From: an uncultured Desulfuromonas sp.
GTDB taxonomy: Bacteria > Desulfobacterota > Desulfuromonadia > Desulfuromonadales > Desulfuromonadaceae
Direction: 5' to 3'
Length of the DNA stretch: 64,000 nt
NCBI RefSeq assembly: GCF_963678835.1
Contig: NZ_OY787470.1
Location: 248,001-312,000, forward strand
Below are positions 1 through 64,000 of this stretch, in pieces (position 1 is the first letter of the stretch; each line of letters begins with the position of its first letter). The notes under the pieces are model-generated. The model worked only from the letters and a program-made list of their open reading frames with translations, was not told the origin of the DNA and searched no databases. The position numbers were made by a program, and so were the translations under genes.

Positions 1-1
1 A

Positions 2-73
2 TGGCAAACGGGCGGCATCCCGGATTCATCAGATGTTGAGTGGTGGCTGACGCCGCATCCTGGTGTCGGATAA
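2..73 (+). CDS. Possible C-terminal end of a gene cut by the window start
   Basis: An open frame enters from the left edge and stops at TAA 71-73. It would encode a short tail rich in Trp and Pro (WWLTPHPGV near the end). The other two frames also stop within the first 50 bases or so, so this is only the most protein-like reading. No family is recognisable. It ends 35 bases before the next start, so it could be co-transcribed with the macro-domain gene. Confidence 0.25.
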   Translation, partial: WQTGGIPDSSDVEWWLTPHPGVG

Positions 74-108
74 AAGCTGCGAACGTCAACTTGAACACAG
101 GATGAATC

Positions 109-690
109 ATGAAACGGATTGAGATTATCAAAGCGGATATCACTCAGCTCAATGTCGATGCGATTGTTAACACAGCGACAACAAAGTTGTTGGGAAGCGG
201 CGGTGTGGATGGCGCCATTCACGATGCGGCCGGACCGGAGCTGATGGAAGAGTGTCGGCGGTTGAAGGGCTGCCTGGTGGGAACAGCCAAAATTACGTCA
301 GGCTATAATCTTCCGGCTCGCTATGTCATTCACACCGTTGGACCACAATGGGACGAGGGGCAGGGCAATGAGCAGGCGTTGCTGGCTTCCTGTTACCGGG
401 CCTGTTTCAGTCTGGCACGTGAATATGGTCTGAAAACTCTGGCCTTTCCGGCCATCAGTTGCGGCAGTTATCAGTTCCCGGTGCCGACAGCCTGTGAGAT
501 CGCCATGGATGTGGTGGAACAGTGTCTGCGTGGGAATGATCAGATCGAACGGGTCATCTTTGTCTGTTATCGTGATGCCGTGGAGCGGACGTTGAAGCAA
601 CTCCTTGCGGAGAAAATGATGCCTTTGGTTGACAATTTAGCACCACAACCCGGCTTTACGAATTACCCGGGTTGTGAAATAACAGTCTAA
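109..690 (+). CDS. Macro-domain protein, divergent copy
   Basis: Macro domains bind ADP-ribose, and the YmdB/MacroD class removes ADP-ribose or acetyl from it. The 193-residue protein covers a single macro domain: KADIT at residues 8-12, GGVDGAIH at 31-38, and PAISCGSYQFP in the C-terminal half. The start has AGGA seven bases upstream. The usual NAAN loop reads NTAT (residues 21-24), so the Asn equivalent to YmdB Asn25 is Thr24, and the following GGGG is GSGG; the Asp of GGVDG (Asp34) remains. A paralogue with canonical motifs lies at 3335-3880. This copy may bind ADP-ribose with weakened hydrolysis, which is inference from family knowledge. The last 25 or so residues extend past the paralogue's core. 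Family A repeats follow directly. Confidence 0.88.
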   Translation: MKRIEIIKADITQLNVDAIVNTATTKLLGSGGVDGAIHDAAGPELMEECRRLKGCLVGTAKITSGYNLPARYVIHTVGPQWDEGQGNEQALLASCYRACFSLAREYGLKTLAFPAISCGSYQFPVPTACEIAMDVVEQCLRGNDQIERVIFVCYRDAVERTLKQLLAEKMMPLVDNLAPQPGFTNYPGCEITV

Positions 691-694
691 AGAA

Positions 695-1274
695 GGGTGG
701 GCATTGCCCACCCGTTAGATCGGTGCCACACCAGAGATAGAGCGCGACTGAAGATTGTTATCAACGTTTTACGCCAAAGCTGATGCGTTGCACGATTCGC
801 CGACCTAAAGGGCGGCGAGCCGGATCTGCAAAGCATAACGGAAACAGACCCATTGTCGGTTGATCTGAGGTTCAGGAGAAGTTCAAGCTGGTTTTTGCAT
901 CCTTTTGAGCGGCCAGTCAAAAGGATGTCGGCTGCCGGGACGAACCCCGGCGACCTTGACTTTGATCTTGAGATTCAGTGGTTCGTAATACGCAACGAAT
1001 CGCACCGGCGAACATCATCCGTTCGCGAAGGTGGTACCCACGTGACGCGGGCTTCCGCGCCCGCACGTCGGGGCACTTTTGCGTCGACAAAAGTACCGCA
1101 AAATCGACTCCCGTCATTGCACCCTCCGGGTTCCCTCTCTCCATTCTCTTACATCGCAATGTCGGCAAAACTCGCTACCGCTCAAACAGGTTGCCGACAA
1201 CCATTGCGCTGACGTTCATTGCGTTCGGTGCTGCTGAACGGGAGGGCTTGGCTGCTCAATAACACACGACTGCA
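695..1274 (+). repeat. Family A hairpin-mosaic repeat, unit A1
   Basis: The unit opens with the inverted repeat GGGTGGGC/GCCCACCC (695-713). It continues with further hairpins: CATCCTTTTGA/TCAAAAGGATG at 898-927, GCCGGG/CCCGGC just after, GCGGGC/GCCCGC at 1047-1064, ACTTTTG/CAAAAGT at 1075-1094, and the long-loop stem CGCAATG..CATTGCG enclosing TCGGCAA/TTGCCGA at 1155-1208. A degenerate hexamer tract (GACCTT, GACTTT, GATCTT) sits near 953-972. The unit ends where A2 begins. ORFs crossing it are not conserved in reading frame between copies, so I treat it as non-coding. It lies between convergent genes. Confidence 0.9.
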
Positions 1275-2017
1275 GGGCGGGCACCGTCCCGCCCGTTTGA
1301 TCGGTGCCACACCAGTGATAGAGCGCGACTGAAGATTGTTGTCAACATTTTACGCCAGAGATGATGCGTTGCATGATTCGTCGACCTAAAGGGCGGCGAG
1401 CCGGATCTGCAAAGCATAACGGAAACAGACTCATTGTCGGTTGATCTGAGGGCCAGGAGGTATTCAGGCTGGTTTTTTCATACTTTTGAGCGGCCAGTCA
1501 AAAGGATGTCGGCTGCCGGGACGAACCCCGGCGACCTTGACTTTGCCTTTGATCTTGATCGTCAGTGGTTCAGATTTCGGAACAGGTCGCGCTGGCGAAC
1601 ATCAGCTATTCACACCAGTTGGTTCCCACGTGACGTGGGCTTCCGCGCCCACACCTCGGGCCACTTTTGCGTCGACAAAAGTAGCGTAAAATCGACCCCC
1701 AAGGGGTTGTCATCAATCAGCCTTCACGGAGTTGTTGCGGATCTTTTTCACGTCATCCGCGTTATCGGTCGTCGCCATAGAACGACTATAGCTCCTCCCT
1801 CTGCCTTGCTGACGCAAAAAATCTCACGCAACACCTCTCGTTCATCTGATTAATAACAACCCCAATGCCCCCTACGGGTTCCCTCACGCCATTCACTTAC
1901 CCTGCGATGTCGGCAAAAACTCGGCCTGTGTGCCACAGTCCTCAAACAGTTTGCCGACACCCATCGCAGCGACGTTCACTCTGTTCGGCGCTACTGAACG
2001 AGGGGGCAGGGCTGCTA
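1275..2017 (+). repeat. Family A hairpin-mosaic repeat, unit A2 (long form)
   Basis: A tandem second unit in the same orientation as A1. Its first hairpin is GGGCGGG/CCCGCCC (1275-1294), a compensated version of A1's. The GTGGGC/GCCCAC pair at 1635-1652 is likewise a compensated version of A1's GCGGGC/GCCCGC, and the TGCGATG/CATCGCA arms (1903-1909, 1972-1978) of A1's CGCAATG/CATTGCG. Relative to A1 it carries an extra module of about 190 bp, roughly 1700-1865, shared with A3 and A6. The end is approximate. It finishes about 30 bases before the 3' end of the convergent aminotransferase gene. Confidence 0.9.
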
Positions 2018-2046
2018 AGAATAGAGAGTTGCGAGTAAGCTGTCAT

Positions 2047-3198
2047 TCAGGAACGTTCTTGCAACCACTGCTCTAAACGATCCGTGGCTTCTTTAAGGCG
2101 TTCCATGCTGTTGGCGTAAGAGAAACGCAGGAACCCTTCACCACCACTGCCAAAGTCAATACCAGGTGTCACGGCCACGCCGGTTTCAGCAAGAATTTCC
2201 CGCGCCAGCGCCATGGAATCGTGACTCAAATGGCGGGCATCGGCAAACACGTAGAAGGCTGCGACCGGCTCGCTGTGGATGACAAATCCCAGCTCCTTGA
2301 GCCGGGCAACGAGGTATTTGCGGCGCTCGTCGTAGGCTTGACGCATCCGTTCCACATCGTCATCACAATCGCGCAGCGCAACAATCCCGGCGTGCTGAAT
2401 AAAACTGCCGGCACAGATCAAAAAGTTCTGGTGCAGGCTCTGTAACACGCGCACCGCCGCTTTGGGGGCGATGAGGTAGCCGAGACGCCAGCCGGTCATG
2501 GCGTAGGTCTTGGAAAATCCGCCGAGGACAAAGGCCTGGTCGGTGAATTCGAGAATGCTGTGTTCGTCGCCCTGATAAGTCAAGCCATGATAAATTTCGT
2601 CGGAGATGATCGGCACCGGCAGCGACGCCAATTGTTGCAGCCAGTCTGCCGATAATAACGATCCGGCCGGATTGGATGGCGAGTTGATCAGCAGGCCGCG
2701 GCTGCGGGATGATAAAGCCTTGCGCACATCCTGCGGATCAGGCTGAAAGCCCTGTTCTGCACGGGTGGTAATTTCCACTGGCACCCCGCCGTTGAAGCGG
2801 ATAAAATTGGCGTAACAGGCGTAGCCGGGATTGGTCAGGACCAGTTCATCGCCGGGATCAAGCAGGGCGGCGAACAGCAGCAACATCAGCGGGCTGGTTC
2901 CCGACGAGACAATCACCTGTTCCGGATCAACGGTGACCTTGTAACGGCGCTGGTAGTGGCGGCAGATCTCCTGACGCAACTCCAGGAGCCCCAGCGAGTG
3001 GGTGTAGGCGGTATGACCGTCGGCAATCGCTTGTTGGACGGCGGCAACGATTTTGTCCGGTGTGGAAAAATCAGGCTCTCCCAGGCACAGGTAGATGATA
3101 TCGTGGCCAGTGGCTTCAAGTTTTTTGGCCTGTTCCATCACCTCCATGGCGAGAAACGGTGTGACCTCTTGGGCGCGTTGAGATAGATGCAATGACAT
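2047..3198 (-). CDS. Pyridoxal-phosphate aminotransferase, class I/II
   Basis: A fold-type I PLP aminotransferase, transferring an amino group between an amino acid and a 2-oxo acid; the substrate cannot be told from sequence. The schiff-base lysine is in GGFSKTYAMTGWRLGYL (Lys about 230). NSPSNPAG and DEIYHGL are the usual PLP-contact segments, and CLGEPDF lies near the N-terminus. I chose the start at 3198 because GGAAG lies five bases upstream. The frame is open to 3264, but the extra 22 residues look unlike the family. It is divergent from the macro-domain gene at 3335 and convergent with the family A repeats. Confidence 0.9.
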   Translation of the reverse strand: MSLHLSQRAQEVTPFLAMEVMEQAKKLEATGHDIIYLCLGEPDFSTPDKIVAAVQQAIADGHTAYTHSLGLLELRQEICRHYQRRYKVTVDPEQVIVSSGTSPLMLLLFAALLDPGDELVLTNPGYACYANFIRFNGGVPVEITTRAEQGFQPDPQDVRKALSSRSRGLLINSPSNPAGSLLSADWLQQLASLPVPIISDEIYHGLTYQGDEHSILEFTDQAFVLGGFSKTYAMTGWRLGYLIAPKAAVRVLQSLHQNFLICAGSFIQHAGIVALRDCDDDVERMRQAYDERRKYLVARLKELGFVIHSEPVAAFYVFADARHLSHDSMALAREILAETGVAVTPGIDFGSGGEGFLRFSYANSMERLKEATDRLEQWLQERS

Positions 3199-3334
3199 AG
3201 AGCTTCCATGGTTCGGGTGGCAGGGATATCTGGACAATATGCGCCAAGCCGCTATATTTGACAAGAGGCCGCTGTGGTTGCGGTTTCACATGACTTCTGT
3301 TTGCTGAGGTCTTTTTCTCCACATGGAGAGTGTT

Positions 3335-3880
3335 ATGAAGCAGATTGAAATTGTCCGGGGCGATATTACCCGCCTGCAGGTTGATGTGATTGTTAATGCT
3401 GCGAACACGTCATTGCTCGGCGGAGGTGGCGTAGACGGTGCCATTCACCATGCTGCCGGGCCACAGTTGCTCGAAGAGTGCCGCACCTTGGGCGGCTTCC
3501 AGACCGGCGATGCCAAAATGACGCGCGGTTATGATTTGCCCGCTCGCTACGTGATTCACACGGTTGGCCCGGTATGGAAGGGAGGGCAACACAATGAGGA
3601 GATGCTTCTGGCCGCCTGCTACCGCAACAGTTTGAAGCTGGCGGTCTCCCATGGTTTGAGCACCATCGCTTTTCCCGCCATTAGTTGCGGGGTCTATCGG
3701 TTTCCCATTGAGATTGCCAGCGAGATCGCGGTGCGTGAGGTATGTGCAGTGCTCGAACCGAGTAGTGTGCTGGACCGCGTCCTTTTTGCTTGTGTTGATG
3801 AGTCGATCAGTCAGGCGTTACAGGCGAGCCTGGCTCGACGTCGTCACTCGGCCTGTGGCCAGTCTTTCCAGAATTCCTGA
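3335..3880 (+). CDS. Macro-domain protein, canonical copy (O-acetyl-ADP-ribose deacetylase-like)
   Basis: A 181-residue single macro domain. It carries RGDIT (8-12), [19 protein letters not shown] (20-38) and [11 protein letters not shown], matching YmdB-type enzymes that hydrolyse O-acetyl-ADP-ribose and mono-ADP-ribosyl esters. The catalytic-loop Asn (Asn24) and Asp34 are both present, unlike the copy at 109-690. An upstream in-frame ATG at 3323 exists. The start at 3335 has GGAG at a normal distance and aligns with the MKRIEI start of the paralogue. Its last 37 bases overlap the convergent membrane-protein gene. Confidence 0.92.
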
Positions 3881-4278
3881 CTGCCATACAGCAACCCGAC
3901 CGCCAGACTCATGTCGAGTGTCGCCACGGCGATCAGGCCGATATAAGACCCTTGTGCCCAGGTGGAGAGCAGAGCCCCTGTGGCAATCATCACGGTAAGC
4001 ATCAGGTAGAAAACACCACGATAACATTGCCAGAGCTGAGGGTGATGGAGCTGGCGAATGCGCCGACGATTTTTTCGGCAGGCGCGGCGAAACATCCACT
4101 GTCCTTTAACACTTCCCAGAATTGCCCCTGCACCGGGAGCCAGCCAATGCTGCCATTGTTGCGGGCGCAGCTCGTCTGCGGCCAGCAATAGTTCACCGCC
4201 TTTGGCAAACAGAGCAATGCTGCCGGTGTACCAGATAACAGCGGCAAGAATGTTGAGATGTTGGTGGTGGATCATCAT
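3844..4278 (-). CDS. Small integral membrane protein, unknown function
   Basis: A 144-residue protein with hydrophobic stretches near residues 8-26, 44-58, 88-110 and 113-133, suggesting three or four membrane helices. A basic loop ([13 protein letters not shown]) lies about residues 64-76 and would sit in the cytoplasm by the positive-inside rule. I do not recognise the family. The gene is divergent from pyk and overlaps the macro-domain gene end to end, which is tolerable for convergent genes. A start two residues in (second ATG) is equally possible. Confidence 0.6.
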
Positions 4279-4381
4279 GATGTGACCTGATATGGTGGTG
4301 AGGGTAAACGAACGACTTCTACTTTAACCATTTCATCACGGCAAATCCAGTGTTGCGCTGGTGGGCGTGTGAGGATTTTTT

Positions 4382-5806
4382 ATGCGACGAACAAAAATAG
4401 TCTGCACCGTGGGCCCGGCTTCGGCGGATGAAGCGGTTCTGGAGCAGATGATCAGCAGCGGCATGAATGTGGCCCGGCTCAATTTTTCTCATGGTGACCA
4501 TGAGTCCCATCGTCAGTTGATTGAGCGGATTCGCACGGTGGCCCAGCGGCTTAACCAGCCGGTGGCGATTCTTCAGGATCTATGTGGCCCGAAAATCCGT
4601 CTCGGCCAATTGCCGGAGCAGGGGGTGCGACTGCATCAGGGCGATGCCGTGAATTTGTGTTCCACGGACCAGGCCGGTGAAGGTGATCTGCCGGTCGATT
4701 ATCCCGGTTTGCATGAAGATGTTCAGGTGGGGGACTCCATTATGCTTGCTGACGGGCTGATGGAATTACAGGTTGAGCGGATTGATGCGCCCCAGGTTGA
4801 GTGCCGCGTCATTAGCGGCGGCGTCGCCTACAGCCGTAAAGGCGTTAATATGCCGAGCAGCCACCTGAGTATTCCGGCCTTTACCGAGAAAGATCGCGAC
4901 GATCTGCGGTTTGGCCTGCGGCAGGGGGTGGACATTGTTGCCCTGTCATTTGTGCGCGGCGCTGACGATCTTAAAGAGATCCGCACCATGCTGGCCGAGG
5001 TTCCTGAGGCGCCCAAGCTGGTGGCGAAAATTGAGAAACCGCAGGCTGTTGCCCATATTGAAGAGATTCTTGACGTGGTGGATGTGGTAATGATCGCCCG
5101 TGGCGATCTTGGCGTGGAGGTGCCGCTGGAGCAGGTGCCGGTGTTGCAGAAGCAACTGATTCACAAGGCGCGCCTTAGAGGCAAAGCCGTCATCACCGCG
5201 ACGCAAATGCTCTCAAGCATGGTGTCGAATCCGCGCCCAACCCGGGCGGAAGCTGCGGATGTCGCCAATGCCATCTATGATGGAACCGATGCCCTGATGC
5301 TCTCCGATGAGACGGCCTCCGGTGATTATCCGGTGGCGGCAACGCAGATGCTTGACCGCATTGCCCGTTCCACGGAACCGCACCTGGACAGCGCCCTGAG
5401 CATGATTCAGGACGATGACAACGATCCACCTCAGGTGTCCTGGGCGGTTGGCCGTGCGGCGGTGACGCTGGCCGAAGATCTGCGTGCCTCGGCGATTGTG
5501 GCTTATACCCAATCCGGGTTTACCGCCTCATGTGTGTCACGCTTTCGTCCCGACTGTCCGGTGATCGGTTTGACCACCAATGAACAGCGGTGTCGGCAGA
5601 TGAATCTGTTGTGGGGGGTGTTGCCGGTCACGATTGAGCCGTGTAACGATACCGATGAGATGTTTGAAAAGGCGCGCGAAGAAGTGATCAAGCGTCATCT
5701 GGTCGCAGCCACCCAACGGATCGTGGTGACGGCGGGAACTCCGTTGTGGCAATCGGGTTCAACCAATTTACTCAAAGTGATTGAACTGGCCGAGGCGACA
5801 GCGTAA
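4382..5806 (+). CDS. pyk: Pyruvate kinase
   Basis: Catalyses phosphoenolpyruvate + ADP to pyruvate + ATP, the last step of glycolysis, in the cytoplasm. At 474 residues it has the classical length with no C-terminal PEP-utilising domain. The N-terminus RRTKIVCTVGPAS and NVARLNFSHG are family hallmarks. The active-site signature VAKIEKPQAV is followed by MIARGDLGVEVP, which binds metal and substrate, and TRAEAADVANAIYDGTDA is also canonical. GAGG lies six bases upstream of the ATG. It is followed 49 bases later by a small HEAT-repeat gene in the same direction. Confidence 0.97.
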   Translation: MRRTKIVCTVGPASADEAVLEQMISSGMNVARLNFSHGDHESHRQLIERIRTVAQRLNQPVAILQDLCGPKIRLGQLPEQGVRLHQGDAVNLCSTDQAGEGDLPVDYPGLHEDVQVGDSIMLADGLMELQVERIDAPQVECRVISGGVAYSRKGVNMPSSHLSIPAFTEKDRDDLRFGLRQGVDIVALSFVRGADDLKEIRTMLAEVPEAPKLVAKIEKPQAVAHIEEILDVVDVVMIARGDLGVEVPLEQVPVLQKQLIHKARLRGKAVITATQMLSSMVSNPRPTRAEAADVANAIYDGTDALMLSDETASGDYPVAATQMLDRIARSTEPHLDSALSMIQDDDNDPPQVSWAVGRAAVTLAEDLRASAIVAYTQSGFTASCVSRFRPDCPVIGLTTNEQRCRQMNLLWGVLPVTIEPCNDTDEMFEKAREEVIKRHLVAATQRIVVTAGTPLWQSGSTNLLKVIELAEATA

Positions 5807-5855
5807 AACCTGAATCTATGAGTGATAAGAACAATCGAAGTGACGAGGTGTTGCC

Positions 5856-6422
5856 ATGGAACAGCAGCGGCGTGAAGCGTTAATCCCTTTATTGCAGGAC
5901 CCGCAGGAGCAGGTGAGACAGGCGGCGACAGAGGCGTTGGCGCAGTTGGACCAGCGCAATCATGCCGACCAGTTGCTCACGCATCTGGCCAGTGGTTCGC
6001 CGCAACAGAAAATTTCCGCTCTGTTCGGCCTGGAGGCGGTGGAGAGTGACGCTGTCAGAACCGCTCTGTGCGCGGCTCTTAAAGATGATGAGGCGGATGT
6101 CCGTGCGGTGGCGGTTCAGGTGGTGGGGCGCAAACGTTACCCGGCGGCGCTGAACGACTTGGTCAATTGTCTGCAGGATCGCCATCCGGCGGTTGCGGTG
6201 TATGCAGCCCAGGCTCTGGCGCATTATAAAGATGCGCGGCTGGTACCCTATTTTGAAACCATCTATCGGCGCGGCGATGAAGAGCTGCAGTGCGCCTGTC
6301 TCAACGCGTTGGGAGAGATGGGCTTTGCCACCGCTGAAGCTTGTTTGCTTGATGCTCTGAACAGCAGCTCTGCCACGGTGCGGGCGGCTGCTGCAACGGC
6401 TCTGGGACAGCTTGTCGATTGA
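5856..6422 (+). CDS. HEAT-repeat (PBS lyase-type) protein
   Basis: A 188-residue protein made almost entirely of alpha-helical HEAT repeats of about 31 residues, with recurrent phrases such as LLQDPQEQVRQAATEALAQL, LKDDEADVRAVAVQVVG and LNSSSATVRAAAATALGQL. Such proteins are protein-binding scaffolds. GAGG precedes the start at normal spacing. It probably shares a transcript with pyk. The convergent operon at 6431-9334 also encodes a HEAT-repeat protein, so the two may act together (inference). Confidence 0.85.
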   Translation: MEQQRREALIPLLQDPQEQVRQAATEALAQLDQRNHADQLLTHLASGSPQQKISALFGLEAVESDAVRTALCAALKDDEADVRAVAVQVVGRKRYPAALNDLVNCLQDRHPAVAVYAAQALAHYKDARLVPYFETIYRRGDEELQCACLNALGEMGFATAEACLLDALNSSSATVRAAAATALGQLVD

Positions 6423-6430
6423 TTTTTGGG

Positions 6431-7753
6431 CTACATCAGGGTGGTAATGTCAATGTTAAGGCGCAAGGGATCAACTTCACCGGCAATGGCTTCATTGCTT
6501 TTTTCCAGTTGCAGATCATAAGGCGTTTCCACCTCATTTCCCTGCCGGTCACGGATGATGCGGATGGTGCTCTTGTTGAGGTTGAGGGCATCCATGTCGA
6601 CGATCAGACCGATCTCATTGCTCATCAGGCGCACCAGACTGCCGACTGGAAATTTCCCCAAAGCAAGACGGAATTGTTCCATGTATTCCGGGTGAAGGTG
6701 GCCACCGGCCAGCTTGTTCATGATGGCAATCGCCTGTAACGGGGAGCTGGGGCGGCGGTAGGCACGTAAGGTGGTAATGGCGTCAAAGGTATCGGCAATG
6801 GTGGTTATGTCGACCAATGGTGACACGTGTTCGATGACCTTCCCTTGCGGATAACCGTTGCGGTCGTAGCCGATATGATGACCGAGTATTATACTGATGA
6901 CCCGTGGGTTAATGTCGGACATCTGGGAGGCGATTTCAGCGCCGAGTTCCGGGTGCTTTTTGATGATTTCGTATTCTTGTGACGACAATTTGCCCGGTTT
7001 TTTGATGATGTTCGGGGTGATTTTCAATTTGCCCAGATCGTGAAGCAAGCTGCCGACACCGAGGATTTGCAGCGTATCGTTATCCAGTTGACAGGTGCGT
7101 CCCAGCGTCATGGCGATGACCGACACGTTTATCGAGTGGCTGAACGTGTAATCATCGTAATCCTTGAGCATACTTAAGGCGAGCATGGCATAGGGGGTTT
7201 TGACCATCTGCCGTGCCATTTTATCCACCGTTGTCACCACCGGACCGGTTGGTGGAATACGGCCAAGTTGAATATCATCACACAGTGACGACAGCGTTTT
7301 TATCGCATGGTCATAGACCTTGCGTGCCGGGCTGCCCTCTTTGTCTTCTCCGGCATTGGCGTAGCGGATGGCGTAAATGCCCACTTGGTCGAGCTGATGG
7401 TCAAACAGTTCGCCATTCAGTTTGCCAGCGTAAAGCATCTCGACAAAGGTCTGCAATTCGCCTTCCGCAACTTCGGGAAAAATTTCCAGCCCGTAAATCT
7501 GATGCGTCTGCAATAATTTCAGCAGGCCTTGAGCTGGTGGCGGATTGTCGGCAAACAGGTGATCGCCGATGTACAGGGTGTCATCGATAATCCCGATTCT
7601 CAAGCTCTTGGTGTCTTCAAACACCTGCTTCATGGCCTGCCACAGGTTGTCGTGAAAGCGGTTGTTGGCCGGATGTTGAGGCGGGTACAGTTTCAGGCCG
7701 TTGAGAATACCGTTAAGGGCTTGGAGAAACTGGCTCAGTTCATCGTGAAACAT
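6431..7753 (-). CDS. HD-GYP domain protein, probable c-di-GMP phosphodiesterase
   Basis: HD-GYP proteins hydrolyse cyclic di-GMP. In this 440-residue protein residues about 1-140 form an N-terminal domain of unknown function and about 200-370 the HD-GYP domain. Its motifs are FSHSINVSV, LLHDLGK (the HD pair) and the GYP-loop HHIGYDRNGYP, so the metal ligands appear intact. The N-terminal domain (LYPPQHPANNRF..LYIGDHLF) resembles the N-terminus of the upstream HEAT protein (YYPDGHPALNTA..FLIDTHPL). The two genes are separated by three bases and form an operon. No membrane segment is seen, so it is probably cytoplasmic. Confidence 0.92.
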   Translation of the reverse strand: MFHDELSQFLQALNGILNGLKLYPPQHPANNRFHDNLWQAMKQVFEDTKSLRIGIIDDTLYIGDHLFADNPPPAQGLLKLLQTHQIYGLEIFPEVAEGELQTFVEMLYAGKLNGELFDHQLDQVGIYAIRYANAGEDKEGSPARKVYDHAIKTLSSLCDDIQLGRIPPTGPVVTTVDKMARQMVKTPYAMLALSMLKDYDDYTFSHSINVSVIAMTLGRTCQLDNDTLQILGVGSLLHDLGKLKITPNIIKKPGKLSSQEYEIIKKHPELGAEIASQMSDINPRVISIILGHHIGYDRNGYPQGKVIEHVSPLVDITTIADTFDAITTLRAYRRPSSPLQAIAIMNKLAGGHLHPEYMEQFRLALGKFPVGSLVRLMSNEIGLIVDMDALNLNKSTIRIIRDRQGNEVETPYDLQLEKSNEAIAGEVDPLRLNIDITTLM

Positions 7754-7756
7754 AGG

Positions 7757-9334
7757 TCAGGGTTCCGATCGTTGGCGCAGGGCCTGGCGGGCGGTGGACG
7801 CCAGTTTCTGATTCGAGGATTCGCTGGCGCGTTGCAGAGCCGCGAAACTTTCCGGATCAGACAGGTTGCCCATGGCTGCGGCAGCCTGGCAGCGAATTTC
7901 GTTGTATTCCTTGCGTTTCACCAGCTTTCCGCGATTCACCAGATCAATGAGGGCCTGGCTGCATTCCGATGAGGCGATCTCACTCAGGGCGAGGATGGCG
8001 TCGCGCACTTGGCTTTTCTGATTGAGAAACGTGTCGCGCTGGCGGGCAATCTGTACCAGCGGTGGTACTGCGGCCGGGTCTGCCTGGGCACCCAGGGCAA
8101 GAATGATCTGGTTGGGAAACTCGTAGTCCTTGCTTTCCAGTTTTGTGATGAGGGCTTGGCTGGCCTGTTCGGTTCTGATGCGGGCCAGGGCGCGGATCGC
8201 TTCTTTTGCTACCCGACCATCGGGATGGTCAAGGTAGGGAATGAAGTGTTCTGTCAGTTCCGAATTACGGCTCTCACTGAGGATGGTGATGGCATTACGG
8301 GTGACAAACCAGCGCTCATCGGAAAGGCTGTCAATCAACATCGGAAAAAGCTTGGAGCCCATGGCGACGAGTAGCTGACTGAGAAATTTGCGTAACTTGT
8401 TGTCGAGCTCTTCATTCAGGCGCTGGATCAACAAAAAGCCGACTTGCTCTGCGGGGAGCTCCATGATCATCCGCGTGACAAAGTGCTGTTCATGACGCGT
8501 TTTAGCGTTATCAATCAGCAGATCCACCAGGGGATGGCTAACCAGAGACGCGACCGCCTGTTTCAAAACCCGCGCATAGCGGGCATTGGTCTGCGGGGTT
8601 TGAATCCACACATCCAGTTGTTTGAGAATTTGAAGGGCTTGTTGGTGCTGTCCCTCTCCCATCATACGTTGCAATGCCTGGGTGAGTTGACGTAAGCCAT
8701 GGAGAAACGGCATCTCCTTTTCTTTGGTTGGGGACAGAAGGATTTCCTGCAGTGTGTCAATGACCTGCTGCAAAGAAGCTTCCGGGGTTTCCAATCGTTG
8801 ACCAGAGCTGCCGTTTTGGCCTGTGGAGGTTGCCGTAATGTTTGGACCAGTACCGGCAGCATCGTGTTTCTTCTCCAGCGCGTTACGTCGTGACTGGATA
8901 GCACCTAAATCAAGCTCATTGGTCCAGATTGTCGTCACCTGCTGTTGCTCGAGCAGCTCCTGTACCCCGCCCTCGATCACGACAGTGGCGGGTTCATTGG
9001 TGATGATGCGGCACAAACTGAGCAGATGACGGTCAACCAGGTCGGGCAAAAAGGTCAGTGTCTTGATTTTATGGGCAAACAGGCGGCTGGCCACATCGGG
9101 GGGCAGTGGATTGTTACTGATCAAGGGGTGGGTGTCGATGAGGAACTGACGGCGCTTGACGGTCAGAGTCAGGGGAGCGTTGTTGCGAGTTAGAACGGCG
9201 CGAAACAGATCCACTGACTGGTGAATCGCCGTGTTGAGTGCCGGATGACCATCCGGGTAGTAGCTGACATTTTTCAACAACTTGGCCCAGCCAATCAACG
9301 CCTGCTCCAACGCGTTATCCGTAAATCCTTCCAT
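7757..9334 (-). CDS. HEAT-repeat protein with N-terminal domain shared with the HD-GYP neighbour
   Basis: A 525-residue protein. Residues about 1-120 are an N-terminal domain like that of the next gene. A low-complexity linker near 155-190 (TATSTGQNGSSGQ) follows. The C-terminal half has HEAT repeats (VTRNAITILSESRN, YLDHPDGRVAKEAIRALARI, NEIRCQAAAAMGNL). I start it at 9334, where AGAGGA sits at proper spacing; the frame is open to 9436 but those residues look non-coding. It is translationally adjacent to the HD-GYP gene, suggesting a scaffold or regulator for c-di-GMP turnover (inference). Confidence 0.85.
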   Translation of the reverse strand: MEGFTDNALEQALIGWAKLLKNVSYYPDGHPALNTAIHQSVDLFRAVLTRNNAPLTLTVKRRQFLIDTHPLISNNPLPPDVASRLFAHKIKTLTFLPDLVDRHLLSLCRIITNEPATVVIEGGVQELLEQQQVTTIWTNELDLGAIQSRRNALEKKHDAAGTGPNITATSTGQNGSSGQRLETPEASLQQVIDTLQEILLSPTKEKEMPFLHGLRQLTQALQRMMGEGQHQQALQILKQLDVWIQTPQTNARYARVLKQAVASLVSHPLVDLLIDNAKTRHEQHFVTRMIMELPAEQVGFLLIQRLNEELDNKLRKFLSQLLVAMGSKLFPMLIDSLSDERWFVTRNAITILSESRNSELTEHFIPYLDHPDGRVAKEAIRALARIRTEQASQALITKLESKDYEFPNQIILALGAQADPAAVPPLVQIARQRDTFLNQKSQVRDAILALSEIASSECSQALIDLVNRGKLVKRKEYNEIRCQAAAAMGNLSDPESFAALQRASESSNQKLASTARQALRQRSEP

Positions 9335-9486
9335 CCGTTTTCCTCTTACTCGAAAAATCGTTGTCCTTGAGGCGAACACTGCTAACACCATAGCGTCAGA
9401 TGGGGGTTTTGTAAATTGCCAAGCAAAAGATTTCAAGGTGTTGGAAGGAGTTAATGCGCTTTTTAGCCATTCTGGCGAATTAGTAC

Positions 9487-9645
9487 GAACAGGATGTTAA
9501 AAACGTCCCGTCCGGGGATTTTTCAACGACGCAAGCCGAAAATGCGATTTCCGTCTTGCTCACAAAATCAAGGACTTGAAAAACGGTCCTTGATTTTGAT
9601 CGCTCGTCCATGGGCTCCACAGTCTGTTTTTCAACAGCCTGCTAA
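9487..9645. repeat. Family B miniature element, copy 1
   Basis: An element of about 160 bp with imperfect terminal inverted repeats: ACAGGATGTTAAAAAC on the left and TTTTTCAACAGCCTGCTA on the right. An internal hairpin has a 12-bp stem, AAAATCAAGGAC/GTCCTTGATTTT, at 9564-9597. A second copy at 49560-49720 shares the order TIR, CGAAAATGCGATTTCCG, hairpin, CGTCCATGGGCTCCACA, TIR. There is no coding capacity, so this is MITE-like. It sits between hemL (3' end) and the divergent side of the HEAT operon promoter. Confidence 0.85.
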
Positions 9646-9684
9646 AGCAAAAGACGGCCTTTGGAACAGGTCGCCTTTTGCTTT
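9644..9684 (-). terminator. hemL: Probable hemL terminator hairpin
   Basis: Inverted repeat AAAGCAAAAG (9644-9653) and CTTTTGCTTT (9675-9684), with further partial pairing inside, lies 22 bases beyond the hemL stop. Its outer edge touches the family B element. The U-tract on the hemL strand is short, so efficiency is uncertain. Confidence 0.5.
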
Positions 9685-9705
9685 GGTAACGATAATGATT
9701 TTTTG

Positions 9706-10989
9706 TTAAAGCAATGCGAACGCTTTTTCCGCCGCTTCAATCGTTTGATCAAGGTCTTCCCTGCTGTGAGCAATGCTCATGAAACCTGCTTCAAACTGAG
9801 AAGGGGCCATGTTGATGCCGCTGTCGAGCATGGTACGGAAATAGCGGCTGAACGCCTCGGTATCGCTTTTACCGGCATCACTGAAGTTGTGGACCGGCCC
9901 TTCACAGAAGTAGGTGCAGAACATCCCGCCGACACGCTGCAGGCAGGCCGGAATGGCACTTTTGCTTGCCGCCTGACGCAGTCCCGCTTCAAGGTAGGCA
10001 CTTTTCTCTTCAATTTGCTCGTAAAACCCTTCCTGCTTAAGCAGCTTCAGGGTGGCAATACCGGCACTCATGGCCAAGGGGTTGCCGGACAGGGTGCCGG
10101 CCTGATAAATGCTGCCTTCGGGAGAGAGTTGATCCATCAGCTCCTTTTTGCCGCCGAAAGCACCAACCGGCAGGCCGCCGCCGATGATTTTGCCCAGGCA
10201 GACCAGGTCACCGCGAACATTGAAGCGTTCCTGGGCACCGCCAAACGCGACACGGAAGCCGGTCATGACTTCGTCAATGATCAGCACGATTCCTTCGGCC
10301 GTACACAGCTCGCGCACCCCTTCGAGGAAGCCCGGCTGCGGCGGGACACAACCCATGTTGCCGGCGATGGGTTCGAGGATGATGCAGGCGATCTCATCCT
10401 TGTTGGCCGCGACCATGCTCTTGACTTCGTCGAGATCATTGTAGGTGGCAGTGAGGGTGTATTTGGCGAAATCGGCCGGAATCCCGGGTGAGGTGGGAAC
10501 ACCAAATGTTGCCGCACCACTGCCGGCTTTGACCAGCAAAGAATCGGCATGTCCATGATAGCATCCATCAAACTTAAGAATTTTGTCGCGACCGGTGCAG
10601 CCGCGGGCCAGACGGATGGCGCTCATGGTGGCTTCGGTACCGGAGGACACCATGCGTACTTTTTCGATGTTGGGATAGGCCTCGCAGACCATCTCGGCCA
10701 ATTCAATCTCTTTGTACGTGGGAGCACCAAAGGAGGCACCATTGACGGCGGCATCCTGAATCGCACGAACCACCTCGGGGTGGCAATGGCCGAGAATCAT
10801 CGGACCCCAGGAACCGACATAATCGATGTAGCTTTGGTGGTCGGCATCGTAAATACGGCTGCCTTCGGCACGTTCGATAAACAATGGATCGCAACCGACC
10901 GATTTAAAAGCGCGGACCGGGCTGTTGACTCCACCGGGGATAACCTCTTTAGCCTTGGTAAAATAATCGTGCGAACAATCATGTTTCAT
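9706..10989 (-). CDS. hemL: Glutamate-1-semialdehyde 2,1-aminomutase
   Basis: A PLP enzyme that converts glutamate-1-semialdehyde to 5-aminolevulinate, the second step of the C5 route to tetrapyrroles. The 427-residue protein has the typical start region [13 protein letters not shown], then [16 protein letters not shown], the [13 protein letters not shown] segment, and the PLP lysine in [18 protein letters not shown] chose the ATG at 10989, which has GGGAGAG six bases upstream; an ORF start at 11025 lacks one. hemE, hemH and hemG lie 30-47 kb away in the window, so the haem genes are dispersed. Confidence 0.97.
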
Positions 10990-11184
10990 AACAACTCTCC
11001 CAGAGCGATGTTGGTGTTTAATCAATGAAGTGGTACAGTGTCGAACGCAGCCGCAGTGCCGGTTTTACGCACTCTGCACTGTCAGGGCGACGCTTTGGAC
11101 GCTAGCATATCGTCTTAACGCTTGTCAAGAAAAGCTGCTGGTGATTATCCCCCTGTTTTTAAGGGGTTAGGGCGAGGTTTTTCA

Positions 11185-11796
11185 ATGATTTTAGGAGTAA
11201 CCGGAGGAATTGCCAGCGGTAAAAGTACCGTTGTGGCTTTACTGGCTGATCTGGGAGCCCAGGTGGTCAGTGCCGACCAGTTGTCACGGGATCTGGTCGA
11301 ACCGGGGCAACCCGCTCTGGCCGCGCTGGTTACGCGGTTTGGGGAAACGATTCTCAACTCGGATGGAACCCTGGATCGTAAGGGACTTGGAGAGCGGGTG
11401 TTTGCCGATCCTGAGGCTCGGCGTGATCTCGAAGCCATTCTCCATCCGGCGATTGCCAAGCTTTCCCGGCAGCGCCTGCAACAAGCCGTGGATCAGGTGG
11501 GGCCGGACGGTCTGGTGGTTTATGAAGCGCCGTTGCTCTACGAAGCCGGAGCCGAAGATCGGGTTGATCGGGTGCTGACCGTGACGGTGGCTGAAGATGT
11601 ACAGCTGCAGCGTCTGACGAAGCGCGATCAGTGTGATGTCACCGCAGCCCAGCAACGCATCGACGCCCAGATGCCGCAAGAGGAAAAAGCGCGCCGAGCC
11701 GATTATGTCCTTGATAATTCGGCGGATCTGCCCGCCCTGAAAAGCAAAGTACACCAACTGTTTTATCAGCTCTGTCCTCACGCTGCGCAGCTCTGA
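11185..11796 (+). CDS. coaE: Dephospho-CoA kinase
   Basis: Phosphorylates dephospho-CoA at the ribose 3'-OH, the last step of coenzyme A synthesis. The 203-residue protein begins MILGVTGGIASGKST, which is the family's P-loop at its usual N-terminal place. VVSADQLSRDLVEPGQPAL and VVYEAPLLYEAG are also family motifs. The start at 11185 has GCGAGG upstream. Reading from the TTG at 11122 would add an atypical leader. It is divergent from hemL and is followed by the PHP-glycosyltransferase gene after 79 bases. Confidence 0.95.
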   Translation: MILGVTGGIASGKSTVVALLADLGAQVVSADQLSRDLVEPGQPALAALVTRFGETILNSDGTLDRKGLGERVFADPEARRDLEAILHPAIAKLSRQRLQQAVDQVGPDGLVVYEAPLLYEAGAEDRVDRVLTVTVAEDVQLQRLTKRDQCDVTAAQQRIDAQMPQEEKARRADYVLDNSADLPALKSKVHQLFYQLCPHAAQL

Positions 11797-11875
11797 ACCG
11801 GCTCCTTACACAACCCTCATCCGTGCCTTATATGAAACGCCATAATCAGCGACAACTGATGATGGAGAGAATTGT

Positions 11876-14317
11876 ATGGCACAGATCGATTTACACGTCC
11901 ACTCGAAGTATTCCAACCACCCTTCCGAATGGTTTCTGCAACGTCTCGGCGCCTCCGAATCCTACACCGAACCGGAGACCATCTACAAACTGGCCCGGCA
12001 ACGCGGCATGGATTTCGTCACCATCACCGACCACAATCGCATCAAGGCATCGATGGAGCTGGTGGAAAAATATCCGCAGCATTGTTTCAGCGGGGTGGAG
12101 GCCACGGCCTATTTTCCCGAGGACAAATGCAAGATCCATGTGCTGATTTTCGGGTTGGATCGCGACCAGTTCAGCAAGATTCAGAAGAAACGGAAAAACA
12201 TTTACAAATTGCGCGACTATCTGCGCCAGGAAGATCTGGCCTGTGTAGTGGCGCATGCCACCTATGCGGTCAACAATCGCCTGACCATTGATCATCTGGA
12301 AAAGCTGATCGTGTTGTTTAACAATTTTGAAGGACGCAACGGCAGCCGCAGCGTGCTCAATAACGATATTCTCTCCCAGGTGCTACAGGGATTGACCCCG
12401 GACGATGTAGAACATCTGGCGCAAAAGCACGATCTCGCGCCTTGGGGGAGCACTCCGTGGCTGAAAGGGCTGACCGGAGGCTCTGATGACCACGCCGGGC
12501 TGTTTATCGGCAAGACTTCGACCCGCGTTGAAGCACGCACGCCTCAGGAGTTTCTCGATCAGCTCAAACGCGGTGCCACGGAGCCCTGCGGACGGCAAAA
12601 CGATTTTCAGGGGCTGACTTTTGCCATCTACAAAATCGCCTTCGATTTCTCCCAGCACAACAGCACCGCTTTTGCCCAGTCAACCCTCAGCGATCTGACC
12701 CGCTACCTGTTCAGCGATAAAAAGCTCAGCTTCAAGGACCGGCTGCGTTTGAACAAGATGAAGTCGAAAAAAAACAATCAGGTCTATCAGAACTTGGTGC
12801 AGCTCATCGAGACCAGCCGCACGCTGCAACAGGATGATATTGATTCGCGTCTTGATCTGCTCTACGACTGCATTGCCAATATCTCCGACCAGTATTTCCG
12901 CTCCCTGTTCGGTTCGCTCAACACCAATATTACCGAGATGGATATTATCCGCATCATCCAGGGGCTGTCGTCGTCGATTCCGGGAATTTTCCTGTCGGTG
13001 CCGTTCTTCTCCTCGTTCCGGCACATGTTCGGTGACCGTCAGTTAATCAATGAGTTTCATGGCCGCCTTGGCAAGCAGGTGCCGCGCAATTCCAAGCGCA
13101 TTTTGTGGCTGACCGATACGCTGACCGATCTCAACGGCGTGTCCATGACCTTGCAGACCATTGGTCATCTGGCCGAAGAAAAAGGGTTTGCCATCCGGAT
13201 TATGACCAGTCTGACCGATGAACAAAAACAGTCCGGACTGCCGCAGTCGACACTGATTGTGCCGCCGCTCTATTCAACGGCCTTGCCCCATTACGAGGAC
13301 ATCACCGTTAATGTGCCGTCGGTGTTGCGTATGCTGAAAATGGTCTACGATTACAATCCCGATGAGCTGTACATCTCGACCCCAGGACCGATGGGCCTGC
13401 TTGGTCTGCTGATTGGCCGCATGCTCGGCACCGAAGTCAAAGGGATTTATCATACCGACTTTACCGTGGAGTCGCAGTCCATCATCGATGAACCGGCGAT
13501 CTGTGACATGATCGAACAGTACAGCAAGTGGTTTTTCAACCAGTTTGACACTCTGCTGGTGCCGACCAGCGAGTACATGCATCTGCTCAAGGAGCGTGGC
13601 TATCGCCATCGCCATATGGCCCTGTTTCGGCGTGGGCTGCGCACTGAGCACTTTTGCCCGATGGAGCGTCCTTCTCCGGAGCTATCCGGGCGGCGGCGCT
13701 TGCTCTATGTCGGTCGGGTGTCCAAAGATAAAAATCTCGACTTTTTGTTGGAGGTGTATCGCAAAGTGCGCCAACGGCATCCCGACATCTGCCTGAGCAT
13801 TGCCGGTGCCGGTCCCTATTTAGGCGAGATGAAACTGGCCTGTCGTGACCTGCCCGAGGTGGCGTTTCTCGGTCGGGTCGCTTATGACGAACTCCCCTTG
13901 GTGTACAACAGTCATGACCTGTTTGTTTTTCCCAGCCTCAGCGACACCTTCGGCATGGTGGTTCTTGAAGCTCAGGCCTGCGGCGTGCCGGCTCTGGTCG
14001 CCGATATCGGAGGACCCAAGGAAATTGTCGTCGATGGTGAAACCGGCTATGTGCTTTCCTCCGAATCCATTGATGGTTGGGTTGATCGGCTTGACAGCCT
14101 GCTGTCGGATCTGGAAGGAGATCGCAGTGACTATCAGCGCTTGTCCCAAGCGGCCCGGCAACGGGTCGAGCAGTGTTTCAGTTGGGACAGCATTTTGTTG
14201 GACATGACCCGTCCTGCGGATACCCCCTTGCCGCGTTTGTCGCGGCATCGTCATCAACCCGGTCTCGGTGGACTGCTGAAGCTGGCCTCCAACATGATGG
14301 TACACTCTTATGACTGA
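11876..14317 (+). CDS. PHP phosphoesterase-glycosyltransferase (GT4) fusion
   Basis: An 813-residue two-domain protein. Residues about 1-230 are a PHP-type metal-dependent phosphoesterase with all ligand motifs visible: DLHVHSKYS, TITDHN, GVEATA, CKIHVLIFG, VVAHATYA and GGSDDHAG. A helical middle of about 170 residues follows. Residues about 400-790 are a GT-B glycosyltransferase of family 4: STPGPMGLLGLL, GIYHTDFTVESQS, LLYVGRVSKDKN, and the nucleotide-sugar site DTFGMVVLEAQACGVP. The combination suggests removal of a phosphate and glycosyl transfer on the same envelope substrate, but the substrate is unknown. The start has GGAGA upstream. The stop overlaps the next gene by eight bases, implying translational coupling. 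Confidence 0.9.
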   Translation: MAQIDLHVHSKYSNHPSEWFLQRLGASESYTEPETIYKLARQRGMDFVTITDHNRIKASMELVEKYPQHCFSGVEATAYFPEDKCKIHVLIFGLDRDQFSKIQKKRKNIYKLRDYLRQEDLACVVAHATYAVNNRLTIDHLEKLIVLFNNFEGRNGSRSVLNNDILSQVLQGLTPDDVEHLAQKHDLAPWGSTPWLKGLTGGSDDHAGLFIGKTSTRVEARTPQEFLDQLKRGATEPCGRQNDFQGLTFAIYKIAFDFSQHNSTAFAQSTLSDLTRYLFSDKKLSFKDRLRLNKMKSKKNNQVYQNLVQLIETSRTLQQDDIDSRLDLLYDCIANISDQYFRSLFGSLNTNITEMDIIRIIQGLSSSIPGIFLSVPFFSSFRHMFGDRQLINEFHGRLGKQVPRNSKRILWLTDTLTDLNGVSMTLQTIGHLAEEKGFAIRIMTSLTDEQKQSGLPQSTLIVPPLYSTALPHYEDITVNVPSVLRMLKMVYDYNPDELYISTPGPMGLLGLLIGRMLGTEVKGIYHTDFTVESQSIIDEPAICDMIEQYSKWFFNQFDTLLVPTSEYMHLLKERGYRHRHMALFRRGLRTEHFCPMERPSPELSGRRRLLYVGRVSKDKNLDFLLEVYRKVRQRHPDICLSIAGAGPYLGEMKLACRDLPEVAFLGRVAYDELPLVYNSHDLFVFPSLSDTFGMVVLEAQACGVPALVADIGGPKEIVVDGETGYVLSSESIDGWVDRLDSLLSDLEGDRSDYQRLSQAARQRVEQCFSWDSILLDMTRPADTPLPRLSRHRHQPGLGGLLKLASNMMVHSYD

Positions 14318-15578
14318 AAAGATTTCTCCGCTGGGCGAGGCCCTTAAAGTCACCGGCCGCCTGCTGCGTTCCGGTCGGGTCCCCGGCCAGTTGATCATTC
14401 AATACACCGATCGTTGCAATGCCACCTGTCCGCAGTGCGGCATGCGGGTGACCAACGATTTTGCGCGTACCACTCTGGCCGAACAGCGTGTGGCTGAGAT
14501 GATTCGTCATGCCGCTGATCACGGCGTTGCCGCGCTGTCTTTTACCGGCGGCGAACCGTTTATGTGTCTGGATGAAGTCTGCCGTCTGGCAACCGTGGCC
14601 GGCGCACATAAGATTCCCTATATTCGAACCGGCACCAACGGCTACCTGTTTCGCGGTGCCGAGAATGCGGATTTTAGCGATCGTATGAAGACGCTGGCCG
14701 ATAAATTATCTGCCACGCCACTACGCAATATCTGGGTGAGTATCGATTCCTCCGATGTGGATACTCACGAACAGATGCGCGGCCTGCCCGGCGTGATCAA
14801 AGGGGTGGAAAAGGCGCTGCCGATCTTTGCCGAGCGCGGGCTGTACCTGTCGGCCAATCTTGGGATTAACCGGAATTTTTCCGGGCGCGACAAGGATCGG
14901 GATCATCTCGACTATCCGTTCTTTCGTGCCGGGTTTGACCGGTTCTACCGCTTTGTGACGGAGCTTGGTTTTACCATTGCCAATGTATGTTATCCGATGC
15001 ATGGTGACGATGATTCCGATCAGGCCGTCTATGCGGCCACAGCCACGGATCGGGTGGTGAGTTTTACCTACGAAGAGAAGCTTAACCTGTTTCAAGCCTT
15101 ATCTGATGCCATTCCCGGTCATCGGCAGAACATCCGTATTTTTACCCCACGCTGCAGCCTGCACGCCCTGTTGCAGCAGTATCGTGGCCGTGAGGAGCTG
15201 ACAACGCCCTGTCGGGGCGGCATCGATTACTTTTTTGTCGACAGTCAAACCGGGCACAGCTACCCGTGCGGCTACCGTGGCGATGAGGATCTGGGGCGTT
15301 TTGAAGAGATGACCCCACCGTCCTGTTCTGCCGCTCAAGAGTGCCGCCGCTGCGACTGGGAATGCTTTCGCGACCCGACCGAGCTGTTTTCACCGCTGCT
15401 CGATCTGCGCCTGGCACCGGGACGATTGATGCAGCGGCTGTGGAAAGACCGCACCTTCTACCGCCTGTGGCGTGAAGACCTGCGTTACTACCGCGCCTGC
15501 GAGTTTTTTGACGGTCGCCGCAACCTTGACCGGGAAAAGTTGCGACTCTGGCGCAACCCGGTATTGCCTTCGCCATAA
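14310..15578 (+). CDS. Radical SAM protein with C-terminal cysteine cluster
   Basis: Radical SAM enzymes use a [4Fe-4S] cluster and S-adenosylmethionine. This 422-residue protein has the cluster motif CNATCPQC (CX3CX2C) near residue 37, then SFTGGEPFMCLDEV. About ten more cysteines follow in the C-terminal third (TPCRGGIDYFF, SYPCGYRGDEDLG, ECRRCDWECF), which suggests a SPASM-like auxiliary Fe-S site. The reaction is unknown. It overlaps the PHP-GT4 gene by eight bases and so probably modifies the same envelope molecule or lipid (inference). Confidence 0.88.
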   Translation: MTEKISPLGEALKVTGRLLRSGRVPGQLIIQYTDRCNATCPQCGMRVTNDFARTTLAEQRVAEMIRHAADHGVAALSFTGGEPFMCLDEVCRLATVAGAHKIPYIRTGTNGYLFRGAENADFSDRMKTLADKLSATPLRNIWVSIDSSDVDTHEQMRGLPGVIKGVEKALPIFAERGLYLSANLGINRNFSGRDKDRDHLDYPFFRAGFDRFYRFVTELGFTIANVCYPMHGDDDSDQAVYAATATDRVVSFTYEEKLNLFQALSDAIPGHRQNIRIFTPRCSLHALLQQYRGREELTTPCRGGIDYFFVDSQTGHSYPCGYRGDEDLGRFEEMTPPSCSAAQECRRCDWECFRDPTELFSPLLDLRLAPGRLMQRLWKDRTFYRLWREDLRYYRACEFFDGRRNLDREKLRLWRNPVLPSP

Positions 15579-15599
15579 CCGTTTTCTCCTCCGTCTCAG

Positions 15600-15650
15600 G
15601 CCTGCCGTTCAGCAGCAACGAGTGTCATGAATGTCGTCGGCAAACGGAGG
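15600..15650 (-). repeat. Possible decayed fragment of repeat family A
   Basis: CCGTTCAGCAGCAACGA followed by GTCGTCGGCAA resembles the CCCGTTCAGCAGCACCGAACG ... TTGTCGGCAA end module of family A units in minus orientation. It is short and divergent, so it could be chance. Confidence 0.35.
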
Positions 15651-15695
15651 GTGTTTGTGGGAGGGAGATGCTTTTCCCGAGGCGCCACGTTGTCA

Positions 15696-15950
15696 TCACT
15701 TTTTCTTGTTGGCTTTTTTCTTGGCCATGTCTTTGGCTGGAACGGTTTCTGTTCTTGTGTCAATTTTTGTGGTGACGGCGGCGAACAAAGCCTGGGTACC
15801 GGTAATCTTCCGACGTGAACGCATTTCGCTGAATCCTTTAACCGCAGCCAAACTGCCGATTTTTTGCGTGGCGAGTTCTTCGGTACTGGTGATGCCGTTT
15901 TCGGCGAGAAGGGCTGCGGTGGCCGAGCCATTGAGGATCGGGGTATTCAT
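15696..15950 (-). CDS. Small helix-hairpin-helix protein with Lys-rich tail
   Basis: An 84-residue protein. Residues about 8-45 (AALLAENGITSTEELATQKI, then GSLAAVKGFSEMRSR) look like the helix-hairpin-helix of the RNA polymerase alpha C-terminal type, a non-specific DNA-binding fold. The C-terminus is AKDMAKKKANKKK. The ATG at 15950 has GGAGA seven bases upstream; the frame is open to 16010, but that part belongs to the broken upstream gene. It is last in a minus-strand group with CHAD, ParA and ribbon-helix-helix remnants. Its frame is intact, so it may be the only expressed survivor. Confidence 0.6.
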   Translation of the reverse strand: MNTPILNGSATAALLAENGITSTEELATQKIGSLAAVKGFSEMRSRRKITGTQALFAAVTTKIDTRTETVPAKDMAKKKANKKK

Positions 15951-16147
15951 GGTCTTGTCTCCTTGGAAGCGGAAATAATTATTCGTTTTCGTCGCATCAT
16001 GTTCGCGCATGAATGCCTTGATGAATTTACGGATCTGCGGGGCTTACTGGAGTCCAGATTGTCACACAGTGCCATAAGGCGATCCCGTTCTTCACTGTTG
16101 ATGCGGATTAGCAGTTGGCTGTCCTTTTTCTTCTTTTTGTCACTCAT
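15947..16147 (-). pseudogene. Ribbon-helix-helix-like protein with a frameshift
   Basis: The frame opens with a Lys-rich MSDKKKKKDSQ followed by LLIRINSEERDRLMALCDNL, which looks like the strand and first helix of a ribbon-helix-helix DNA-binding protein. After about residue 34 the reading becomes nonsense. One base over, the same DNA reads APQIRKFIKAFMREHDA, the expected continuation, so a single-base indel near 16055 breaks the gene. It could also be a sequencing error or a programmed shift. It lies directly after the ParA remnant, the position of a ParG-type partner. Confidence 0.6.
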
Positions 16148-16162
16148 GGTCGCTCCGTTTTG

Positions 16163-16895
16163 TTATGAGGAGGGGTGGTTCAAGTTGAGGGTCGAGGTAA
16201 TCTCCTGCCATAAGGCCTGGTAGAATCGGTTGGCCTGGCTGTTGTGGGCAAATAGATCAACGGGCGCCAACTTTTTCCACGTAGGTGGAGCGTGGTATGG
16301 CCTGGTTGAGAAACAACGGATACGCCTTACGCAGTTTTGTCGCAGTGTCACGACGCAGTTGTTTGCGGCCGTCGGCCAACGTAAAAAAAGGGCGTACCTG
16401 ATCTTGTGTATTCCACTGGTGGTCTAAAAAATCAAGCAATTGCGTAAACGTGCGTTGTGACAGGGTGGCAGGGAGCATCGGTACGCTGATCAGGTTGGCT
16501 GCGGCAAAGATGTTTTCCGCCAACAGACTGATACTCGGCGGGCAATCGAGAATGACCACATCATAATGCACAGCTAGCCCATTAAGGACTTTACGCAGGC
16601 GGTTGGTTTTACCGCCATGCTGCAGAACGCAGGGGTCAAAATGACGAAACGAGTGATGGGCAAGCAGAATGTCGAGCTGGTTGAAATCGCTCTGCATGAC
16701 CTGGTTTAGCAATTGCTCATAGGTCTTAAAGAAGCGCTTGCCCCAGTTCTTTTTAGATGAGTTACGCTCCCGGAAGTAGAATGACGAGGCACCCTGGGCA
16801 TCAAGATCGACCAGCGTGCGATGTCCCTGGTGGGCCGACCAGTAAGCGATTTTACCCACTCCACCCTTGATGCTGTAGCAGGCGACGGTCTTCAT
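16163..16895 (-). pseudogene. ParA/MinD-type ATPase, decayed
   Basis: The first 212 codons read as a ParA-like ATPase: TVACYSIKGGVGK at the start, VDLDAQGASS, and VVILDCPPSISLLAENI. Two lesions are visible. The Walker A motif lacks its Thr and the following VN-type residues: KGGVGK runs straight into IAYWSAHQGH, about seven codons missing. Near 16265 the frame shifts: the original frame stops at 16257-16259, while one base over the DNA reads APVDLFAHNSQANRFYQALW, the normal ParA end. The protein would be inactive. It lies between CHAD and ribbon-helix-helix remnants. Confidence 0.8.
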
Positions 16896-16904
16896 GACGT
16901 GTCT

Positions 16905-17786
16905 CCGTCTCGGGTCAGGGGGGGGTGAATATCCATGACGATGTCTTCACCGGTAAAGGCGGCAATGGCACCCACCACCCGCTGGCGTTTTTGAACATGT
17001 TGTAGATGGAGAACCGCGACCAGCGCATTGAGACTGATAGTTTGAGCCATGTCGCGGGTTGTGGTGGCAGATGACTGAGAAACACCTGTTGCACGGTCAG
17101 GTCGCGCAGGCGATTGCTGCGTTGGGCCAATTGTTTAAACAGATGTTTCAAAGCGTTGCGCGGCTGTTGCGGCAGGCAGGTTTTAAGCAGGCTGATCAGT
17201 GAGCGGCCTTGCGCAGTACCACCCGGTACTTATGAGCGTATTCCGTGTCAATATCGCCAGCCAGTCCCTACTCCTGCTGGCGCGCTAATGTGACCAGATG
17301 TTTGGGCATGTGCAGAATCGCCTGCTGAGCGGGGTCAGTCGGTTTGAGGGTGAAAGTCAATTGCTTGGGGGGGCGTAACCTCAAGGCCGCTGTAAGGGAG
17401 GGCTTGTCGCATGGTCAACGAGGCGCAGGGCAGCATGTTCGGCGTCGACAGCGGATGGCTTCGGCCTCCTGCTTATAGCCGCGCAACGGATGCAGACAAA
17501 GAGATTTGCGGCTGTTGGATGAAGATCAGCCGACTGACAATTTTCCGGTTGTCATTGCGTACCGCCAGGGTGGTTTGTTGCCAGGATGTGCGATGTTTCT
17601 CAAAAAATGCTCGAATGCCGAGCAGGGCTTACAGGTGTTTTGCCGGGTGTTGATTGTGGCGCTGGCATCGCATTGTTCTGCCGCAGTTGCTAAGACAGCT
17701 GATGGTAGGCGTAGAGCAGAGTGTAGCCGCTTTGCCAGATATGCCAGTCAGCGTTCATCAAGAACGCACCACTGTATTGTTTTGCC
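16905..17786 (-). pseudogene. CYTH/CHAD-domain protein, decayed
   Basis: No long frame survives, but stitched minus-strand frames read like a CYTH plus CHAD protein. Pieces include NADWHIWQSGYTLLYAYH near 17700-17760, FFEKHRTSWQQTTLAVRNDN near 17540-17610, then CLHPLRGYKQEA. GDIDTEYAHKYRVVLRKA and FKQLAQRSNRLRDLTVQQVF at 17080-17260 are CHAD-like. In-frame stops occur, for example TAG at 17268-17270. CHAD proteins bind polyphosphate. The IS3 element abuts the 5' end and may have truncated the gene. Confidence 0.6.
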
Positions 17787-18791
17787 TCAGTCGGAATTGG
17801 AAAAACAGCTCTGTTGAGTTAGTGGGTTAAAAGTTTCCCTTGCCGGGACGCTATGGTGTTGGGCGGGGCTGAGTTTTTCCAGCCGCCGTTTTTGCTTTCG
17901 TGCTTCTCGTGCTGCTTCGAGCTTGCTGTCTCGTTCTTTGAAGATTTGTTTTTCCCGGCCTTCGAGTTTGATTTTGGGAGCCACGTAGCCCAGCGCACTG
18001 TGCAGTCGTTCGTCGTTGTAATAGCGGATGTAGTCCGCAACTTGCTTTCTGGCTTCATCAAGCGACAGCGGAACCTTCGGGCGAATGCATTCCTGCTTAA
18101 TGGTAGCGTGGAAACGTTCCAACTTGCCATTGCTTTGTGGGTAGAAAGGCGATGTCCGCACATGCGTCATGCCTGCTACCCGGATAAACTCTTTGAAGTC
18201 CTTGGCGATGAATTGAGGGCCATTGTCGGAAATAATCCTCGGTGTGGCGGCGGGATACTTTTCCCGGGCCCGCTGCAAAATAATTTCCACATCTGCCTCA
18301 GTCATCGTCTCGCGCAACTCCCAGTGGACGATGTAGCGGCTACAGCCGTCCAGCAGGCAGCACAGATAATAAAAGGTGCCTCGGATATTGATGTAGGAAA
18401 TATCAATATGCCAATGTTCATGGGGCCTGAGCGGCTGGACAAAACCGGTCCCTTTTTTTGATTGTTTGCCGTTCCAGCGCCTGAGTAGTCCGGCGGTACT
18501 TAGAACACGATAGACGCTGCTGGGGCTGACGGCAACAATATCCTGATCGAGCATCATGAACGTCAGACGGCGGTAGCCCTCCTGAGGCGTGTGCTGATAG
18601 AATTTGATGATCGCCTGCTTCTCCCACTCTTCCAGCCAGAAATCGCGGGGGATCAGGGCGTTGTGCTCGTTGACTTTGCCGTAGCGCTGCTGCCAATTAT
18701 AGAATTTACTGACAGCTAGGCCCAGCCAGCCGATGATGCGCGTCACTGCGATGCCTGTGCGCGTGGTCCAGCGCTTGACGAAGTCAACCAC
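17787..18791 (-). CDS. IS3-family transposase OrfB (DDE integrase core)
   Basis: Catalytic part of an IS3-type transposase. It has an HTH-like N-terminus, then the rve core with HWHIDISYINI (first Asp), RIISDNGPQFIAKDF (second Asp), and SPFYPQSNGKLERFHATIK, which holds the Glu. The C-terminus is basic. The -1 frame is open upstream through 18850, so translation probably arises by frameshifting from OrfA. The GTG at 18791 is only the ORF-finder start. The stop codon (17787-17789) falls just outside the left inverted repeat, so the last residues may come from host DNA. Confidence 0.9.
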   Translation of the reverse strand: MVDFVKRWTTRTGIAVTRIIGWLGLAVSKFYNWQQRYGKVNEHNALIPRDFWLEEWEKQAIIKFYQHTPQEGYRRLTFMMLDQDIVAVSPSSVYRVLSTAGLLRRWNGKQSKKGTGFVQPLRPHEHWHIDISYINIRGTFYYLCCLLDGCSRYIVHWELRETMTEADVEIILQRAREKYPAATPRIISDNGPQFIAKDFKEFIRVAGMTHVRTSPFYPQSNGKLERFHATIKQECIRPKVPLSLDEARKQVADYIRYYNDERLHSALGYVAPKIKLEGREKQIFKERDSKLEAAREARKQKRRLEKLSPAQHHSVPARETFNPLTQQSCFSNSD

Positions 18792-18826
18792 GGCATCACG
18801 AATATCATGGGGGACCCAAGACGCTT

Positions 18827-19135
18827 TCAGAGTTCCCCAAGTTCCTTTTTTAACTGAACGTGTTCCTCCAGCAATTCCGAGAGAACCTCGTTCTTGGTTT
18901 GCAGCTTCGCTTCGAGCTGGGCAATGCGTTTCTCTTCAGCCTTTTTCTGGCGGGAGTTGTCTTTTTCAAAAGCGGCGGCACCGTTCTCGAAAAACTCCTT
19001 CTGCCAGCGGTAAAAAACCGTGGGCTGAAGCTGATATTCATCACACAGGTTTGAGACCGGTGTTTGATCAACAAGGTGGCGCTTGAGAATGGCAACTTTC
19101 TCTTGAGCCGTGTAATTTTTACGTTTTTTTCGCAT
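18827..19135 (-). CDS. IS3-family transposase OrfA (helix-turn-helix)
   Basis: A 102-residue protein with the IS3 OrfA pattern. NYTAQEKVAILKRHL and PVSNLCDEYQLQPTVFYRWQ form the HTH_Tnp_1 domain, and a leucine-zipper-like coiled coil follows (LEAKLQTKNEVLSELLEEHV). It binds the element ends and supplies the N-terminus of the fused OrfAB transposase. Its stop lies just past the A6G slip site. GGAGA lies at normal spacing upstream of the ATG. Confidence 0.9.
   Translation of the reverse strand: MRKKRKNYTAQEKVAILKRHLVDQTPVSNLCDEYQLQPTVFYRWQKEFFENGAAAFEKDNSRQKKAEEKRIAQLEAKLQTKNEVLSELLEEHVQLKKELGEL
18845..18851 (-). other. Probable -1 frameshift site (A6G) in the IS3 element
   Basis: On the coding strand the sequence is AAAAAAG near the end of orfA, the classical IS3-family slip heptamer. 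Shifting back one base joins the OrfA frame (QLKKEL) to the OrfB frame, which is open from here to the DDE domain. Confidence 0.8.
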
Positions 19136-19294
19136 GGTGAATTTCTCCGTTCGAGTAGTCTAACTCAAACGAGGCAATTCTCCAATTCACGCTGAACCAA
19201 GACAGTATTTTCCTGCTGTCGATGCATTCGACGCCTTGTATACACAATGTATATCAATCAATGGGGAGTTGAAAGATGCCTCCTGTGAATAAAC

Positions 19295-19325
19295 AAAAAA
19301 CCCATCCTAAGCAGGATGGGTTTTT
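19295..19325. terminator. Intrinsic terminator after iclR-type gene
   Basis: A perfect stem AAAAAACCCATCCT/AGGATGGGTTTTT with a four-base loop and T-runs on both strands. It lies 22 bases past the IclR-family stop, so it mainly serves that gene. Confidence 0.85.
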
Positions 19326-19346
19326 AAATCAGATGTGGGCCGGTGG

Positions 19347-20129
19347 TTAGTGGCGGTAGCCGAGTCGCGTGGACAGGGTGGCAGCCGCATCGATCACCAG
19401 CGGGGTCAATTCGTCAGTCATCCGTTCGTCGGTGAAGCGCATCGAAGGACCGGACAGGCTGATGGCACCGACAATGCGCCGGGTATAATCACGGATCGGC
19501 GCGGCAATGCAGCGGACGCCGGGGTCGAGCTCTTCATTGTCCATGGCGTAACCATTTTCATACACCTCAGCCAACTCCTTTTTGAGTCCTTCTCGGCTGG
19601 AGTGGGTCGATGGGGTAAACGTTCGCAGCTCTTTGGGCAGTACTGATTCGAGTTCCTCGTCAGACATGTGAGCAAGGTGAACTTTGCCGGCGGCGGTGCA
19701 ATACGCGGGCAGGCGTGAGCCGACGCGGGAAACCACTCGTACGGTCATGTCGGTTTCTACCACATCAAGATAGACAACATGGTTTTCCTTGAAGATGGCA
19801 ACATAAGCCGTTTCGTTGCACTCCTCCACCAGATGCTCCAGCGTGAGCTTTGCTTGACGCAGCAGACCCATCTGCTTGATGAAGGTTTGACCAAGCTCCA
19901 GGGATTTCAGACCGAGGCGGTAGTTTTCCGTTGCCTTGTTTTGCTCGATATAGCCACGAGACTCCAACGTTGCCAAAAGTCTGAACACGTTGTTTTTGTG
20001 CAGTTTTAGACGTTTGCTCAGTTCAGTAACGCCCAGTTCGTCCACATCATCGTGAAACTGCTCAAGCAGATCCAGGGCGTGGGATACAGCCTGAATAATA
20101 TATTCCGATTTGTCTTTTTTAGCGGGCAT
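19347..20129 (-). CDS. IclR-family transcriptional regulator
   Basis: A 260-residue DNA-binding regulator. The winged helix-turn-helix is at about residues 12-75 (ALDLLEQF, GVTELSKRLKLHKNNVFRLL). The C-terminal IclR effector domain has VVSRVGSRLPAYCTAAGKVH, GYAMDNEELDPGVRCIAAPI and GAISLSGPSMRF. Members respond to small organic acids; the ligand here is unknown. GGGGA precedes the start. No neighbouring catabolic gene points to a target: upstream is a 550-base AT-rich gap and downstream is the IS element. Confidence 0.93.
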   Translation of the reverse strand: MPAKKDKSEYIIQAVSHALDLLEQFHDDVDELGVTELSKRLKLHKNNVFRLLATLESRGYIEQNKATENYRLGLKSLELGQTFIKQMGLLRQAKLTLEHLVEECNETAYVAIFKENHVVYLDVVETDMTVRVVSRVGSRLPAYCTAAGKVHLAHMSDEELESVLPKELRTFTPSTHSSREGLKKELAEVYENGYAMDNEELDPGVRCIAAPIRDYTRRIVGAISLSGPSMRFTDERMTDELTPLVIDAAATLSTRLGYRH

Positions 20130-20657
20130 GTTGGTGTCCCCTGCTTACGTAAAAATGGCTAGATACTGTTTTATTATCGTGATGGCTTTTTATAGAATTG
20201 TTTTTCACTTGTCAAGTCTACGTGGTAAATAATGCGAAATCTGTTGCCTTTGAGAGCGTTTTACTGTTGCCCAAGGCTGTTTTATCGTCGTTCAAAGTCG
20301 CAGCGTAGACGGCTTTGGCTTTCCATTGTCAAAAAGGGTTAAAAGTCCATTCAGTTGAAATATAGAATGTTGTTTTAAAGCTGTCAAGATGATTAGTTCG
20401 AAAATGGATCGTTGATAGACTGTTTTTTAAAAAATCCATGTTTAAAAGGTAGGATAGAACTGTTTACGATAATATAACGGTTTGAAAATGATAAGATTTC
20501 GCCAGCCGATTTTGTGAAGGGAATCGCGACAAACCGTTCGGGCGCCGTATACACCATGCCTGATCATCGATTTGTGCGCTATTCGCATCCATTTGGTGCA
20601 ACCAGCCGGCATTTAGGTTTTAACAAGGGAGCAAAAAAATGCCAAAGGAGAGGCCCC
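20130..20657. other. AT-rich intergenic region without a gene
   Basis: About 530 bases between the iclR-type start and the truD end. It is AT-rich with T-tracts. It holds a probable promoter for the IclR gene (20189-20215) and an inverted ATGGAT/ATCCAT pair around 20404-20440 that could be an operator. I see no ORF with coding character and no RNA gene. Confidence 0.5.
20189..20215 (-). promoter_or_regulatory. Candidate sigma-70 promoter for the iclR-type gene
   Basis: On the minus strand a perfect TTGACA (20210-20215) is followed after 15 bases by TATAAA (20189-20194). The spacing is short of the ideal 17. It lies about 60 bases upstream of the start codon. Confidence 0.5.
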
Positions 20658-20676
20658 CGCTGTTAGCGGGCTGGAA
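20658..20676 (-). terminator. truD: Possible truD terminator hairpin
   Basis: CCCGCT/AGCGGG with a three-base loop lies just after the truD stop. A run of seven T on the truD strand follows, but about 15 bases further on, so termination is uncertain. Confidence 0.4.
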
Positions 20677-20679
20677 CGG

Positions 20680-21882
20680 CTATCCGTCGGTGGATTTGGT
20701 GATTTCGCGTAAGACGCTGGTGGCAAAGCTGCCTGCCGGCAAGGCGAAATTGACCAGCAGAGTCTCCGGGTCCTCTTGCTGACAGCTTGCCTGGTGCAGA
20801 GGAACGCGCAGAGGACGTCGTTCTCCACTGAGTTTGAGGCCGGGAAGAGCTGTGAAGCGATCCGTTTCGATATTTTCTTTTTCCAACAAGCTCTGCTCAA
20901 GGATGCCGGTCTGACCGTGAGCCGTCATCGCCTTTTTGCCGGGAAGCAATCCGGTGGGGCTGATCTCAAGGCGGTCAGCGCGCGGCTGTTCCTCGTCAGA
21001 TTCTTCGACGCGAAAGCAGGCGCCTTTGGCGTGAATGTAAGCAATGTCCCCCGGCCACAACACGTCGAGACTGTCGAGGCGCATGATTACCTGACGGTCA
21101 AAAAAATGGGATTGATAGGCGCTGAGAAACAGACGCAGCAACTTACGTGGCAAGCCGAGCACGGCCTGCTGATGGGACTGTCCTTTGAGCAGGCTGTGGA
21201 GCAGGCGGCGTTCGTCACGGAAACGGCCGGGGAAAGCCTGCAGAGCCTGATCTATATCGCCATTGCAGTAGGCTGTGGCGGCGGTTTTCCAGCGTTCATT
21301 GCTGATGCCGGCCGGATCGCCGATAATGAGGGCTGCCGCTTCTTCAAAGCGTTCCTGAAGCATGGCGCGCCCCACCAGATGATTGGTTCCCAGAACGCCG
21401 TAGCGTTGCGGACCGAAAAGGTTGGGAACACCCGTCTGTTCCAAGATGTGCAGAATGTCGAGGGCGCATTGCTCAGCGCCCTGAGTCACGCCGTGAACAC
21501 GGATGGTAAAGCGGTTGCCGCGCAGATGTCCAAGGCGCAGCTTGTTGGTGTGGCGGCGCGCTTCAAGGATCGTGATCCCCTCGAGATCGAGGTGAGTGAT
21601 GCGGGCTTCGTCGATCAACGGCAAGGACACTAACTGACGGGTGATGGCTCTGGAATCCTTAAGCCCGGCATAGCCGAACTCTTTCTCCTTGATACCGAGG
21701 GCGGTGGCCAGGCGTTGAATCATGGCAAAGGTGCTCATGCCCTGCTTTTCAACGCGCAGGTAGAGATGATCGCCTTCACCGCAAGGGTCATAGGCCGGAA
21801 TCTCTTCAACAATGAAATCCTCTGCACTCTCTTTGATGGTGCCGCCGGTGCCGGGAAAATGTTCGGTCAGATAGTGTGACAT
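20680..21882 (-). CDS. truD: tRNA pseudouridine(13) synthase
   Basis: Converts U13 of certain tRNAs (tRNA-Glu) to pseudouridine. The 400-residue protein shows the TruD hallmark GYAGLKDSRAITRQ holding the catalytic Asp, plus NLFGPQRYGVLGTN and LYLRVEKQGMSTF near the N-terminus. The start overlaps the end of trmB by 16 bases, so the two tRNA-modification genes are probably co-translated. A long ORF on the opposite strand (20776-21633) is a shadow. Confidence 0.95.
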   Translation of the reverse strand: MSHYLTEHFPGTGGTIKESAEDFIVEEIPAYDPCGEGDHLYLRVEKQGMSTFAMIQRLATALGIKEKEFGYAGLKDSRAITRQLVSLPLIDEARITHLDLEGITILEARRHTNKLRLGHLRGNRFTIRVHGVTQGAEQCALDILHILEQTGVPNLFGPQRYGVLGTNHLVGRAMLQERFEEAAALIIGDPAGISNERWKTAATAYCNGDIDQALQAFPGRFRDERRLLHSLLKGQSHQQAVLGLPRKLLRLFLSAYQSHFFDRQVIMRLDSLDVLWPGDIAYIHAKGACFRVEESDEEQPRADRLEISPTGLLPGKKAMTAHGQTGILEQSLLEKENIETDRFTALPGLKLSGERRPLRVPLHQASCQQEDPETLLVNFALPAGSFATSVLREITKSTDG

Positions 21883-22577
21883 GGGGTATCCAGATTGTGG
21901 CGGTTGCGAAAGCCTTTTTCCGTGACCGGAAGCTGTTCTTTCGGCAGGATAAAGTCCTCGCGTCGCTTGAGATGTTGAAAGTGGACCGGCAGATTCTGGC
22001 TGAGAAACCGGCGCATATATTTGGAGAGCGGGTAGCCTTCCAATTCCAGTGTAAAGGGCGTGTCCAGCTGGTTCTGGTAGCCGGGCAGAGCTGGGATCAG
22101 CTCGGCAACCTGTTCAGCATAGTCGGCGACATCAGTGACAAAATACAGATCTCCCCCCGGCTGCAGATAGTAGAGCATCTGGGTGAGAAGGGTGGTGTTG
22201 ACCAGACGGCGATCACGGTGCCGTTTCTTCGGCCAGGGGTCGGGACAGTTGATGTAAATGGCACTGAGCATGTCGGCACGACCGAAACGGCTGAGCAGGT
22301 AGCGGGCTTCCATGCGCATCACCCGGATATTGGCCAGATCGGTTTTGTCAATGCGGCGGCACGATTTGTAACACCCCTTGTTGTAGATATCGATGGCCAG
22401 AAAATTCGTGTCAGGCTGCTGAGCGGCGCGCTGGACAATGAAGTCACCCGTGCCGCAGCCGATCTCCAGGGCCAGCGGTTGCTGTTGGTCGAACAATTGG
22501 TGGATGTCTTGATCTGCCGGCAGTTTCCAGGCGTCAATAAACGTCGGGGAGGTGATTTCGATCTGTCGCTGTGTCAT
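21867..22577 (-). CDS. trmB: tRNA (guanine-N7-)-methyltransferase
   Basis: Methylates N7 of G46 in tRNA with SAM. The 236-residue Rossmann methyltransferase has the SAM loop LALEIGCGTGDFIVQRA (residues about 35-51), FLAIDIYNKG, and the family motif YINCPDPWPKKRHRDRRL, where the Cys replaces the usual Phe or His next to PDPWPKKRH. The first gene of a two-gene operon with truD. Upstream is a 229-base region shared with the divergent symporter gene. Confidence 0.94.
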   Translation of the reverse strand: MTQRQIEITSPTFIDAWKLPADQDIHQLFDQQQPLALEIGCGTGDFIVQRAAQQPDTNFLAIDIYNKGCYKSCRRIDKTDLANIRVMRMEARYLLSRFGRADMLSAIYINCPDPWPKKRHRDRRLVNTTLLTQMLYYLQPGGDLYFVTDVADYAEQVAELIPALPGYQNQLDTPFTLELEGYPLSKYMRRFLSQNLPVHFQHLKRREDFILPKEQLPVTEKGFRNRHNLDTPCHTI

Positions 22578-22805
22578 GTTCTGTCCGTTTAACGTCGTTT
22601 GGTAAAGTGAGGCGGCTTCCTCGAAAAAAAACCGTTATAAAAAACAACGGAGACTATCATAGCCTGTGGTGAAAAGCAATTTCTCCAGGGGGGCGAAAAT
22701 CTTCTAACCACTGTCCAATACAAGGAAAATCCTTGAATTCACAGGGCTGCCTCGCTACTGTGGTAAGATATTTTTTTGTCATGCAACTTATCTAAGGGGG
22801 GAACG

Positions 22806-24143
22806 ATGAATGCCTTGATGTCCAGTGTTAATGCTTTTGTCTGGGGTCCGGTGATGTTGGCCCTGCTGGTGGGAACCGGTGTCCTGCTGACCGTGCGTCT
22901 TGCCGGTTTGCAAGTCACCCAATTGCCCCATGCACTTAAGCTGGTGTTCAGCCGCAGTGAGGATGAAGAGCGTTCTGAAGGGGACATTTCATCGTTTCAG
23001 GCGCTGACGACAGCGCTGGCCGCCACCATCGGCACCGGCAATATCGCCGGGGTGGCCACGGCCATCTATCTCGGTGGGCCGGGAGCGGTGTTCTGGATGT
23101 GGGTGTGCGCCGTGTTCGGCATGGCCACCAAATACGCCGAAGCGGTTCTGGCGGTTCACTACCGTCAGCATCTGCCCGACGGTACCATGCAGGGTGGACC
23201 CATGCGGTACCTGGCCGAAGGGTTAGGGATGAAATGGCTCGGCATGTTGTTTGCCGTTATGGGCAGTGTGGCGGCCTTCGGTATCGGCAGCATGGTGCAG
23301 TCCAACTCCGTGGCCGTGGCTCTCGAAAGTACCTTTGGTGTCAGTCCGCTGATGACTGGTCTCGCCCTGGCGTTTCTTGCCGCCATTGTCGTCATCGGTG
23401 GCATCCGCCGGATTGGCCGGGTGACCGCTAAACTGGTGCCGGTGATGGCCGTGCTCTATGTGGCCGCGGCGTTGGTGATTCTGGTGATCAATGTCGCGCA
23501 TATCCCTGAAGCGTTTGCCCTGATCTTTTCCCATGCGTTTAACCCGGCGGCCGGAAGTGGTGGCTTTGCCGGAGCCACCGTGGCCATGGCTATCCGTTAC
23601 GGTGTGGCGCGTGGCGTGTTCTCCAACGAGGCTGGGCTCGGCAGTGCGCCGATCGCTCATGCTGCGGCCCGTACCACCAGTGCTGTACGTCAGGGGCTGG
23701 TGGCCATGACCGGGGTGTTTTTTGATACCATCATCGTCTGCACCATGACCGCTCTGGTGATCCTCACATCCGGGGTGTGGGACTGCGGCGAACGCTCCAG
23801 TGCTTTGACTGCGCTGGCCTTCCAGACAGGGCTTCCCCACGGTGGAGCGATGATCGTTACCCTGGCTCTGGCGGTGTTTGCCTACTCCACCATGATTGGC
23901 TGGGCTTACTACGGTGAGCAGTGCATCGAGTATGTGTTCGGGCTATCGGCGCGGACACCGTATCGTTATCTGTTTTGTGCCGTCATCGCCTGGGGGGCGT
24001 TGCAGAAGATCGGTTTTGTCTGGGATTTTTCCGATACCATGAACGGTGCCATGGCCATTCCCAACCTGCTTGGCCTGATTGGCCTGTCCGGAGTTGTCGT
24101 CAAATTGACCCGCGACTATTTTTCCTCTGCGCGAGCGAACTGA
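22806..24143 (+). CDS. Sodium:alanine symporter family (AGCS) transporter
   Basis: A secondary transporter importing alanine or glycine with Na+ (or H+) across the inner membrane. It has 445 residues and about ten hydrophobic segments. Family signatures are GTGNIAGVATAIYLGGPGAV and GMATKYAEAVLAVHYR near residues 75-120, and GVARGVFSNEAGLGSAPIAH around 270. The ATG at 22806 follows a strong AAGGGGGG site; an earlier TTG at 22776 is unlikely. The priA start lies seven bases after the stop. Confidence 0.94.
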   Translation: MNALMSSVNAFVWGPVMLALLVGTGVLLTVRLAGLQVTQLPHALKLVFSRSEDEERSEGDISSFQALTTALAATIGTGNIAGVATAIYLGGPGAVFWMWVCAVFGMATKYAEAVLAVHYRQHLPDGTMQGGPMRYLAEGLGMKWLGMLFAVMGSVAAFGIGSMVQSNSVAVALESTFGVSPLMTGLALAFLAAIVVIGGIRRIGRVTAKLVPVMAVLYVAAALVILVINVAHIPEAFALIFSHAFNPAAGSGGFAGATVAMAIRYGVARGVFSNEAGLGSAPIAHAAARTTSAVRQGLVAMTGVFFDTIIVCTMTALVILTSGVWDCGERSSALTALAFQTGLPHGGAMIVTLALAVFAYSTMIGWAYYGEQCIEYVFGLSARTPYRYLFCAVIAWGALQKIGFVWDFSDTMNGAMAIPNLLGLIGLSGVVVKLTRDYFSSARAN

Positions 24144-24149
24144 CTGCCT

Positions 24150-26360
24150 GTGGAGAATTGTTACGCAGAAGTAGCGGTTTTGGCACCCTTGCCCCGGACC
24201 TTGAGCTATCGGTTACCGGATAAGGATGGTGAGCGTGTGGCGCCCGGCATCCGTGTCAAAGTTCCTTTGGGCCGACGCAGCGCCGTTGGCGTTGTGGTTG
24301 AGCTCAAAACCTTTGCGGTAGAGGATGAAGCGGCACAACGTGAGCGTCTCAAACCCATTGATGCCGTACTCGATGACATGCCTTTGCTGCCTGAGCGGTT
24401 GCTGAAATTCATTGACCGGGCCAGCCGCTATTATGTCCATCCCTTGGGCCTGGCGTTGAAGACGGCTTTACCTGCAGGACTCTCTTCATTGCAGGGGGCG
24501 CCGAAGATACGCCAGACTCGCGTGTACCGGGCCACGGACACCACGGCTAATTTACGCGGCTCACTGCAACAACAGATCCTGTCCTTTATTGTTGAACATC
24601 AGCCCGTTGAACTGGCGCAATTGCGTGACCAGTTTGCCTCTCCTTACCCGGTGTTGAAGCGCCTGGAGGAACTTGGGGTAATCTGCAGTGATGAGCAGGA
24701 GTCGCTGCGTGATCCGTTTGTCGGCTGCCAGGTCATCGCGGATCACCCCCCCGAACTTAACGACGCTCAACTGTCTGCAGTCCGTTTGATTTCCGCCAGC
24801 CTCAATGACGCTAGCTTCAGACCGTTTTTGCTGCACGGTATTACCGGTAGCGGTAAAACCGAAGTCTACCTGCACAGCATTGCCGCAGTGTTGGCGGCCG
24901 ATAAACAAGCGCTGGTCCTGGTGCCGGAGATCGCATTGACGCCGCAACTGGTGGCGCGTTTTCGTGCGCGCTTTGAACAACAGGGGCAACGGATCGGGGT
25001 GTTGCACTCCGGGCTGTCAGCCGCAGAACGCTATGACATGTGGCGGGCGATTGTCCGCGATGAGGTGGCCATTGTCATCGGTGCCCGCTCCGCTGTCTTT
25101 GCACCGTTGACACGGCTTGGTATGATTGTCGTGGATGAAGAACACGACGATAGCTACAAGCAGGGTGAAGGCTTTCGCTATCAGGGCCGTGACATGGCGC
25201 TGTTACGTGGGCAGATGGAGCAGGTCCCGGTGGTGCTGGGCAGTGCCACCCCGTCGTTGACCAGCTATCAACGTATGCAACAAGGCGCTTTGACGGAGGT
25301 TTCGTTGCCGACACGGATCGGCGACCGCACCCTGCCCGAAGTGCGGTTGATTGATATGCGCGAAGCCGAGGTGGAGCACGGGCTGTCTCAAGAGTTGATT
25401 GAGGCGTTGCAGCTTCGCCTCGAGCGAGGTGAGCAGAGTTTGTTGCTGCTCAACCGGCGTGGCTTTTCCCCCTATTTGCTGTGCCGCGATTGCGGTGCCA
25501 GTTTCCGCTGTCCCAACTGCGATATCACCCTGACTTGGCATCGCCAAGCCGGCACATTGCGCTGTCACTATTGTGACTATGTCGAGCAGCCCCAAGAGCA
25601 ATGTCCTCATTGCGGCGGCGCGGCGATTGAGCCGGAGGGGATGGGAACCGAACGATTGGCCGACGAATTACAGGAGCGTTTTCCTGAAGCGCGGGTGGCG
25701 CGTATGGATCGCGATTCCACGGCAGCTAAAGGAGCCCAGCAGAAGCTGGTGTCGCGCATGGAGGCCGGTGAGGTTGATATTCTTGTCGGCACTCAGATGA
25801 TTGCCAAAGGTCATGACTTCGGGGCTGTGACTTTGGTCGGGATTCTTGATGCCGATGCCGCGCTCAATTTTCCCGATTTTCGCGCTGCAGAGCGCAGCTT
25901 TTGTCTGCTTGCCCAGGTGGCCGGACGGGCTGGACGCGGTGAGGTGTGCGGTGAAGTGCTGGTGCAAACCTATGCGCCGGACAGCCCGGTGCTCGAATGT
26001 GCCGTGACCCATGATTACCGGCATTTTGTTGCGCTGGAGCTGCCCATGCGCCAGTTACTGCTTTATCCGCCTTTCGGATACCTGGTCAACCTGGTGGTGT
26101 CTGGTTTGGATCGCCCGGTGGTTGAAGGTTGTGCCCAACGTCTGGCCGAGCGGCTGATGTCGGCGCAGGATATGGAAGTTCTGGGGCCGGCCCCCTGTCC
26201 ATTGTTCCGGTTGCGCAACCGTTATCGGATGCAGATTCTGCTCAAGGCGCCAACACGTTCAGCGTTGCGGCGTGTTCTCAATGAAAGTTCCCAATGGCGT
26301 TCGATCTTCCCGGCGACCACCAGCCTGGCGATTGATGTTGACCCGGCGGATATGATGTGA
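24150..26360 (+). CDS. priA: Primosomal protein N' (replication restart helicase)
   Basis: A 3'-5' DNA helicase that reloads the replisome at stalled forks. The 736-residue protein has a 3'BD N-terminal domain, Walker A GITGSGKTEVYL, Walker B VVDEEHDDSYK, and ATPSL as motif III. The zinc-binding cysteine block follows as CRDCGASFRCPNC and CHYCDYVEQPQEQCPHC. QVAGRAGRG is motif VI. Translation begins with GTG seven bases after the symporter stop, and the ribosome site is weak, suggesting coupling. Confidence 0.96.
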   Translation: MENCYAEVAVLAPLPRTLSYRLPDKDGERVAPGIRVKVPLGRRSAVGVVVELKTFAVEDEAAQRERLKPIDAVLDDMPLLPERLLKFIDRASRYYVHPLGLALKTALPAGLSSLQGAPKIRQTRVYRATDTTANLRGSLQQQILSFIVEHQPVELAQLRDQFASPYPVLKRLEELGVICSDEQESLRDPFVGCQVIADHPPELNDAQLSAVRLISASLNDASFRPFLLHGITGSGKTEVYLHSIAAVLAADKQALVLVPEIALTPQLVARFRARFEQQGQRIGVLHSGLSAAERYDMWRAIVRDEVAIVIGARSAVFAPLTRLGMIVVDEEHDDSYKQGEGFRYQGRDMALLRGQMEQVPVVLGSATPSLTSYQRMQQGALTEVSLPTRIGDRTLPEVRLIDMREAEVEHGLSQELIEALQLRLERGEQSLLLLNRRGFSPYLLCRDCGASFRCPNCDITLTWHRQAGTLRCHYCDYVEQPQEQCPHCGGAAIEPEGMGTERLADELQERFPEARVARMDRDSTAAKGAQQKLVSRMEAGEVDILVGTQMIAKGHDFGAVTLVGILDADAALNFPDFRAAERSFCLLAQVAGRAGRGEVCGEVLVQTYAPDSPVLECAVTHDYRHFVALELPMRQLLLYPPFGYLVNLVVSGLDRPVVEGCAQRLAERLMSAQDMEVLGPAPCPLFRLRNRYRMQILLKAPTRSALRRVLNESSQWRSIFPATTSLAIDVDPADMM

Positions 26361-26379
26361 CGATAACAAGGAGATGGCG

Positions 26380-27036
26380 ATGACCTCCACAAAACGGATT
26401 GTACTGGCGACGTTGGTTGTGACGGTACTGTTGGCTGGCTGCCAGAGTCTCTATTTCTCGGCCATGGAAAAGGTTGGCGTCCATAAGCGCGATATCCTCA
26501 TCGACCGGGTGGAAGATGCCCGCGAATCGCAACAGGACACCAAAGAGCAGTTTCAATCGGCCCTCGATGCCTTTATGGCTGTGACCCATTATGATGGCGG
26601 AGATCTCGAAGCTACCTATCGTGATCTTAACGATGTGCTGGAACGCAGTGAAGCGCGGGCTGATGAACTCAGCGAGCGCATTGATGCCGTGGAAGATGTC
26701 GCCGAAGCGCTGTTTGACGAATGGCAGGAAGAACTCGACCAGTACCACAACCTGTCGTTGCGCCGCTCCAGTGAAAAGCAATTGAAAACCACCCGCCAGC
26801 GCTGCGATCAGCTGATTCGTCAAATGCGGCGTGCCGAAGCTAAAATTGAACCGGTGCTGGTTCCGTTGCGCGATCAGGTCCTCTATCTCAAACACAATCT
26901 CAACGCGCGCGCCGTCAATGCTTTGAGTCAGGAGTTAGTCCAGGTGCGCAGCGATGTGGCCAGTCTTCTCCATGAACTGGAAGTGGCTGTGGACGAAGCC
27001 GATCGGTTTATCCGGACTCTTGAACAACAATCGTGA
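26380..27036 (+). CDS. DUF2959-type lipoprotein
   Basis: A 218-residue predicted lipoprotein with a signal peptide ending in LLAGC, so the mature N-terminal Cys would be acylated. The rest is long alpha helix with heptad character (DVLERSEARADELSERIDAV). SAMEKVGVHKRDILIDRVED matches the DUF2959 family start as I know it. The function is unknown. I use the ATG at 26380, six bases after AAGGAG; the ATG at 26374 directly abuts that site. It follows priA by 19 bases. Confidence 0.8.
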   Translation: MTSTKRIVLATLVVTVLLAGCQSLYFSAMEKVGVHKRDILIDRVEDARESQQDTKEQFQSALDAFMAVTHYDGGDLEATYRDLNDVLERSEARADELSERIDAVEDVAEALFDEWQEELDQYHNLSLRRSSEKQLKTTRQRCDQLIRQMRRAEAKIEPVLVPLRDQVLYLKHNLNARAVNALSQELVQVRSDVASLLHELEVAVDEADRFIRTLEQQS

Positions 27037-27076
27037 CTTGATGAGCTTTCTGAAATGACTTGGTGCGCTTGCTGCT

Positions 27077-27136
27077 AAAAAGGGCCAAAATAGTGCCCCG
27101 TGCGGTTCATTCTATCGTCCAATTCTGGCCCTTTTT
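27077..27136. terminator. Long-loop terminator-like inverted repeat
   Basis: AAAAAGGGCCA (27077-27087) pairs with TGGCCCTTTTT (27126-27136) across a loop of about 38 bases. It lies 40 bases after the DUF2959 gene and can act in both directions. Confidence 0.65.
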
Positions 27137-27368
27137 ACCACTGTCTACATTCTGCCTTTTCGGCTTGGCTCAGGTCAGGCCAGCGACGCGGCGCCTTGAC
27201 AGCAGAAAAAATGACTTAGAATTCATACGAACAACGAACCAAACGGGACACTGGAAAGCCGATTGGTAGCGCCTCTGGTGCAGAATCCTTTTTCAGCAAG
27301 GTTTATTGCTATTTTTAATTTCTTTGTTAGTCTTTATTAGCTTGGGTACTTCAAAGGGAGCGATCAGC

Positions 27369-28385
27369 GTGGATCATAAGGAAGATCTCATAGAAGAACT
27401 CCACAAACTGCGCGAGGAAAACCAGCGTCTGGCGCATGAGAATCAACGGATTTTGCGCCAGCGCGATGAGACCACGCGTGTCTTCCGCAATCTGTTTGAT
27501 AAAACTCCCCACATCGCCGTGCAGGGCTACAGCCGTGAGCGCAAGCTGATTTATTGGAATCTGTATTGTGAAGAGCTATACGGCTATTCCAAAGAAGAAG
27601 TGCTCGATCGAACCTGGGAAGAGTTGTTTATTCCCGAGCCGATGCGTCAGGCCGCTGCAAAAAAGATTGATGCCTGGGTGGCGCAGGGAGAGGTTATGCC
27701 GCCTATTGAGGTTGTCCGCCGTCACAAGGACGGTTCACAGGTGCCGGTTTATTCACAACATGTACTGGTGCATACGCCGCAGGGCGACAAGGAGATTTAT
27801 TGTCTCGACATTGATCTGCGCGAGTTGAAGCGTTCCGAAGATCTGCTGGAAAAAACCCTGATTCTTGCCGTAACCGACCCATTGACCGGGTTGTACAACC
27901 GTGGCTACTACAATCAGACCATTGTCAACGAAATGCAGCGTGCACGGCGCGATGGCAAGGTGCTGGTGTATGCCATGCTCGATCTCGATTATTTCAAGAA
28001 ATACAACGATACCTATGGTCATCTCAAAGGGGATGAACTATTGACCCGTCTGGCGACGGTGTTGAAAAATCATCTGGCCCGGGCCGGAGACCACGTATTT
28101 CGCATGGGGGGAGAGGAATTTCTGGTGCTCTACGCCATTGATGACCCCACCGATGTGCCGTTGATGATGGACAATTTGCTCATGGCGATTGAAGACATGA
28201 ATATTGCTCATCGTAAAAACCAGCCCTATGGCCGGGTCACCTCCTCGGCTGGGGTGTATCTCTACCGCCCCGAAGAAAATCTTTCCGCCGACGATCTGTA
28301 TAGCCGTGCTGACCAGGCCCTGTATGCCGCCAAGGCGCGGGGGCGCAACTGCTGTGTCTTTTTTCACGACCTCTCCACTGTGTAA
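27369..28385 (+). CDS. PAS-GGDEF diguanylate cyclase
   Basis: Makes cyclic di-GMP from two GTP. The 338-residue protein starts with a coiled coil (ELHKLREENQRLAHENQRI), then a PAS domain at about 35-160 (GYSRERKLIYWNLYCEELYG), then the GGDEF domain. FRMGGEEF is an active GG(D/E)EF site. RAGD five residues before it is an intact I-site for product inhibition. I choose the GTG at 27369, which has AAGGGAG upstream; a TTG at 27306 would add a hydrophobic leader and is the alternative. With the HD-GYP protein it completes a c-di-GMP make/break pair in the window. Confidence 0.93.
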   Translation: MDHKEDLIEELHKLREENQRLAHENQRILRQRDETTRVFRNLFDKTPHIAVQGYSRERKLIYWNLYCEELYGYSKEEVLDRTWEELFIPEPMRQAAAKKIDAWVAQGEVMPPIEVVRRHKDGSQVPVYSQHVLVHTPQGDKEIYCLDIDLRELKRSEDLLEKTLILAVTDPLTGLYNRGYYNQTIVNEMQRARRDGKVLVYAMLDLDYFKKYNDTYGHLKGDELLTRLATVLKNHLARAGDHVFRMGGEEFLVLYAIDDPTDVPLMMDNLLMAIEDMNIAHRKNQPYGRVTSSAGVYLYRPEENLSADDLYSRADQALYAAKARGRNCCVFFHDLSTV

Positions 28386-28532
28386 TTGCCCTGTTCGCCA
28401 CTGAACGTTTTACGGAATTTCACCCAGATGGTGTCATTTTTTATTTATGACTAAAATAGTTATGTATACTTGAATAATCCGGCCCAGGACATCGATCCTG
28501 GATATTTTGTACCTTGCACCGTGGAGGTGACA

Positions 28533-29651
28533 ATGTTGAAACGCTATGTCTCAATTTTAACCTGGCTGTTGGTGTTGCTGCCTCTGCCTCAGGCAGCGGT
28601 TGCGCTCCCGTCGCGGCTTGAAAAAGCCACGTTTGCCGGTGGCTGTTTTTGGTGTATGGAAGCCCCGTTTGAAGCTCTGGATGGTGTGGTTGAGGTGGTG
28701 TCCGGGTTCAGTGGTGGCGAAGAGGAAAATCCCACCTATGAACAGGTGGCGTCTGGTCATACCCGCCATCTGGAAGCGGTGCAGATCACCTATGATCCGG
28801 CCAAGGTGGATTATGCCACTTTGTTGGAGATCTATTGGCGTCAGATCGATCCCACGGATGACGGCGGTCAATTTGTCGATCGTGGCCATCACTACCGCAG
28901 TGCCATTTTTTATCACACCGATGCCCAGCGGCAGCAGGCCGAAGCTTCGCGCAATCGTCTTAATGCCAGTGGGCGTTACAGCCAGCCGATCGTCACGGCG
29001 ATCCGTCGGTATGACGCCTTTTATCCGGCCGAAGACGACCATCAGGATTTTCACAAGCGCTCTGCGCGTCGTTACACCACTTACCGCCACTATTCCGGTC
29101 GGGACCAATACCTCGATCAGGTGTGGGGAACGGAGCGACAGATGACTCAGACGACAGATAATAACACTCAGATGAATACCTGGGAGCAGCGTCGCCAGAC
29201 ATTTCATCAGCCGGATGACGCGACCTTAAAACAGCAACTGACACCATTGCAGTATCAGGTGACGCAGCATGAAGACACTGAGCGCCCTTTTGACAATCCC
29301 TACAATGACGAGAAAAGAGCGGGACTCTATGTTGATATCGTCTCCGGAGAACCGCTGTTCAGTTCGCGGCATAAATTTGATTCGGGAACCGGCTGGCCGA
29401 GTTTTTATCGACCGGTCACCGAAGACGCTCTGGTCGAAAAAAAAGATCGTAAGCTGTTTATTGTCCGCACTGAAGTGCGCAGCCGATTGGCGGATTCCCA
29501 TCTTGGTCATGTTTTTGAAGACGGACCGCCACCCACTGGATTACGCTACTGCATCAATTCGGCAGCATTACGATTTATCCCGCTGGAGACCATGGCTGAA
29601 GAGGGCTACGCTGCCTGGATTGATCGGGTCGAACCAGATGCGGCTCCCTAA
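28533..29651 (+). CDS. msrAB: Secreted bifunctional methionine sulfoxide reductase MsrA-MsrB
   Basis: Repairs both S and R epimers of oxidised methionine. A signal peptide (residues 1-25, [13 protein letters not shown]) points to export. The MsrA domain holds [11 protein letters not shown]; the MsrB domain holds [11 protein letters not shown] and the catalytic Cys in [11 protein letters not shown]. The two zinc CXXC motifs of many MsrB proteins are absent, as in the Neisseria PilB type. The start at 28533 has GGAGGTG. An ORF start at 28470 would hide the signal peptide. Periplasmic location suits defence of envelope proteins during oxygen exposure. Confidence 0.94.
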
Positions 29652-29671
29652 GCGATTCTTGCCGTGGTGGA

Positions 29672-30736
29672 CTATTTTTTTTGGTTGGTGATTTCTGCTG
29701 GGCGATGTGTCAGATGCAGAGCCTGAACGCGCTCTGAGGTGGTGGGATGGGTGCGCAGATACTGGTTCCAGCTATCGACGCGCTTCTTATCCGCACCATC
29801 CGCGTGGTAATTGGTCAGACGGTTGAGAATGGCCGAAAAATGGGTCAGAGGGATGTGCTTTTTTGTCAGGTAGTGTACCGCGTATTCATCCGCTTGACGC
29901 TCCATGTCGCGTGAATACTTACTTTCGACCAGCATGGTCGGCAAGGCCGCTGAGAGTGACGTGGTGGACAGCAGATCGCCGGTCAGGGCTGCAACGAGAA
30001 ATCCGGCTGATGTATTTTGAATAACCATGCGTAACGCGTGGCGGTGCTTGATATGGCCGATTTCGTGGGCCATGACCGCGATTAGCTCCTCATCCGATTT
30101 TGCCAGGTTGACCATGTCATCCGTTAAAATGACGGTGCCACCTGGCAGTGCCAGGGCATTGGCGCCAATGGCTGTTGATTGGCGAAATAACAGTTGGTAG
30201 GGACGGTTATCTCCCAGGTCACGCAGAATCGTTGAAAACAACTGGCGGAGTTCCGTTTGACGACTCGCCTCGACATGACTGGGGCGCAGCATGGCGTGAT
30301 CAAGGAGGTTGAGCGTTTCCTCCCCGGTACGTACCTCTATGGTCGGTGGGATCATTTCCGTCACCTGTCCGGCGAGGATGGGGATGCCGAAAGCGATAAA
30401 ACCCCATACCACGGCCACGGTCAGCAGCAGGGCAAGTCCTGCCCGTTTGAGACTGGATTCCCAGCGATGAACAAAACAGAGGAAGTGTTTTTTGGGAAGG
30501 CATTGTTCAAGATGACAACACAGCTGGTCGTCGGCGATATCGCAGCGTCCACCATCAGGGAGATACAGGGTGCGCTGCAATGTGCCCAGAGGAGGAGACA
30601 TCCGCAATTGAATGAGCGGATAGCGCTGTTCAAAGGCATGTCCACTGATTGTCAGCCAGCCGTTGTCTGCGCTGAGTTGAACCTCACGGCTCAGCGTCGT
30701 GTGGCCGTCATAATAGGTACCCTGACATTCACTCAT
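29672..30736 (-). CDS. M48-family membrane metalloprotease
   Basis: A zinc peptidase. The 354-residue protein has an N-terminal domain of about 95 residues, one membrane helix near 100-118 (LALLLTVAVVWGFIAFG), then an M48 domain with HEIGHIKHRHALR (HEXXH) and ERQADEYAVHYL, supplying the third ligand. Substrates are unknown; relatives act in envelope quality control. Its ATG overlaps the stop of the DUF898 gene by four bases, so the pair is co-translated. Confidence 0.9.
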   Translation of the reverse strand: MSECQGTYYDGHTTLSREVQLSADNGWLTISGHAFEQRYPLIQLRMSPPLGTLQRTLYLPDGGRCDIADDQLCCHLEQCLPKKHFLCFVHRWESSLKRAGLALLLTVAVVWGFIAFGIPILAGQVTEMIPPTIEVRTGEETLNLLDHAMLRPSHVEASRQTELRQLFSTILRDLGDNRPYQLLFRQSTAIGANALALPGGTVILTDDMVNLAKSDEELIAVMAHEIGHIKHRHALRMVIQNTSAGFLVAALTGDLLSTTSLSAALPTMLVESKYSRDMERQADEYAVHYLTKKHIPLTHFSAILNRLTNYHADGADKKRVDSWNQYLRTHPTTSERVQALHLTHRPAEITNQKK

Positions 30737-31938
30737 AAGCCAATTTCCATATCAAAGATATCACCGATCTCTTCACCGATGGCACTGACCTCCTCATCTT
30801 GACCGGCGAGAAAATGGTCCAGAGACCCGTGGGCAACTAAACTGAGATTTTCAACGCGATAGCGGGTCAGGCGAACCGTGGCCCAGGGGATCAGCAAACC
30901 GGCACTGAGGCTGATGGCAACCAGGTTGGAAAGGAAAATCCACGCCATGCTTCGTACCGACAAAGTGCTGTTGAAATAGTGGCCGTCGAGATGGGTGCGG
31001 TTCCAGTTAAGGTTGTTCAACCGGACATAAAGATACAGGCTGAATGCCATTGATAACAGAAAAAAAGTCAGCATGAAGGTTACAGCGAAGATTTCCGATC
31101 TTCCTTCACCCGCGAGCATGGATGCTAGGCCGGTTACTGGAGCCAGATAAACAACTCCCGCGTAAATAGTTGCGGCTACGATCATCATCAAGAGAAGACC
31201 TGAGCCGAGTAAGCGTAGAAACACTTGATAATATTCACCGACGGTTGCCTCAAAACAAAACGGTGTCTGGCCGAACTGGTTGTTTTCCATCAAAAAGCGT
31301 TTTTGTCGATAGAGCACGTAGGGTGCCGCCAGCCCCAGAGTGGCCGTGGTCAAAATGGGCAACAGGCCGAAGGTCATATACGCTTCACGGTAGTTTGGTG
31401 CAAAAGAAAAACGCACATTGCGATGGCTGGTGTTACGGTTGTTGAACATGCGTGACCGAACAATCAGCCAAGGCATGGCAATAAAAAAGGCCAATGTAAA
31501 AGGCAGTGCCAACAAGGGGCTGAATTGATTAAACACCGTATAACTGACAAACAGAGCAACCCCGATTAAAAACCCCCGAAACAGCACCCAGGGATCGGCA
31601 ATATAGTCAAAGGAGTGATTTCCCAGCGAGGTGTTGCCGTACAAATAGCGCCGCTTGCGTACCTTGGCCCATGGCGAGTAAAAGCCGAGTGTCAGCACCT
31701 TCAACAGGGTGTTAACAATCCAGATGCCAAAGTATTCGCCACTCTTTCCATGGAAAGTAAATGGAATCTCACGTATTTCCGCAGTTTCAGACCGGGGCGC
31801 TTGAGGGGGCTCGTCGTGCTGAAGTGGCGTGAAAGTGTGGCCGCAAACCGGACAGGTGATCAGGTGGTAACCTTTTGGAATGATTGATGGTGCAGTGTCC
31901 TTACTGTAGGAACACTCAGGGCAGCGAATCGTTGGCAT
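30733..31938 (-). CDS. DUF898 (YjgN-type) membrane protein with zinc-ribbon N-terminus
   Basis: A 401-residue protein beginning with a small zinc ribbon (CPEC at 6-9, CPVC at 29-32, as in MJ0042-type fingers). A linker and a multi-pass region follow with about six or more hydrophobic helices and family-like phrases such as SPWAKVRKRRYLYGNTSLG and PWATVRLTRYRVENL. The function is unknown. The start at 31938 has GAGG upstream. Its operon partner is an M48 protease, so a joint role in membrane quality control is plausible. Confidence 0.85.
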   Translation of the reverse strand: MPTIRCPECSYSKDTAPSIIPKGYHLITCPVCGHTFTPLQHDEPPQAPRSETAEIREIPFTFHGKSGEYFGIWIVNTLLKVLTLGFYSPWAKVRKRRYLYGNTSLGNHSFDYIADPWVLFRGFLIGVALFVSYTVFNQFSPLLALPFTLAFFIAMPWLIVRSRMFNNRNTSHRNVRFSFAPNYREAYMTFGLLPILTTATLGLAAPYVLYRQKRFLMENNQFGQTPFCFEATVGEYYQVFLRLLGSGLLLMMIVAATIYAGVVYLAPVTGLASMLAGEGRSEIFAVTFMLTFFLLSMAFSLYLYVRLNNLNWNRTHLDGHYFNSTLSVRSMAWIFLSNLVAISLSAGLLIPWATVRLTRYRVENLSLVAHGSLDHFLAGQDEEVSAIGEEIGDIFDMEIGL

Positions 31939-32137
31939 CGTTTTCCTCGTCCAGGGGGGAGACTTTAGAAAAGATCGTGAACACGCTATCATAAAAAAAA
32001 GTCATTGTCGATTCAATGAGGGAAAATTTATTATCGAATGCGATTCCCTGACACTGGTGGTTGACAGCCGGGTTCAGCTCATGATGATAATTGGACGGTG
32101 GCTGGGATTGAATGAACGTCATCCACATGGAGGGTGT

Positions 32138-33322
32138 GTGAATTTTGTGATAACGAGGCGGCGAGTTTGTCGTTTGACGTGGCTTGTGGTGGGCGCTCTG
32201 ATGCTGATTTTGTCCGGTTGCGCGGGTGCACCGAAAAAGGAACCTTCCCAGGTAGACAAAGTAAACGTGCCCGTAGCTGACCTTACTCGCAAAGTGGGCT
32301 GGCGAGAGCTTCCTGGGTGGGATGAAGACGATCCCCTGGCGTTGCTGAAAACCTTTGCCATCAGTTGCCAATCGCTCAAGTATCGCTCCGGCTGGCAGGC
32401 GGTGTGTGAAGAAGCGGCAACCATTGAGACTCCGGCAGCGGCAAGAGTTTTTTTTGAGCGCTCGTTTCAGCCCTGGGCCTTGATCAATGAGGATGGCACG
32501 GAGGACGGGCTGATTACCGGATATTATGTCCCCGATCTCGATGGCAGTCGTCAATCCAGCTCCCGTTATCCTTATCCCGTCTATGGTCGTCCCGACGATC
32601 TTCTGGTGATCGACCTGTCGTCGGTGTACCCCGAGCTGGGCGATTACCGTCTGCGCGGTCGTCTCGACGGCCAACGGGTGGTTCCTTACTGGGAGCGTCG
32701 CGATATTGACGGCTTTGAACAACCATTGCACGGTGAAGAACTGTTCTGGGTCGGCGATCCGGTTGAATTGTTTTTTCTCCAGGTTCAGGGTTCGGGGCGG
32801 ATCAACCTTGATGACGGCAGTCAGGTGATGGTCAACTATGCCGATCAGAATGGCCACCCGTATCGTTCCATCGGTGCGTTATTGCTGGAGCGTGGGGAGA
32901 TGACCCGCGACCAGATGTCGATGCAGAACATTGCCGCCTGGGGCCGCGAACATCCTGTGGCGGTGCAGGAGTTGCTCAATGAAAACCCCAGCTATGTGTT
33001 TTTTCGTGAGCTGGATGGTGAGGTGTGCAGTCCTCCGGGGGCCCTGGGCGTGCCGTTAACGGGTCGGCGCAGTTTGGCCGTGGATCCGCGCTATATCCCT
33101 TTGGGAGCACCGGTCTATGTGGCCACCCGCTGGCCGGACCGCAATGAGCCGCTGCAGCAGGCGATGGTCGCTCAAGATACCGGCGGTGCCATCAAAGGGC
33201 GAGTGCGTGCTGATTTTTTCTGGGGCATTGGTGATGAGGCTGGAGCGCTTGCCGGGCGGATGAAATATCCCGGACGGCTGTGGTTGCTGTTGCCGCTGGG
33301 CATGGAGCCACCGGCAAGATAG
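32138..33322 (+). CDS. mltA: Membrane-bound lytic murein transglycosylase A
   Basis: Cleaves peptidoglycan between MurNAc and GlcNAc, leaving anhydro-MurNAc, at the outer membrane's inner face. The 394-residue precursor has a signal peptide with lipobox LILSGC. The MltA barrel contains DGLITGYYVPDLDGS, and the 3D domain has AQDTGGAIKGRVRADFFWG with the catalytic Asp. Translation most likely starts at GTG 32138 close to GGAGGG; GTG 32147 is also possible. It ends 34 bases before a strong terminator. Confidence 0.93.
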   Translation: MNFVITRRRVCRLTWLVVGALMLILSGCAGAPKKEPSQVDKVNVPVADLTRKVGWRELPGWDEDDPLALLKTFAISCQSLKYRSGWQAVCEEAATIETPAAARVFFERSFQPWALINEDGTEDGLITGYYVPDLDGSRQSSSRYPYPVYGRPDDLLVIDLSSVYPELGDYRLRGRLDGQRVVPYWERRDIDGFEQPLHGEELFWVGDPVELFFLQVQGSGRINLDDGSQVMVNYADQNGHPYRSIGALLLERGEMTRDQMSMQNIAAWGREHPVAVQELLNENPSYVFFRELDGEVCSPPGALGVPLTGRRSLAVDPRYIPLGAPVYVATRWPDRNEPLQQAMVAQDTGGAIKGRVRADFFWGIGDEAGALAGRMKYPGRLWLLLPLGMEPPAR

Positions 33323-33355
33323 ACTTGCTTGAGTGATTGTGTCCGTTGTTGACAA

Positions 33356-33393
33356 AACAAAGGCCGTTGCAGGTTTCTGCAGCGGCCTTTGTT
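33356..33393. terminator. Bidirectional terminator between mltA and the quinone oxidoreductase gene
   Basis: AACAAAGGCCGTTGCAG pairs with CTGCAGCGGCCTTTGTT (one mismatch or wobble) around a four-base loop. The genes on both sides converge on it. Confidence 0.85.
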
Positions 33394-33416
33394 CGTTTTA
33401 CATTGTCGCGGAGTGA

Positions 33417-34409
33417 TCAGGCCTCGGCAATTTTTAGAACGATTTTGCCGAAGTGCTTATCCTCTTCCATCATGCCGTGCGCGGCAACGATCTCATCGAT
33501 GGTGAACACCTTCTCAATGATCGGTACGATGTCCCGTTTGGCGAAATGGGGCAGGGCGCGCTTGGTGAACTCGCTGATGATCTCGCCTTTTTCCGCGACC
33601 GGACGCGAACGCAGCACCGAGCCGATGATTTGCTGGCGCTTGACCATCATCAGGGCCAGATTGAGTTCCGCCTTGATGCCGCTGATGATACCGATGATCA
33701 CCAGCTTGCCTTTGTAGGCCAGTGAATTCATGTTCGGCGCCAGATACTTGGCACCCACATGGTCGAGGATCACATCAACGCCCTTCTTGGCGGTGAACTC
33801 TTTGACTTGGGGCGCAAAATCCGGGGTCTGGGTGTAGTCGATCACCAGGTCGGCACCGAGTTCTTTGACGCGATCCAATTTCTCGGGGCTGGCTGTGACA
33901 ATCAGCTTGGTGTTGGGGGTCAGGGCTTTGGCCAACTGGATAGCGGCTGTGTTGACGCCGCCACCGCCGCCGTGAAGGATAGCGGTTTGGCCGTCCTGCA
34001 AATCGCCGATCATGAACACGTTGAGAAATGCGGTGATGTAGCTTTCACACACGCACGCGGCTTCTTCAAAACTCATGCTGTCGGGAATCGGCATCACGTG
34101 GTTGTCATAAGCAACGGCGTATTCGGCATAACCGCCACCACCGACCAGGGCCATAACCCGGTCGCCGACTTGCCAGCCGGAGGCTTCGCTGCCGAGTTCC
34201 TCAATAACGCCGGCCACTTCCAGGCCGAGAATTTCTGAATCACCGGGAGGGGGCGGATATTTTCCGGCGCGTTGTACCAGGTCAGGACGGTTTATGCTGG
34301 TCGCAACGACCTTGATAAGGACCTCTTTCTCTTTGGGCGAGGGTTTATCGACTTCGCCCACTTTGAGGACGTCAAGACCGCCAAAATCGTCAAGCAGAAC
34401 TGCTTTCAT
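33417..34409 (-). CDS. NAD(P)H quinone oxidoreductase (zinc-free MDR family)
   Basis: A 330-residue medium-chain dehydrogenase/reductase of the zeta-crystallin/PIG3 type that reduces quinones with NADPH. The N-terminal GroES-like domain has SINRPDLVQRAGKYPPPPG and ILGLEVAG. The nucleotide loop is ILHGGGGGVNTAAIQLAKAL. The cysteines of zinc-dependent members are missing, as expected for this class. The start at 34409 has AAAGGAG. It lies downstream of a two-component system but has its own spacing of 141 bases. Confidence 0.9.
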   Translation of the reverse strand: MKAVLLDDFGGLDVLKVGEVDKPSPKEKEVLIKVVATSINRPDLVQRAGKYPPPPGDSEILGLEVAGVIEELGSEASGWQVGDRVMALVGGGGYAEYAVAYDNHVMPIPDSMSFEEAACVCESYITAFLNVFMIGDLQDGQTAILHGGGGGVNTAAIQLAKALTPNTKLIVTASPEKLDRVKELGADLVIDYTQTPDFAPQVKEFTAKKGVDVILDHVGAKYLAPNMNSLAYKGKLVIIGIISGIKAELNLALMMVKRQQIIGSVLRSRPVAEKGEIISEFTKRALPHFAKRDIVPIIEKVFTIDEIVAAHGMMEEDKHFGKIVLKIAEA

Positions 34410-34550
34410 ACGGGTATCTCCTTTAAAATGCATTGAAAAATCACGGTTGAACAGGGTTCAACATGGAATAAAACGCTGTGTTGATTATAGAGAATCCGCT
34501 GTGTCATGCAACTGAAAACCGTATACAGCCCGGCTGGTTGCAGATTCAGA

Positions 34551-35270
34551 TTATTGTTGGTGATTGGTGAAACGGTAGCCGCGACCACGCACGGTGAGAA
34601 AATAGCGGGGATGGGAGGGGCGTTGTTCAAAGTATTTGCGCAGCCGGACAATGAAGTTGTCCAGGGTCCGGGTCTCAGTATCCGGTGCCATGCCCCACAC
34701 CGATTTGAGTAGAAACGCCCGGCTTAAAATGTCGCCCTCATTGTCGATGAACAGGCGCAGCATTTTCAGTTCCAGTTCGGTCAGGGTCTGTTGGTTGAGG
34801 CCTTCCGCATCGGTTAATTGGCCGGTTGTCAGGTCAACATCATACTGGCCGAGGTGATAGCTGTTCTGGCGCTGGGTTGCTGGTCGATACCAGGCCTGAC
34901 GGCGCAACATACCGGCAACACGCAGCAGCAACTCATCGAGGCTGAACGGCTTGCCCAGGTAGTCATCGGCACCTTCACCCAGTCCGGCAACCCGGTCCTG
35001 TTCGCGGTTCATGGCCGTGAGCATCAGCACAGGAAGTTGCGGGTCGGTGTGACGAATGTGGCGGCAGATCTCCAAACCGTCGATCTTCCCCGGCAACATG
35101 CGGTCAAGAATGGCCAGAGAAAAAGATTCCTTGTCCAGGCTGTGCAACGCTTCTTCGCCGGTGACGGCATGGATGACTTGATACCCTTCCTGCTGCAAGT
35201 TGAAAATCAGCCCTTGGGCAATATGCTGTTCATCCTCCACCAACAGGATGCGGATGGTGTCATCGCTCAT
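34551..35270 (-). CDS. OmpR/PhoB-family response regulator
   Basis: A 239-residue regulator. The receiver domain has the acidic pair VEDEQH near residue 12, phospho-Asp in LAILDRMLPG near 55, and a Lys in LGKPFSLDEL. The winged-helix DNA-binding domain ends with DNFIVRLRKYF and YFLTVRGRGYRF. Its ATG overlaps the stop of the upstream-read kinase gene by four bases. The signal and targets are unknown. Confidence 0.94.
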   Translation of the reverse strand: MSDDTIRILLVEDEQHIAQGLIFNLQQEGYQVIHAVTGEEALHSLDKESFSLAILDRMLPGKIDGLEICRHIRHTDPQLPVLMLTAMNREQDRVAGLGEGADDYLGKPFSLDELLLRVAGMLRRQAWYRPATQRQNSYHLGQYDVDLTTGQLTDAEGLNQQTLTELELKMLRLFIDNEGDILSRAFLLKSVWGMAPDTETRTLDNFIVRLRKYFEQRPSHPRYFLTVRGRGYRFTNHQQ

Positions 35271-36220
35271 GCGTCTTTCTCCGTAACCCGTTGCGGCAGA
35301 ATGATGTGAAAGGTTGTCCCTTTGCCTGGACCATGGCTGTGCAGCATGATCTGGCCTTTATGACGTTTGACCAGAGCGCGGACAATGAACAGGCCCAATC
35401 CGGAGCCCTTGACATGGCTGTCCTCGCGATGCAGGCGGTAAAACAGGCGAAATACCTTGTGTTGTTCACTGGCGGCAATGCCGCGGCCCTGATCGCGCAC
35501 CAACAAATGGCAGCGTTGGTGGGAGGCTTTAAGCTCGACGCTGATTTTGGCCGGTGGATCGGAATAGAGTACGGCATTTTCCAGCAGATTGCGCAGAACC
35601 ATGGAGAATGAATCGGGTTCGATATTGGCATGAATATCCGGAGCAATTTCGCAATTGAGCTGCAGTGAGTCATCTTGGGTGTTGCGCCATTGGCGCATGT
35701 AGTCGTCAAGAAATTCAGACAGGTTGCACTGCCGCAGAGTCAGACGCCAACGGCTCTGTTCCAGGCGGTTGGCCGTGATCATTTTATTGATCAGGCTGTT
35801 GAGCCGCTCGGTATCAGCCAGCATGGTGTCGATAAATTCGTCGAGCTGTTCCTCTGCCGGGTGGTGGCGGCGGATGGTTTCCAAGTGCAGTTGGACAGAC
35901 GCTACCGGCGACTTGAGCTCATGGGTAACTTGGGAAACAAAACTTTTTTGTTCGCGGTTGAGGGCCAGCTGGCGACGCCAGTAAAGAAAAATGACATAGA
36001 CCCCGGCGAGAATAACGAACAACAGCAGCAATCCCTCGGTGAGGATGACCCAGTCAATGCCGGGTTGCAACAGTTCCGGGCTGTATTTTTCGGCAATGCT
36101 GCGCAAGCGGCGGTGACTGCCGAGAAACCAGTAAATCCAGAACACGACCACGACAATCCAGGTGAACTGGATGGCGATAAAAGCCAGTAACGGATTGATG
36201 GAAGGGCGTTGGAGCTTCAT
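35267..36220 (-). CDS. Sensor histidine kinase
   Basis: A 317-residue membrane kinase. Two membrane helices lie near residues 10-30 and 56-80, with a short periplasmic loop of about 25 residues between them, too small for a ligand domain. The dimerisation H-box is VTHELKSPVASVQLHLETI, then the N box LRNLLENAVLYSD and G boxes DQGRGIAAS and GSGLGLFIVRAL. It transmits to the regulator encoded by the overlapping downstream gene. The short loop suggests it senses the membrane or a partner protein (inference). Confidence 0.93.
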   Translation of the reverse strand: MKLQRPSINPLLAFIAIQFTWIVVVVFWIYWFLGSHRRLRSIAEKYSPELLQPGIDWVILTEGLLLLFVILAGVYVIFLYWRRQLALNREQKSFVSQVTHELKSPVASVQLHLETIRRHHPAEEQLDEFIDTMLADTERLNSLINKMITANRLEQSRWRLTLRQCNLSEFLDDYMRQWRNTQDDSLQLNCEIAPDIHANIEPDSFSMVLRNLLENAVLYSDPPAKISVELKASHQRCHLLVRDQGRGIAASEQHKVFRLFYRLHREDSHVKGSGLGLFIVRALVKRHKGQIMLHSHGPGKGTTFHIILPQRVTEKDA

Positions 36221-36386
36221 GACATTGGTTTACCATTGTTGTTTTAGAGAATACAAGCGCAAAGCGTGGGAGCTTTTACACAAGTATTACATTGGGATAA
36301 CGCCCGCTTCTGCTAGCATGGCGCTCTAAAGTTGGCGAAATGATAAATTGTAAATAGGCTTAAGACAAAAACAGGATTCAAGCACT

Positions 36387-37439
36387 ATGAAATCTTTGAC
36401 CATTGGCAAACATACGGTACCTTATCCTCTGATCCAGGGCGGCATGGGGGTTCGTGTTTCTGCGGCTGGATTAGCCGGAGCCGTGGCCAAATGCGGTGGG
36501 GTCGGTCTGATTGCCACTGCCGGACTGGCTCTGAATAGCGATCATACTGATAAGAAATACTTTGAGGCCGATCTGCTCGCTCTCAAGGATGAAATTCGCA
36601 AAGCCTATGACATTGCCCCGGATGGTGTGATCGGAACCAACTGCATGGTGGCGGTGTCTGATTATGACGACATCGTACGCACCAGCTGTGAAGCCGGTGC
36701 CAAGGTAATTGTCTCCGGCGCGGGTCTGCCGCTTAATTTGCCCGGTCTGACCGTGGATTATCCTGATGTGGCTCTGGTGCCTATCGTTTCCTCGGTGAAG
36801 GCCGCTGAACTGATTGCCCGTAAATGGCACAAAGGTTTTGGTCGTCTGCCCGATGCCGTGGTGGTGGAAGATCCTGACACCGCAGGTGGTCATCTGGGAG
36901 AGAAGCTGGAGAATATCGGTAACGGTGATTACGATCAGTATGAAACCGTGCGCGGTGTTAAAGCCTATTTTAAAGAAAAATGGCAACTCGACATGCCGAT
37001 CATTGCCGCTGGCGGCATCTGGGATCGCGACGATCTGGAACGTGCCCTGGACGAAGGTGCTGATGGCGTGCAGATGGCCAGCCGGTTTGTCTGCACCGAA
37101 GAGTGTGATGCTGACCCGGCGTTTAAGCAAGCTTATCTCGATTGCACCCAGGAAGATATCGGTTTGATCATGAGTCCCGCCGGTCTGCCGGGCCGCGCCC
37201 TCAAAGCCAATATCGATCAGGTTCGTGCTCACGATATTGACGGCAACATCTCCTGCCCGTCAGGCTGCCTGAAAAAATGCGCCTATAAAAAAGACAAAGA
37301 ACGGTTCTGCATCGTTCACGCTCTGGATCGTGCCCAGCGTGGTGATCGCAACACTGGTTTGATCTTCTGCGGCACCAATGCCTGGAAAGCCCACAAGATG
37401 GAAACCGTGGCAGAGATCTTTGCCGAGTTGTTTGATTAG
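36387..37439 (+). CDS. NPD/FabK-type FMN protein with C-terminal cysteine motif
   Basis: A 350-residue flavoprotein of the nitronate monooxygenase / enoyl-ACP reductase II superfamily. YPLIQGGMGVRVSAAGLAGA opens the TIM barrel. VVEDPDTAGGHLGEKLE and IIAAGGIWDRDDLERAL bind the FMN phosphate. The last quarter has SCPSGCLKKCAYKKDKERFC, a CX3CX3CX9C pattern not in the classical enzymes and compatible with an Fe-S or metal site. The reaction is therefore uncertain. The gene stands alone and ends in a clear terminator. Confidence 0.85.
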   Translation: MKSLTIGKHTVPYPLIQGGMGVRVSAAGLAGAVAKCGGVGLIATAGLALNSDHTDKKYFEADLLALKDEIRKAYDIAPDGVIGTNCMVAVSDYDDIVRTSCEAGAKVIVSGAGLPLNLPGLTVDYPDVALVPIVSSVKAAELIARKWHKGFGRLPDAVVVEDPDTAGGHLGEKLENIGNGDYDQYETVRGVKAYFKEKWQLDMPIIAAGGIWDRDDLERALDEGADGVQMASRFVCTEECDADPAFKQAYLDCTQEDIGLIMSPAGLPGRALKANIDQVRAHDIDGNISCPSGCLKKCAYKKDKERFCIVHALDRAQRGDRNTGLIFCGTNAWKAHKMETVAEIFAELFD

Positions 37440-37470
37440 CCTCTCAGCACATAGTGTAAAGAATCGTTCA

Positions 37471-37500
37471 GCGCACCGTAAAAACGGTGCGCTGTTTTTA
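37471..37500 (+). terminator. Intrinsic terminator after the NPD-type gene
   Basis: GCGCACCGT/ACGGTGCGC with a four-base loop, then a T-run, 31 bases past the stop. Confidence 0.9.
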
Positions 37501-37558
37501 TGTGTAGTGGACCTGTGTGGTAAAATAGAAGCTCCCGTTGTCTGAAAGGAGCTTTGCC

Positions 37559-38176
37559 ATGAAACCACTCTCCCTATTCGTATTGGTCGTCGCTGCGTTG
37601 CTTGTTACAAGCAGCACGTCTGGCTGGGCGAAACAGGGCCACTCCCATCATCGTCCGGGCTACGGCGAGGTGGTGAAGGTGTTGCCACGCGGCCACCATA
37701 AAATTCACCATCATCGCAGCACCTATTTTTACCGTAACGGCATTTTTTATTCTCCCTATGACAGCGTTTACCGGGTGGTGTATCCGCCGGTTGGGCTGGT
37801 GGTTTCAACGCTGCCCTATGGCTATGTCGATGTCCGTTTCGGCAACCGGCTCTATGCCCGCTACAACGATATCTACTATGAGCCCCTACGGCGTGGTTAC
37901 CGCGTGGTTGAAGCGCCGCCGACTGCGCCGCCTCCACCTCAGCCGGATGTGACCGCGGTACCGGCATCGGCCCTTGGAACCGTCACGGTTACTGTGGAAG
38001 TGCTCAATGTGCGTGGCGGACCGAGTCGGTTGCATCCGGTCAATGATCATGTGGCAGCCGGTGATCGATTATACGTGCTGGGCCAGGCACCGGAGTGGTA
38101 TTATGTGCGTCTGCCTGATGGTGGATTTGGATGGGTGTGGCGGCAGTTTGTGCGGGGAGAGGTGACGGCGCCCTGA
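37559..38176 (+). CDS. Exported SH3-domain protein
   Basis: A 205-residue precursor with a signal peptide (residues 1-24). A His-rich stretch (GHSHHRPGYG, GHHKIHHHRS) and a Tyr-rich segment (YFYRNGIFYSPYDSVYRVV) like DUF6515 follow, then a Pro-rich linker near 120-130. A bacterial SH3 domain ends the protein (VEVLNVRGGPSRLHPV to GFGWVWRQFV). It probably binds the cell wall. The start at 37559 has AAGGAG. Family A repeat material begins within 45 bases of the stop. Confidence 0.82.
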   Translation: MKPLSLFVLVVAALLVTSSTSGWAKQGHSHHRPGYGEVVKVLPRGHHKIHHHRSTYFYRNGIFYSPYDSVYRVVYPPVGLVVSTLPYGYVDVRFGNRLYARYNDIYYEPLRRGYRVVEAPPTAPPPPQPDVTAVPASALGTVTVTVEVLNVRGGPSRLHPVNDHVAAGDRLYVLGQAPEWYYVRLPDGGFGWVWRQFVRGEVTAP

Positions 38177-38216
38177 TTGGTTTTTTCTCGACGAATGGTG
38201 GCATTGATTGGAGTTT

Positions 38217-38946
38217 ATCCGTTCACGTTATTTGGTACGCACGTGACGTGGGCTTGTGCGCCCACATGTCGGGCTCCTTTTGCGTCGACAAAAGGGGCGC
38301 AAAATCGACTTCCAGGGGGGTGTCATCAATCAGAGTTCACGGAGTTGTTGCAGATCTTTTTCACGTCAGCAGCGTTATCGGTGGTCGCCATAGAACCACT
38401 ATGGCTCCTTGCTCTGCCTTGCTGACGCAAAAAATCTCAAGCAACAGCTCTCGTTCCTCTGATTCATAACAACCCCAATGCGCCCTAGCGGGTTCCCTCA
38501 CTCCATTCCCTTACACCGCGATGTCGGCAAGACTCGCCCAGTCGGCATCAGTCCTCAAACAATTGCCGACAACCATCGCGCTGACGTTCATTGCGTTTGG
38601 CGCTGCTGAACGGGAGGACTGAGGTGCTAAATGACACACTGCTGTAGGGTGGGCACCGTCCCACCCGTTTGGTCGGTGCCACACCAGAGATAGAGAAAGA
38701 CGAAAGATTGTTATCAACGTTTTACGCTAGCGTTGATGATGTGCACGATTCGTCGACCTAAAGGGCGGCGAGCCGAATCTGTGAAACTTGACGAAAATGG
38801 ATTCATTGTCGGTGGATTCAGGTTCAGGGGGTGTCCAAGCTGGTTTTTGCATCCTTTTGAGCGGCCAGTCAAAAGGATGTCGGCTGCCGGGACGAAACCC
38901 GGCGGTCTTGACCCTGGGTTTTGACCCTGATTTTGGTCTTGAGATT
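38217..38946 (+). repeat. Family A hairpin-mosaic repeat, unit A3 (permuted)
   Basis: This unit holds the same modules as A2 but begins in the middle, at the GTGGGC/GCCCAC hairpin, and ends with the hexamer tract. It therefore reads as a circular permutation. Visible hairpins are CCTTTTG/CAAAAGG (38276-38295), CCATAG/CTATGG, CGCGATG/CATCGCG (38517-38523, 38574-38580), GGGTGGG/CCCACCC (38647-38666) and CATCCTTTTGA/TCAAAAGGATG. It lies upstream of a shikimate kinase gene in the same direction, the only locus not between convergent genes. Confidence 0.88.
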
Positions 38947-38990
38947 TAAAGAGATAAAAAGCAGCAATTGCATTGCATAAAAGGAGCCCT

Positions 38991-39506
38991 ATGAAAAAGA
39001 GCAACATTACCCTGATCGGCATGCCAGGTGCCGGTAAAAGCACCATCGGCATCATCCTCGCCAAAAACCTCGGCATGGGCTATATCGACACCGACATCCT
39101 CATCCAGATCAACCAACAGAAAACACTACAGGAGATCCTCGACGAATCCGACTATCTCAACCTGCGCCGGATTGAAGAACAGGAAATTCTCCGCCTGAAT
39201 ATCACCAATCAGATTATCGCCACCGGCGGCAGCGCCGTGTACAGCGCAAAAACCATGGCTCACCTCAAAACCATCTCCACCATTGTGTTTCTCGACGTAT
39301 CTTTCGATGAAATCTGCCGCAGAATTCAGAACTTCGATACTCGGGGCATTGCCTGCGCCGAAAACCAGAGCTTCGAAGATCTCTATCAGGAACGTTTGCA
39401 GCTCTATCGTCGCTATGCCGAGGTCACCGTAGACGGCAATGTGATGGATCAAGATGAGATGGCTGAAACCATCGCGGAACTTGTCTCACAAAGCGATCTG
39501 GGTTAG
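38991..39506 (+). CDS. Shikimate kinase-like protein
   Basis: A 171-residue P-loop kinase of the shikimate kinase fold, expected to phosphorylate shikimate at O3 in aromatic amino-acid synthesis. It has GMPGAGKST (Walker A), YIDTDILI (substrate and Mg), LNLRRIEEQE (shikimate Arg), and ATGGSAV, where the usual GGG is GGS. A lid-like QERLQLYRRYAEVTVD is present, but the RPLL of the lid is RGIA. These changes leave the substrate open. AAGGAG precedes the ATG. No other aro gene is nearby, and the leader is crowded by a family A repeat. Confidence 0.8.
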   Translation: MKKSNITLIGMPGAGKSTIGIILAKNLGMGYIDTDILIQINQQKTLQEILDESDYLNLRRIEEQEILRLNITNQIIATGGSAVYSAKTMAHLKTISTIVFLDVSFDEICRRIQNFDTRGIACAENQSFEDLYQERLQLYRRYAEVTVDGNVMDQDEMAETIAELVSQSDLG

Positions 39507-39577
39507 AATCGCGTTTCGCTCAAAAACACGGTGAAAAGACCTGCTAAACCCTTTGACCCTCAGGAGAAAATCGCCGC

Positions 39578-40687
39578 ATGGCTGATCAAGAAGAAAAATT
39601 TATCCCCAAGTGGATTGCCTGGGAAACCACCCGTCGTTGCAACCTGACCTGTGTCCATTGCCGTTGCTCTTCTGACATGGAAGCCGCTTCCGGTGATTTT
39701 ACCACCGAAGAAGCGTTCAAAATGATCGACGACATCTGTGAAGTGTCCAAACCGGTAATGGTGTTGTCCGGTGGCGAGCCGCTGATGCGTCCCGATATTT
39801 TCGAGATTGCCGAGTACGGCACTTCCAAAGGGCTGCGCATGTGCATGGCCACCAACGGTACCCTGATCACGGATGAGGTGTGCGCCAAGATGAACAAGGC
39901 CGACATCAAAATGGTGTCCCTGTCTCTCGATGGTTCCACCGCTGAAATTCATGATGATTTTCGCCAATGCCCCGGTGCCTTTGAGGGTGTGAAACGTGCG
40001 GCGGAAACCCTCACTCGCAACGGTATCAAGTTTCTTATCAACTCATCCTTCACCAAACGCAACCAGCACGATATCGCCAATACGTTCAAACTGGCTAAAT
40101 CGTTGGGAGCCACGGCTTGGTACATGTTTATGATTGTGCCCACCGGTCGTGGTGAAGAGATCATGAACGAGCTGGTGTCCAAGGAAGATTACGAAGAGAT
40201 TCTCTCCTGGCACTACGAGCAGGAGAAGAACGAAGACGACATTCTCATGCGCCCCACCTGTGCACCGCACTATTACCGCATTGTGCCGCAGATGGCCAAG
40301 GCCGAAGGGGTGGATTTCAAACGGCGCAGCCTGACCTTTTCTACCGGTGGTGGCAAGGGCTGTATTGCCGCTCAAACCATCTGCCTGATCGACTGTTTCG
40401 GCAATCTCAAGCCGTGCTCTTACTTTCACTCGTCGGTGGGCAACGTCAAGCAGATACCGTTTAAGGATTTGTGGTTTAACTCCAAAGTGTTCAACGATCT
40501 GCGCGATTTCTCCAAATACAAAGGCAAATGTGGCGAGTGCGAGTTCATCAACGTTTGCGGCGGCTGCCGCGCCCGTGCCGATGCGGTGTATGGCGATTAC
40601 ATGGCTGAAGAGCCGTTCTGTAATTACATCCCGCGCAAGACACGCAAGCGGATGGAAAAAGAGGCTGCGGAAAACCGCGGCGAATAA
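39578..40687 (+). CDS. Radical SAM/SPASM protein, AhbC/AhbD/NirJ-like
   Basis: A 369-residue radical SAM enzyme with [14 protein letters not shown] (CX3CX2C near residue 21), [13 protein letters not shown], and [21 protein letters not shown] cysteine-rich SPASM-type end ([16 protein letters not shown], then [18 protein letters not shown]) should hold an auxiliary [4Fe-4S] cluster. The pattern resembles tetrapyrrole-modifying AhbC, AhbD and NirJ. hemE starts 45 bases downstream in the same direction, supporting a role in haem or haem d1-like synthesis. Which step is not decidable here. Confidence 0.85.
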
Positions 40688-40732
40688 CGCAAAGACAACC
40701 CGATTTCATCAATAAAAAAAGGAATGAGTTCA

Positions 40733-41770
40733 ATGGCGACTGAATACGACTTTCTCAAGGCCTGCTGGGGCCAGCCCGTCGACCGAATCCCCGTATGGCT
40801 GATGCGTCAGGCCGGCCGTTATCTGCCGCAGTACCGTGAAGTGCGCTCTCGTGGTGAAGGCACCTTTCTTGATCTGTGTAAAGATCCCGAGCGTGCTGCC
40901 GAGGTGACCATTCAGCCCATCGATATTCTCGATGCCGACGCGGCGATACTGTTTTCCGACATTCTCACGCCGATTGAGCCGATGGGGATGGACCTCGACT
41001 TCAACCCCGGCCCGGTGTTTGCCAATCCGGTGCGGACTCAGGCTGATGTCGATAAACTGGTGGTTCCTGAAGATATGGCCCAGGCTGTTTCTTACGTGCC
41101 GGCGATTATTAAACGTCTGCGTAGCGCCTTTGACGGGCGTGTGCCACTGATCGGTTTTGGTGGTGCGCCGTTTACCCTGGCCTGCTACATGGTTGAAGGT
41201 AAGGGCAGCAAGGACTTTGCCGCACTTAAGCAGATGATGTACGGCGACCCGAGCCTGTATCATGCCCTGATGGAAAAAATCACCGAAATGGACCGCCGCT
41301 ATCTCAACATGCAGATCGAAGCCGGTGCTCAGGCGATTCAGATCTTTGATACCTGGGGTGGTCTGGTGGCACCGCATGACTTTGAGAAATTCGTCCTGCC
41401 TTATACCAAAAAGCTGATTTCCGGGCTCAACCGCAAAGACATTCCGGTGATCTACTTCGTGAAAAACTCCGGCACCATGCTCGAATTGGTCAAAGAAGCC
41501 GGCAGTGACGTGATCGGTCTCGACTGGCATGTCAATCTCGGCAAAGCGCGTGATATCCTCGGTGAAGACATTGCCGTGCAGGGCAACCTCGATCCGACCG
41601 TGCTTTTCGCACCCAAGCCGTACATTGAAAAAGAGGTGCAACGCATCCTTGATGAAAATGCTGGTCGTCCCGGTTTTATTTTCAATCTCGGTCATGGCAT
41701 CATGCCGACGGTGCCGCCGGAAAATGCCATCTTCATGGTTGATGCGGTGCATCGCCTCAGCCAGAAGTAA
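40733..41770 (+). CDS. hemE: Uroporphyrinogen decarboxylase
   Basis: Removes four carboxyl groups from uroporphyrinogen III to give coproporphyrinogen III. The 345-residue protein has the family's first signature PVWLMRQAGRYLPQYREVR, the catalytic-Asp segment DAAILFSDILTPIEPMGMD, and second signature VPLIGFGGAPFTLACYMVEG. GNLDPTVLFAP is also typical. The ATG at 40733 sits nine bases from AGGA; the ATG at 40724 has no room for one. It is probably co-transcribed with the radical SAM gene. Confidence 0.96.
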   Translation: MATEYDFLKACWGQPVDRIPVWLMRQAGRYLPQYREVRSRGEGTFLDLCKDPERAAEVTIQPIDILDADAAILFSDILTPIEPMGMDLDFNPGPVFANPVRTQADVDKLVVPEDMAQAVSYVPAIIKRLRSAFDGRVPLIGFGGAPFTLACYMVEGKGSKDFAALKQMMYGDPSLYHALMEKITEMDRRYLNMQIEAGAQAIQIFDTWGGLVAPHDFEKFVLPYTKKLISGLNRKDIPVIYFVKNSGTMLELVKEAGSDVIGLDWHVNLGKARDILGEDIAVQGNLDPTVLFAPKPYIEKEVQRILDENAGRPGFIFNLGHGIMPTVPPENAIFMVDAVHRLSQK

Positions 41771-41783
41771 CGCCATCGACTTC

Positions 41784-41815
41784 AAGCCCCGCAGGTCACT
41801 GCGGGGCTTTTTTTA
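41784..41815 (+). terminator. hemE: Intrinsic terminator after hemE
   Basis: AAGCCCCGCAG/CTGCGGGGCTT with a four-base loop followed by a T-run, 14 bases past the stop. Confidence 0.92.
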
Positions 41816-42098
41816 CCTCGCCATCTCCTTTCGGAATCTTTTTCCTTCGGTTCACCTAACTGCCTGATCAGCCACTCTTTGTTGCGAACGCACCTATTGC
41901 GCGGTTCTTCGTGCGATGCGCACATTATTATCAAAATAACAAATAATATATTCATATATCATCTATATTACTTATTTGTATTTTCAGCTTTCCTTATGCA
42001 ATAAGGGACTGGTATCGCTTGCCTTAATGAATTGATGCGTTTTTCATCTTTTTTTTCTCATCAATTCGTATTTCTATGGAAGAGAGGTCTCCCCCCCT
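41816..42098. other. AT-rich leader region of the barrel-rhodanese pair
   Basis: About 280 bases without a gene. The part from 41925 to 42060 is markedly AT-rich (AATAACAAATAATATATTC and similar), far below the GC level around it, and probably holds the promoter of the downstream pair. I cannot assign -35/-10 boxes with confidence. GGAAGAGAGG precedes the next start. Confidence 0.5.
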
Positions 42099-42932
42099 AT
42101 GTTGAAAAAGACGTTACTGCCACTGTTTTTACTGGTGCTGTGTTGTGCCAGCCAGGTGTTTGCCGGTGCCTGGACCCAACAAGCCGGAACTGCCTACAAT
42201 CGTCTGTCCGGCAATTATTATGCTGCCGATCGTAATTTCGATGACGATGGCGACCGTAAAAAAATGGCCAATGACGGCAAGTTCACCGATGTCAACCTCA
42301 ACTACTACGTTGAATATGGCGTCACCGATGCTGCAACGGTGATTGCGTCGGTCTATTACAAACAGATCAAACACGACGACGATACCATTGAGATGAAAAC
42401 CTATGGTCTCGGCGATGTTGATCTGGGGCTCAAATACCGCTTGGTGCAGTTCTCCGGCGGTGTGCTGGCTGTTCAAGGCTTGGTCAAAATTCCTGAACTG
42501 TACGATGAAAATGATTCCCTGCCGCTGGGCAACGGTCAGTACGACGTTGAAGCGCGCATCTTGTTTGGCCATTCTCTGGCTTACCTGTTCCCCGGTTATT
42601 GCAATTTTGAATTGGGCTACCGCTGGCGGTTCGAAGAACCCAGCGATGAATACCGCTACCTGATCGAGGTTGGCAGTGATCTGACCGACCAATGGTATGC
42701 GCGGGTCAAGCTCGATGGTCTGCTCAGTGCCAACAACGGCGACGAAATGGTCGATGCCTCAGGTAATCCGACCATTACCACCGAATACGACCTGCTCAAG
42801 CTCGATGTGGCGGTTGGCTATCGTATTGATGATGCCTGGGGCTGGGAAGCTGTGTACACCCCGGCCTTGTGTGGTGAGAATACTGCTGCGGGTGCGACCT
42901 ATACCCTGGCACTGACCTATCAGCTTCGCTAA
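42099..42932 (+). CDS. Outer-membrane beta-barrel-like protein
   Basis: A 277-residue precursor with a signal peptide ending near residue 22 (VLCCASQVFA). The mature part alternates polar and aromatic residues (LNYYVEYGVTDAATVIASVY, ELGYRWRFEEPSDEYRYLI), and ends in LALTYQLR, with a weaker aromatic pattern than a classical C-terminal Phe. It resembles small 10-12 stranded barrels of the MetA-pathway or porin type. It is followed 27 bases later by the rhodanese lipoprotein gene, so the two likely form an envelope complex. Confidence 0.75.
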   Translation: MLKKTLLPLFLLVLCCASQVFAGAWTQQAGTAYNRLSGNYYAADRNFDDDGDRKKMANDGKFTDVNLNYYVEYGVTDAATVIASVYYKQIKHDDDTIEMKTYGLGDVDLGLKYRLVQFSGGVLAVQGLVKIPELYDENDSLPLGNGQYDVEARILFGHSLAYLFPGYCNFELGYRWRFEEPSDEYRYLIEVGSDLTDQWYARVKLDGLLSANNGDEMVDASGNPTITTEYDLLKLDVAVGYRIDDAWGWEAVYTPALCGENTAAGATYTLALTYQLR

Positions 42933-42959
42933 CCCGCTGCGTGGAAAAAGGATGATGAC

Positions 42960-45900
42960 ATGATGCAACGATTTAAATCGATGCTGCTGGTGCTGATGCT
43001 GGTGGCACTGACGGCCTTTATGCTCACCGGTTGCGGTGAATCCGTGACCCATAAAACCACAACAACCGACGGCGGTAACACTGGCGGTAACACTGGCGGT
43101 GATGACGGACCCACGGACACCACGCCGTATCCCAATGCTACTTTGCTGTTTTCCGCTGATGATCTGGCGACTCTGCTGACCGGTGAGGCCACTGCCGCGG
43201 CCACCACCGGGACCCTGATTGTGATCGACACCCGCTCTGCTGATGCTTACGCTGCCGGTCACATTCCAGGTGCCATTCACATGGCGCATAGCGAGCTGGC
43301 CGATGGCAGCCTCAATCTCAAATCGGTTGCCGATCTGGAAGCATTGCTGAGTGCCAAAGGTCTGGTGACTGACGCCAAAATTGTCCTCTATGACGATACC
43401 ATCACCTCCTGGGGGTCTGCCGGGCGGGTGTTCTGGGCGTTGGAATACCTCGGTTGTACCGATGTCCACCTGCTCAACGGCGGCTGGGACAAATGGAGTG
43501 CCGACGGTCGCACCACGGAATTGGCGGCAAACACCCTCGAAGCAACCACCTTTACCGCTTCAGCTAAGCCCTCGGTGGTTATCGACAAGGAAACCATTGC
43601 CTCCCGTCTGGGTGACAATGACTTTGTGCTGATCGATACCCGTACCGATGAAGAATACAACGGCTGGCAGCTCTACGGTGAAGCACGCGAAGGACACATT
43701 ACCGGCGCGGTTCATTTGCCGTATGAGTGGTCCTATGCCGATGATCTTACCCTGGTGCCTTACACCACCATGAAGGCTTACTTTGATGCGCGGGGTATTA
43801 CCGCCGACAAACAGGTGGCCGCGTATTGCACTGCCGGTATTCGCAGCGGTTTTGCTTACTTCCTTGCCCGGTTGATGGGCTTTGAAAATGTTGCCAACTA
43901 TGATGCCTCCATGTGGGACTGGGCCGCTGCAAACTCTACCACCTATCCCATGGAAGCGTTGCCCAACTACGCCGATTTGGTCTATCCCGGCTGGGTCAAA
44001 GGGGTGATTGATTATCATGCCGCCAGCAGCACCAGCGCTGCTCCGGCAAACTACAGTTATGATCGCGATCACAAATACCTGATCTTTGAAACCCAGTGGG
44101 GCAGCTTTTCCGATATGGCCAATGGCTGGGCCGATGCCTCCTACCTCGACGGCCATATCCCCGGAGCGATCCACTCCAACTCCGATGTGTATGAAAACGG
44201 TTACCCGCGTTGGTTCATGCTGCCCGATGACGAGCTGAAAGCCGCTGTCGGCAACATGGGTATCACCGAAGACACGACCGTCATCGTCTACAGCAATAGC
44301 CCGATTTTTGCCGCCCGTTTGTGGTGGATTCTGCTCTATGCCGGGGTCGATGATGTGCGCCTGCTCAACGGCGGTTATGATGCTTGGGCTGCCGCCGGAT
44401 ATGACGGTGAGACCACCATCAACGAGCCGGTTGCCACCACCTACAACGGCAGCACGCTGCCCGAAGTCGTTGCCACCACGGACTACGTGGCTGATGTCTA
44501 TGACAATGCCCATACCCTGGTCGCCGACGTGCGGATGTATGAAGAGTATGCCGGTGAAGTAAGTGGCTACAGCTATGTGGTCAACAAAGGGCGTATCCCC
44601 GGTGCAACCTACGCGTTCCATGCCGATAACCCGGATCGTGAGTATCTCGACGATGACGGCACCTTCCGCAACTACAGCGAAGTGGCCACCATGTGGAACG
44701 GTATCGGTATTGAAAACGCCACCGACACCACCTTCAGCAAAGAGGTTATTTTCTACTGTGGCAGCGGCTACCGCTCCAGCATCAGCTACCTCTATGCTCA
44801 CCTGATGGGGATCAGCAACGTACGCAACTACTCCGACGGCTGGGAAGGCTGGAGTACTAACTACGTCGAAGACGCCTCCTACTTCTCTGAAGACGACGTC
44901 CCAGGCAGCACCGACGGCTGGCGGCAGGAGCGTTCAGTGCGTCCGGTCTCCTTTGGCGTCCATCCCGAGTGGGACTTTGATGCCTATCCCAATGTCAACC
45001 ACGTGGTTGACGCGCGCTGGGTTAAAGAAGTGCTGTTGGAAAACAACAACTTTGATAAACCCTATGTGATTGCCGAAGTTGGTTGGGGTCCGGCGGGTGA
45101 TGCGTACAATAACGGCCATGTGCCCGGCGCCATCCACGTCAATACCGATGAGATCGAGTACGACTGTTTTAATGCCCGTAACGACTGGCCGGTCGATGCC
45201 GGTGATCCGGCGTGCTGGGATCGCAGTACCACTGAAGAGCAAGATGCCGCCAAAGGTCTTGGCCCGGATGATTCACTGCCGCGCAACTGGTGGAACATCT
45301 ATCCCGACCAGTATCTGCTGCCCGGCATTGCCTACATGGGCATTGACAAAGAGACCACCGTGGTTGTGTATGGCAGTGATCAGACTGCAGCAGCCCGTCT
45401 GGTGTGGACACTGCTCTATGCCGGAGTTGAAGATGTGCGCCTCATGGAAGGGGGCTATGCCGCCTGGGAAGCTGCCGGTTACGAAGGCTCCACTGAAACC
45501 GCAGAGCGCACTCCTGTTGACGAGTTTGACCCCGAGGTTCCAGGGCGCAGTGTGGCCATCAACTCTGACTACAAGTCGGAGATTCCTTACGTGCGTGACG
45601 TGGTCAGCGGTGTCGAAGCCGATGGCGTCATCGTCGATATTCGCACCTGGGATGAATATATCGGTGACAGCGAAAATGGTGCACCGTATAGCTACATCCC
45701 GACCATTGGTCGCATCCCCGGCGCGCTGTGGGGCAAAGCCGGTGATGGCCCGTGGACCATGGAAGCTTATGTCAATAGCGATAACACCCTGGTTGCTCCA
45801 GCGCAGATCGAAACCTACTGGACCTCACAGGGCATCACCTCTGACAAAGCCCTCAGCTATTACTGCGGCACCGGCTGGCGTTCCAGTTTAGCCTGGTTCT

Positions 45901-46034
45901 ACGGCTACATGATGGGCTACGAGCGCAACTACAACTTTGATAGTGGTTGGTTCGAATGGAGTATGGGGGAAGGTTCTGATTATGCCGGTGCCGATCCAGT
46001 GCTCAACCCGATTGTGATTGAGGGGCCAGAATAG
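42960..46034 (+). CDS. Lipoprotein with six tandem rhodanese domains
   Basis: A 1024-residue predicted lipoprotein (lipobox FMLTGC, with a Gly/Thr-rich spacer of about 25 residues) followed by six rhodanese domains. At the catalytic-Cys position the residues are Asp145, Cys290, Ser445, Cys600, Gly805 and Cys969, giving three inactive-active pairs. The active loops are YCTAGIRSG, YCGSGYRSS and YCGTGWRSS. Domain landmarks such as GHIPGAIH and LLNGGWDKW recur. Rhodaneses move sulfane sulfur. An outer-membrane-anchored array next to a barrel protein suggests handling of polysulfide or elemental sulfur, or a conduit subunit like the rhodanese lipoprotein ExtH of Geobacter; both are inference. A 413-residue antisense ORF is a shadow. 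Confidence 0.92.
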   Translation: MMQRFKSMLLVLMLVALTAFMLTGCGESVTHKTTTTDGGNTGGNTGGDDGPTDTTPYPNATLLFSADDLATLLTGEATAAATTGTLIVIDTRSADAYAAGHIPGAIHMAHSELADGSLNLKSVADLEALLSAKGLVTDAKIVLYDDTITSWGSAGRVFWALEYLGCTDVHLLNGGWDKWSADGRTTELAANTLEATTFTASAKPSVVIDKETIASRLGDNDFVLIDTRTDEEYNGWQLYGEAREGHITGAVHLPYEWSYADDLTLVPYTTMKAYFDARGITADKQVAAYCTAGIRSGFAYFLARLMGFENVANYDASMWDWAAANSTTYPMEALPNYADLVYPGWVKGVIDYHAASSTSAAPANYSYDRDHKYLIFETQWGSFSDMANGWADASYLDGHIPGAIHSNSDVYENGYPRWFMLPDDELKAAVGNMGITEDTTVIVYSNSPIFAARLWWILLYAGVDDVRLLNGGYDAWAAAGYDGETTINEPVATTYNGSTLPEVVATTDYVADVYDNAHTLVADVRMYEEYAGEVSGYSYVVNKGRIPGATYAFHADNPDREYLDDDGTFRNYSEVATMWNGIGIENATDTTFSKEVIFYCGSGYRSSISYLYAHLMGISNVRNYSDGWEGWSTNYVEDASYFSEDDVPGSTDGWRQERSVRPVSFGVHPEWDFDAYPNVNHVVDARWVKEVLLENNNFDKPYVIAEVGWGPAGDAYNNGHVPGAIHVNTDEIEYDCFNARNDWPVDAGDPACWDRSTTEEQDAAKGLGPDDSLPRNWWNIYPDQYLLPGIAYMGIDKETTVVVYGSDQTAAARLVWTLLYAGVEDVRLMEGGYAAWEAAGYEGSTETAERTPVDEFDPEVPGRSVAINSDYKSEIPYVRDVVSGVEADGVIVDIRTWDEYIGDSENGAPYSYIPTIGRIPGALWGKAGDGPWTMEAYVNSDNTLVAPAQIETYWTSQGITSDKALSYYCGTGWRSSLAWFYGYMMGYERNYNFDSGWFEWSMGEGSDYAGADPVLNPIVIEGPE

Positions 46035-46059
46035 GTTCCTGATCATCATTGTTATTTTT

Positions 46060-46092
46060 GCCGACCTGAGATTGCTCAGGTCGGCTTTTTTT
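46060..46092 (+). terminator. Intrinsic terminator after the rhodanese gene
   Basis: GCCGACCTGAG/CTCAGGTCGGC with a four-base loop and seven T, 26 bases past the stop. It separates the rhodanese transcript from hemH. Confidence 0.92.
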
Positions 46093-46176
46093 ATGGATCA
46101 ATCCTGTGGTAAACTCTCGACGATATTCAGACCAGAATGTGCGTTGCTATAAAATGATTCGCCAGAGGAGGTCCAC

Positions 46177-47133
46177 ATGCCTGAACCGAAAAAAGCGCTG
46201 GTGTTACTTAATATGGGCGGCCCCGATTCCGTGGAGGCTGTTGAACCGTTTCTCTATCAACTCTTCTCCGATCGCGACCTGATCCAGTTGCCCCTCGGGG
46301 CGCTGCTGCAAAAGCCGTTCGCCAAAATGATCTCCCACTTCCGCGCCAAAACCGTGCGCGAAAACTACCGGCGCATCGGAGGGAAATCGCCACTGCTGCA
46401 CTGGTCACGCCTGCAGGCGGAAAAAACCTGTGAAAAACTTGGTGAAGACTGGGACGCCTTTGTCGCCATGCGCTACTGGGTGCCGCGCGCCGATGAGGTG
46501 GTGCAGCGCATTGTTGCCCAAGGGATTAAAGAGGCCGTAGTGGTTAGCCTTTATCCACACTACACCGGTGCCACCACCGGTAGCAGTATCAAAGATTTCA
46601 AGCGTGCTGTTAGCCAGCACGCGCCCGACCTGCAGTGCCGCTACATCGAAGAATGGCACGATCAGGAGCAGTATCTTGATGCCCTGGCCGAGTGCGTTGA
46701 GGAAGGGCTGGCGCAGGTGCCCGAGGCCAAACGTGGCAAATTGACCTTACTGTTTTCCGCCCACGCCCTGCCGCAGAAGTTCATTGATCGTGGCGACCCG
46801 TATCAGCAGCATGTTGAAGAGACCGTCGCCGGGGTGATGGAGCGTGTCGGGGATTATCCGTGTCAGATCGGCTACCAGAGCCGCAGCGGCCCGGTGAAAT
46901 GGATGGCACCCGATACGTTGGATCTGATTGCCGCTGCCGGTAAAGAGCGGCGCAGTTTGCTGGTGATCCCGGTGTCGTTTGTTTCCGATCACATTGAAAC
47001 CCTCGAAGAGGTGGATGTGGAGTTTCGTGAACATGCCGAGGAACATGGGGTACCTTGGTTCGGCCGGGTACCGGCACTCAATGATCGACAATCCTTTATT
47101 GACGCGTTGGTCTCATTAGTGGAAAATGCCTGA
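46177..47133 (+). CDS. hemH: Ferrochelatase
   Basis: Inserts Fe2+ into protoporphyrin IX, or into coproporphyrin III in some bacteria. The 318-residue protein shows LLNMGGPDSVEAVEPFLYQL at the start, VVVSLYPHYTGATTGSS, the conserved LLFSAHALPQKFID holding the metal-site His, and CQIGYQSRSGPVKWMAPDT plus PVSFVSDHIETLEEVD with the Glu. AGGAGG precedes the ATG. It has its own transcription unit after a terminator. Confidence 0.96.
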   Translation: MPEPKKALVLLNMGGPDSVEAVEPFLYQLFSDRDLIQLPLGALLQKPFAKMISHFRAKTVRENYRRIGGKSPLLHWSRLQAEKTCEKLGEDWDAFVAMRYWVPRADEVVQRIVAQGIKEAVVVSLYPHYTGATTGSSIKDFKRAVSQHAPDLQCRYIEEWHDQEQYLDALAECVEEGLAQVPEAKRGKLTLLFSAHALPQKFIDRGDPYQQHVEETVAGVMERVGDYPCQIGYQSRSGPVKWMAPDTLDLIAAAGKERRSLLVIPVSFVSDHIETLEEVDVEFREHAEEHGVPWFGRVPALNDRQSFIDALVSLVENA

Positions 47134-47231
47134 TCCCCACATGTGGAGATCAATTTCGCTGACTCAATGGGTTCCTCTTAAATAGAAGTTTCGTTCACTT
47201 CCTTTAGCGGAACAAAAAGGAGCGTAAAACC

Positions 47232-48236
47232 ATGGTTAAATCTGTATGTCATTTTTCCGTCGCTTGTCTGTGTCTCTTCCTGTTCTGGTCACAGAGCTAT
47301 GGCGCAGAGGAAGCCACCGTGGCCGCAGTCTCCGATGCCGCAGCTATTCAGTTGCTTGAGCAGCAGGCCGGTCAGGGAGAAGCTCAGTCCCAGTTTAAAC
47401 TCGGTGTCATGTATCAGAAAGGCGAGGGCGTTTCCCAAGACTATGCGCAGGCTGCCAAGTGGTATCGACAGGCCGCCGGCCAGGGCCATTGTGAGGCCCA
47501 GTACAACCTCGGCGTTCTCTATGCCCGTGGCCAAGGCGTCAAAAAAAACATGACAGAGGCTGTCAACTGGTACCGCCATGCCGCAGAGCAGGGTGATGCC
47601 ATTGCTCAATACAACCTTGCCGTCATGTATCGCGATGGTCAGGGCATTGCGCAGGATGGTGCACAGGCTGTGCACTGGTTCCAGAAAGCGGCAGACCAGG
47701 ACTTCCGCTGGGCGCAATACAATCTTGGGGTGATGTACGCCAAGGGTCAAGGTGTTGAGAAGGACGACGCTCGGGCTTTCACGCTGATCAAACAGGCTGC
47801 GGATCAGGGGCTGAGTGATGCTCAGTGCTATCTCGGTGTGATGTACAATACCGGTCAGGGCGTCGAGCAAAATTACGACGAAGCACGCAAGTGGTATCAA
47901 CGGTCGGCAGACCAGGGCAATGACAGCGCCCAGCTCAATCTCGGCCTGATGTATGAAAAAGGTTGGGGTGTTGAAAAAAATACTGATACCGCCATCAAGA
48001 TGTTCAGCCAGGCCGCGGAGAAAAACAATCGCGATGCGCAATTTCATCTCGGCGTTGCGCTGGCTGCAGCCAAAGACTACGTACCGGCTTACGCCTGGTG
48101 GGTTGTGTCCGCAGCAAATGGGCGCCAAGGCACCAAAGACGGCTTGCGTGTTCTCAAAAAGCTCATGACCGAAGAGCAGGTCATGGCCGGGAATCAAAAG
48201 GCCAAGGAGTTGTGGGAGCAATTGCACCCTAAATAG
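47232..48236 (+). CDS. Exported Sel1-repeat protein
   Basis: A 334-residue precursor with a signal peptide (residues 1-24). About seven Sel1-like TPR-type repeats of 36 residues follow, recognisable from recurring AQYNLGVMYAKGQGVEKDDA and AVHWFQKAADQ phrases. Such solenoids mediate protein-protein contacts in the periplasm or outer membrane. The partner is unknown. AAAGGAGCG precedes the ATG, and a weak terminator follows. Confidence 0.9.
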   Translation: MVKSVCHFSVACLCLFLFWSQSYGAEEATVAAVSDAAAIQLLEQQAGQGEAQSQFKLGVMYQKGEGVSQDYAQAAKWYRQAAGQGHCEAQYNLGVLYARGQGVKKNMTEAVNWYRHAAEQGDAIAQYNLAVMYRDGQGIAQDGAQAVHWFQKAADQDFRWAQYNLGVMYAKGQGVEKDDARAFTLIKQAADQGLSDAQCYLGVMYNTGQGVEQNYDEARKWYQRSADQGNDSAQLNLGLMYEKGWGVEKNTDTAIKMFSQAAEKNNRDAQFHLGVALAAAKDYVPAYAWWVVSAANGRQGTKDGLRVLKKLMTEEQVMAGNQKAKELWEQLHPK

Positions 48237-48258
48237 TCCGACTGAAATATTTTGTAAT

Positions 48259-48300
48259 AACGCCCCGTTAGACAGGTTATGTTTGATCTAAAGGGGCGTT
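48259..48300. terminator. Terminator-like inverted repeat after the Sel1 gene
   Basis: AACGCCCC (48259-48266) and GGGGCGTT (48293-48300) enclose a 26-base loop. The following T content is modest. Confidence 0.6.
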
Positions 48301-48468
48301 GTGTTTCTTTCTTATAGAGGCACCGTTCCAGATGTTTGCGGGCGATAGAACGGTGATGGTTTGCACCGCAACAGCCTGAGATAGTCTTGATGCGGGGCAA
48401 TCCCGAGTTTGCTGTGCAAATTGCTTAACCCGGCACATGCTCTTTGGGCCCGGTAACTCCCGCCCATT

Positions 48469-48981
48469 TTAGTACCTTCCGCATCCCGAATCCTCAAAGT
48501 CGATGACAGGGCGTGCTCCGGCGGCCGTGGGTTGGCGATAGCGCAGATAACATTGCGCTGTTCCGGCATCAACGGGAATCTCACCATGCCAGTAGACCCA
48601 GGCACCGTCGTAAATACTGGCCCTCTCTTTCCAGCCATTGCCGGGAGCTTCGACAATTCGGGCCATACCATCCTGTGCCCCGGAAGGGTAACCGTACACA
48701 ATATCAACGGTGGTTCCGCCAATATCAAGTGTGGCGCTGGCCTGATTCGCAAGGCCCTGTGCCGCGGCCTTGCTGTGAACAAGGGTTGCCGCGCTGTTGA
48801 GTGCTCCGTTGAGACCTTTCATGGTGGCAACGATAGCTTCCTGCTTCATTCGGACAAATTTGGGAACGGCAACAGCGGCGAGTATGCCGAGAATGACAAT
48901 CACAACAATGAGTTCAATTAAGGTGAAACCGCACTGTGAAGAGCAATGTGGGGCAGGGGACGGTTGCTCAAGCTTATTCAT
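48469..48981 (-). CDS. Type IV pilin-like (MshA-type) prepilin
   Basis: A 170-residue prepilin with a 17-residue leader ending in Gly before FTLIELIVVIVILGILAAVA, so PilD-type cleavage leaves N-terminal Phe and Glu5 is present. MKGLNGALNSAATLVHSKAA follows, as in MSHA-type pilins. Two Cys near the C-terminus (AQCYLRY, SGCGRY) could form the D-loop disulfide. It could be a minor pilin or a pseudopilin. I start at 48981 where AGGTG lies upstream. No pilus assembly genes adjoin it, but PilT-type ATPases lie about 3 kb away. Confidence 0.85.
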   Translation of the reverse strand: MNKLEQPSPAPHCSSQCGFTLIELIVVIVILGILAAVAVPKFVRMKQEAIVATMKGLNGALNSAATLVHSKAAAQGLANQASATLDIGGTTVDIVYGYPSGAQDGMARIVEAPGNGWKERASIYDGAWVYWHGEIPVDAGTAQCYLRYRQPTAAGARPVIDFEDSGCGRY

Positions 48982-49047
48982 TGTACACCTATGAATAGTG
49001 GGGGAAGAGAGTTGCGTAAATCGCTTTCTCAACGCAAGACAAAGCAA

Positions 49048-49450
49048 ACCTGGTGTTTGAGATGTTTTTGCGTTGCCGTGAGGACGCTTTGAAAAGGCGA
49101 CGGCCTACCAAGGCGATAAGTCAATAAATTAGAATCATAAATGTTGTTAATGTATCATTGTGAGTGTGTTTTGCAAATGAATTCGCATGGTTGTTAGCGA
49201 GACACTGGTCCTTTATTAATCCGAAATCTCCGGGTCCGACTTCGCCCCACACCATTCCCACGGCGTTGCAAAATCGTGAAGTGGGATGGCCGCTCCGGAC
49301 GATGCCGTTTTCTGGATATCCTTGCCAAGCTGTGCAAACGAGATTCGCTGTTGGTTTATCATTGAGCAGCTCAGTAAACCACCGACTATGCTGCTTCCGC
49401 GACTTCTAGTCCTTGAACACCGTCAATTTTGTCATCGGAGTGCCCCCCTT
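49048..49450. other. Intergenic stretch without recognisable gene
   Basis: About 400 bases upstream of the pilin gene. The first part is AT-rich and probably holds the pilin promoter. The rest has no coding character in either direction and no long repeat. It leads into the REP-like pair. Confidence 0.5.
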
Positions 49451-49530
49451 GTCGGAGCGAATTTATTCGCGAATTGTTCTGGTCATTGATGCTTTTCATG
49501 ATGGGAATTCGCGGCTGAAGCCGCTCCTAC
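49451..49530. repeat. Inverted pair of REP-like palindromes
   Basis: Left copy: GGAGCGAATTTATTCGCGAATT (stem GCGAAT/ATTCGC, 49457-49470), and right copy in opposite orientation with stem GCGGCT/AGCCGC (49511-49524). Both share the flanks GGAGCG and CGAATT, so the stems differ by compensatory changes. This is the arrangement of a REP doublet (BIME) as known from other proteobacteria. Confidence 0.85.
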
Positions 49531-49559
49531 AATAGACAATTTCAGCTATGCTGACGTAC

Positions 49560-49720
49560 TAGCAGGATGTTGAAAAAAGTCCCATCCCGGAGCTTTTCAG
49601 CGACGCAACCCGAAAATGCGATTTCCGCCTTGCTGACAAAATCAAACACGTGAAAACCAGTTGTTGATTTTGGTCGTCCGTCCATGGGCTCCACAGGCTG
49701 TTTTTCATCAACCCTCTGAT
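49560..49720. repeat. Family B miniature element, copy 2
   Basis: It has the same architecture as 9487-9645: TAGCAGGATGTTGAAAAA at the left end and CTGTTTTTCATCAACCCTCTGA at the right as imperfect inverted ends. The internal AAAATCAA/TTGATTTT hairpin is less complete than in copy 1. There is no coding capacity. The element lies between a REP pair and a transposase fragment. Confidence 0.85.
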
Positions 49721-49774
49721 AGGACATTCCCGTCCGAAGAAAGCCCCGAAAGGCCAACCCCGGAGGAATTATTC

Positions 49775-49888
49775 GTCAGTTGTGCTGTCAAAAAAAGAGT
49801 TGACCTCGTTGAAGGCAATGGGACAAGTGACCATATTCACATGGTGTTGAGTTTACCGCCGGAGTATAGCATCGCCATGCTGAGATAA
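49775..49888 (+). pseudogene. Fragment of an IS200/IS605-type TnpA (Y1, HUH)
   Basis: The frame reads VKKRVDLVEGNGTSDHIHM then VLSLPPEYSIAML and stops. DHIHM within that phrase corresponds to the HUH motif of IS200-type single-strand transposases, and the PP.YS motif follows as in complete enzymes. The N-terminal half and the catalytic Tyr helix are missing, so this is a remnant. Confidence 0.65.
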
Positions 49889-49908
49889 AGTGGGTTCATG
49901 CCATTCGG

Positions 49909-50061
49909 GTGAAAACTCCAGAGATTGTGGAGTTTCTTGTCGACCCCTGGAGTGAATATGCTGCGGTGTGGAAGGTCAATCCCATGACCTTTGAATTCAA
50001 CAAAATCAGAGGTTTTGATACGTATAAAGATCGTGAATATGTTGATATGGTGGTTTGGTGA
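49909..50061 (+). pseudogene. Short ORF or gene fragment, unknown
   Basis: A frame of 50 residues from GTG reads EIVEFLVDPWSEYAAVWKVN and ends DREYVDMVVW. It is also open a little upstream. The residue mix looks protein-like but matches no family I can name. No ribosome site is evident. It follows the TnpA fragment directly and is probably another remnant. Confidence 0.35.
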
Positions 50062-50079
50062 GCCTTTAAAGGAGATGCT

Positions 50080-50352
50080 CTAAGATTTAAAGTCTTTGTG
50101 GCGTTGCTTTTCTTTTTTGAATGAGCTCATTTTTTTCCTGATACCGAGTGCAATCAAATAAGCGAAGAAAAGAAATGCTAGTTGAGCAGCTGTGAGCAAG
50201 AGATTTTCCTTTGTGAATACATTTTCAAGAGAGAAGGGGCTGTTGGACGTGTTGAGAAATAGCTGACGGAAAAATACATTGAGAGCGATAAATAAAGAAA
50301 CCGCAACTAAAAATAAAACTTCTCCCGTCGAAGGTTTATAATCCTTTCCCAT
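50080..50352 (-). CDS. Small membrane protein, unknown function
   Basis: A 90-residue protein with hydrophobic segments near residues 12-28 and 52-70 (AAQLAFLFFAYLIALGI) and a basic tail (KKMSSFKKEKQRHK). I do not recognise it. It is the last of three minus-strand genes with AT-richer DNA than their surroundings, suggesting acquisition. The gap to the preceding gene is 26 bases, so they likely share a transcript. Confidence 0.6.
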   Translation of the reverse strand: MGKDYKPSTGEVLFLVAVSLFIALNVFFRQLFLNTSNSPFSLENVFTKENLLLTAAQLAFLFFAYLIALGIRKKMSSFKKEKQRHKDFKS

Positions 50353-50378
50353 CCTGCCTCTGCAAAAAATAGTGAAAA

Positions 50379-50765
50379 TCAGGCTTGCGTTTCAAGATTC
50401 TCCGATTGGGTTTTCCTGCATTCATAAACTAGAATAAGCATAAAGATAACAATGGCTCCAGAGGGTTTTGCCAGACCAAACAGAGGCCACAGGAACCTAT
50501 TAAATTTCAAGTCTTTAGCCTGGTAGAATAGCCAGGTGCCAACGGCAATATTGAAGAGGAATCTTATTCCCTGAAGGCCAAGTAAAATGTAATTTATTTT
50601 TTCAGGGATGTTCCCTTTGCTTGCAAAGATCGCATCGGCAGAATGTTTTAAAAGTTCGGCATTTAAAAAATTTGCCAGCACTGACAAAATAAAAAAGGGA
50701 ATAAGCCATTTCAGCAGATTTTCAAATCTCGTGCGGATGTTGATCTCCATCGTATATTTCCCCAT
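50379..50765 (-). CDS. Membrane protein, unknown function
   Basis: A 128-residue protein with three probable membrane helices (about residues 18-34, 60-78 and 100-115: GAIVIFMLILVYE). The function is unknown. The second ATG at 50750 has GGGG at better spacing and may be the real start, shortening it by five residues. It follows the VanX-like gene after 14 bases, pointing to an operon of three. Confidence 0.6.
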   Translation of the reverse strand: MGKYTMEINIRTRFENLLKWLIPFFILSVLANFLNAELLKHSADAIFASKGNIPEKINYILLGLQGIRFLFNIAVGTWLFYQAKDLKFNRFLWPLFGLAKPSGAIVIFMLILVYECRKTQSENLETQA

Positions 50766-50779
50766 GTCTTTTCAAAAAC

Positions 50780-51469
50780 TCATTCAATGATGGTGTATTT
50801 CTTCCGAGCTAAGTCTTTTTCCATTCCGTTGAAATGCCACCATTCAAAGCTCAGCGGTAAAAATCCTGCCTGTTTCATCGTCTCGGAAAGAAGTTGTCGG
50901 TTGCTTTTCTGTTCTGGTGAAAGCTGTTTGCCGAGCTTTTTCAGGGCGTATTCCCAGTAAAGTCGGACAGTGCTTCTTCTGAACGGTGTGATGCCCATGT
51001 CCAGTTCCTCACCAGTGTCATCGACAATGGTGATATCAACGGCGATGCCGTAATTGTGCATAGATCCTTTTGCCGGGTTGGCAACAAACCGTTCGAACTT
51101 GGTGCCCTTCATTTTATCGTACATGGCTTGAGATACGCTGCGAGGTCGTGCTGTGTCCAGAACCTGTAAGGAATAGAAGGGATGTTTTGATTTTAAGATT
51201 TCCTGAGCTTTGGCCAGCTTTACCGCCACCTCGCGTTGCAGGTAGGCTGTACGAAGCCCCTTGTAGAAGTTTTCGCGAAAGAAATTTTTGTCAGGATCCG
51301 AGTTGACCAAGTCAATTTGTATCGTGGGATCAATTGTCGAAACGTTAATCAGACCAGCGGCAATGAACCGCTTTTCGATTTCATTGGCATTTGCCTGTGA
51401 AGAAAATGTAGCGAGTAAGAATAAAAGAACAACAATGATTCGGGGGATTTTTATCTTCATTGCTCTCAT
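50780..51469 (-). CDS. D-alanyl-D-alanine dipeptidase-like (VanX family) exported peptidase
   Basis: A 229-residue protein with a signal peptide (residues about 1-28, IIVVLLFLLATFSSQANA). The M15D zinc-site motifs are SMHNYGIAVDITIVD (SXHXXGXAXD) and FEWWHFNG, holding the Glu and last His. TARPRS supplies the conserved Arg. VanX/DdpX enzymes hydrolyse D-Ala-D-Ala; with a signal peptide this one would act in the periplasm, a wall-recycling or scavenging role rather than the cytoplasmic resistance role. I use the start at 51469 with AAGGA; the frame is open to 51505. It is the first gene of the AT-richer trio. Confidence 0.88.
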   Translation of the reverse strand: MRAMKIKIPRIIVVLLFLLATFSSQANANEIEKRFIAAGLINVSTIDPTIQIDLVNSDPDKNFFRENFYKGLRTAYLQREVAVKLAKAQEILKSKHPFYSLQVLDTARPRSVSQAMYDKMKGTKFERFVANPAKGSMHNYGIAVDITIVDDTGEELDMGITPFRRSTVRLYWEYALKKLGKQLSPEQKSNRQLLSETMKQAGFLPLSFEWWHFNGMEKDLARKKYTIIE

Positions 51470-51718
51470 AAATGGTCCTTGGTGGTTGTCTAAAAATATG
51501 TGCACAACTTACGCCCATTAGATTGATTTTACAATTTCTTTAATTGTTTTTTCCTGCACTGCGAAACGTGGAGGAGTTTTGTTCATGTTTCCAGGCGAAG
51601 CACATTTCCACGAAAAAATTGAAAATCAGTTTGCTGATCAAGTCATTTCGGTTAACCTGATTTGAGAATAAATACAACCTATTGAATCACTGAGCCGGTT
51701 TGGGAGGGAGGATTGCAC

Positions 51719-52069
51719 ATGACTGTCAGTCGTGAACCAAACACCATGATGAAAGTGGTTATTTTGACCCACAACTATCGGGTTGTCGGACGGGTGTATG
51801 TCAAAAAAGGCGCCCGGTTGACCGATGCCGTGTGTGAGGCGCGCCAGTTTATTGCCGTGGCTGAAGCGCAGGTGTGGGAGCGTCAGAGCGGGAATCATCT
51901 GTTACAGGCCGGGTTCATCAATGTCAGCCGTGACGAGATTGAGATTATCCTTCCTGCCGATGCGGTAGACTGCGAGTGTGATGACATGGGCAGTCTGGGA
52001 ACCTGGCTGCTTCAGCGACGCCACGACGCGGATGATGATCAGCAGGAACTTGACCTTGACGTAGACTGA
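51719..52069 (+). CDS. Conserved-looking small protein upstream of PilT-type ATPases
   Basis: A 116-residue protein: an N-terminal segment TMMKVVILTHNYRVVGRVYV, then a globular part, then an acidic tail (DADDDQQELDLDVD). It has no signal peptide and no known motif. GGGAGGGAGG lies seven bases upstream of the ATG at 51719. It is 66 bases before the first PilT-type gene and probably shares its transcript, hence a possible motor accessory (inference). Confidence 0.65.
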   Translation: MTVSREPNTMMKVVILTHNYRVVGRVYVKKGARLTDAVCEARQFIAVAEAQVWERQSGNHLLQAGFINVSRDEIEIILPADAVDCECDDMGSLGTWLLQRRHDADDDQQELDLDVD

Positions 52070-52135
52070 CCCGTTTTTTCAAGAGCCGTCCAAGTTTTTT
52101 TGAAACAGGTTTTGATGTGATAACAGGAGAGTCGC

Positions 52136-53596
52136 ATGACGCCGTTTGATCAATACGTTGAAAAAGTGGTGGTGCACAATAAACTGGCTAACGCCGAACT
52201 GTTGCAAAAGGCCAGGGCTTATCTGGAAAGCCACCCGGAATTGGAATTGGCCGATCTGCTGGTGCGGGCCAAGGTGCTCAAGCCCCAGCAGGTGACGATG
52301 ATTCGCGATAAGTTTGAGGCCACCCAGGCCGCCCCAGCACCCCAACCCACTCCGGTCACAGCGCCACCGCCTCCTGCTGTTGATCAAGGGGCGTTACCAG
52401 CATTTGTCCCTGAAGAAACACCTCCGGTAGCGGCTGCGCCATCGCAGCCAGCACCATCCGTTCAAGAACCGTCACCAGCTCCTGCTGCGCCAACCGTTAG
52501 CGCTTCGAATGATGTCGCTTCGCTGACTACGCTGGAAGACTTTCTCTCTTATGCCCGTCGTCAGGGCGCATCCGATCTACACATCAATGCCGGTTCACCG
52601 CCGTTGATCCGCAAGGATGGTCGGTTGATGGTGCTGGAACGGGAGCCGTTTACCGCCCAGGAAACGGAAACTCTGTTACTCAGTGCGCTGGATGGGGATC
52701 AGACGGCGCAGGTTCATGAACAGCTGGCCTTGGATACCTGTTGCGAATTTTCCGGCCTGGGGCGCTATCGTAGCTGCTTTGCCAAACAGAGCCGGGGCTG
52801 GGATGGTGCATTCCGCATTATCGAGCAGACCATCCCCACCTTTGAACAGTTGCAACTTCCCATGCATCTCAAGCAGTTAACCGAATACCATCAGGGCCTG
52901 GTGCTGGTGGCTGGTCCGGCGGGCAGTGGCAAAACCACCACCTTGGCGGCGATGATCCAGTTGATCAACCAGCACCGTGAAGACCATATCATCACCATGG
53001 AAGATCCGATTGAATATGTGCATAGCGCTGAGATGTCGCATATCAGCCAGCGGCAGGTAGGGGATCACACCATGAGTTTCTCCGCTGCGTTGCGCGCGGC
53101 ACTGCGTGAAGACCCGGACGTGATCATGATCGGTGAGCTGCGTGATCGCGAGACGGCCACGCTGGCCATCTCGGCGGCAGAGACCGGCCATCTGGTGTTT
53201 GCTTCGCTGCATACGACCGGTGCGGCACAGACCATCAGCCGGATTCTCGATTTCTTCCCGGCGGATCAGCAGGGTCAGGTGCGTTCGATGATCAGCGAGT
53301 CGATTCGCGGTATTGTCTGTCAACGATTGATGCCGCGTAAAGAGGGTGAGGGGCGCGTGCTGGCGCTGGAGATTATGTATAACAACACCGCCATCGGCAA
53401 CCTGATTCGCGAAGATCGCATGTTCCAGTTGCCGACCATGATGCAGATCAATCGCGACAAAGGCATGTGTCAGCTGGAGGATTCGCTGCAGACGCTGGTG
53501 CAGGAGGAGCAGATCGATGGCACCGAGGCGTGGTTTGCCGCCGCCAACAAATCGCCGTTTAAGCAGTATCAGCCTGAACAGGTGGCCGGGGAATGA
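52136..53596 (+). CDS. PilT/PilU-type retraction ATPase with N-terminal extension
   Basis: A 486-residue secretion ATPase. Residues about 1-63 are helical, and about 64-125 form a Pro/Ala-rich linker not found in standard PilT. The PilT core then begins with GASDLHINAGSPPLIRKDG. It has Walker A AGPAGSGKTTTLAA, the Asp box ITMEDPIEYVH, Walker B DPDVIMIGELRD, and a His box HLVFASLHTTGA. It should power pilus retraction or act as an accessory PilU-like motor. GGAG precedes the start. pilT follows after 39 bases. Confidence 0.93.
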   Translation: MTPFDQYVEKVVVHNKLANAELLQKARAYLESHPELELADLLVRAKVLKPQQVTMIRDKFEATQAAPAPQPTPVTAPPPPAVDQGALPAFVPEETPPVAAAPSQPAPSVQEPSPAPAAPTVSASNDVASLTTLEDFLSYARRQGASDLHINAGSPPLIRKDGRLMVLEREPFTAQETETLLLSALDGDQTAQVHEQLALDTCCEFSGLGRYRSCFAKQSRGWDGAFRIIEQTIPTFEQLQLPMHLKQLTEYHQGLVLVAGPAGSGKTTTLAAMIQLINQHREDHIITMEDPIEYVHSAEMSHISQRQVGDHTMSFSAALRAALREDPDVIMIGELRDRETATLAISAAETGHLVFASLHTTGAAQTISRILDFFPADQQGQVRSMISESIRGIVCQRLMPRKEGEGRVLALEIMYNNTAIGNLIREDRMFQLPTMMQINRDKGMCQLEDSLQTLVQEEQIDGTEAWFAAANKSPFKQYQPEQVAGE

Positions 53597-53635
53597 TAAT
53601 GGCTGTTTGTGTTGCTGTCGCAAAGGAGGGATGTT

Positions 53636-54694
53636 GTGGCTCAGATTGACCGCTTGTTTGATATTATGCTGGACCGAGGAGCGTCTGACCTGCACCTGCT
53701 GCAGGGCCAACCGCCGAAGATCCGTGAGCATGGCCGCATGGTGGCCATTGATGGCGAAGCGCCCATCAATGAGGAGCAGATGATTGGCTACCTCAAGGAG
53801 ATCTGTGTACCGGAGCGCTGGACCGAGTTTCTGGCCAATAAAGATCTCGACTTTGCCTACGAAAAAGATGAAAAAGCGCGTTTCCGCGCCAACTACTACG
53901 GCCAGTTGCATGGTATGGGCGCGGTGTTTCGCGTTATTCCCACCAAGATTCTCACCATGGAGGAGCTGCACCTGCCCGAGGTGTTGAAATCGTTTGCCGC
54001 GTTGCGCTCCGGGCTGGTGCTGGTGACCGGGCCGACCGGCAGTGGTAAGTCCACCACACTGGCTGCGATCATCGATTACATCAACGACAATTATTCGCGT
54101 TATATTCTGACCATTGAGGAACCCATCGAGTTTGTTCACCCCAACAAGCGTAGCGTGTTCTGTCAGCGTGAGGTGGGCAGTGACGTGCATTCGTTTGGCG
54201 ATGGCCTGCATACCGCTTCACGCCAGGATTGTGATGTCATCCTGGTCGGCGAAATGCGCGACTACGAAACCATTTCTCTGGCGCTGTCCGCCGCGTCGAT
54301 GGGCACGCTGGTGTTCGGCACCCTGCACACCAATTCAGCGGTGAAAACCATCGACCGGATTATTGATGTGTTCCCCTCGGATCAGCAGGGCATGGCGCGC
54401 ACCATGCTGGCCGATTCGCTGCGCGGCATCTGCGCTCAGTTGTTGCTGAAAAAAGAGGGGGGCGGGCGGATTGCCGCCAATGAGATTCTCATCGGTACGA
54501 CGGGGCTGGCGGCGAGTATTCGTGAAAATAACATTGGCAATATCCGTAACATCATCCAGGGTGGTAAGAGCTTGGGCATGCAGATGATGGATGATGTGCT
54601 GGCCAGTTATCTCAAAGATGAACTGATCAGCCCGGATGAAGCGTATCTCAAGGCGCAGGATAAAAATCGGTTTAAGCCGAAGGATGAAGGATAA
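53636..54694 (+). CDS. pilT: Twitching-motility retraction ATPase PilT
   Basis: A hexameric ATPase that depolymerises type IV pili. The 352-residue protein has ASDLHLLQGQPPKIREHG, Walker A TGPTGSGKSTTLAA, ILTIEEPIEFVHPNK, Walker B DCDVILVGEMRD, and GTLVFGTLHTNSAVKTIDR. The C-terminal IRNIIQGGKSLGMQMMDD replaces the usual AIRNLIRE-type segment. The GTG start at 53636 has AAAGGAGGG; the frame is open to 53609. Together with the preceding longer paralogue it forms a PilT-PilU-like pair. Confidence 0.92.
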   Translation: MAQIDRLFDIMLDRGASDLHLLQGQPPKIREHGRMVAIDGEAPINEEQMIGYLKEICVPERWTEFLANKDLDFAYEKDEKARFRANYYGQLHGMGAVFRVIPTKILTMEELHLPEVLKSFAALRSGLVLVTGPTGSGKSTTLAAIIDYINDNYSRYILTIEEPIEFVHPNKRSVFCQREVGSDVHSFGDGLHTASRQDCDVILVGEMRDYETISLALSAASMGTLVFGTLHTNSAVKTIDRIIDVFPSDQQGMARTMLADSLRGICAQLLLKKEGGGRIAANEILIGTTGLAASIRENNIGNIRNIIQGGKSLGMQMMDDVLASYLKDELISPDEAYLKAQDKNRFKPKDEG

Positions 54695-54728
54695 TTTCGT
54701 TTTGTTCGGAGTTGTGAGCGGTAAGATC

Positions 54729-55350
<622 letters not shown>

Positions 55351-55735
55351 TGAAGAGCAAGGTCAAAGTCAAGACCGCCGGGTCTCGTCCCGGCAGCCGA
55401 CATCCTTTTGACTGGCCGCTCAAAAGGATGCAAAAACCAGCTGAACACCTCCTGAACCTGAATCCACCGCTACTGTGTCTGTTTCCGTTATGCTTCACAG
55501 ATTCGGCTCGTCGCCCTTTAGGTCGACGAATCGTGCAGCTCATGACCATTGGCGTAAAACGGTGATAACGAGCTTTCGTCTTTCTTTATTTCTGGTGTGG
55601 CACCGATCTAACGGGTGGGGCGGAGCCCACCCTCCAGCCGTGAATTATTTAGCAGCTAAGCCCTTCTTCCGTTTAGCAGCACCGAACGCAATGAACGTCA
55701 CGTGCGTACTAAGTCGCATAAACGGATGTTTTTTG
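55351..55735 (-). repeat. Family A hairpin-mosaic repeat, unit A5
   Basis: A shorter tandem minus-orientation unit: hexamers AAGGTC, AAAGTC, AAGACC, then GCCGGG/CCCGGC-like arms, CATCCTTTTGA/TCAAAAGGATG (55401-55430), and GGGTGGG/CCCACCC (55613-55632). It is truncated in the end module (about 55670-55735). Confidence 0.88.
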
Positions 55736-55770
55736 GGGAAGCTGACTGTTGCGTATCACGATAGGGAAGA

Positions 55771-55807
55771 AATGAAAAAGGCCCCGCAGTGCGGAGCCTT
55801 TTTCATT
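55771..55807. terminator. Terminator at the dnaJ end
   Basis: AATGAAAAAGGC/GCCTTTTTCATT with inner CCGC/GCGG pairs and a small loop, directly past the dnaJ stop. T-runs exist on both strands. Confidence 0.85.
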
Positions 55808-55824
55808 TCGATCTGAGCTGTCAG

Positions 55825-56727
55825 CTAGAGTCCCTGCTTCTGCAACTCCTCCAACAGAGCCTTCTGCTCATCAGTCAACTGCTTGGGCACCTTCACCATC
55901 ACCTGAGCGTAAAGATCCCCGGCCGGGTGTTTGCCATGAGCCGGCACTCCATGACCGCGCAAACGGATACGGCTGCCATTGGCGGTGCCCGCCGGCACCT
56001 TGATCCGCTTTTCACCATCAAGGGTTGGCACCGCTGCACTGGTGCCGAGGCAGGCACCGCTGAACGGCACCGAAACCTGAACCTGCAGGTTGTTGCCATC
56101 GCGGGTAAAATGGGCGTCCTTGTCGACGGTAATCTCCAACAGCAGATCGCCTGATTTGCCGCCGGTGGGGCTGGGACCACCTTTGCCGCCGACTCGCAGC
56201 TTCTGGCCGGTTTCAATGCCGGGCGGAATCCGCACTTGAATCTGCTCATTGTGGCCGTCGTGGCTGTAATTGATCATCCGTTCGCCACCGGTTACCGCCT
56301 GACGAAACGGCAGGTTAACGCGCATTACATAATCCTGGCCCTTGACCTGTTGGGGACGCCCCTGATGAAACGCCGAGCGCCGTCCACGGCCACCACCCAT
56401 GCCACCAAACAGCTGGCTGAAGATGTCGTCACCGCCCATGCCGAATTCGCGGAAAATATCGCCGAAATCAGCACCGCGAAAGATATCTTCCTGTGAATAA
56501 CGCTGATGAAAGCCCGTGTCACCAAACTGGTCGTACTGGGTCTTTTTTTCCGGATCACTGAGCACCGCATAGGCCTCACTGATCTCTTTGAACTTTTCCT
56601 CGGCCTGCTTGTCGCCGGGGTTTTTATCGGGATGATATTTAACGGCGAGCTTGCGATAGGCTTTTTTGATCTCTTGCTCCGAAGCCTGTTTGGTCACGCC
56701 GAGAGTTGCGTAATAGTCTTTTGCCAT
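55825..56727 (-). CDS. DnaJ-type co-chaperone (CbpA-like, no zinc finger)
   Basis: A 300-residue Hsp40. The J domain (1-70) has [10 protein letters not shown], the HPD motif that stimulates DnaK. A Gly/Phe-rich region (about 75-125, [15 protein letters not shown]) follows. Two beta-sandwich substrate domains come next ([36 protein letters not shown]). The CXXCXGXG zinc repeats are absent, so it is class B/CbpA. It ends next to a strong terminator; upstream 278 bases separate it from divergent hemG. Confidence 0.93.
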
Positions 56728-56924
56728 GAAAAACTCCTGTCTTCCGGATCAATTGCCAGCGCATGTAATATAAGGCTGCCTTTTAGGATCGTCAAGGGGC
56801 GCACCAATTATGCTGATTTTCTGATGAAAAAGCAGCCGTTAATCGGTGAAAGATATGCGAGTTTTTAGACTTTTTAGCAGGAATAATGCTATGATCTTTC
56901 GGTAGAAAAGAGGGGGCGTTTTCT

Positions 56925-57008
56925 ATGTCTCATTCTTCTCACAGAGAACTCACCCTAATCCGCAGACATGATCTTATCTGGCGCATGACAAGGAGCGTTT
57001 ATCCATGA
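56925..57008 (+). CDS. Possible 27-residue leader ORF overlapping the hemG start
   Basis: An ATG after a GAGGGGG run opens a 27-codon frame (starts MSHSSHREL, ends WRMTRSVYP). Its TGA overlaps the hemG ATG as ATGA. Such overlaps couple translation. A TATGAT hexamer lies about 30 bases upstream, a possible -10 box. No homologue is known to me and a chance ORF this short is common. Confidence 0.3.
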   Translation: MSHSSHRELTLIRRHDLIWRMTRSVYP

Positions 57009-58399
57009 CACGAGTGGCAATTATTGGAGCCGGTGTTTCCGGACTGGCGACAGCCTATGCCCTGGAAAAAGGGGCGCAAGCACAAAATATCGATGTGCAG
57101 ATTACCGTGATCGAAAAGCAGCAGCGCAGTGGCGGAAAAATCTGGAGCCGCCACGAAAAGGGCTACCTGTGTGAATGGGGTCCGAATGGCTTTCTTGATA
57201 ACAAACCGGCCACCCTCGATTTGTGTAAGGCGCTGGTCATTGACGATACTCTGTTGCGCTCCAACGACAATGCCCGCAAACGATTTATTTTCAGCGACAA
57301 TATGCTCCATCGTCTGCCGGAAAACGGTCCGATGTTTCTTGGCTCCAAGCTGATCAGCTGGCCGGGTAAATTTCGTCTGGCCGGTGAGATGTTTGTGCCA
57401 GCCAAGAAGGATGAGCGTGATGAGACGCTGGCCGAATTTGGTCGTCGCCGTCTTGGTGCTGAAGCTTTGGACAAGCTGATTGCCCCCATGGCCGGTGGCA
57501 TCTTTGCCGGTGATCCGGAGACCATGAGCCTGAAGAGCTGTTTCCCGCGTATTGCCCAGTTGGAGCAGGAATACGGTGGTCTGCTTAAGGCGATGATCAA
57601 GCTGGCGCGCAAGAAAAAAGCCGAGCGCAAAGCCGGTAAACAGGTGGCAACGGCCGCCGGGCCCGGCGGTGTGCTCACCTCATTTAACGGCGGTATTCAG
57701 GAATTGACTGACGCTCTGCAGGAGTCTCTGAGCGCCACGTTGCGGTTTGGGGTGGCGGTTGAGAGCATGGAATATTTTGATAATTACATTCTCGGTCTCA
57801 GTGATGGCAGCCAGCTCGATGCTGATGTGGTAATCAGCGCGGCACCCGCCCATGCGTTGTCTGGAATGCTGAAAAAGATGAATGGCGAAGCGGCCAAGCT
57901 GCTGAATCAAATTCCTTATGCGCCGATGAATGTGGCCTGCCTTGGTTTTAATCGCGCGGATCTGCAGTGTGACCTGAACGGCTTTGGTTATCTGATTCCG
58001 AAAAAAGAGGGCTGCTCCGTTCTCGGCACTTTGTGGGATTCGAGCATCTTTCCGCATCGAGCGCCGAAGGATAAAGTTTTGCTGCGTTCCATGATGGGGG
58101 GCGCGACCCGGCCGCAAGCCATTGACTTGAGCGATGATCAGGTGCTGGCGCTGGTGCAGGCGGATCTCGAACGGATCATGGGCATCAAAGCGACCCCGGA
58201 GATGGTGCGGATTTTCCGTCATCAGCAGGCGATTCCTCAGTATGTGTCGGGCCATGCCGCGTTGGTCGCGCAGATTCGTCAGGAGCTGAGTTCGTGCCAA
58301 GGGTTCTACCTGACCGGCAATGCCTTTGAAGGGATCGGCCTCAACGATTGTGTGACTAATGCCAATAAAACAGCCGCTGAAGTGCTGGCGGCTCTTTAA
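57005..58399 (+). CDS. hemG: Protoporphyrinogen oxidase (HemY/PPO type, hemG)
   Basis: An FAD enzyme that oxidises protoporphyrinogen IX (or coproporphyrinogen III) to the porphyrin. The 464-residue protein opens with VAIIGAGVSGLATAYALEKG (dinucleotide fold). GGKIWSRHEKGYLCEWGPNG and IAPMAGGIFAGDPETMSLKS are PPO motifs. GNAFEGIGLNDCVTNANKTA near the end contacts FAD. AAGGAG lies at normal spacing before the ATG. It is one of four haem genes in the window. Family A repeats start directly after it. Confidence 0.94.
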   Translation: MTRVAIIGAGVSGLATAYALEKGAQAQNIDVQITVIEKQQRSGGKIWSRHEKGYLCEWGPNGFLDNKPATLDLCKALVIDDTLLRSNDNARKRFIFSDNMLHRLPENGPMFLGSKLISWPGKFRLAGEMFVPAKKDERDETLAEFGRRRLGAEALDKLIAPMAGGIFAGDPETMSLKSCFPRIAQLEQEYGGLLKAMIKLARKKKAERKAGKQVATAAGPGGVLTSFNGGIQELTDALQESLSATLRFGVAVESMEYFDNYILGLSDGSQLDADVVISAAPAHALSGMLKKMNGEAAKLLNQIPYAPMNVACLGFNRADLQCDLNGFGYLIPKKEGCSVLGTLWDSSIFPHRAPKDKVLLRSMMGGATRPQAIDLSDDQVLALVQADLERIMGIKATPEMVRIFRHQQAIPQYVSGHAALVAQIRQELSSCQGFYLTGNAFEGIGLNDCVTNANKTAAEVLAAL

Positions 58400-58407
58400 T
58401 GCCTTAT

Positions 58408-59203
58408 ATAACTTCCCGTTCAGCAGTGTAGAACGTAAAGAGTGTTGTTATATAAGACCGTTGAAGGTCAAGATCAAAGTCAAGGTCGCCGGGTCTCGTC
58501 CCGGCAGCCGACATTCTTTTGACTGGCCGCTCAAAAGGATGCAAAAACCGGCTGAACACCTCCTGGCCCTCAGATCAACCGACACTGAGTCTGTTTCCGT
58601 GATGCTTCACAGATTCGGCTCGCCGCCCTTTAGGTCGGCGAATCGTGCGTCTCATCATCTTTGGCGTAAAACGTTGATAACCAATTGAAGCTGCACTTTA
58701 TTTTTCCCGTGGCCCCGCTCAAACGGGTGGGACGGTGCCCACCCTTGCGGCAGAGTGTCATTTAGCAGCCAAGCCCTCCCGTTCAGCAGCGCCGAACGAA
58801 GAGAACGGTCATCGCGATGGTCGTCGGCAACCTGTTTGAGGACTGATGCTGCCGATATCGCGGTGTTAGTGAACGCAGAGAGGGAACCCGTAAGGGCGCA
58901 ATGGGGTTGTTATTGATCAGATGAACGAGAGGTGTTGCGTGAGATTTTTTGCGTCAGCAAGGCAGAGGGAGGAGCTATAGTCGTTCTATGGCGACGACCG
59001 ATAACGCGGCTGACGTGAAAAAGATCCGCAACAACTCCGTGAAGGCTGATTGATGACAACCCCTTGGGATTCGATTTTGCGGTACTTTTGTCGACGCAAA
59101 AGTGCCCCGAAGTGCGGGCGCGGCAGCCCGCGTCACGTGGGTACCATCATTGTGAACGGATGAAGTTCGCCGGTGCGATTCGTTTCGGATTACGAACCAC
59201 TGA
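58408..59203 (-). repeat. Family A hairpin-mosaic repeat, unit A6 (long form)
   Basis: A minus-orientation unit beginning with a partial end module, then hexamers (AAGGTC, AAGATC, AAAGTC, AAGGTC). It has CATTCTTTTGA/TCAAAAGGATG (one wobble), GGGTGGG/CCCACCC (58725-58744), CGCGAT/ATCGCG, the optional module of about 190 bp, and GCGGGC/GCCCGC. It lies between the convergent hemG and chemoreceptor genes. Confidence 0.88.
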
Positions 59204-59553
59204 AGAGCAAGGTCAAAGTCAAGGTCGCCGGGTTTCGTCCCGGCAGCCGACATACTTTTGACTGGCCGCTCAAAAGTATGCAAAAACCGGCTGAACACCT
59301 CCTGAACCTGGATTAACCGACACTGTGTCTGTTTCCGTCATGCTTCACAGATTCGGCTCGCCGCCCTTTAGGTCGGCGAATCGTGCAACTCATGGCTATT
59401 GGCGTAAAACGTTGATAACCGTTTGACGTCTCACTCTATTTCTTCCGTGGCCCCGCTCAAACGGGTGGGACGGTGCCCACCCTTGCGGCAGAGTTGTCAT
59501 TTTGCAGCCCAGCCCTCCCGTTCAGCTGCACCGAACGCAATTCGATCTGAATG
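59204..59553 (-). repeat. Family A hairpin-mosaic repeat, unit A7
   Basis: A tandem short unit. CATACTTTTGA/TCAAAAGTATG (59251-59280) is a fully compensated variant of the CATCC/GGATG arms seen elsewhere, and GGGTGGG/CCCACCC lies at 59463-59482. The end module is truncated. Confidence 0.88.
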
Positions 59554-59845
59554 ATGAACCACTGAAGCTCAAGATCACAGTCAAGGTCGCCGGGTTTCGT
59601 CCCGGCAGCCGACATGGCCGCTCAAAAGGATGCAAAAACCAGCTTGAACACCTCCTGAACCTGAATTCACCGACACTGAGTCTGTTTCCGTTGTGCTTCA
59701 CAGATTCGGCTCGCCGCCCTTTAGCTCGGCAAATCGTGCAACGCATCATCTATGGCGTAAAACGTTGATAGCAATTTTCTGCCTCTATCTATTTCTGGTG
59801 TGCCACTGATCAAACGGGCGGGACGGTGCCCGCTCTACGGTTGTC
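59554..59845 (-). repeat. Family A hairpin-mosaic repeat, unit A8
   Basis: The last tandem unit. The left arm of the TTTTGA hairpin is deleted: CATGGCCGCTCAAAAGGATG remains. GGGCGGG pairs imperfectly with CCCGCTC (59816-59835). It is degenerate compared with A5 and A7. The convergent chemoreceptor gene ends about 130 bases further on. Confidence 0.85.
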
Positions 59846-59922
59846 TGTTATTTTGTCCCTTTGCTGTCCCGCACTGCAGCGCTGAGCGCGACGAGTTTCG
59901 TCGTGATTTCTCCTCTGAACAA

Positions 59923-59954
59923 GAAAAAAGGCCCTACCAAAGCAGGGCCTTTCC
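59923..59954. terminator. Terminator of the chemoreceptor gene
   Basis: GAAAAAAGGCCCT/AGGGCCTTTCC with an eight-base loop, 24 bases beyond the chemoreceptor stop. The T-run is on the chemoreceptor strand. Confidence 0.88.
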
Positions 59955-59977
59955 ATGTCTGAAATATGATGCGTCAA

Positions 59978-62221
59978 TCAGTATTTACCGAACTCGTCAT
60001 CATCGAGTGCAATCTTTACCGGGGCACTCGTGCTGCTGGTTCCTCCCCAGACTTCATCGCCGTCATCAATGGCCGTGGCCGCAAGTGCAGCGGGTTGTTG
60101 CTGTGGTGGTTGCGCCGCCCGTGCCGGTTGCTCCAACGCGGGCTGGACTTTGGCCGCAGGAGGTTGAGTCGGCATGGAGAAGACCTCGTCATCAAAGGCA
60201 AACGAGGTTGCGCTGCCCTGACGCAGAGCAAAACGGCTTAGCAGATGCTGCAGCGTGTCGGCCTGACTGCGTAGCTCTTCAGCGGCGGCCGCGGTTTCTT
60301 CGGCACAGGCTGTGTTCTGCTGGGTCACATCATCGATCTGCGAGACACCGATGGAGATCTGTGAGATCCCCTGAGCCTGCTCGGTGCTGGCTCGGGCGAT
60401 CTGGGAGGCAAGAGTCGTAGCCTCGGTGACGCCAGTGACGATCTTTTCCAAAGACTCCGCGGTTTTCTTAGCAATATCGGCACCCACTGCAGCCTTGGCG
60501 ACAGAACCTTCAATCAGTTCTGTTGTCTCCTGAGCTGCCTTGGCGCTGCGGGCTGCCAGGTTGCGCACTTCCTCGGCAACAACGGCAAAGCCTTTACCGT
60601 GCTGACCGGCGCGTGCCGCTTCTACCGCAGCATTGAGGGCGAGAAGATTAGTCTGGAATGCGATCTCGTCGATTACCTTGATAATTTTGGAAATGTTCTG
60701 GCTGGCCTCGTTGATATCAGCCATAGCCTTGTTCATTGAGCCCATCTGGTCGCGGCCCTGTTCGGCGTTTGTCTGTACCTGTTCAGTCAGTTTGCTGGCA
60801 TCGTTGGCTGAGTCGGCGTTCTGAGTAGTCTGGCTCGACAACTCCTGTAAAGAGCTGCTGATCTCTTCGAGAGAGCTGGCCTGCTCGGTGGCACCCTGCG
60901 ACAGGTCCTGACTGGAGTCGGAGACCTGGCTGGAGCCGGAATTAATCTGTTCGCCGGCCATCTGCACTTCGAGCATGATGTTGTTCATATCGTCGCCGAG
61001 TTTCTTCAACGCGGTACGCAGCAGATCCCGCTCGTCATGGGGGTGAACATCGAAATCAAGATTACCGGAGGCCAGCCGGTTAAGAGGGTCAACCACTTCC
61101 GTATTGAGGCTTTCGGCAAAGCGATCCATGGTTTTTGCCAGTTGGCCGATCTCGTCACCGCGATCAAGGTTGAGACGGGTGTCGATGTGGCCATTTTCCA
61201 GAGCGTCGAGCATTTCAACCGTACGCGTCAACGGAATGGAGATGCCGCGTGAAATGCGGATTGCCAGAATCAGGCCTATAATGATGGCCAGAGCGCTGAT
61301 GGAAATCAGAATGATATTGGCTTGAGAGAGGCTGTCCTCACTGCCCTTCTTGATGGCGCTCAGTGCTGCAAGACATGCTTCCTGGGCATTCATGGCGGAG
61401 TGGTGCATCTCTTTGTTGAGTTGTTGCTGTTCAGTCATCTGGTCGGCATGATTCTCAAAGTTTTGCTGGTATTTGAGAATCTGTGCTCGCGCCTCCTGAG
61501 TCATTGCGATGTTGTCTTCATCGTCAAAACTGTCTTCAAGGCGCTGAGCGAGGGTCAGCATATTTTTTATACTTTTTCGGGCCCGCTCAAGGAATGTTTC
61601 GTCACGGGAAATGATGTGCTCTTTCTCAAATTTTCGTGCATTGAGAAACAGAAGACTGATGGTCTGGGTGTAGCCCAATTGCTCCATGACATTGGCTAAG
61701 TCGTCCTGATAGTCATATTCGTCCTTGTATTGATTGCGCGAGGCAATGGTGTTTTCAAGGATGTCATTAAGGGCTGATTGAAGTCCTTTGATCTCTTTAA
61801 AGGCGTCATTGGAGCTGTCCTTCATCTGTTCCATGCTCTGCTCGCGCAGACCGCTGATGCGGGCGTAATTATTAAATGCGGTAAAATAACTTTCAGCATC
61901 GGTCAGGGCTTGGCGGACTTTGCTTTTTGCTTCTTTGTCTTTCAGCGCGCTACTGAGGCCGACACCCTGGTTTTTTAATTTGGCCAGAGCGCTGCGTAAC
62001 GCGTCCGCGTCTTGTTTGTCTGAGGTTAAGGCGAAACGTTGTTCGTGGATTCGTGCGGTATTGAACTGCGTCAGGATGTTGTTAACGGATTGCACATGAT
62101 CCATATTGACGCTGATGGTGTCCATTCCCGATTTGCCGACCCGACCGACGATCATGGTCAGAACAAGCAGACAGATGAACGACAACAACAGCTTGCGGCC
62201 GATACGCATCGATTTGAGCAT
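59978..62221 (-). CDS. Methyl-accepting chemotaxis protein with HBM-like sensor
   Basis: A 747-residue transmembrane chemoreceptor. The first membrane helix is near residues 8-25 and the second near 305-325 ([17 protein letters not shown]). The periplasmic region of about 270 residues is all-helical and contains [19 protein letters not shown], as in helical bimodular (HBM) sensors. A HAMP domain and a long signalling coil follow, with the hairpin tip [21 protein letters not shown] Pro/Gln/Ala-rich linker ends the protein with an acidic tail. It signals to CheA/CheW. The start at 62221 has GGAGGG. Confidence 0.94.
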
Positions 62222-62450
62222 GGAAACCCTCCAGACTAACATTTAGATAAGGTGTTAATGAGCCAGGCAGGTGCCTGGATTTAATTCGGTAAAGCCTGCA
62301 TAACAATGATAAGGTGCGAAAAAGTTGACCCTCTACAGCGGTTGGGGTATTTTGCCACGGAATTTCACACGACAATTTCAGAATACTGATTCGTTCAGCT
62401 CTTGTAAACAATATCCGGGCGATTTTAAGGTTTAATTTAAAGGTTTAATT

Positions 62451-64000
62451 ATGCAAAAACATTACCAGAAAGAAGTGGATAAACGGCGAACCTTCGGCAT
62501 TATCAGCCATCCTGATGCCGGTAAGACCACGTTGACGGAAAAATTGCTGCTGTACGGCGGGGCGATTCAGATGGCTGGTGCCGTCAAAGCACGTAAGGCG
62601 TCGCGTCATGCTACCAGTGACTGGATGGCCATGGAGCAGGAGCGTGGCATCTCCGTTACTTCCTCGGTAATGAAATTCAATTATCGCGACTACGAAGTCA
62701 ATTTGCTCGATACCCCCGGCCACCAGGATTTCTCCGAAGATACCTACCGTGTTTTAACGGCGGTGGACAGTGCTTTGATGGTGATCGACAGTGCCAAAGG
62801 GGTTGAAACGCAGACGCGCAAACTGATGGAAGTGTGCCGAATGCGCAACACGCCGATTCTGACATTTGTCAACAAACTTGACCGTGAGGGGTTGGCACCG
62901 TTGGATATTCTCAGTGATATCGAAGAGACTTTACAGATTGAATGCGCCCCATTGAGCTGGCCCATCGGCATGGGCAAGCGTTTCAAGGGGACTTACAGCT
63001 TGTACAAAAAGCAGCTTCACCTGTTCTCGGCTCAGGAGAATGAGCGGATCAGCCAGGGGATTGTTATTGATGATATCAATGATCCGCAACTGGATGAACT
63101 GCTCGGTAGTCAGGCGGAGGAGTTGCGTGAGGACATAGAACTTCTGGAAGGAGCGGCCAATCCCTTTAGTCTGGAGGATTACCTCAAGGGTAACCAGACG
63201 CCGGTCTTCTTCGGTAGTGCCATCAATAATTTTGGTGTGCAGGAGATGTTGGATGCGTTTGTTGAGCTGGCGCCAACCCCGATTCCACGTCAGACGACGA
63301 CACGTGAAGTGTCTCCCTATGAGGAAGAGTTCAGTGGTTTTGTGTTTAAGATCCAGGCTAATATGGATCCAGCCCACCGTGACCGCATCGCGTTTATGCG
63401 CATCTGTTCCGGTCAGTTCAAGCGCGGCATGAAACTGAAACATCATCGTATCGGAAAAGATGTGACGATTGCCAATGCCACGATTTTCATGGCCCAGGAT
63501 CGCAGTCATGTCGAAGAAGCCTATGCCGGTGATATTATCGGTGTGCACAACCACGGCACCATCAAAATCGGTGATACGTTTACAATCAAGGAACCTCTGA
63601 AATTTGTCGGTATCCCCAGTTTTGCCCCAGAACACTTCCGCCGTGTCCGACTGAAGAATCCTCTTAAAACCAAACAGCTCGATAAGGGGTTGATTCAGTT
63701 GGCTGAAGAGGGTGCGGTACAATTGTTTCGACCGCTGCTCGGCAGTGATTACATTCTTGGTGCTGTTGGGGTGCTACAGTTTGATGTCATCATGTCACGT
63801 TTGCGTGCCGAGTACAGTGTTGATGCTGTGTATGAAAATGTGGATTACGCGACGGCACGCTGGGTGACCTGCGACGACAAGAAAAAGATGGAAGAGTTTG
63901 AAAAGCAGAACCGCAGTCAGCTGGCTAAAGATGCCGAAGGCAATCTATCTTTTCTGGCGTCGAGCGAATGGCGGTTGCAGCATACCATTGAGCAATGGCC
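62451..64000 (+). CDS. prfC: Peptide chain release factor 3, cut by the window end
   Basis: A translational GTPase that recycles RF1/RF2 after termination. 516 codons are present with no stop, and only the last residues are missing. G1 is [14 protein letters not shown], switch and G2 [10 protein letters not shown]3 [16 protein letters not shown], and G4 FVNKLDREG. The insert [17 protein letters not shown] distinguishes RF3 from EF-G. AAAGG precedes the ATG at 62451. It is divergent from the chemoreceptor. Confidence 0.95.

What the first reader, a model, noticed from the sequence alone, without database searches (positions are those of the whole stretch)
695..59845. Repeat family A: eight hairpin-mosaic units at four intergenic loci
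Seen: units at 695-1274, 1275-2017, 38217-38946, 54729-55350, 55351-55735, 58408-59203, 59204-59553 and 59554-59845 share ordered modules, each built on an inverted repeat, and cover about 4 kb of the window. Three of the four loci are between convergent genes. No reading frame is kept, so it is not a gene family. I know no named element with this architecture. It may be an undescribed structured RNA, a non-autonomous mobile element moved as single-stranded DNA, or a chromosome-organising site; these are inference.
Basis: partly seen in the sequence, partly recalled or inferred. Interest (0 to 1): 0.88.

Follow-up and report, generated by a model that had tools for sequence, protein, structure and literature searches.

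The report
Giant hairpin repeats between bacterial genes
The window carries copies of a large non-coding DNA repeat built from paired hairpins that sits mostly where two genes run towards each other and whose hairpin core recurs in nearly every sampled genome of the same bacterial order, which suggests an old repeat family that behaves like, but is not the same as, the known small palindromic repeats of bacteria.

Summary
The eight units belong to a family with at least 73 loci (96 kb) in a 4.5 Mb Desulfuromonas genome. Window locus 2 is one complete element. A covariance model of the core matches 125 of 136 genomes of the order, 111 of them more than once; outside the order matches are few and mostly marginal. 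In 19 multi-core clusters from other genera, 45 of 45 neighbouring cores alternate in orientation, as in BIMEs. The stems covary, and both strands of an element fold equally well. No shared reading frame and no intact linked Y1 transposase were found. In the own genome 41 of 69 loci lie between convergent genes, against 13 of 213 gene pairs without an array. Best reading: a giant BIME/MITE-like DNA element that works as hairpin DNA, not as an RNA. Its spread is probably mobilisation in trans plus recombination; that step is inferred. New variant of a known kind.

The parts
695..2017 (+). locus 1: array of two tandem units (580 and 743 bp) between convergent genes
887..955 (+). core A (twin hairpin), 94.1 bits
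1043..1108 (-). core B (inverted partner of core A), 28.8 bits
   Evidence: found by a model not built from B copies
1029..1545 (+). complete elementary element of locus 1 (B to A, without insert I)
   Evidence: borders set at the outer ends of the cores (inference)
1468..1536 (+). core A, 87.3 bits
1631..1696 (-). core B, 22.7 bits
1701..1862 (+). insert I: 162-bp near-complete inverted repeat
   Evidence: 45 I copies against 94 full-length B and 97 full-length C copies
759..771 (+). IHF-consensus-like site TATCAACGTTTTA in module A (consensus recalled)
38232..38912 (+). locus 2: one solitary complete element, B - I - C - A
38244..38309 (-). core B of locus 2, 19.5 bits
38314..38475 (+). insert I of locus 2, absent from the orthologous element of relative G008
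38839..38907 (+). core A of locus 2, 94.0 bits
54729..55735 (-). locus 3: array of one complete element and a partial unit, between convergent genes
54729..54796 (-). hexanucleotide repeat (CTTGAC on the - strand) at the outer end of core A
54791..54859 (-). core A, 89.8 bits
55218..55284 (+). core B, 17.6 bits
55373..55441 (-). core A, 92.7 bits
58464..59833 (-). locus 4: array of one complete element with insert I plus partial units, between convergent genes
58484..58552 (-). core A, 90.4 bits
58903..59064 (-). insert I of locus 4
59070..59135 (+). core B, 18.5 bits
59223..59291 (-). core A, 94.6 bits
59585..59643 (-). core A with a deletion in hairpin 1, 52.3 bits

Best explanation
This is the Desulfuromonas branch of an old, order-wide family of giant BIME-like DNA elements. 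The elementary element is about 450-690 bp, carries no gene, and has at each end an inverted copy of a 65-nt core: TTTTGC, hairpin 1, GTCGsCTG, hairpin 2 with a loop like GRCGAR. Shown: the inverted cores, their alternation, covariation of the stems, intergenic placement with a strong excess between convergent genes in this genome, positional conservation between species with changing unit number, and decay by deletion. Inferred: the hairpins act as folded DNA (single-stranded or extruded); new copies arise when a trans-acting enzyme or replication template switching copies the element through its hairpin ends; tandem arrays then grow and shrink by recombination between head-to-tail units; and copies survive mainly at gene 3' ends because they break no promoter there. 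A secondary BIME-like role there (IHF or gyrase binding) is possible but not shown.
For: Core model R1 in 125 of 136 genomes of the order and 48 of 53 genera, at most 37 candidates scored per genome. Covariation score 0.361 against 0.098 shuffled and at most 0.076 slid, 94.9% of 1168 cells paired. Module B is found as an inverted core by a model not trained on it: 5 in the window, 76 full-length inverted matches in 34 own stretches by my hand count. 45 of 45 neighbouring cores alternate in 19 multi-core clusters of other genera, and inverted pairs also occur alone. 41 of 69 own loci convergent against 13 of 213 pairs without an array. Both strands fold equally, z -6.8 to -7.3. G-T versus A-C intermediates 81 to 79 cells. 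Orthologous arrays with different unit number and deletion remnants. Module A copies 85.3% alike between and 89.4% within arrays. C-type hairpin with fixed loop and differing complementary arms, 23 of 24 arm pairs at 8-9 of 9.
Against: No intact transposase is linked to the cores: none of 65 stretches around Y1 matches (some overlapping, only part of all Y1 matches outside the own genome) holds a core, and Y1 genes also occur in relatives where the core model finds nothing (G004, G010, G012). Two weak broken Y1 matches do lie near cores: G002 C1:869438-869659 (21.1 bits, below cut-off, one stop), about 85 bp from an array, and G026 C1:3852330, about 2.5 kb from one. No target-site duplication or clean empty site. 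The convergent bias is not seen in my 27 loci from other genera (5 convergent, 5 divergent, 17 co-directional). In the order-wide alignment G-T exceeds A-C, 34 to 11, mostly in one poorly paired helix, so an RNA on the core strand is not excluded. The free alignment gives only 3 of 16 covarying pairs and a covariation term of -0.12 kcal/mol. The IHF-like site is missing in 18 of 19 element stretches tested from other genera.
Confidence: 0.6

Rival explanations
1. Chromosome-organising or supercoil-relief site, kept by selection: arrays between convergent genes collect positive supercoils and bind gyrase and/or IHF, as known for E. coli BIMEs.
For: 41 of 69 loci convergent against 13 of 213 pairs; IHF-consensus-like site in 67 of 117 A copies against 10 of 2340 shuffled copies; alignable array DNA more conserved than third codon positions, 94.3 against 79.9% in G008, 83.3 against 65.2% in G002, 81.3 against 58.6% in G007.
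Against: The same site bias is expected if insertion elsewhere is harmful; the Pseudomonas fluorescens paper calls it a 'least worst' location (passages of PMC2718517). The bias is absent in 27 loci from other genera, the IHF-like site is not order-wide, loci 2 and 4 are largely missing in relatives, and conservation was measured only where arrays align and may reflect gene conversion.
Confidence: 0.2
2. Structured non-coding RNA, or RNA 3'-end stabiliser/terminator, made by read-through from neighbouring genes.
For: Strong covariation, very stable folds, position at gene 3' ends, more G-T than A-C pairs on the core strand order-wide, 34 to 11.
Against: Equal folding of both strands, no wobble asymmetry within the genome, no fixed orientation to genes (7 and 6 of 13 co-directional loci), no Rfam match, few wobble pairs in the main stems (8 of about 1000 cells).
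Confidence: 0.12
3. Decaying relic without present activity: an ancient repeat now changed only by tandem recombination, gene conversion and deletion.
For: Module A copies about 85% alike with no pair above 98.1% between arrays; same loci in relatives; half-deleted remnants.
Against: Pairs above 99% identity between different arrays exist for B (8), C (37) and I (21); cores are often identical within a genome (eight equal-scoring copies in G035), which needs continuing spread or conversion; the own genome has at least 150 core copies (capped).
Confidence: 0.25

Closest known systems
BIME / REP elements (E. coli, Xanthomonas)
   Same: Extragenic palindromic units in alternating orientation, tandem clusters, IHF-like site between cores in this genus
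   Different: Core is a 65-nt twin hairpin instead of a 20-40-nt single palindrome, no GTAG or CGTC tag at the stem foot, unit is 450-690 bp, no RAYT beside it in the own genome
REPIN (inverted REP pair mobilised by RAYT; PMC3116915 seen in a search listing only, features recalled)
   Same: Two inverted palindromic ends around a spacer, non-coding, many copies
   Different: Several times longer (REPIN size recalled), ends without a RAYT-type tag, no RAYT link found
MITE
   Same: Non-coding, inverted ends, many intergenic copies
   Different: No target duplication seen, no parent transposase with these ends found, tandem arrays are common
Pseudomonas fluorescens intergenic repeats R178 and R200 (passages of PMC2718517)
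   Same: Intergenic repeats of a set biased to convergent gene pairs; R178 has internal inverted repeats
Multicopy intergenic sequences of Geobacter metallireducens (passages of PMC2700814)
   Same: Described in a member of Geobacteraceae; hypothesised IHF/HU sites
   Different: The motifs named in the passages (octamer, heptamer, pentamer repeats) do not match this core; supplements not readable here
BOX elements and Neisseria mosaic elements (recalled; dRS3 named in a passage of PMC3733652)
   Same: Mosaic of ordered hairpin modules (recalled)
   Different: Different hosts; sequences not compared here

Membership tests
BIME / REP | palindromic units in alternating orientation, clustered | tested here: met
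   45 of 45 neighbouring cores in 19 clusters alternate; inverted B cores between A cores in the own arrays
BIME / REP | extragenic | tested here: met
   no gene called inside any of 47 arrays (home-made gene caller)
BIME / REP | palindrome of 20-40 bp tagged GTAG or CGTC at the foot | tested here: not met
   core read from alignments: twin hairpin of 65 nt, neither tag at a stem foot
BIME / REP | linked RAYT (Y1) transposase flanked by the repeats | tested here: not met
   own genome: none of the 26 Y1 matches covered by 18 fetched stretches has a core there, the 27th lies in the window about 5 kb from locus 3 (one place read through its duplicate L144); elsewhere no core in the stretches tested, but one broken Y1 fragment lies about 85 bp from an array in G002
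BIME / REP | binding of gyrase, IHF or Pol I | not testable with these tools
   only an IHF-consensus-like site counted
MITE | terminal inverted repeats | tested here: met
   inverted cores at both ends of solitary elements
MITE | target-site duplication | tested here: inconclusive
   none evident by eye at eight two-core solitary elements; no clean empty site
MITE | parent transposase with the same ends | tested here: inconclusive
   only Y1 was searched; other transposase families not tested
structured RNA family | match to a described family | tested here: not met
   Rfam gathering 0 hits in the window; lax search of loci 3 and 4 gives four rows with E 0.14 to 0.95, all below gathering
structured RNA family | structure on one fixed strand | tested here: inconclusive
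   symmetric; leans to one strand
protein-coding repeat | shared open frame | tested here: not met

The most novel reading that the evidence does not exclude
A so far unnamed superfamily of mosaic repeats whose hairpins are read as folded single strands: loops and linkers are fixed while stems drift by compensation. The window shows a large, arrayed form. The twin-hairpin core is kept by a whole bacterial order, and related single modules (a hairpin 1-like stem, and a hairpin with the loop AAACTCGCTnCGCTCAAACA) recur in other families of the phylum, on large replicons of Beta- and Gammaproteobacteria and on some viral contigs. An unknown enzyme that reads single-strand hairpins, distinct from RAYT, would spread and homogenise it.
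Probability: 0.3. Interest if true: 0.82.

Novelty: new variant of a known kind. Interest (0 to 1): 0.62.

Why it matters
About 2% of this genome (at least 96 kb) is one non-coding repeat family, and its core is present in 125 of 136 sampled genomes of the order, which is rich in metal- and sulphur-reducing bacteria (recalled). If the hairpins are read as single strands, the family gives a natural collection of covarying substrates for finding the enzyme. If the arrays act at convergent genes, it gives a testable system for how bacteria handle supercoiling at gene ends.

Tried and rejected
RNA family: rejected as the main reading, kept as a rival. RAYT link: presence of Y1 cannot discriminate (15 of 16 and 13 of 13 genomes); no core beside the Y1 matches tested, apart from one broken fragment near an array in G002. 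Plasmid or phage carriage: no match of the unit in plasmids or phages, of an A-module word or a core pattern in viral contigs, or of one order-level core in plasmids; one order-level B-type core has one weak hit, on a Paraburkholderia replicon; the hairpin 1-like part of a distant module is found on 10 records. Clean insertion site: loci 2 and 4 in relatives give remnants or unalignable spacers; one array of G008 is replaced by unrelated sequence in the own genome; one solitary element of another genus is half deleted or reduced to its end in two congeners. Insert I as a separate mobile hairpin: within units it always sits at the same place, so it is treated as an optional module, although one I-like hairpin stands alone beside an IS200 copy. 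Arrays more conserved than their flanks: true at locus 1 (97.0 against 88.6%) but not overall (87.1 against 89.5% over 11 pairs, one of them badly aligned). Local tandem duplication as the only source of copies: rejected, because for module A the best match lies in another array in 83 of 108 cases. Paper searches listed no paper whose title or abstract start names this element; most hits were not listed, and subscription papers and supplements could not be read.

Rows dropped and limits: one search listed about 150 of its 196 matches, so the first array set (47) was incomplete; searches scored at most 37, 12 and 150 candidates per genome, so 150 own cores is a floor and absence outside the order is weaker than it looks (G020 and G027 match but not); arrays within 200 bases of a fetched end and BLAST pieces under 50 bases were left out; four partial matches were left out of the list used, and stretches for one search were picked from strong hits; one search's output was cut. 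The gene callers are home-made.
Full report
What is there. The window is bases 248001-312000 of contig 2 of a 4.5 Mb genome. A pattern scan of named species genomes hits only Desulfuromonas sp. BM513 (10 stretches), whose contig lengths equal those of congener G001, so I take the genus to be Desulfuromonas. The unit 1275-2017 has 196 matches in the genome, and at least 150 core copies exist (capped at 150). After fetching two sets of stretches I count 73 loci and 96,143 bases of arrays.

Anatomy. On the 743-bp unit the modules are A (1 to about 271), a linker with CTTGAC-like hexamers, B (about 300-426), an optional 162-bp near-complete inverted repeat I (427-588) and C (589-743). The most conserved part of A is a 65-nt twin hairpin: TTTTGC, hairpin 1, GTCGsCTG, hairpin 2. 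A covariance model of it, R1, built from A copies only, finds B as an inverted core: 5 full-length matches in the window and 76 in 34 own stretches by my hand count, beside roughly 130 A matches. In 20 stretches from 16 genomes of other genera R1 gives 28 clusters; 19 hold more than one core, and in these all 45 neighbouring cores alternate in orientation (the stretches were chosen from strong hits). Inverted pairs 400-600 bp apart also stand alone. The elementary element is therefore [B core inverted - (I) - C - A core], about 520 bp, or about 680 bp with I. Window locus 2 is one such element. After hairpin 2 of A, 133 of 165 ends continue with at least two TTG words in 6-base phase, against 110 of 5000 random places.

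Structure. On 81 core matches from 53 stretches (74 distinct; four of the stretches also served to build the model) 94.9% of 1168 cells are standard pairs; 12 of 16 pairs have changes on both sides; the covariation score is 0.361 against 0.098 for shuffles and at most 0.076 for slid partners. That alignment was fitted to the model, which favours the structure; the free alignment of 25 sequences shows 3 of 16 pairs with changes on both sides and a covariation term of -0.12 kcal/mol. Within the genome, A-C and G-T intermediates are equal (304 and 305 cells in consensus stems; 79 and 81 in strict stems, with A-C commoner at 7 and G-T at 4 pairs). Order-wide, G-T is commoner (34 against 11, mostly in the weak inner helix; 8 against 2 in the main stems). 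The complete element of locus 2 folds with z of -7.1 and -6.9 as DNA and -6.8 and -7.3 as RNA on its two strands. I read this as DNA hairpins or cruciforms more than as a stranded RNA; it is not proof.

Distribution. The whole unit is recognisable by DNA in 11 of 40 genomes, the own one included: own genus, one other genus of the family and, weakly, one genus of another family. R1 finds the core in 125 of 136 genomes of the order (48 of 53 genera), in 111 of them more than once, up to the 37 scored. In a sample of 395 genomes of the phylum, with 12 candidates scored per genome, 7 of 9 members of the order match; of the 386 others 23 do, 22 of them with a single match and most near the threshold; G397 (E 1.9e-12) looks genuine by its layout, G194 (3.0e-8) is unclear. 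The two missed members of the order match, so weak copies elsewhere may be missed too. The hairpin of module C has relatives further away: the loop pattern AAACTCGCTnCGCTCAAACA occurs in 10 of 395 genomes (one in the order), up to 25 copies, with no match to the reversed control pattern in the rows shown, and on 6 viral contigs, in 4 of which the arms pair; the other two, nearly the same sequence, lack pairing arms. Of 24 distinct arm pairs around the loop, 8 of them from loci fetched before these scans, 23 are complementary at 8-9 of 9 places (best of 16 offsets; several differ by one base only); the same test 40 nt upstream never exceeds 6. The own C loop carries one more base, so the own genome has no exact match. 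A hairpin 1-like piece is found on 10 large replicons listed as plasmids, of Paraburkholderia, Pseudoalteromonas and Aeromonas, at 283 places or more; R1 matches the three that I fetched weakly at the expected place (E 1.7e-5, 1.9e-4 and 0.0075).

Place among genes. In the first set, 31 of 45 arrays with both neighbours called lie between convergent genes, 13 between co-directional and 1 between divergent ones; in the co-directional cases the array points either way (7 and 6). In the larger set 41 of 69 are convergent, 26 co-directional and 2 divergent, against 13 of 213 convergent among gene pairs without an array in the same stretches (Fisher p about 9e-20). In the window, 3 of 8 convergent pairs and 1 of 17 ++ pairs carry an array, none of the 8 divergent and 11 -- pairs. 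In my 27 loci of other genera with both neighbours the bias is absent (5 convergent, 5 divergent, 17 co-directional; cruder gene calls).

History. Relatives G008, G002 and G007 are syntenic over much of the window, and where they align their third codon positions agree with ours at 79.9, 65.2 and 58.6%. Locus 1 is shared with G008 and G002; the stretch was not fetched for G007. At locus 2 G008 has the element without I; G007 has the A part; G002 keeps a remnant of about 55 nt. At locus 4 G008 has a decayed remnant, G002 and G007 none that I could see. Nine of 11 further G008 stretches have their arrays at the places of ours, with other unit numbers, which a draft assembly may undercount (output cut; one search adds one array of a tenth). 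Alignable array DNA agrees at 94.3, 83.3 and 81.3%, well above third codon positions and slightly above other intergenic DNA (89.3, 81.0 and 78.0%), but only alignable parts count, chiefly loci 1 and 2. Copies of A within the genome agree at 85.3% between and 89.4% within arrays; I copies at 94.0% between arrays; pairs above 99% between arrays occur for B (8), C (37) and I (21) but not A. So the family is old, positionally stable, homogenised as a pool and trimmed by deletion.

Mechanism. Shown: inverted hairpin ends, alternation, change of unit number, decay. Not shown: how new copies arise. Y1 transposases are near-universal in these genomes, and none of 65 stretches around Y1 matches (some overlapping) holds a core. 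In the genus the A module carries an exact IHF-consensus-like site in 67 of 117 copies, as BIME-1 spacers bind IHF (PMC2817692, passages). One such site per repeat unit has a chance of roughly 2% by my estimate, and of 19 element stretches tested from other genera only that of G026 has it. I therefore prefer a giant BIME/MITE-like DNA element, mobilised in trans or by replication errors at hairpins and tolerated at gene 3' ends, over a selected chromosome site or an RNA.

Compared with the known. Architecture matches BIMEs; core, tag, unit size and enzyme link do not, so I do not file it as a REP/BIME member. The convergent bias was reported for Pseudomonas fluorescens repeats (PMC2718517, passages). 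The GTAG/CGTC survey (PMC3733652, passages) does not mention Desulfuromonas, Geobacter or Pelobacter in its main text. Paper searches listed no description of this element, judged from titles and abstract starts of the listed part of open papers.

Noticed in passing
window 9499-9639 and 49573-49713: A second repeat family, two copies of 141 nt, 84% alike, containing GTTTTTCAACAGCCTG-like arms; a similar piece flanks the partial array at the start of L041.
   Followed up: no
window 49875-50690: 98.8% identical to relative G008 while the next stretch agrees at about 90%, beside a low-GC stretch (42.8% at 50001-52000): possibly a recently acquired segment.
   Followed up: no
window 49760-49876: Weak Y1 transposase fragment (25 bits), about 5 kb from locus 3.
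   Followed up: no
L149 921-1081 (own contig 1, about 3625420-3625580): A lone I-like 160-bp hairpin, about 72% identical to module I, abutting an IS200-type element; module I may have a life of its own.
   Followed up: partly
L034 and L035 3' array ends, window 54729-54796: The hexamer at the outer end of core A differs by locus (CTTGAC, TTGCTC, TTTTGG) but keeps its 6-base phase, as if made by slippage at the element end.
   Followed up: partly
L313-L332, L307-L312: Hairpins with invariant loop AAACTCGCTnCGCTCAAACA and differing complementary arms in distant families and on four of six viral contigs, several beside a TACTTTT...AAAAGTA-like hairpin.
   Followed up: partly
L336 2439-2660 (G002 C1:869438-869659): Broken Y1 fragment about 85 bp from an array: the only case seen of a transposase remnant beside this repeat.
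   Followed up: partly
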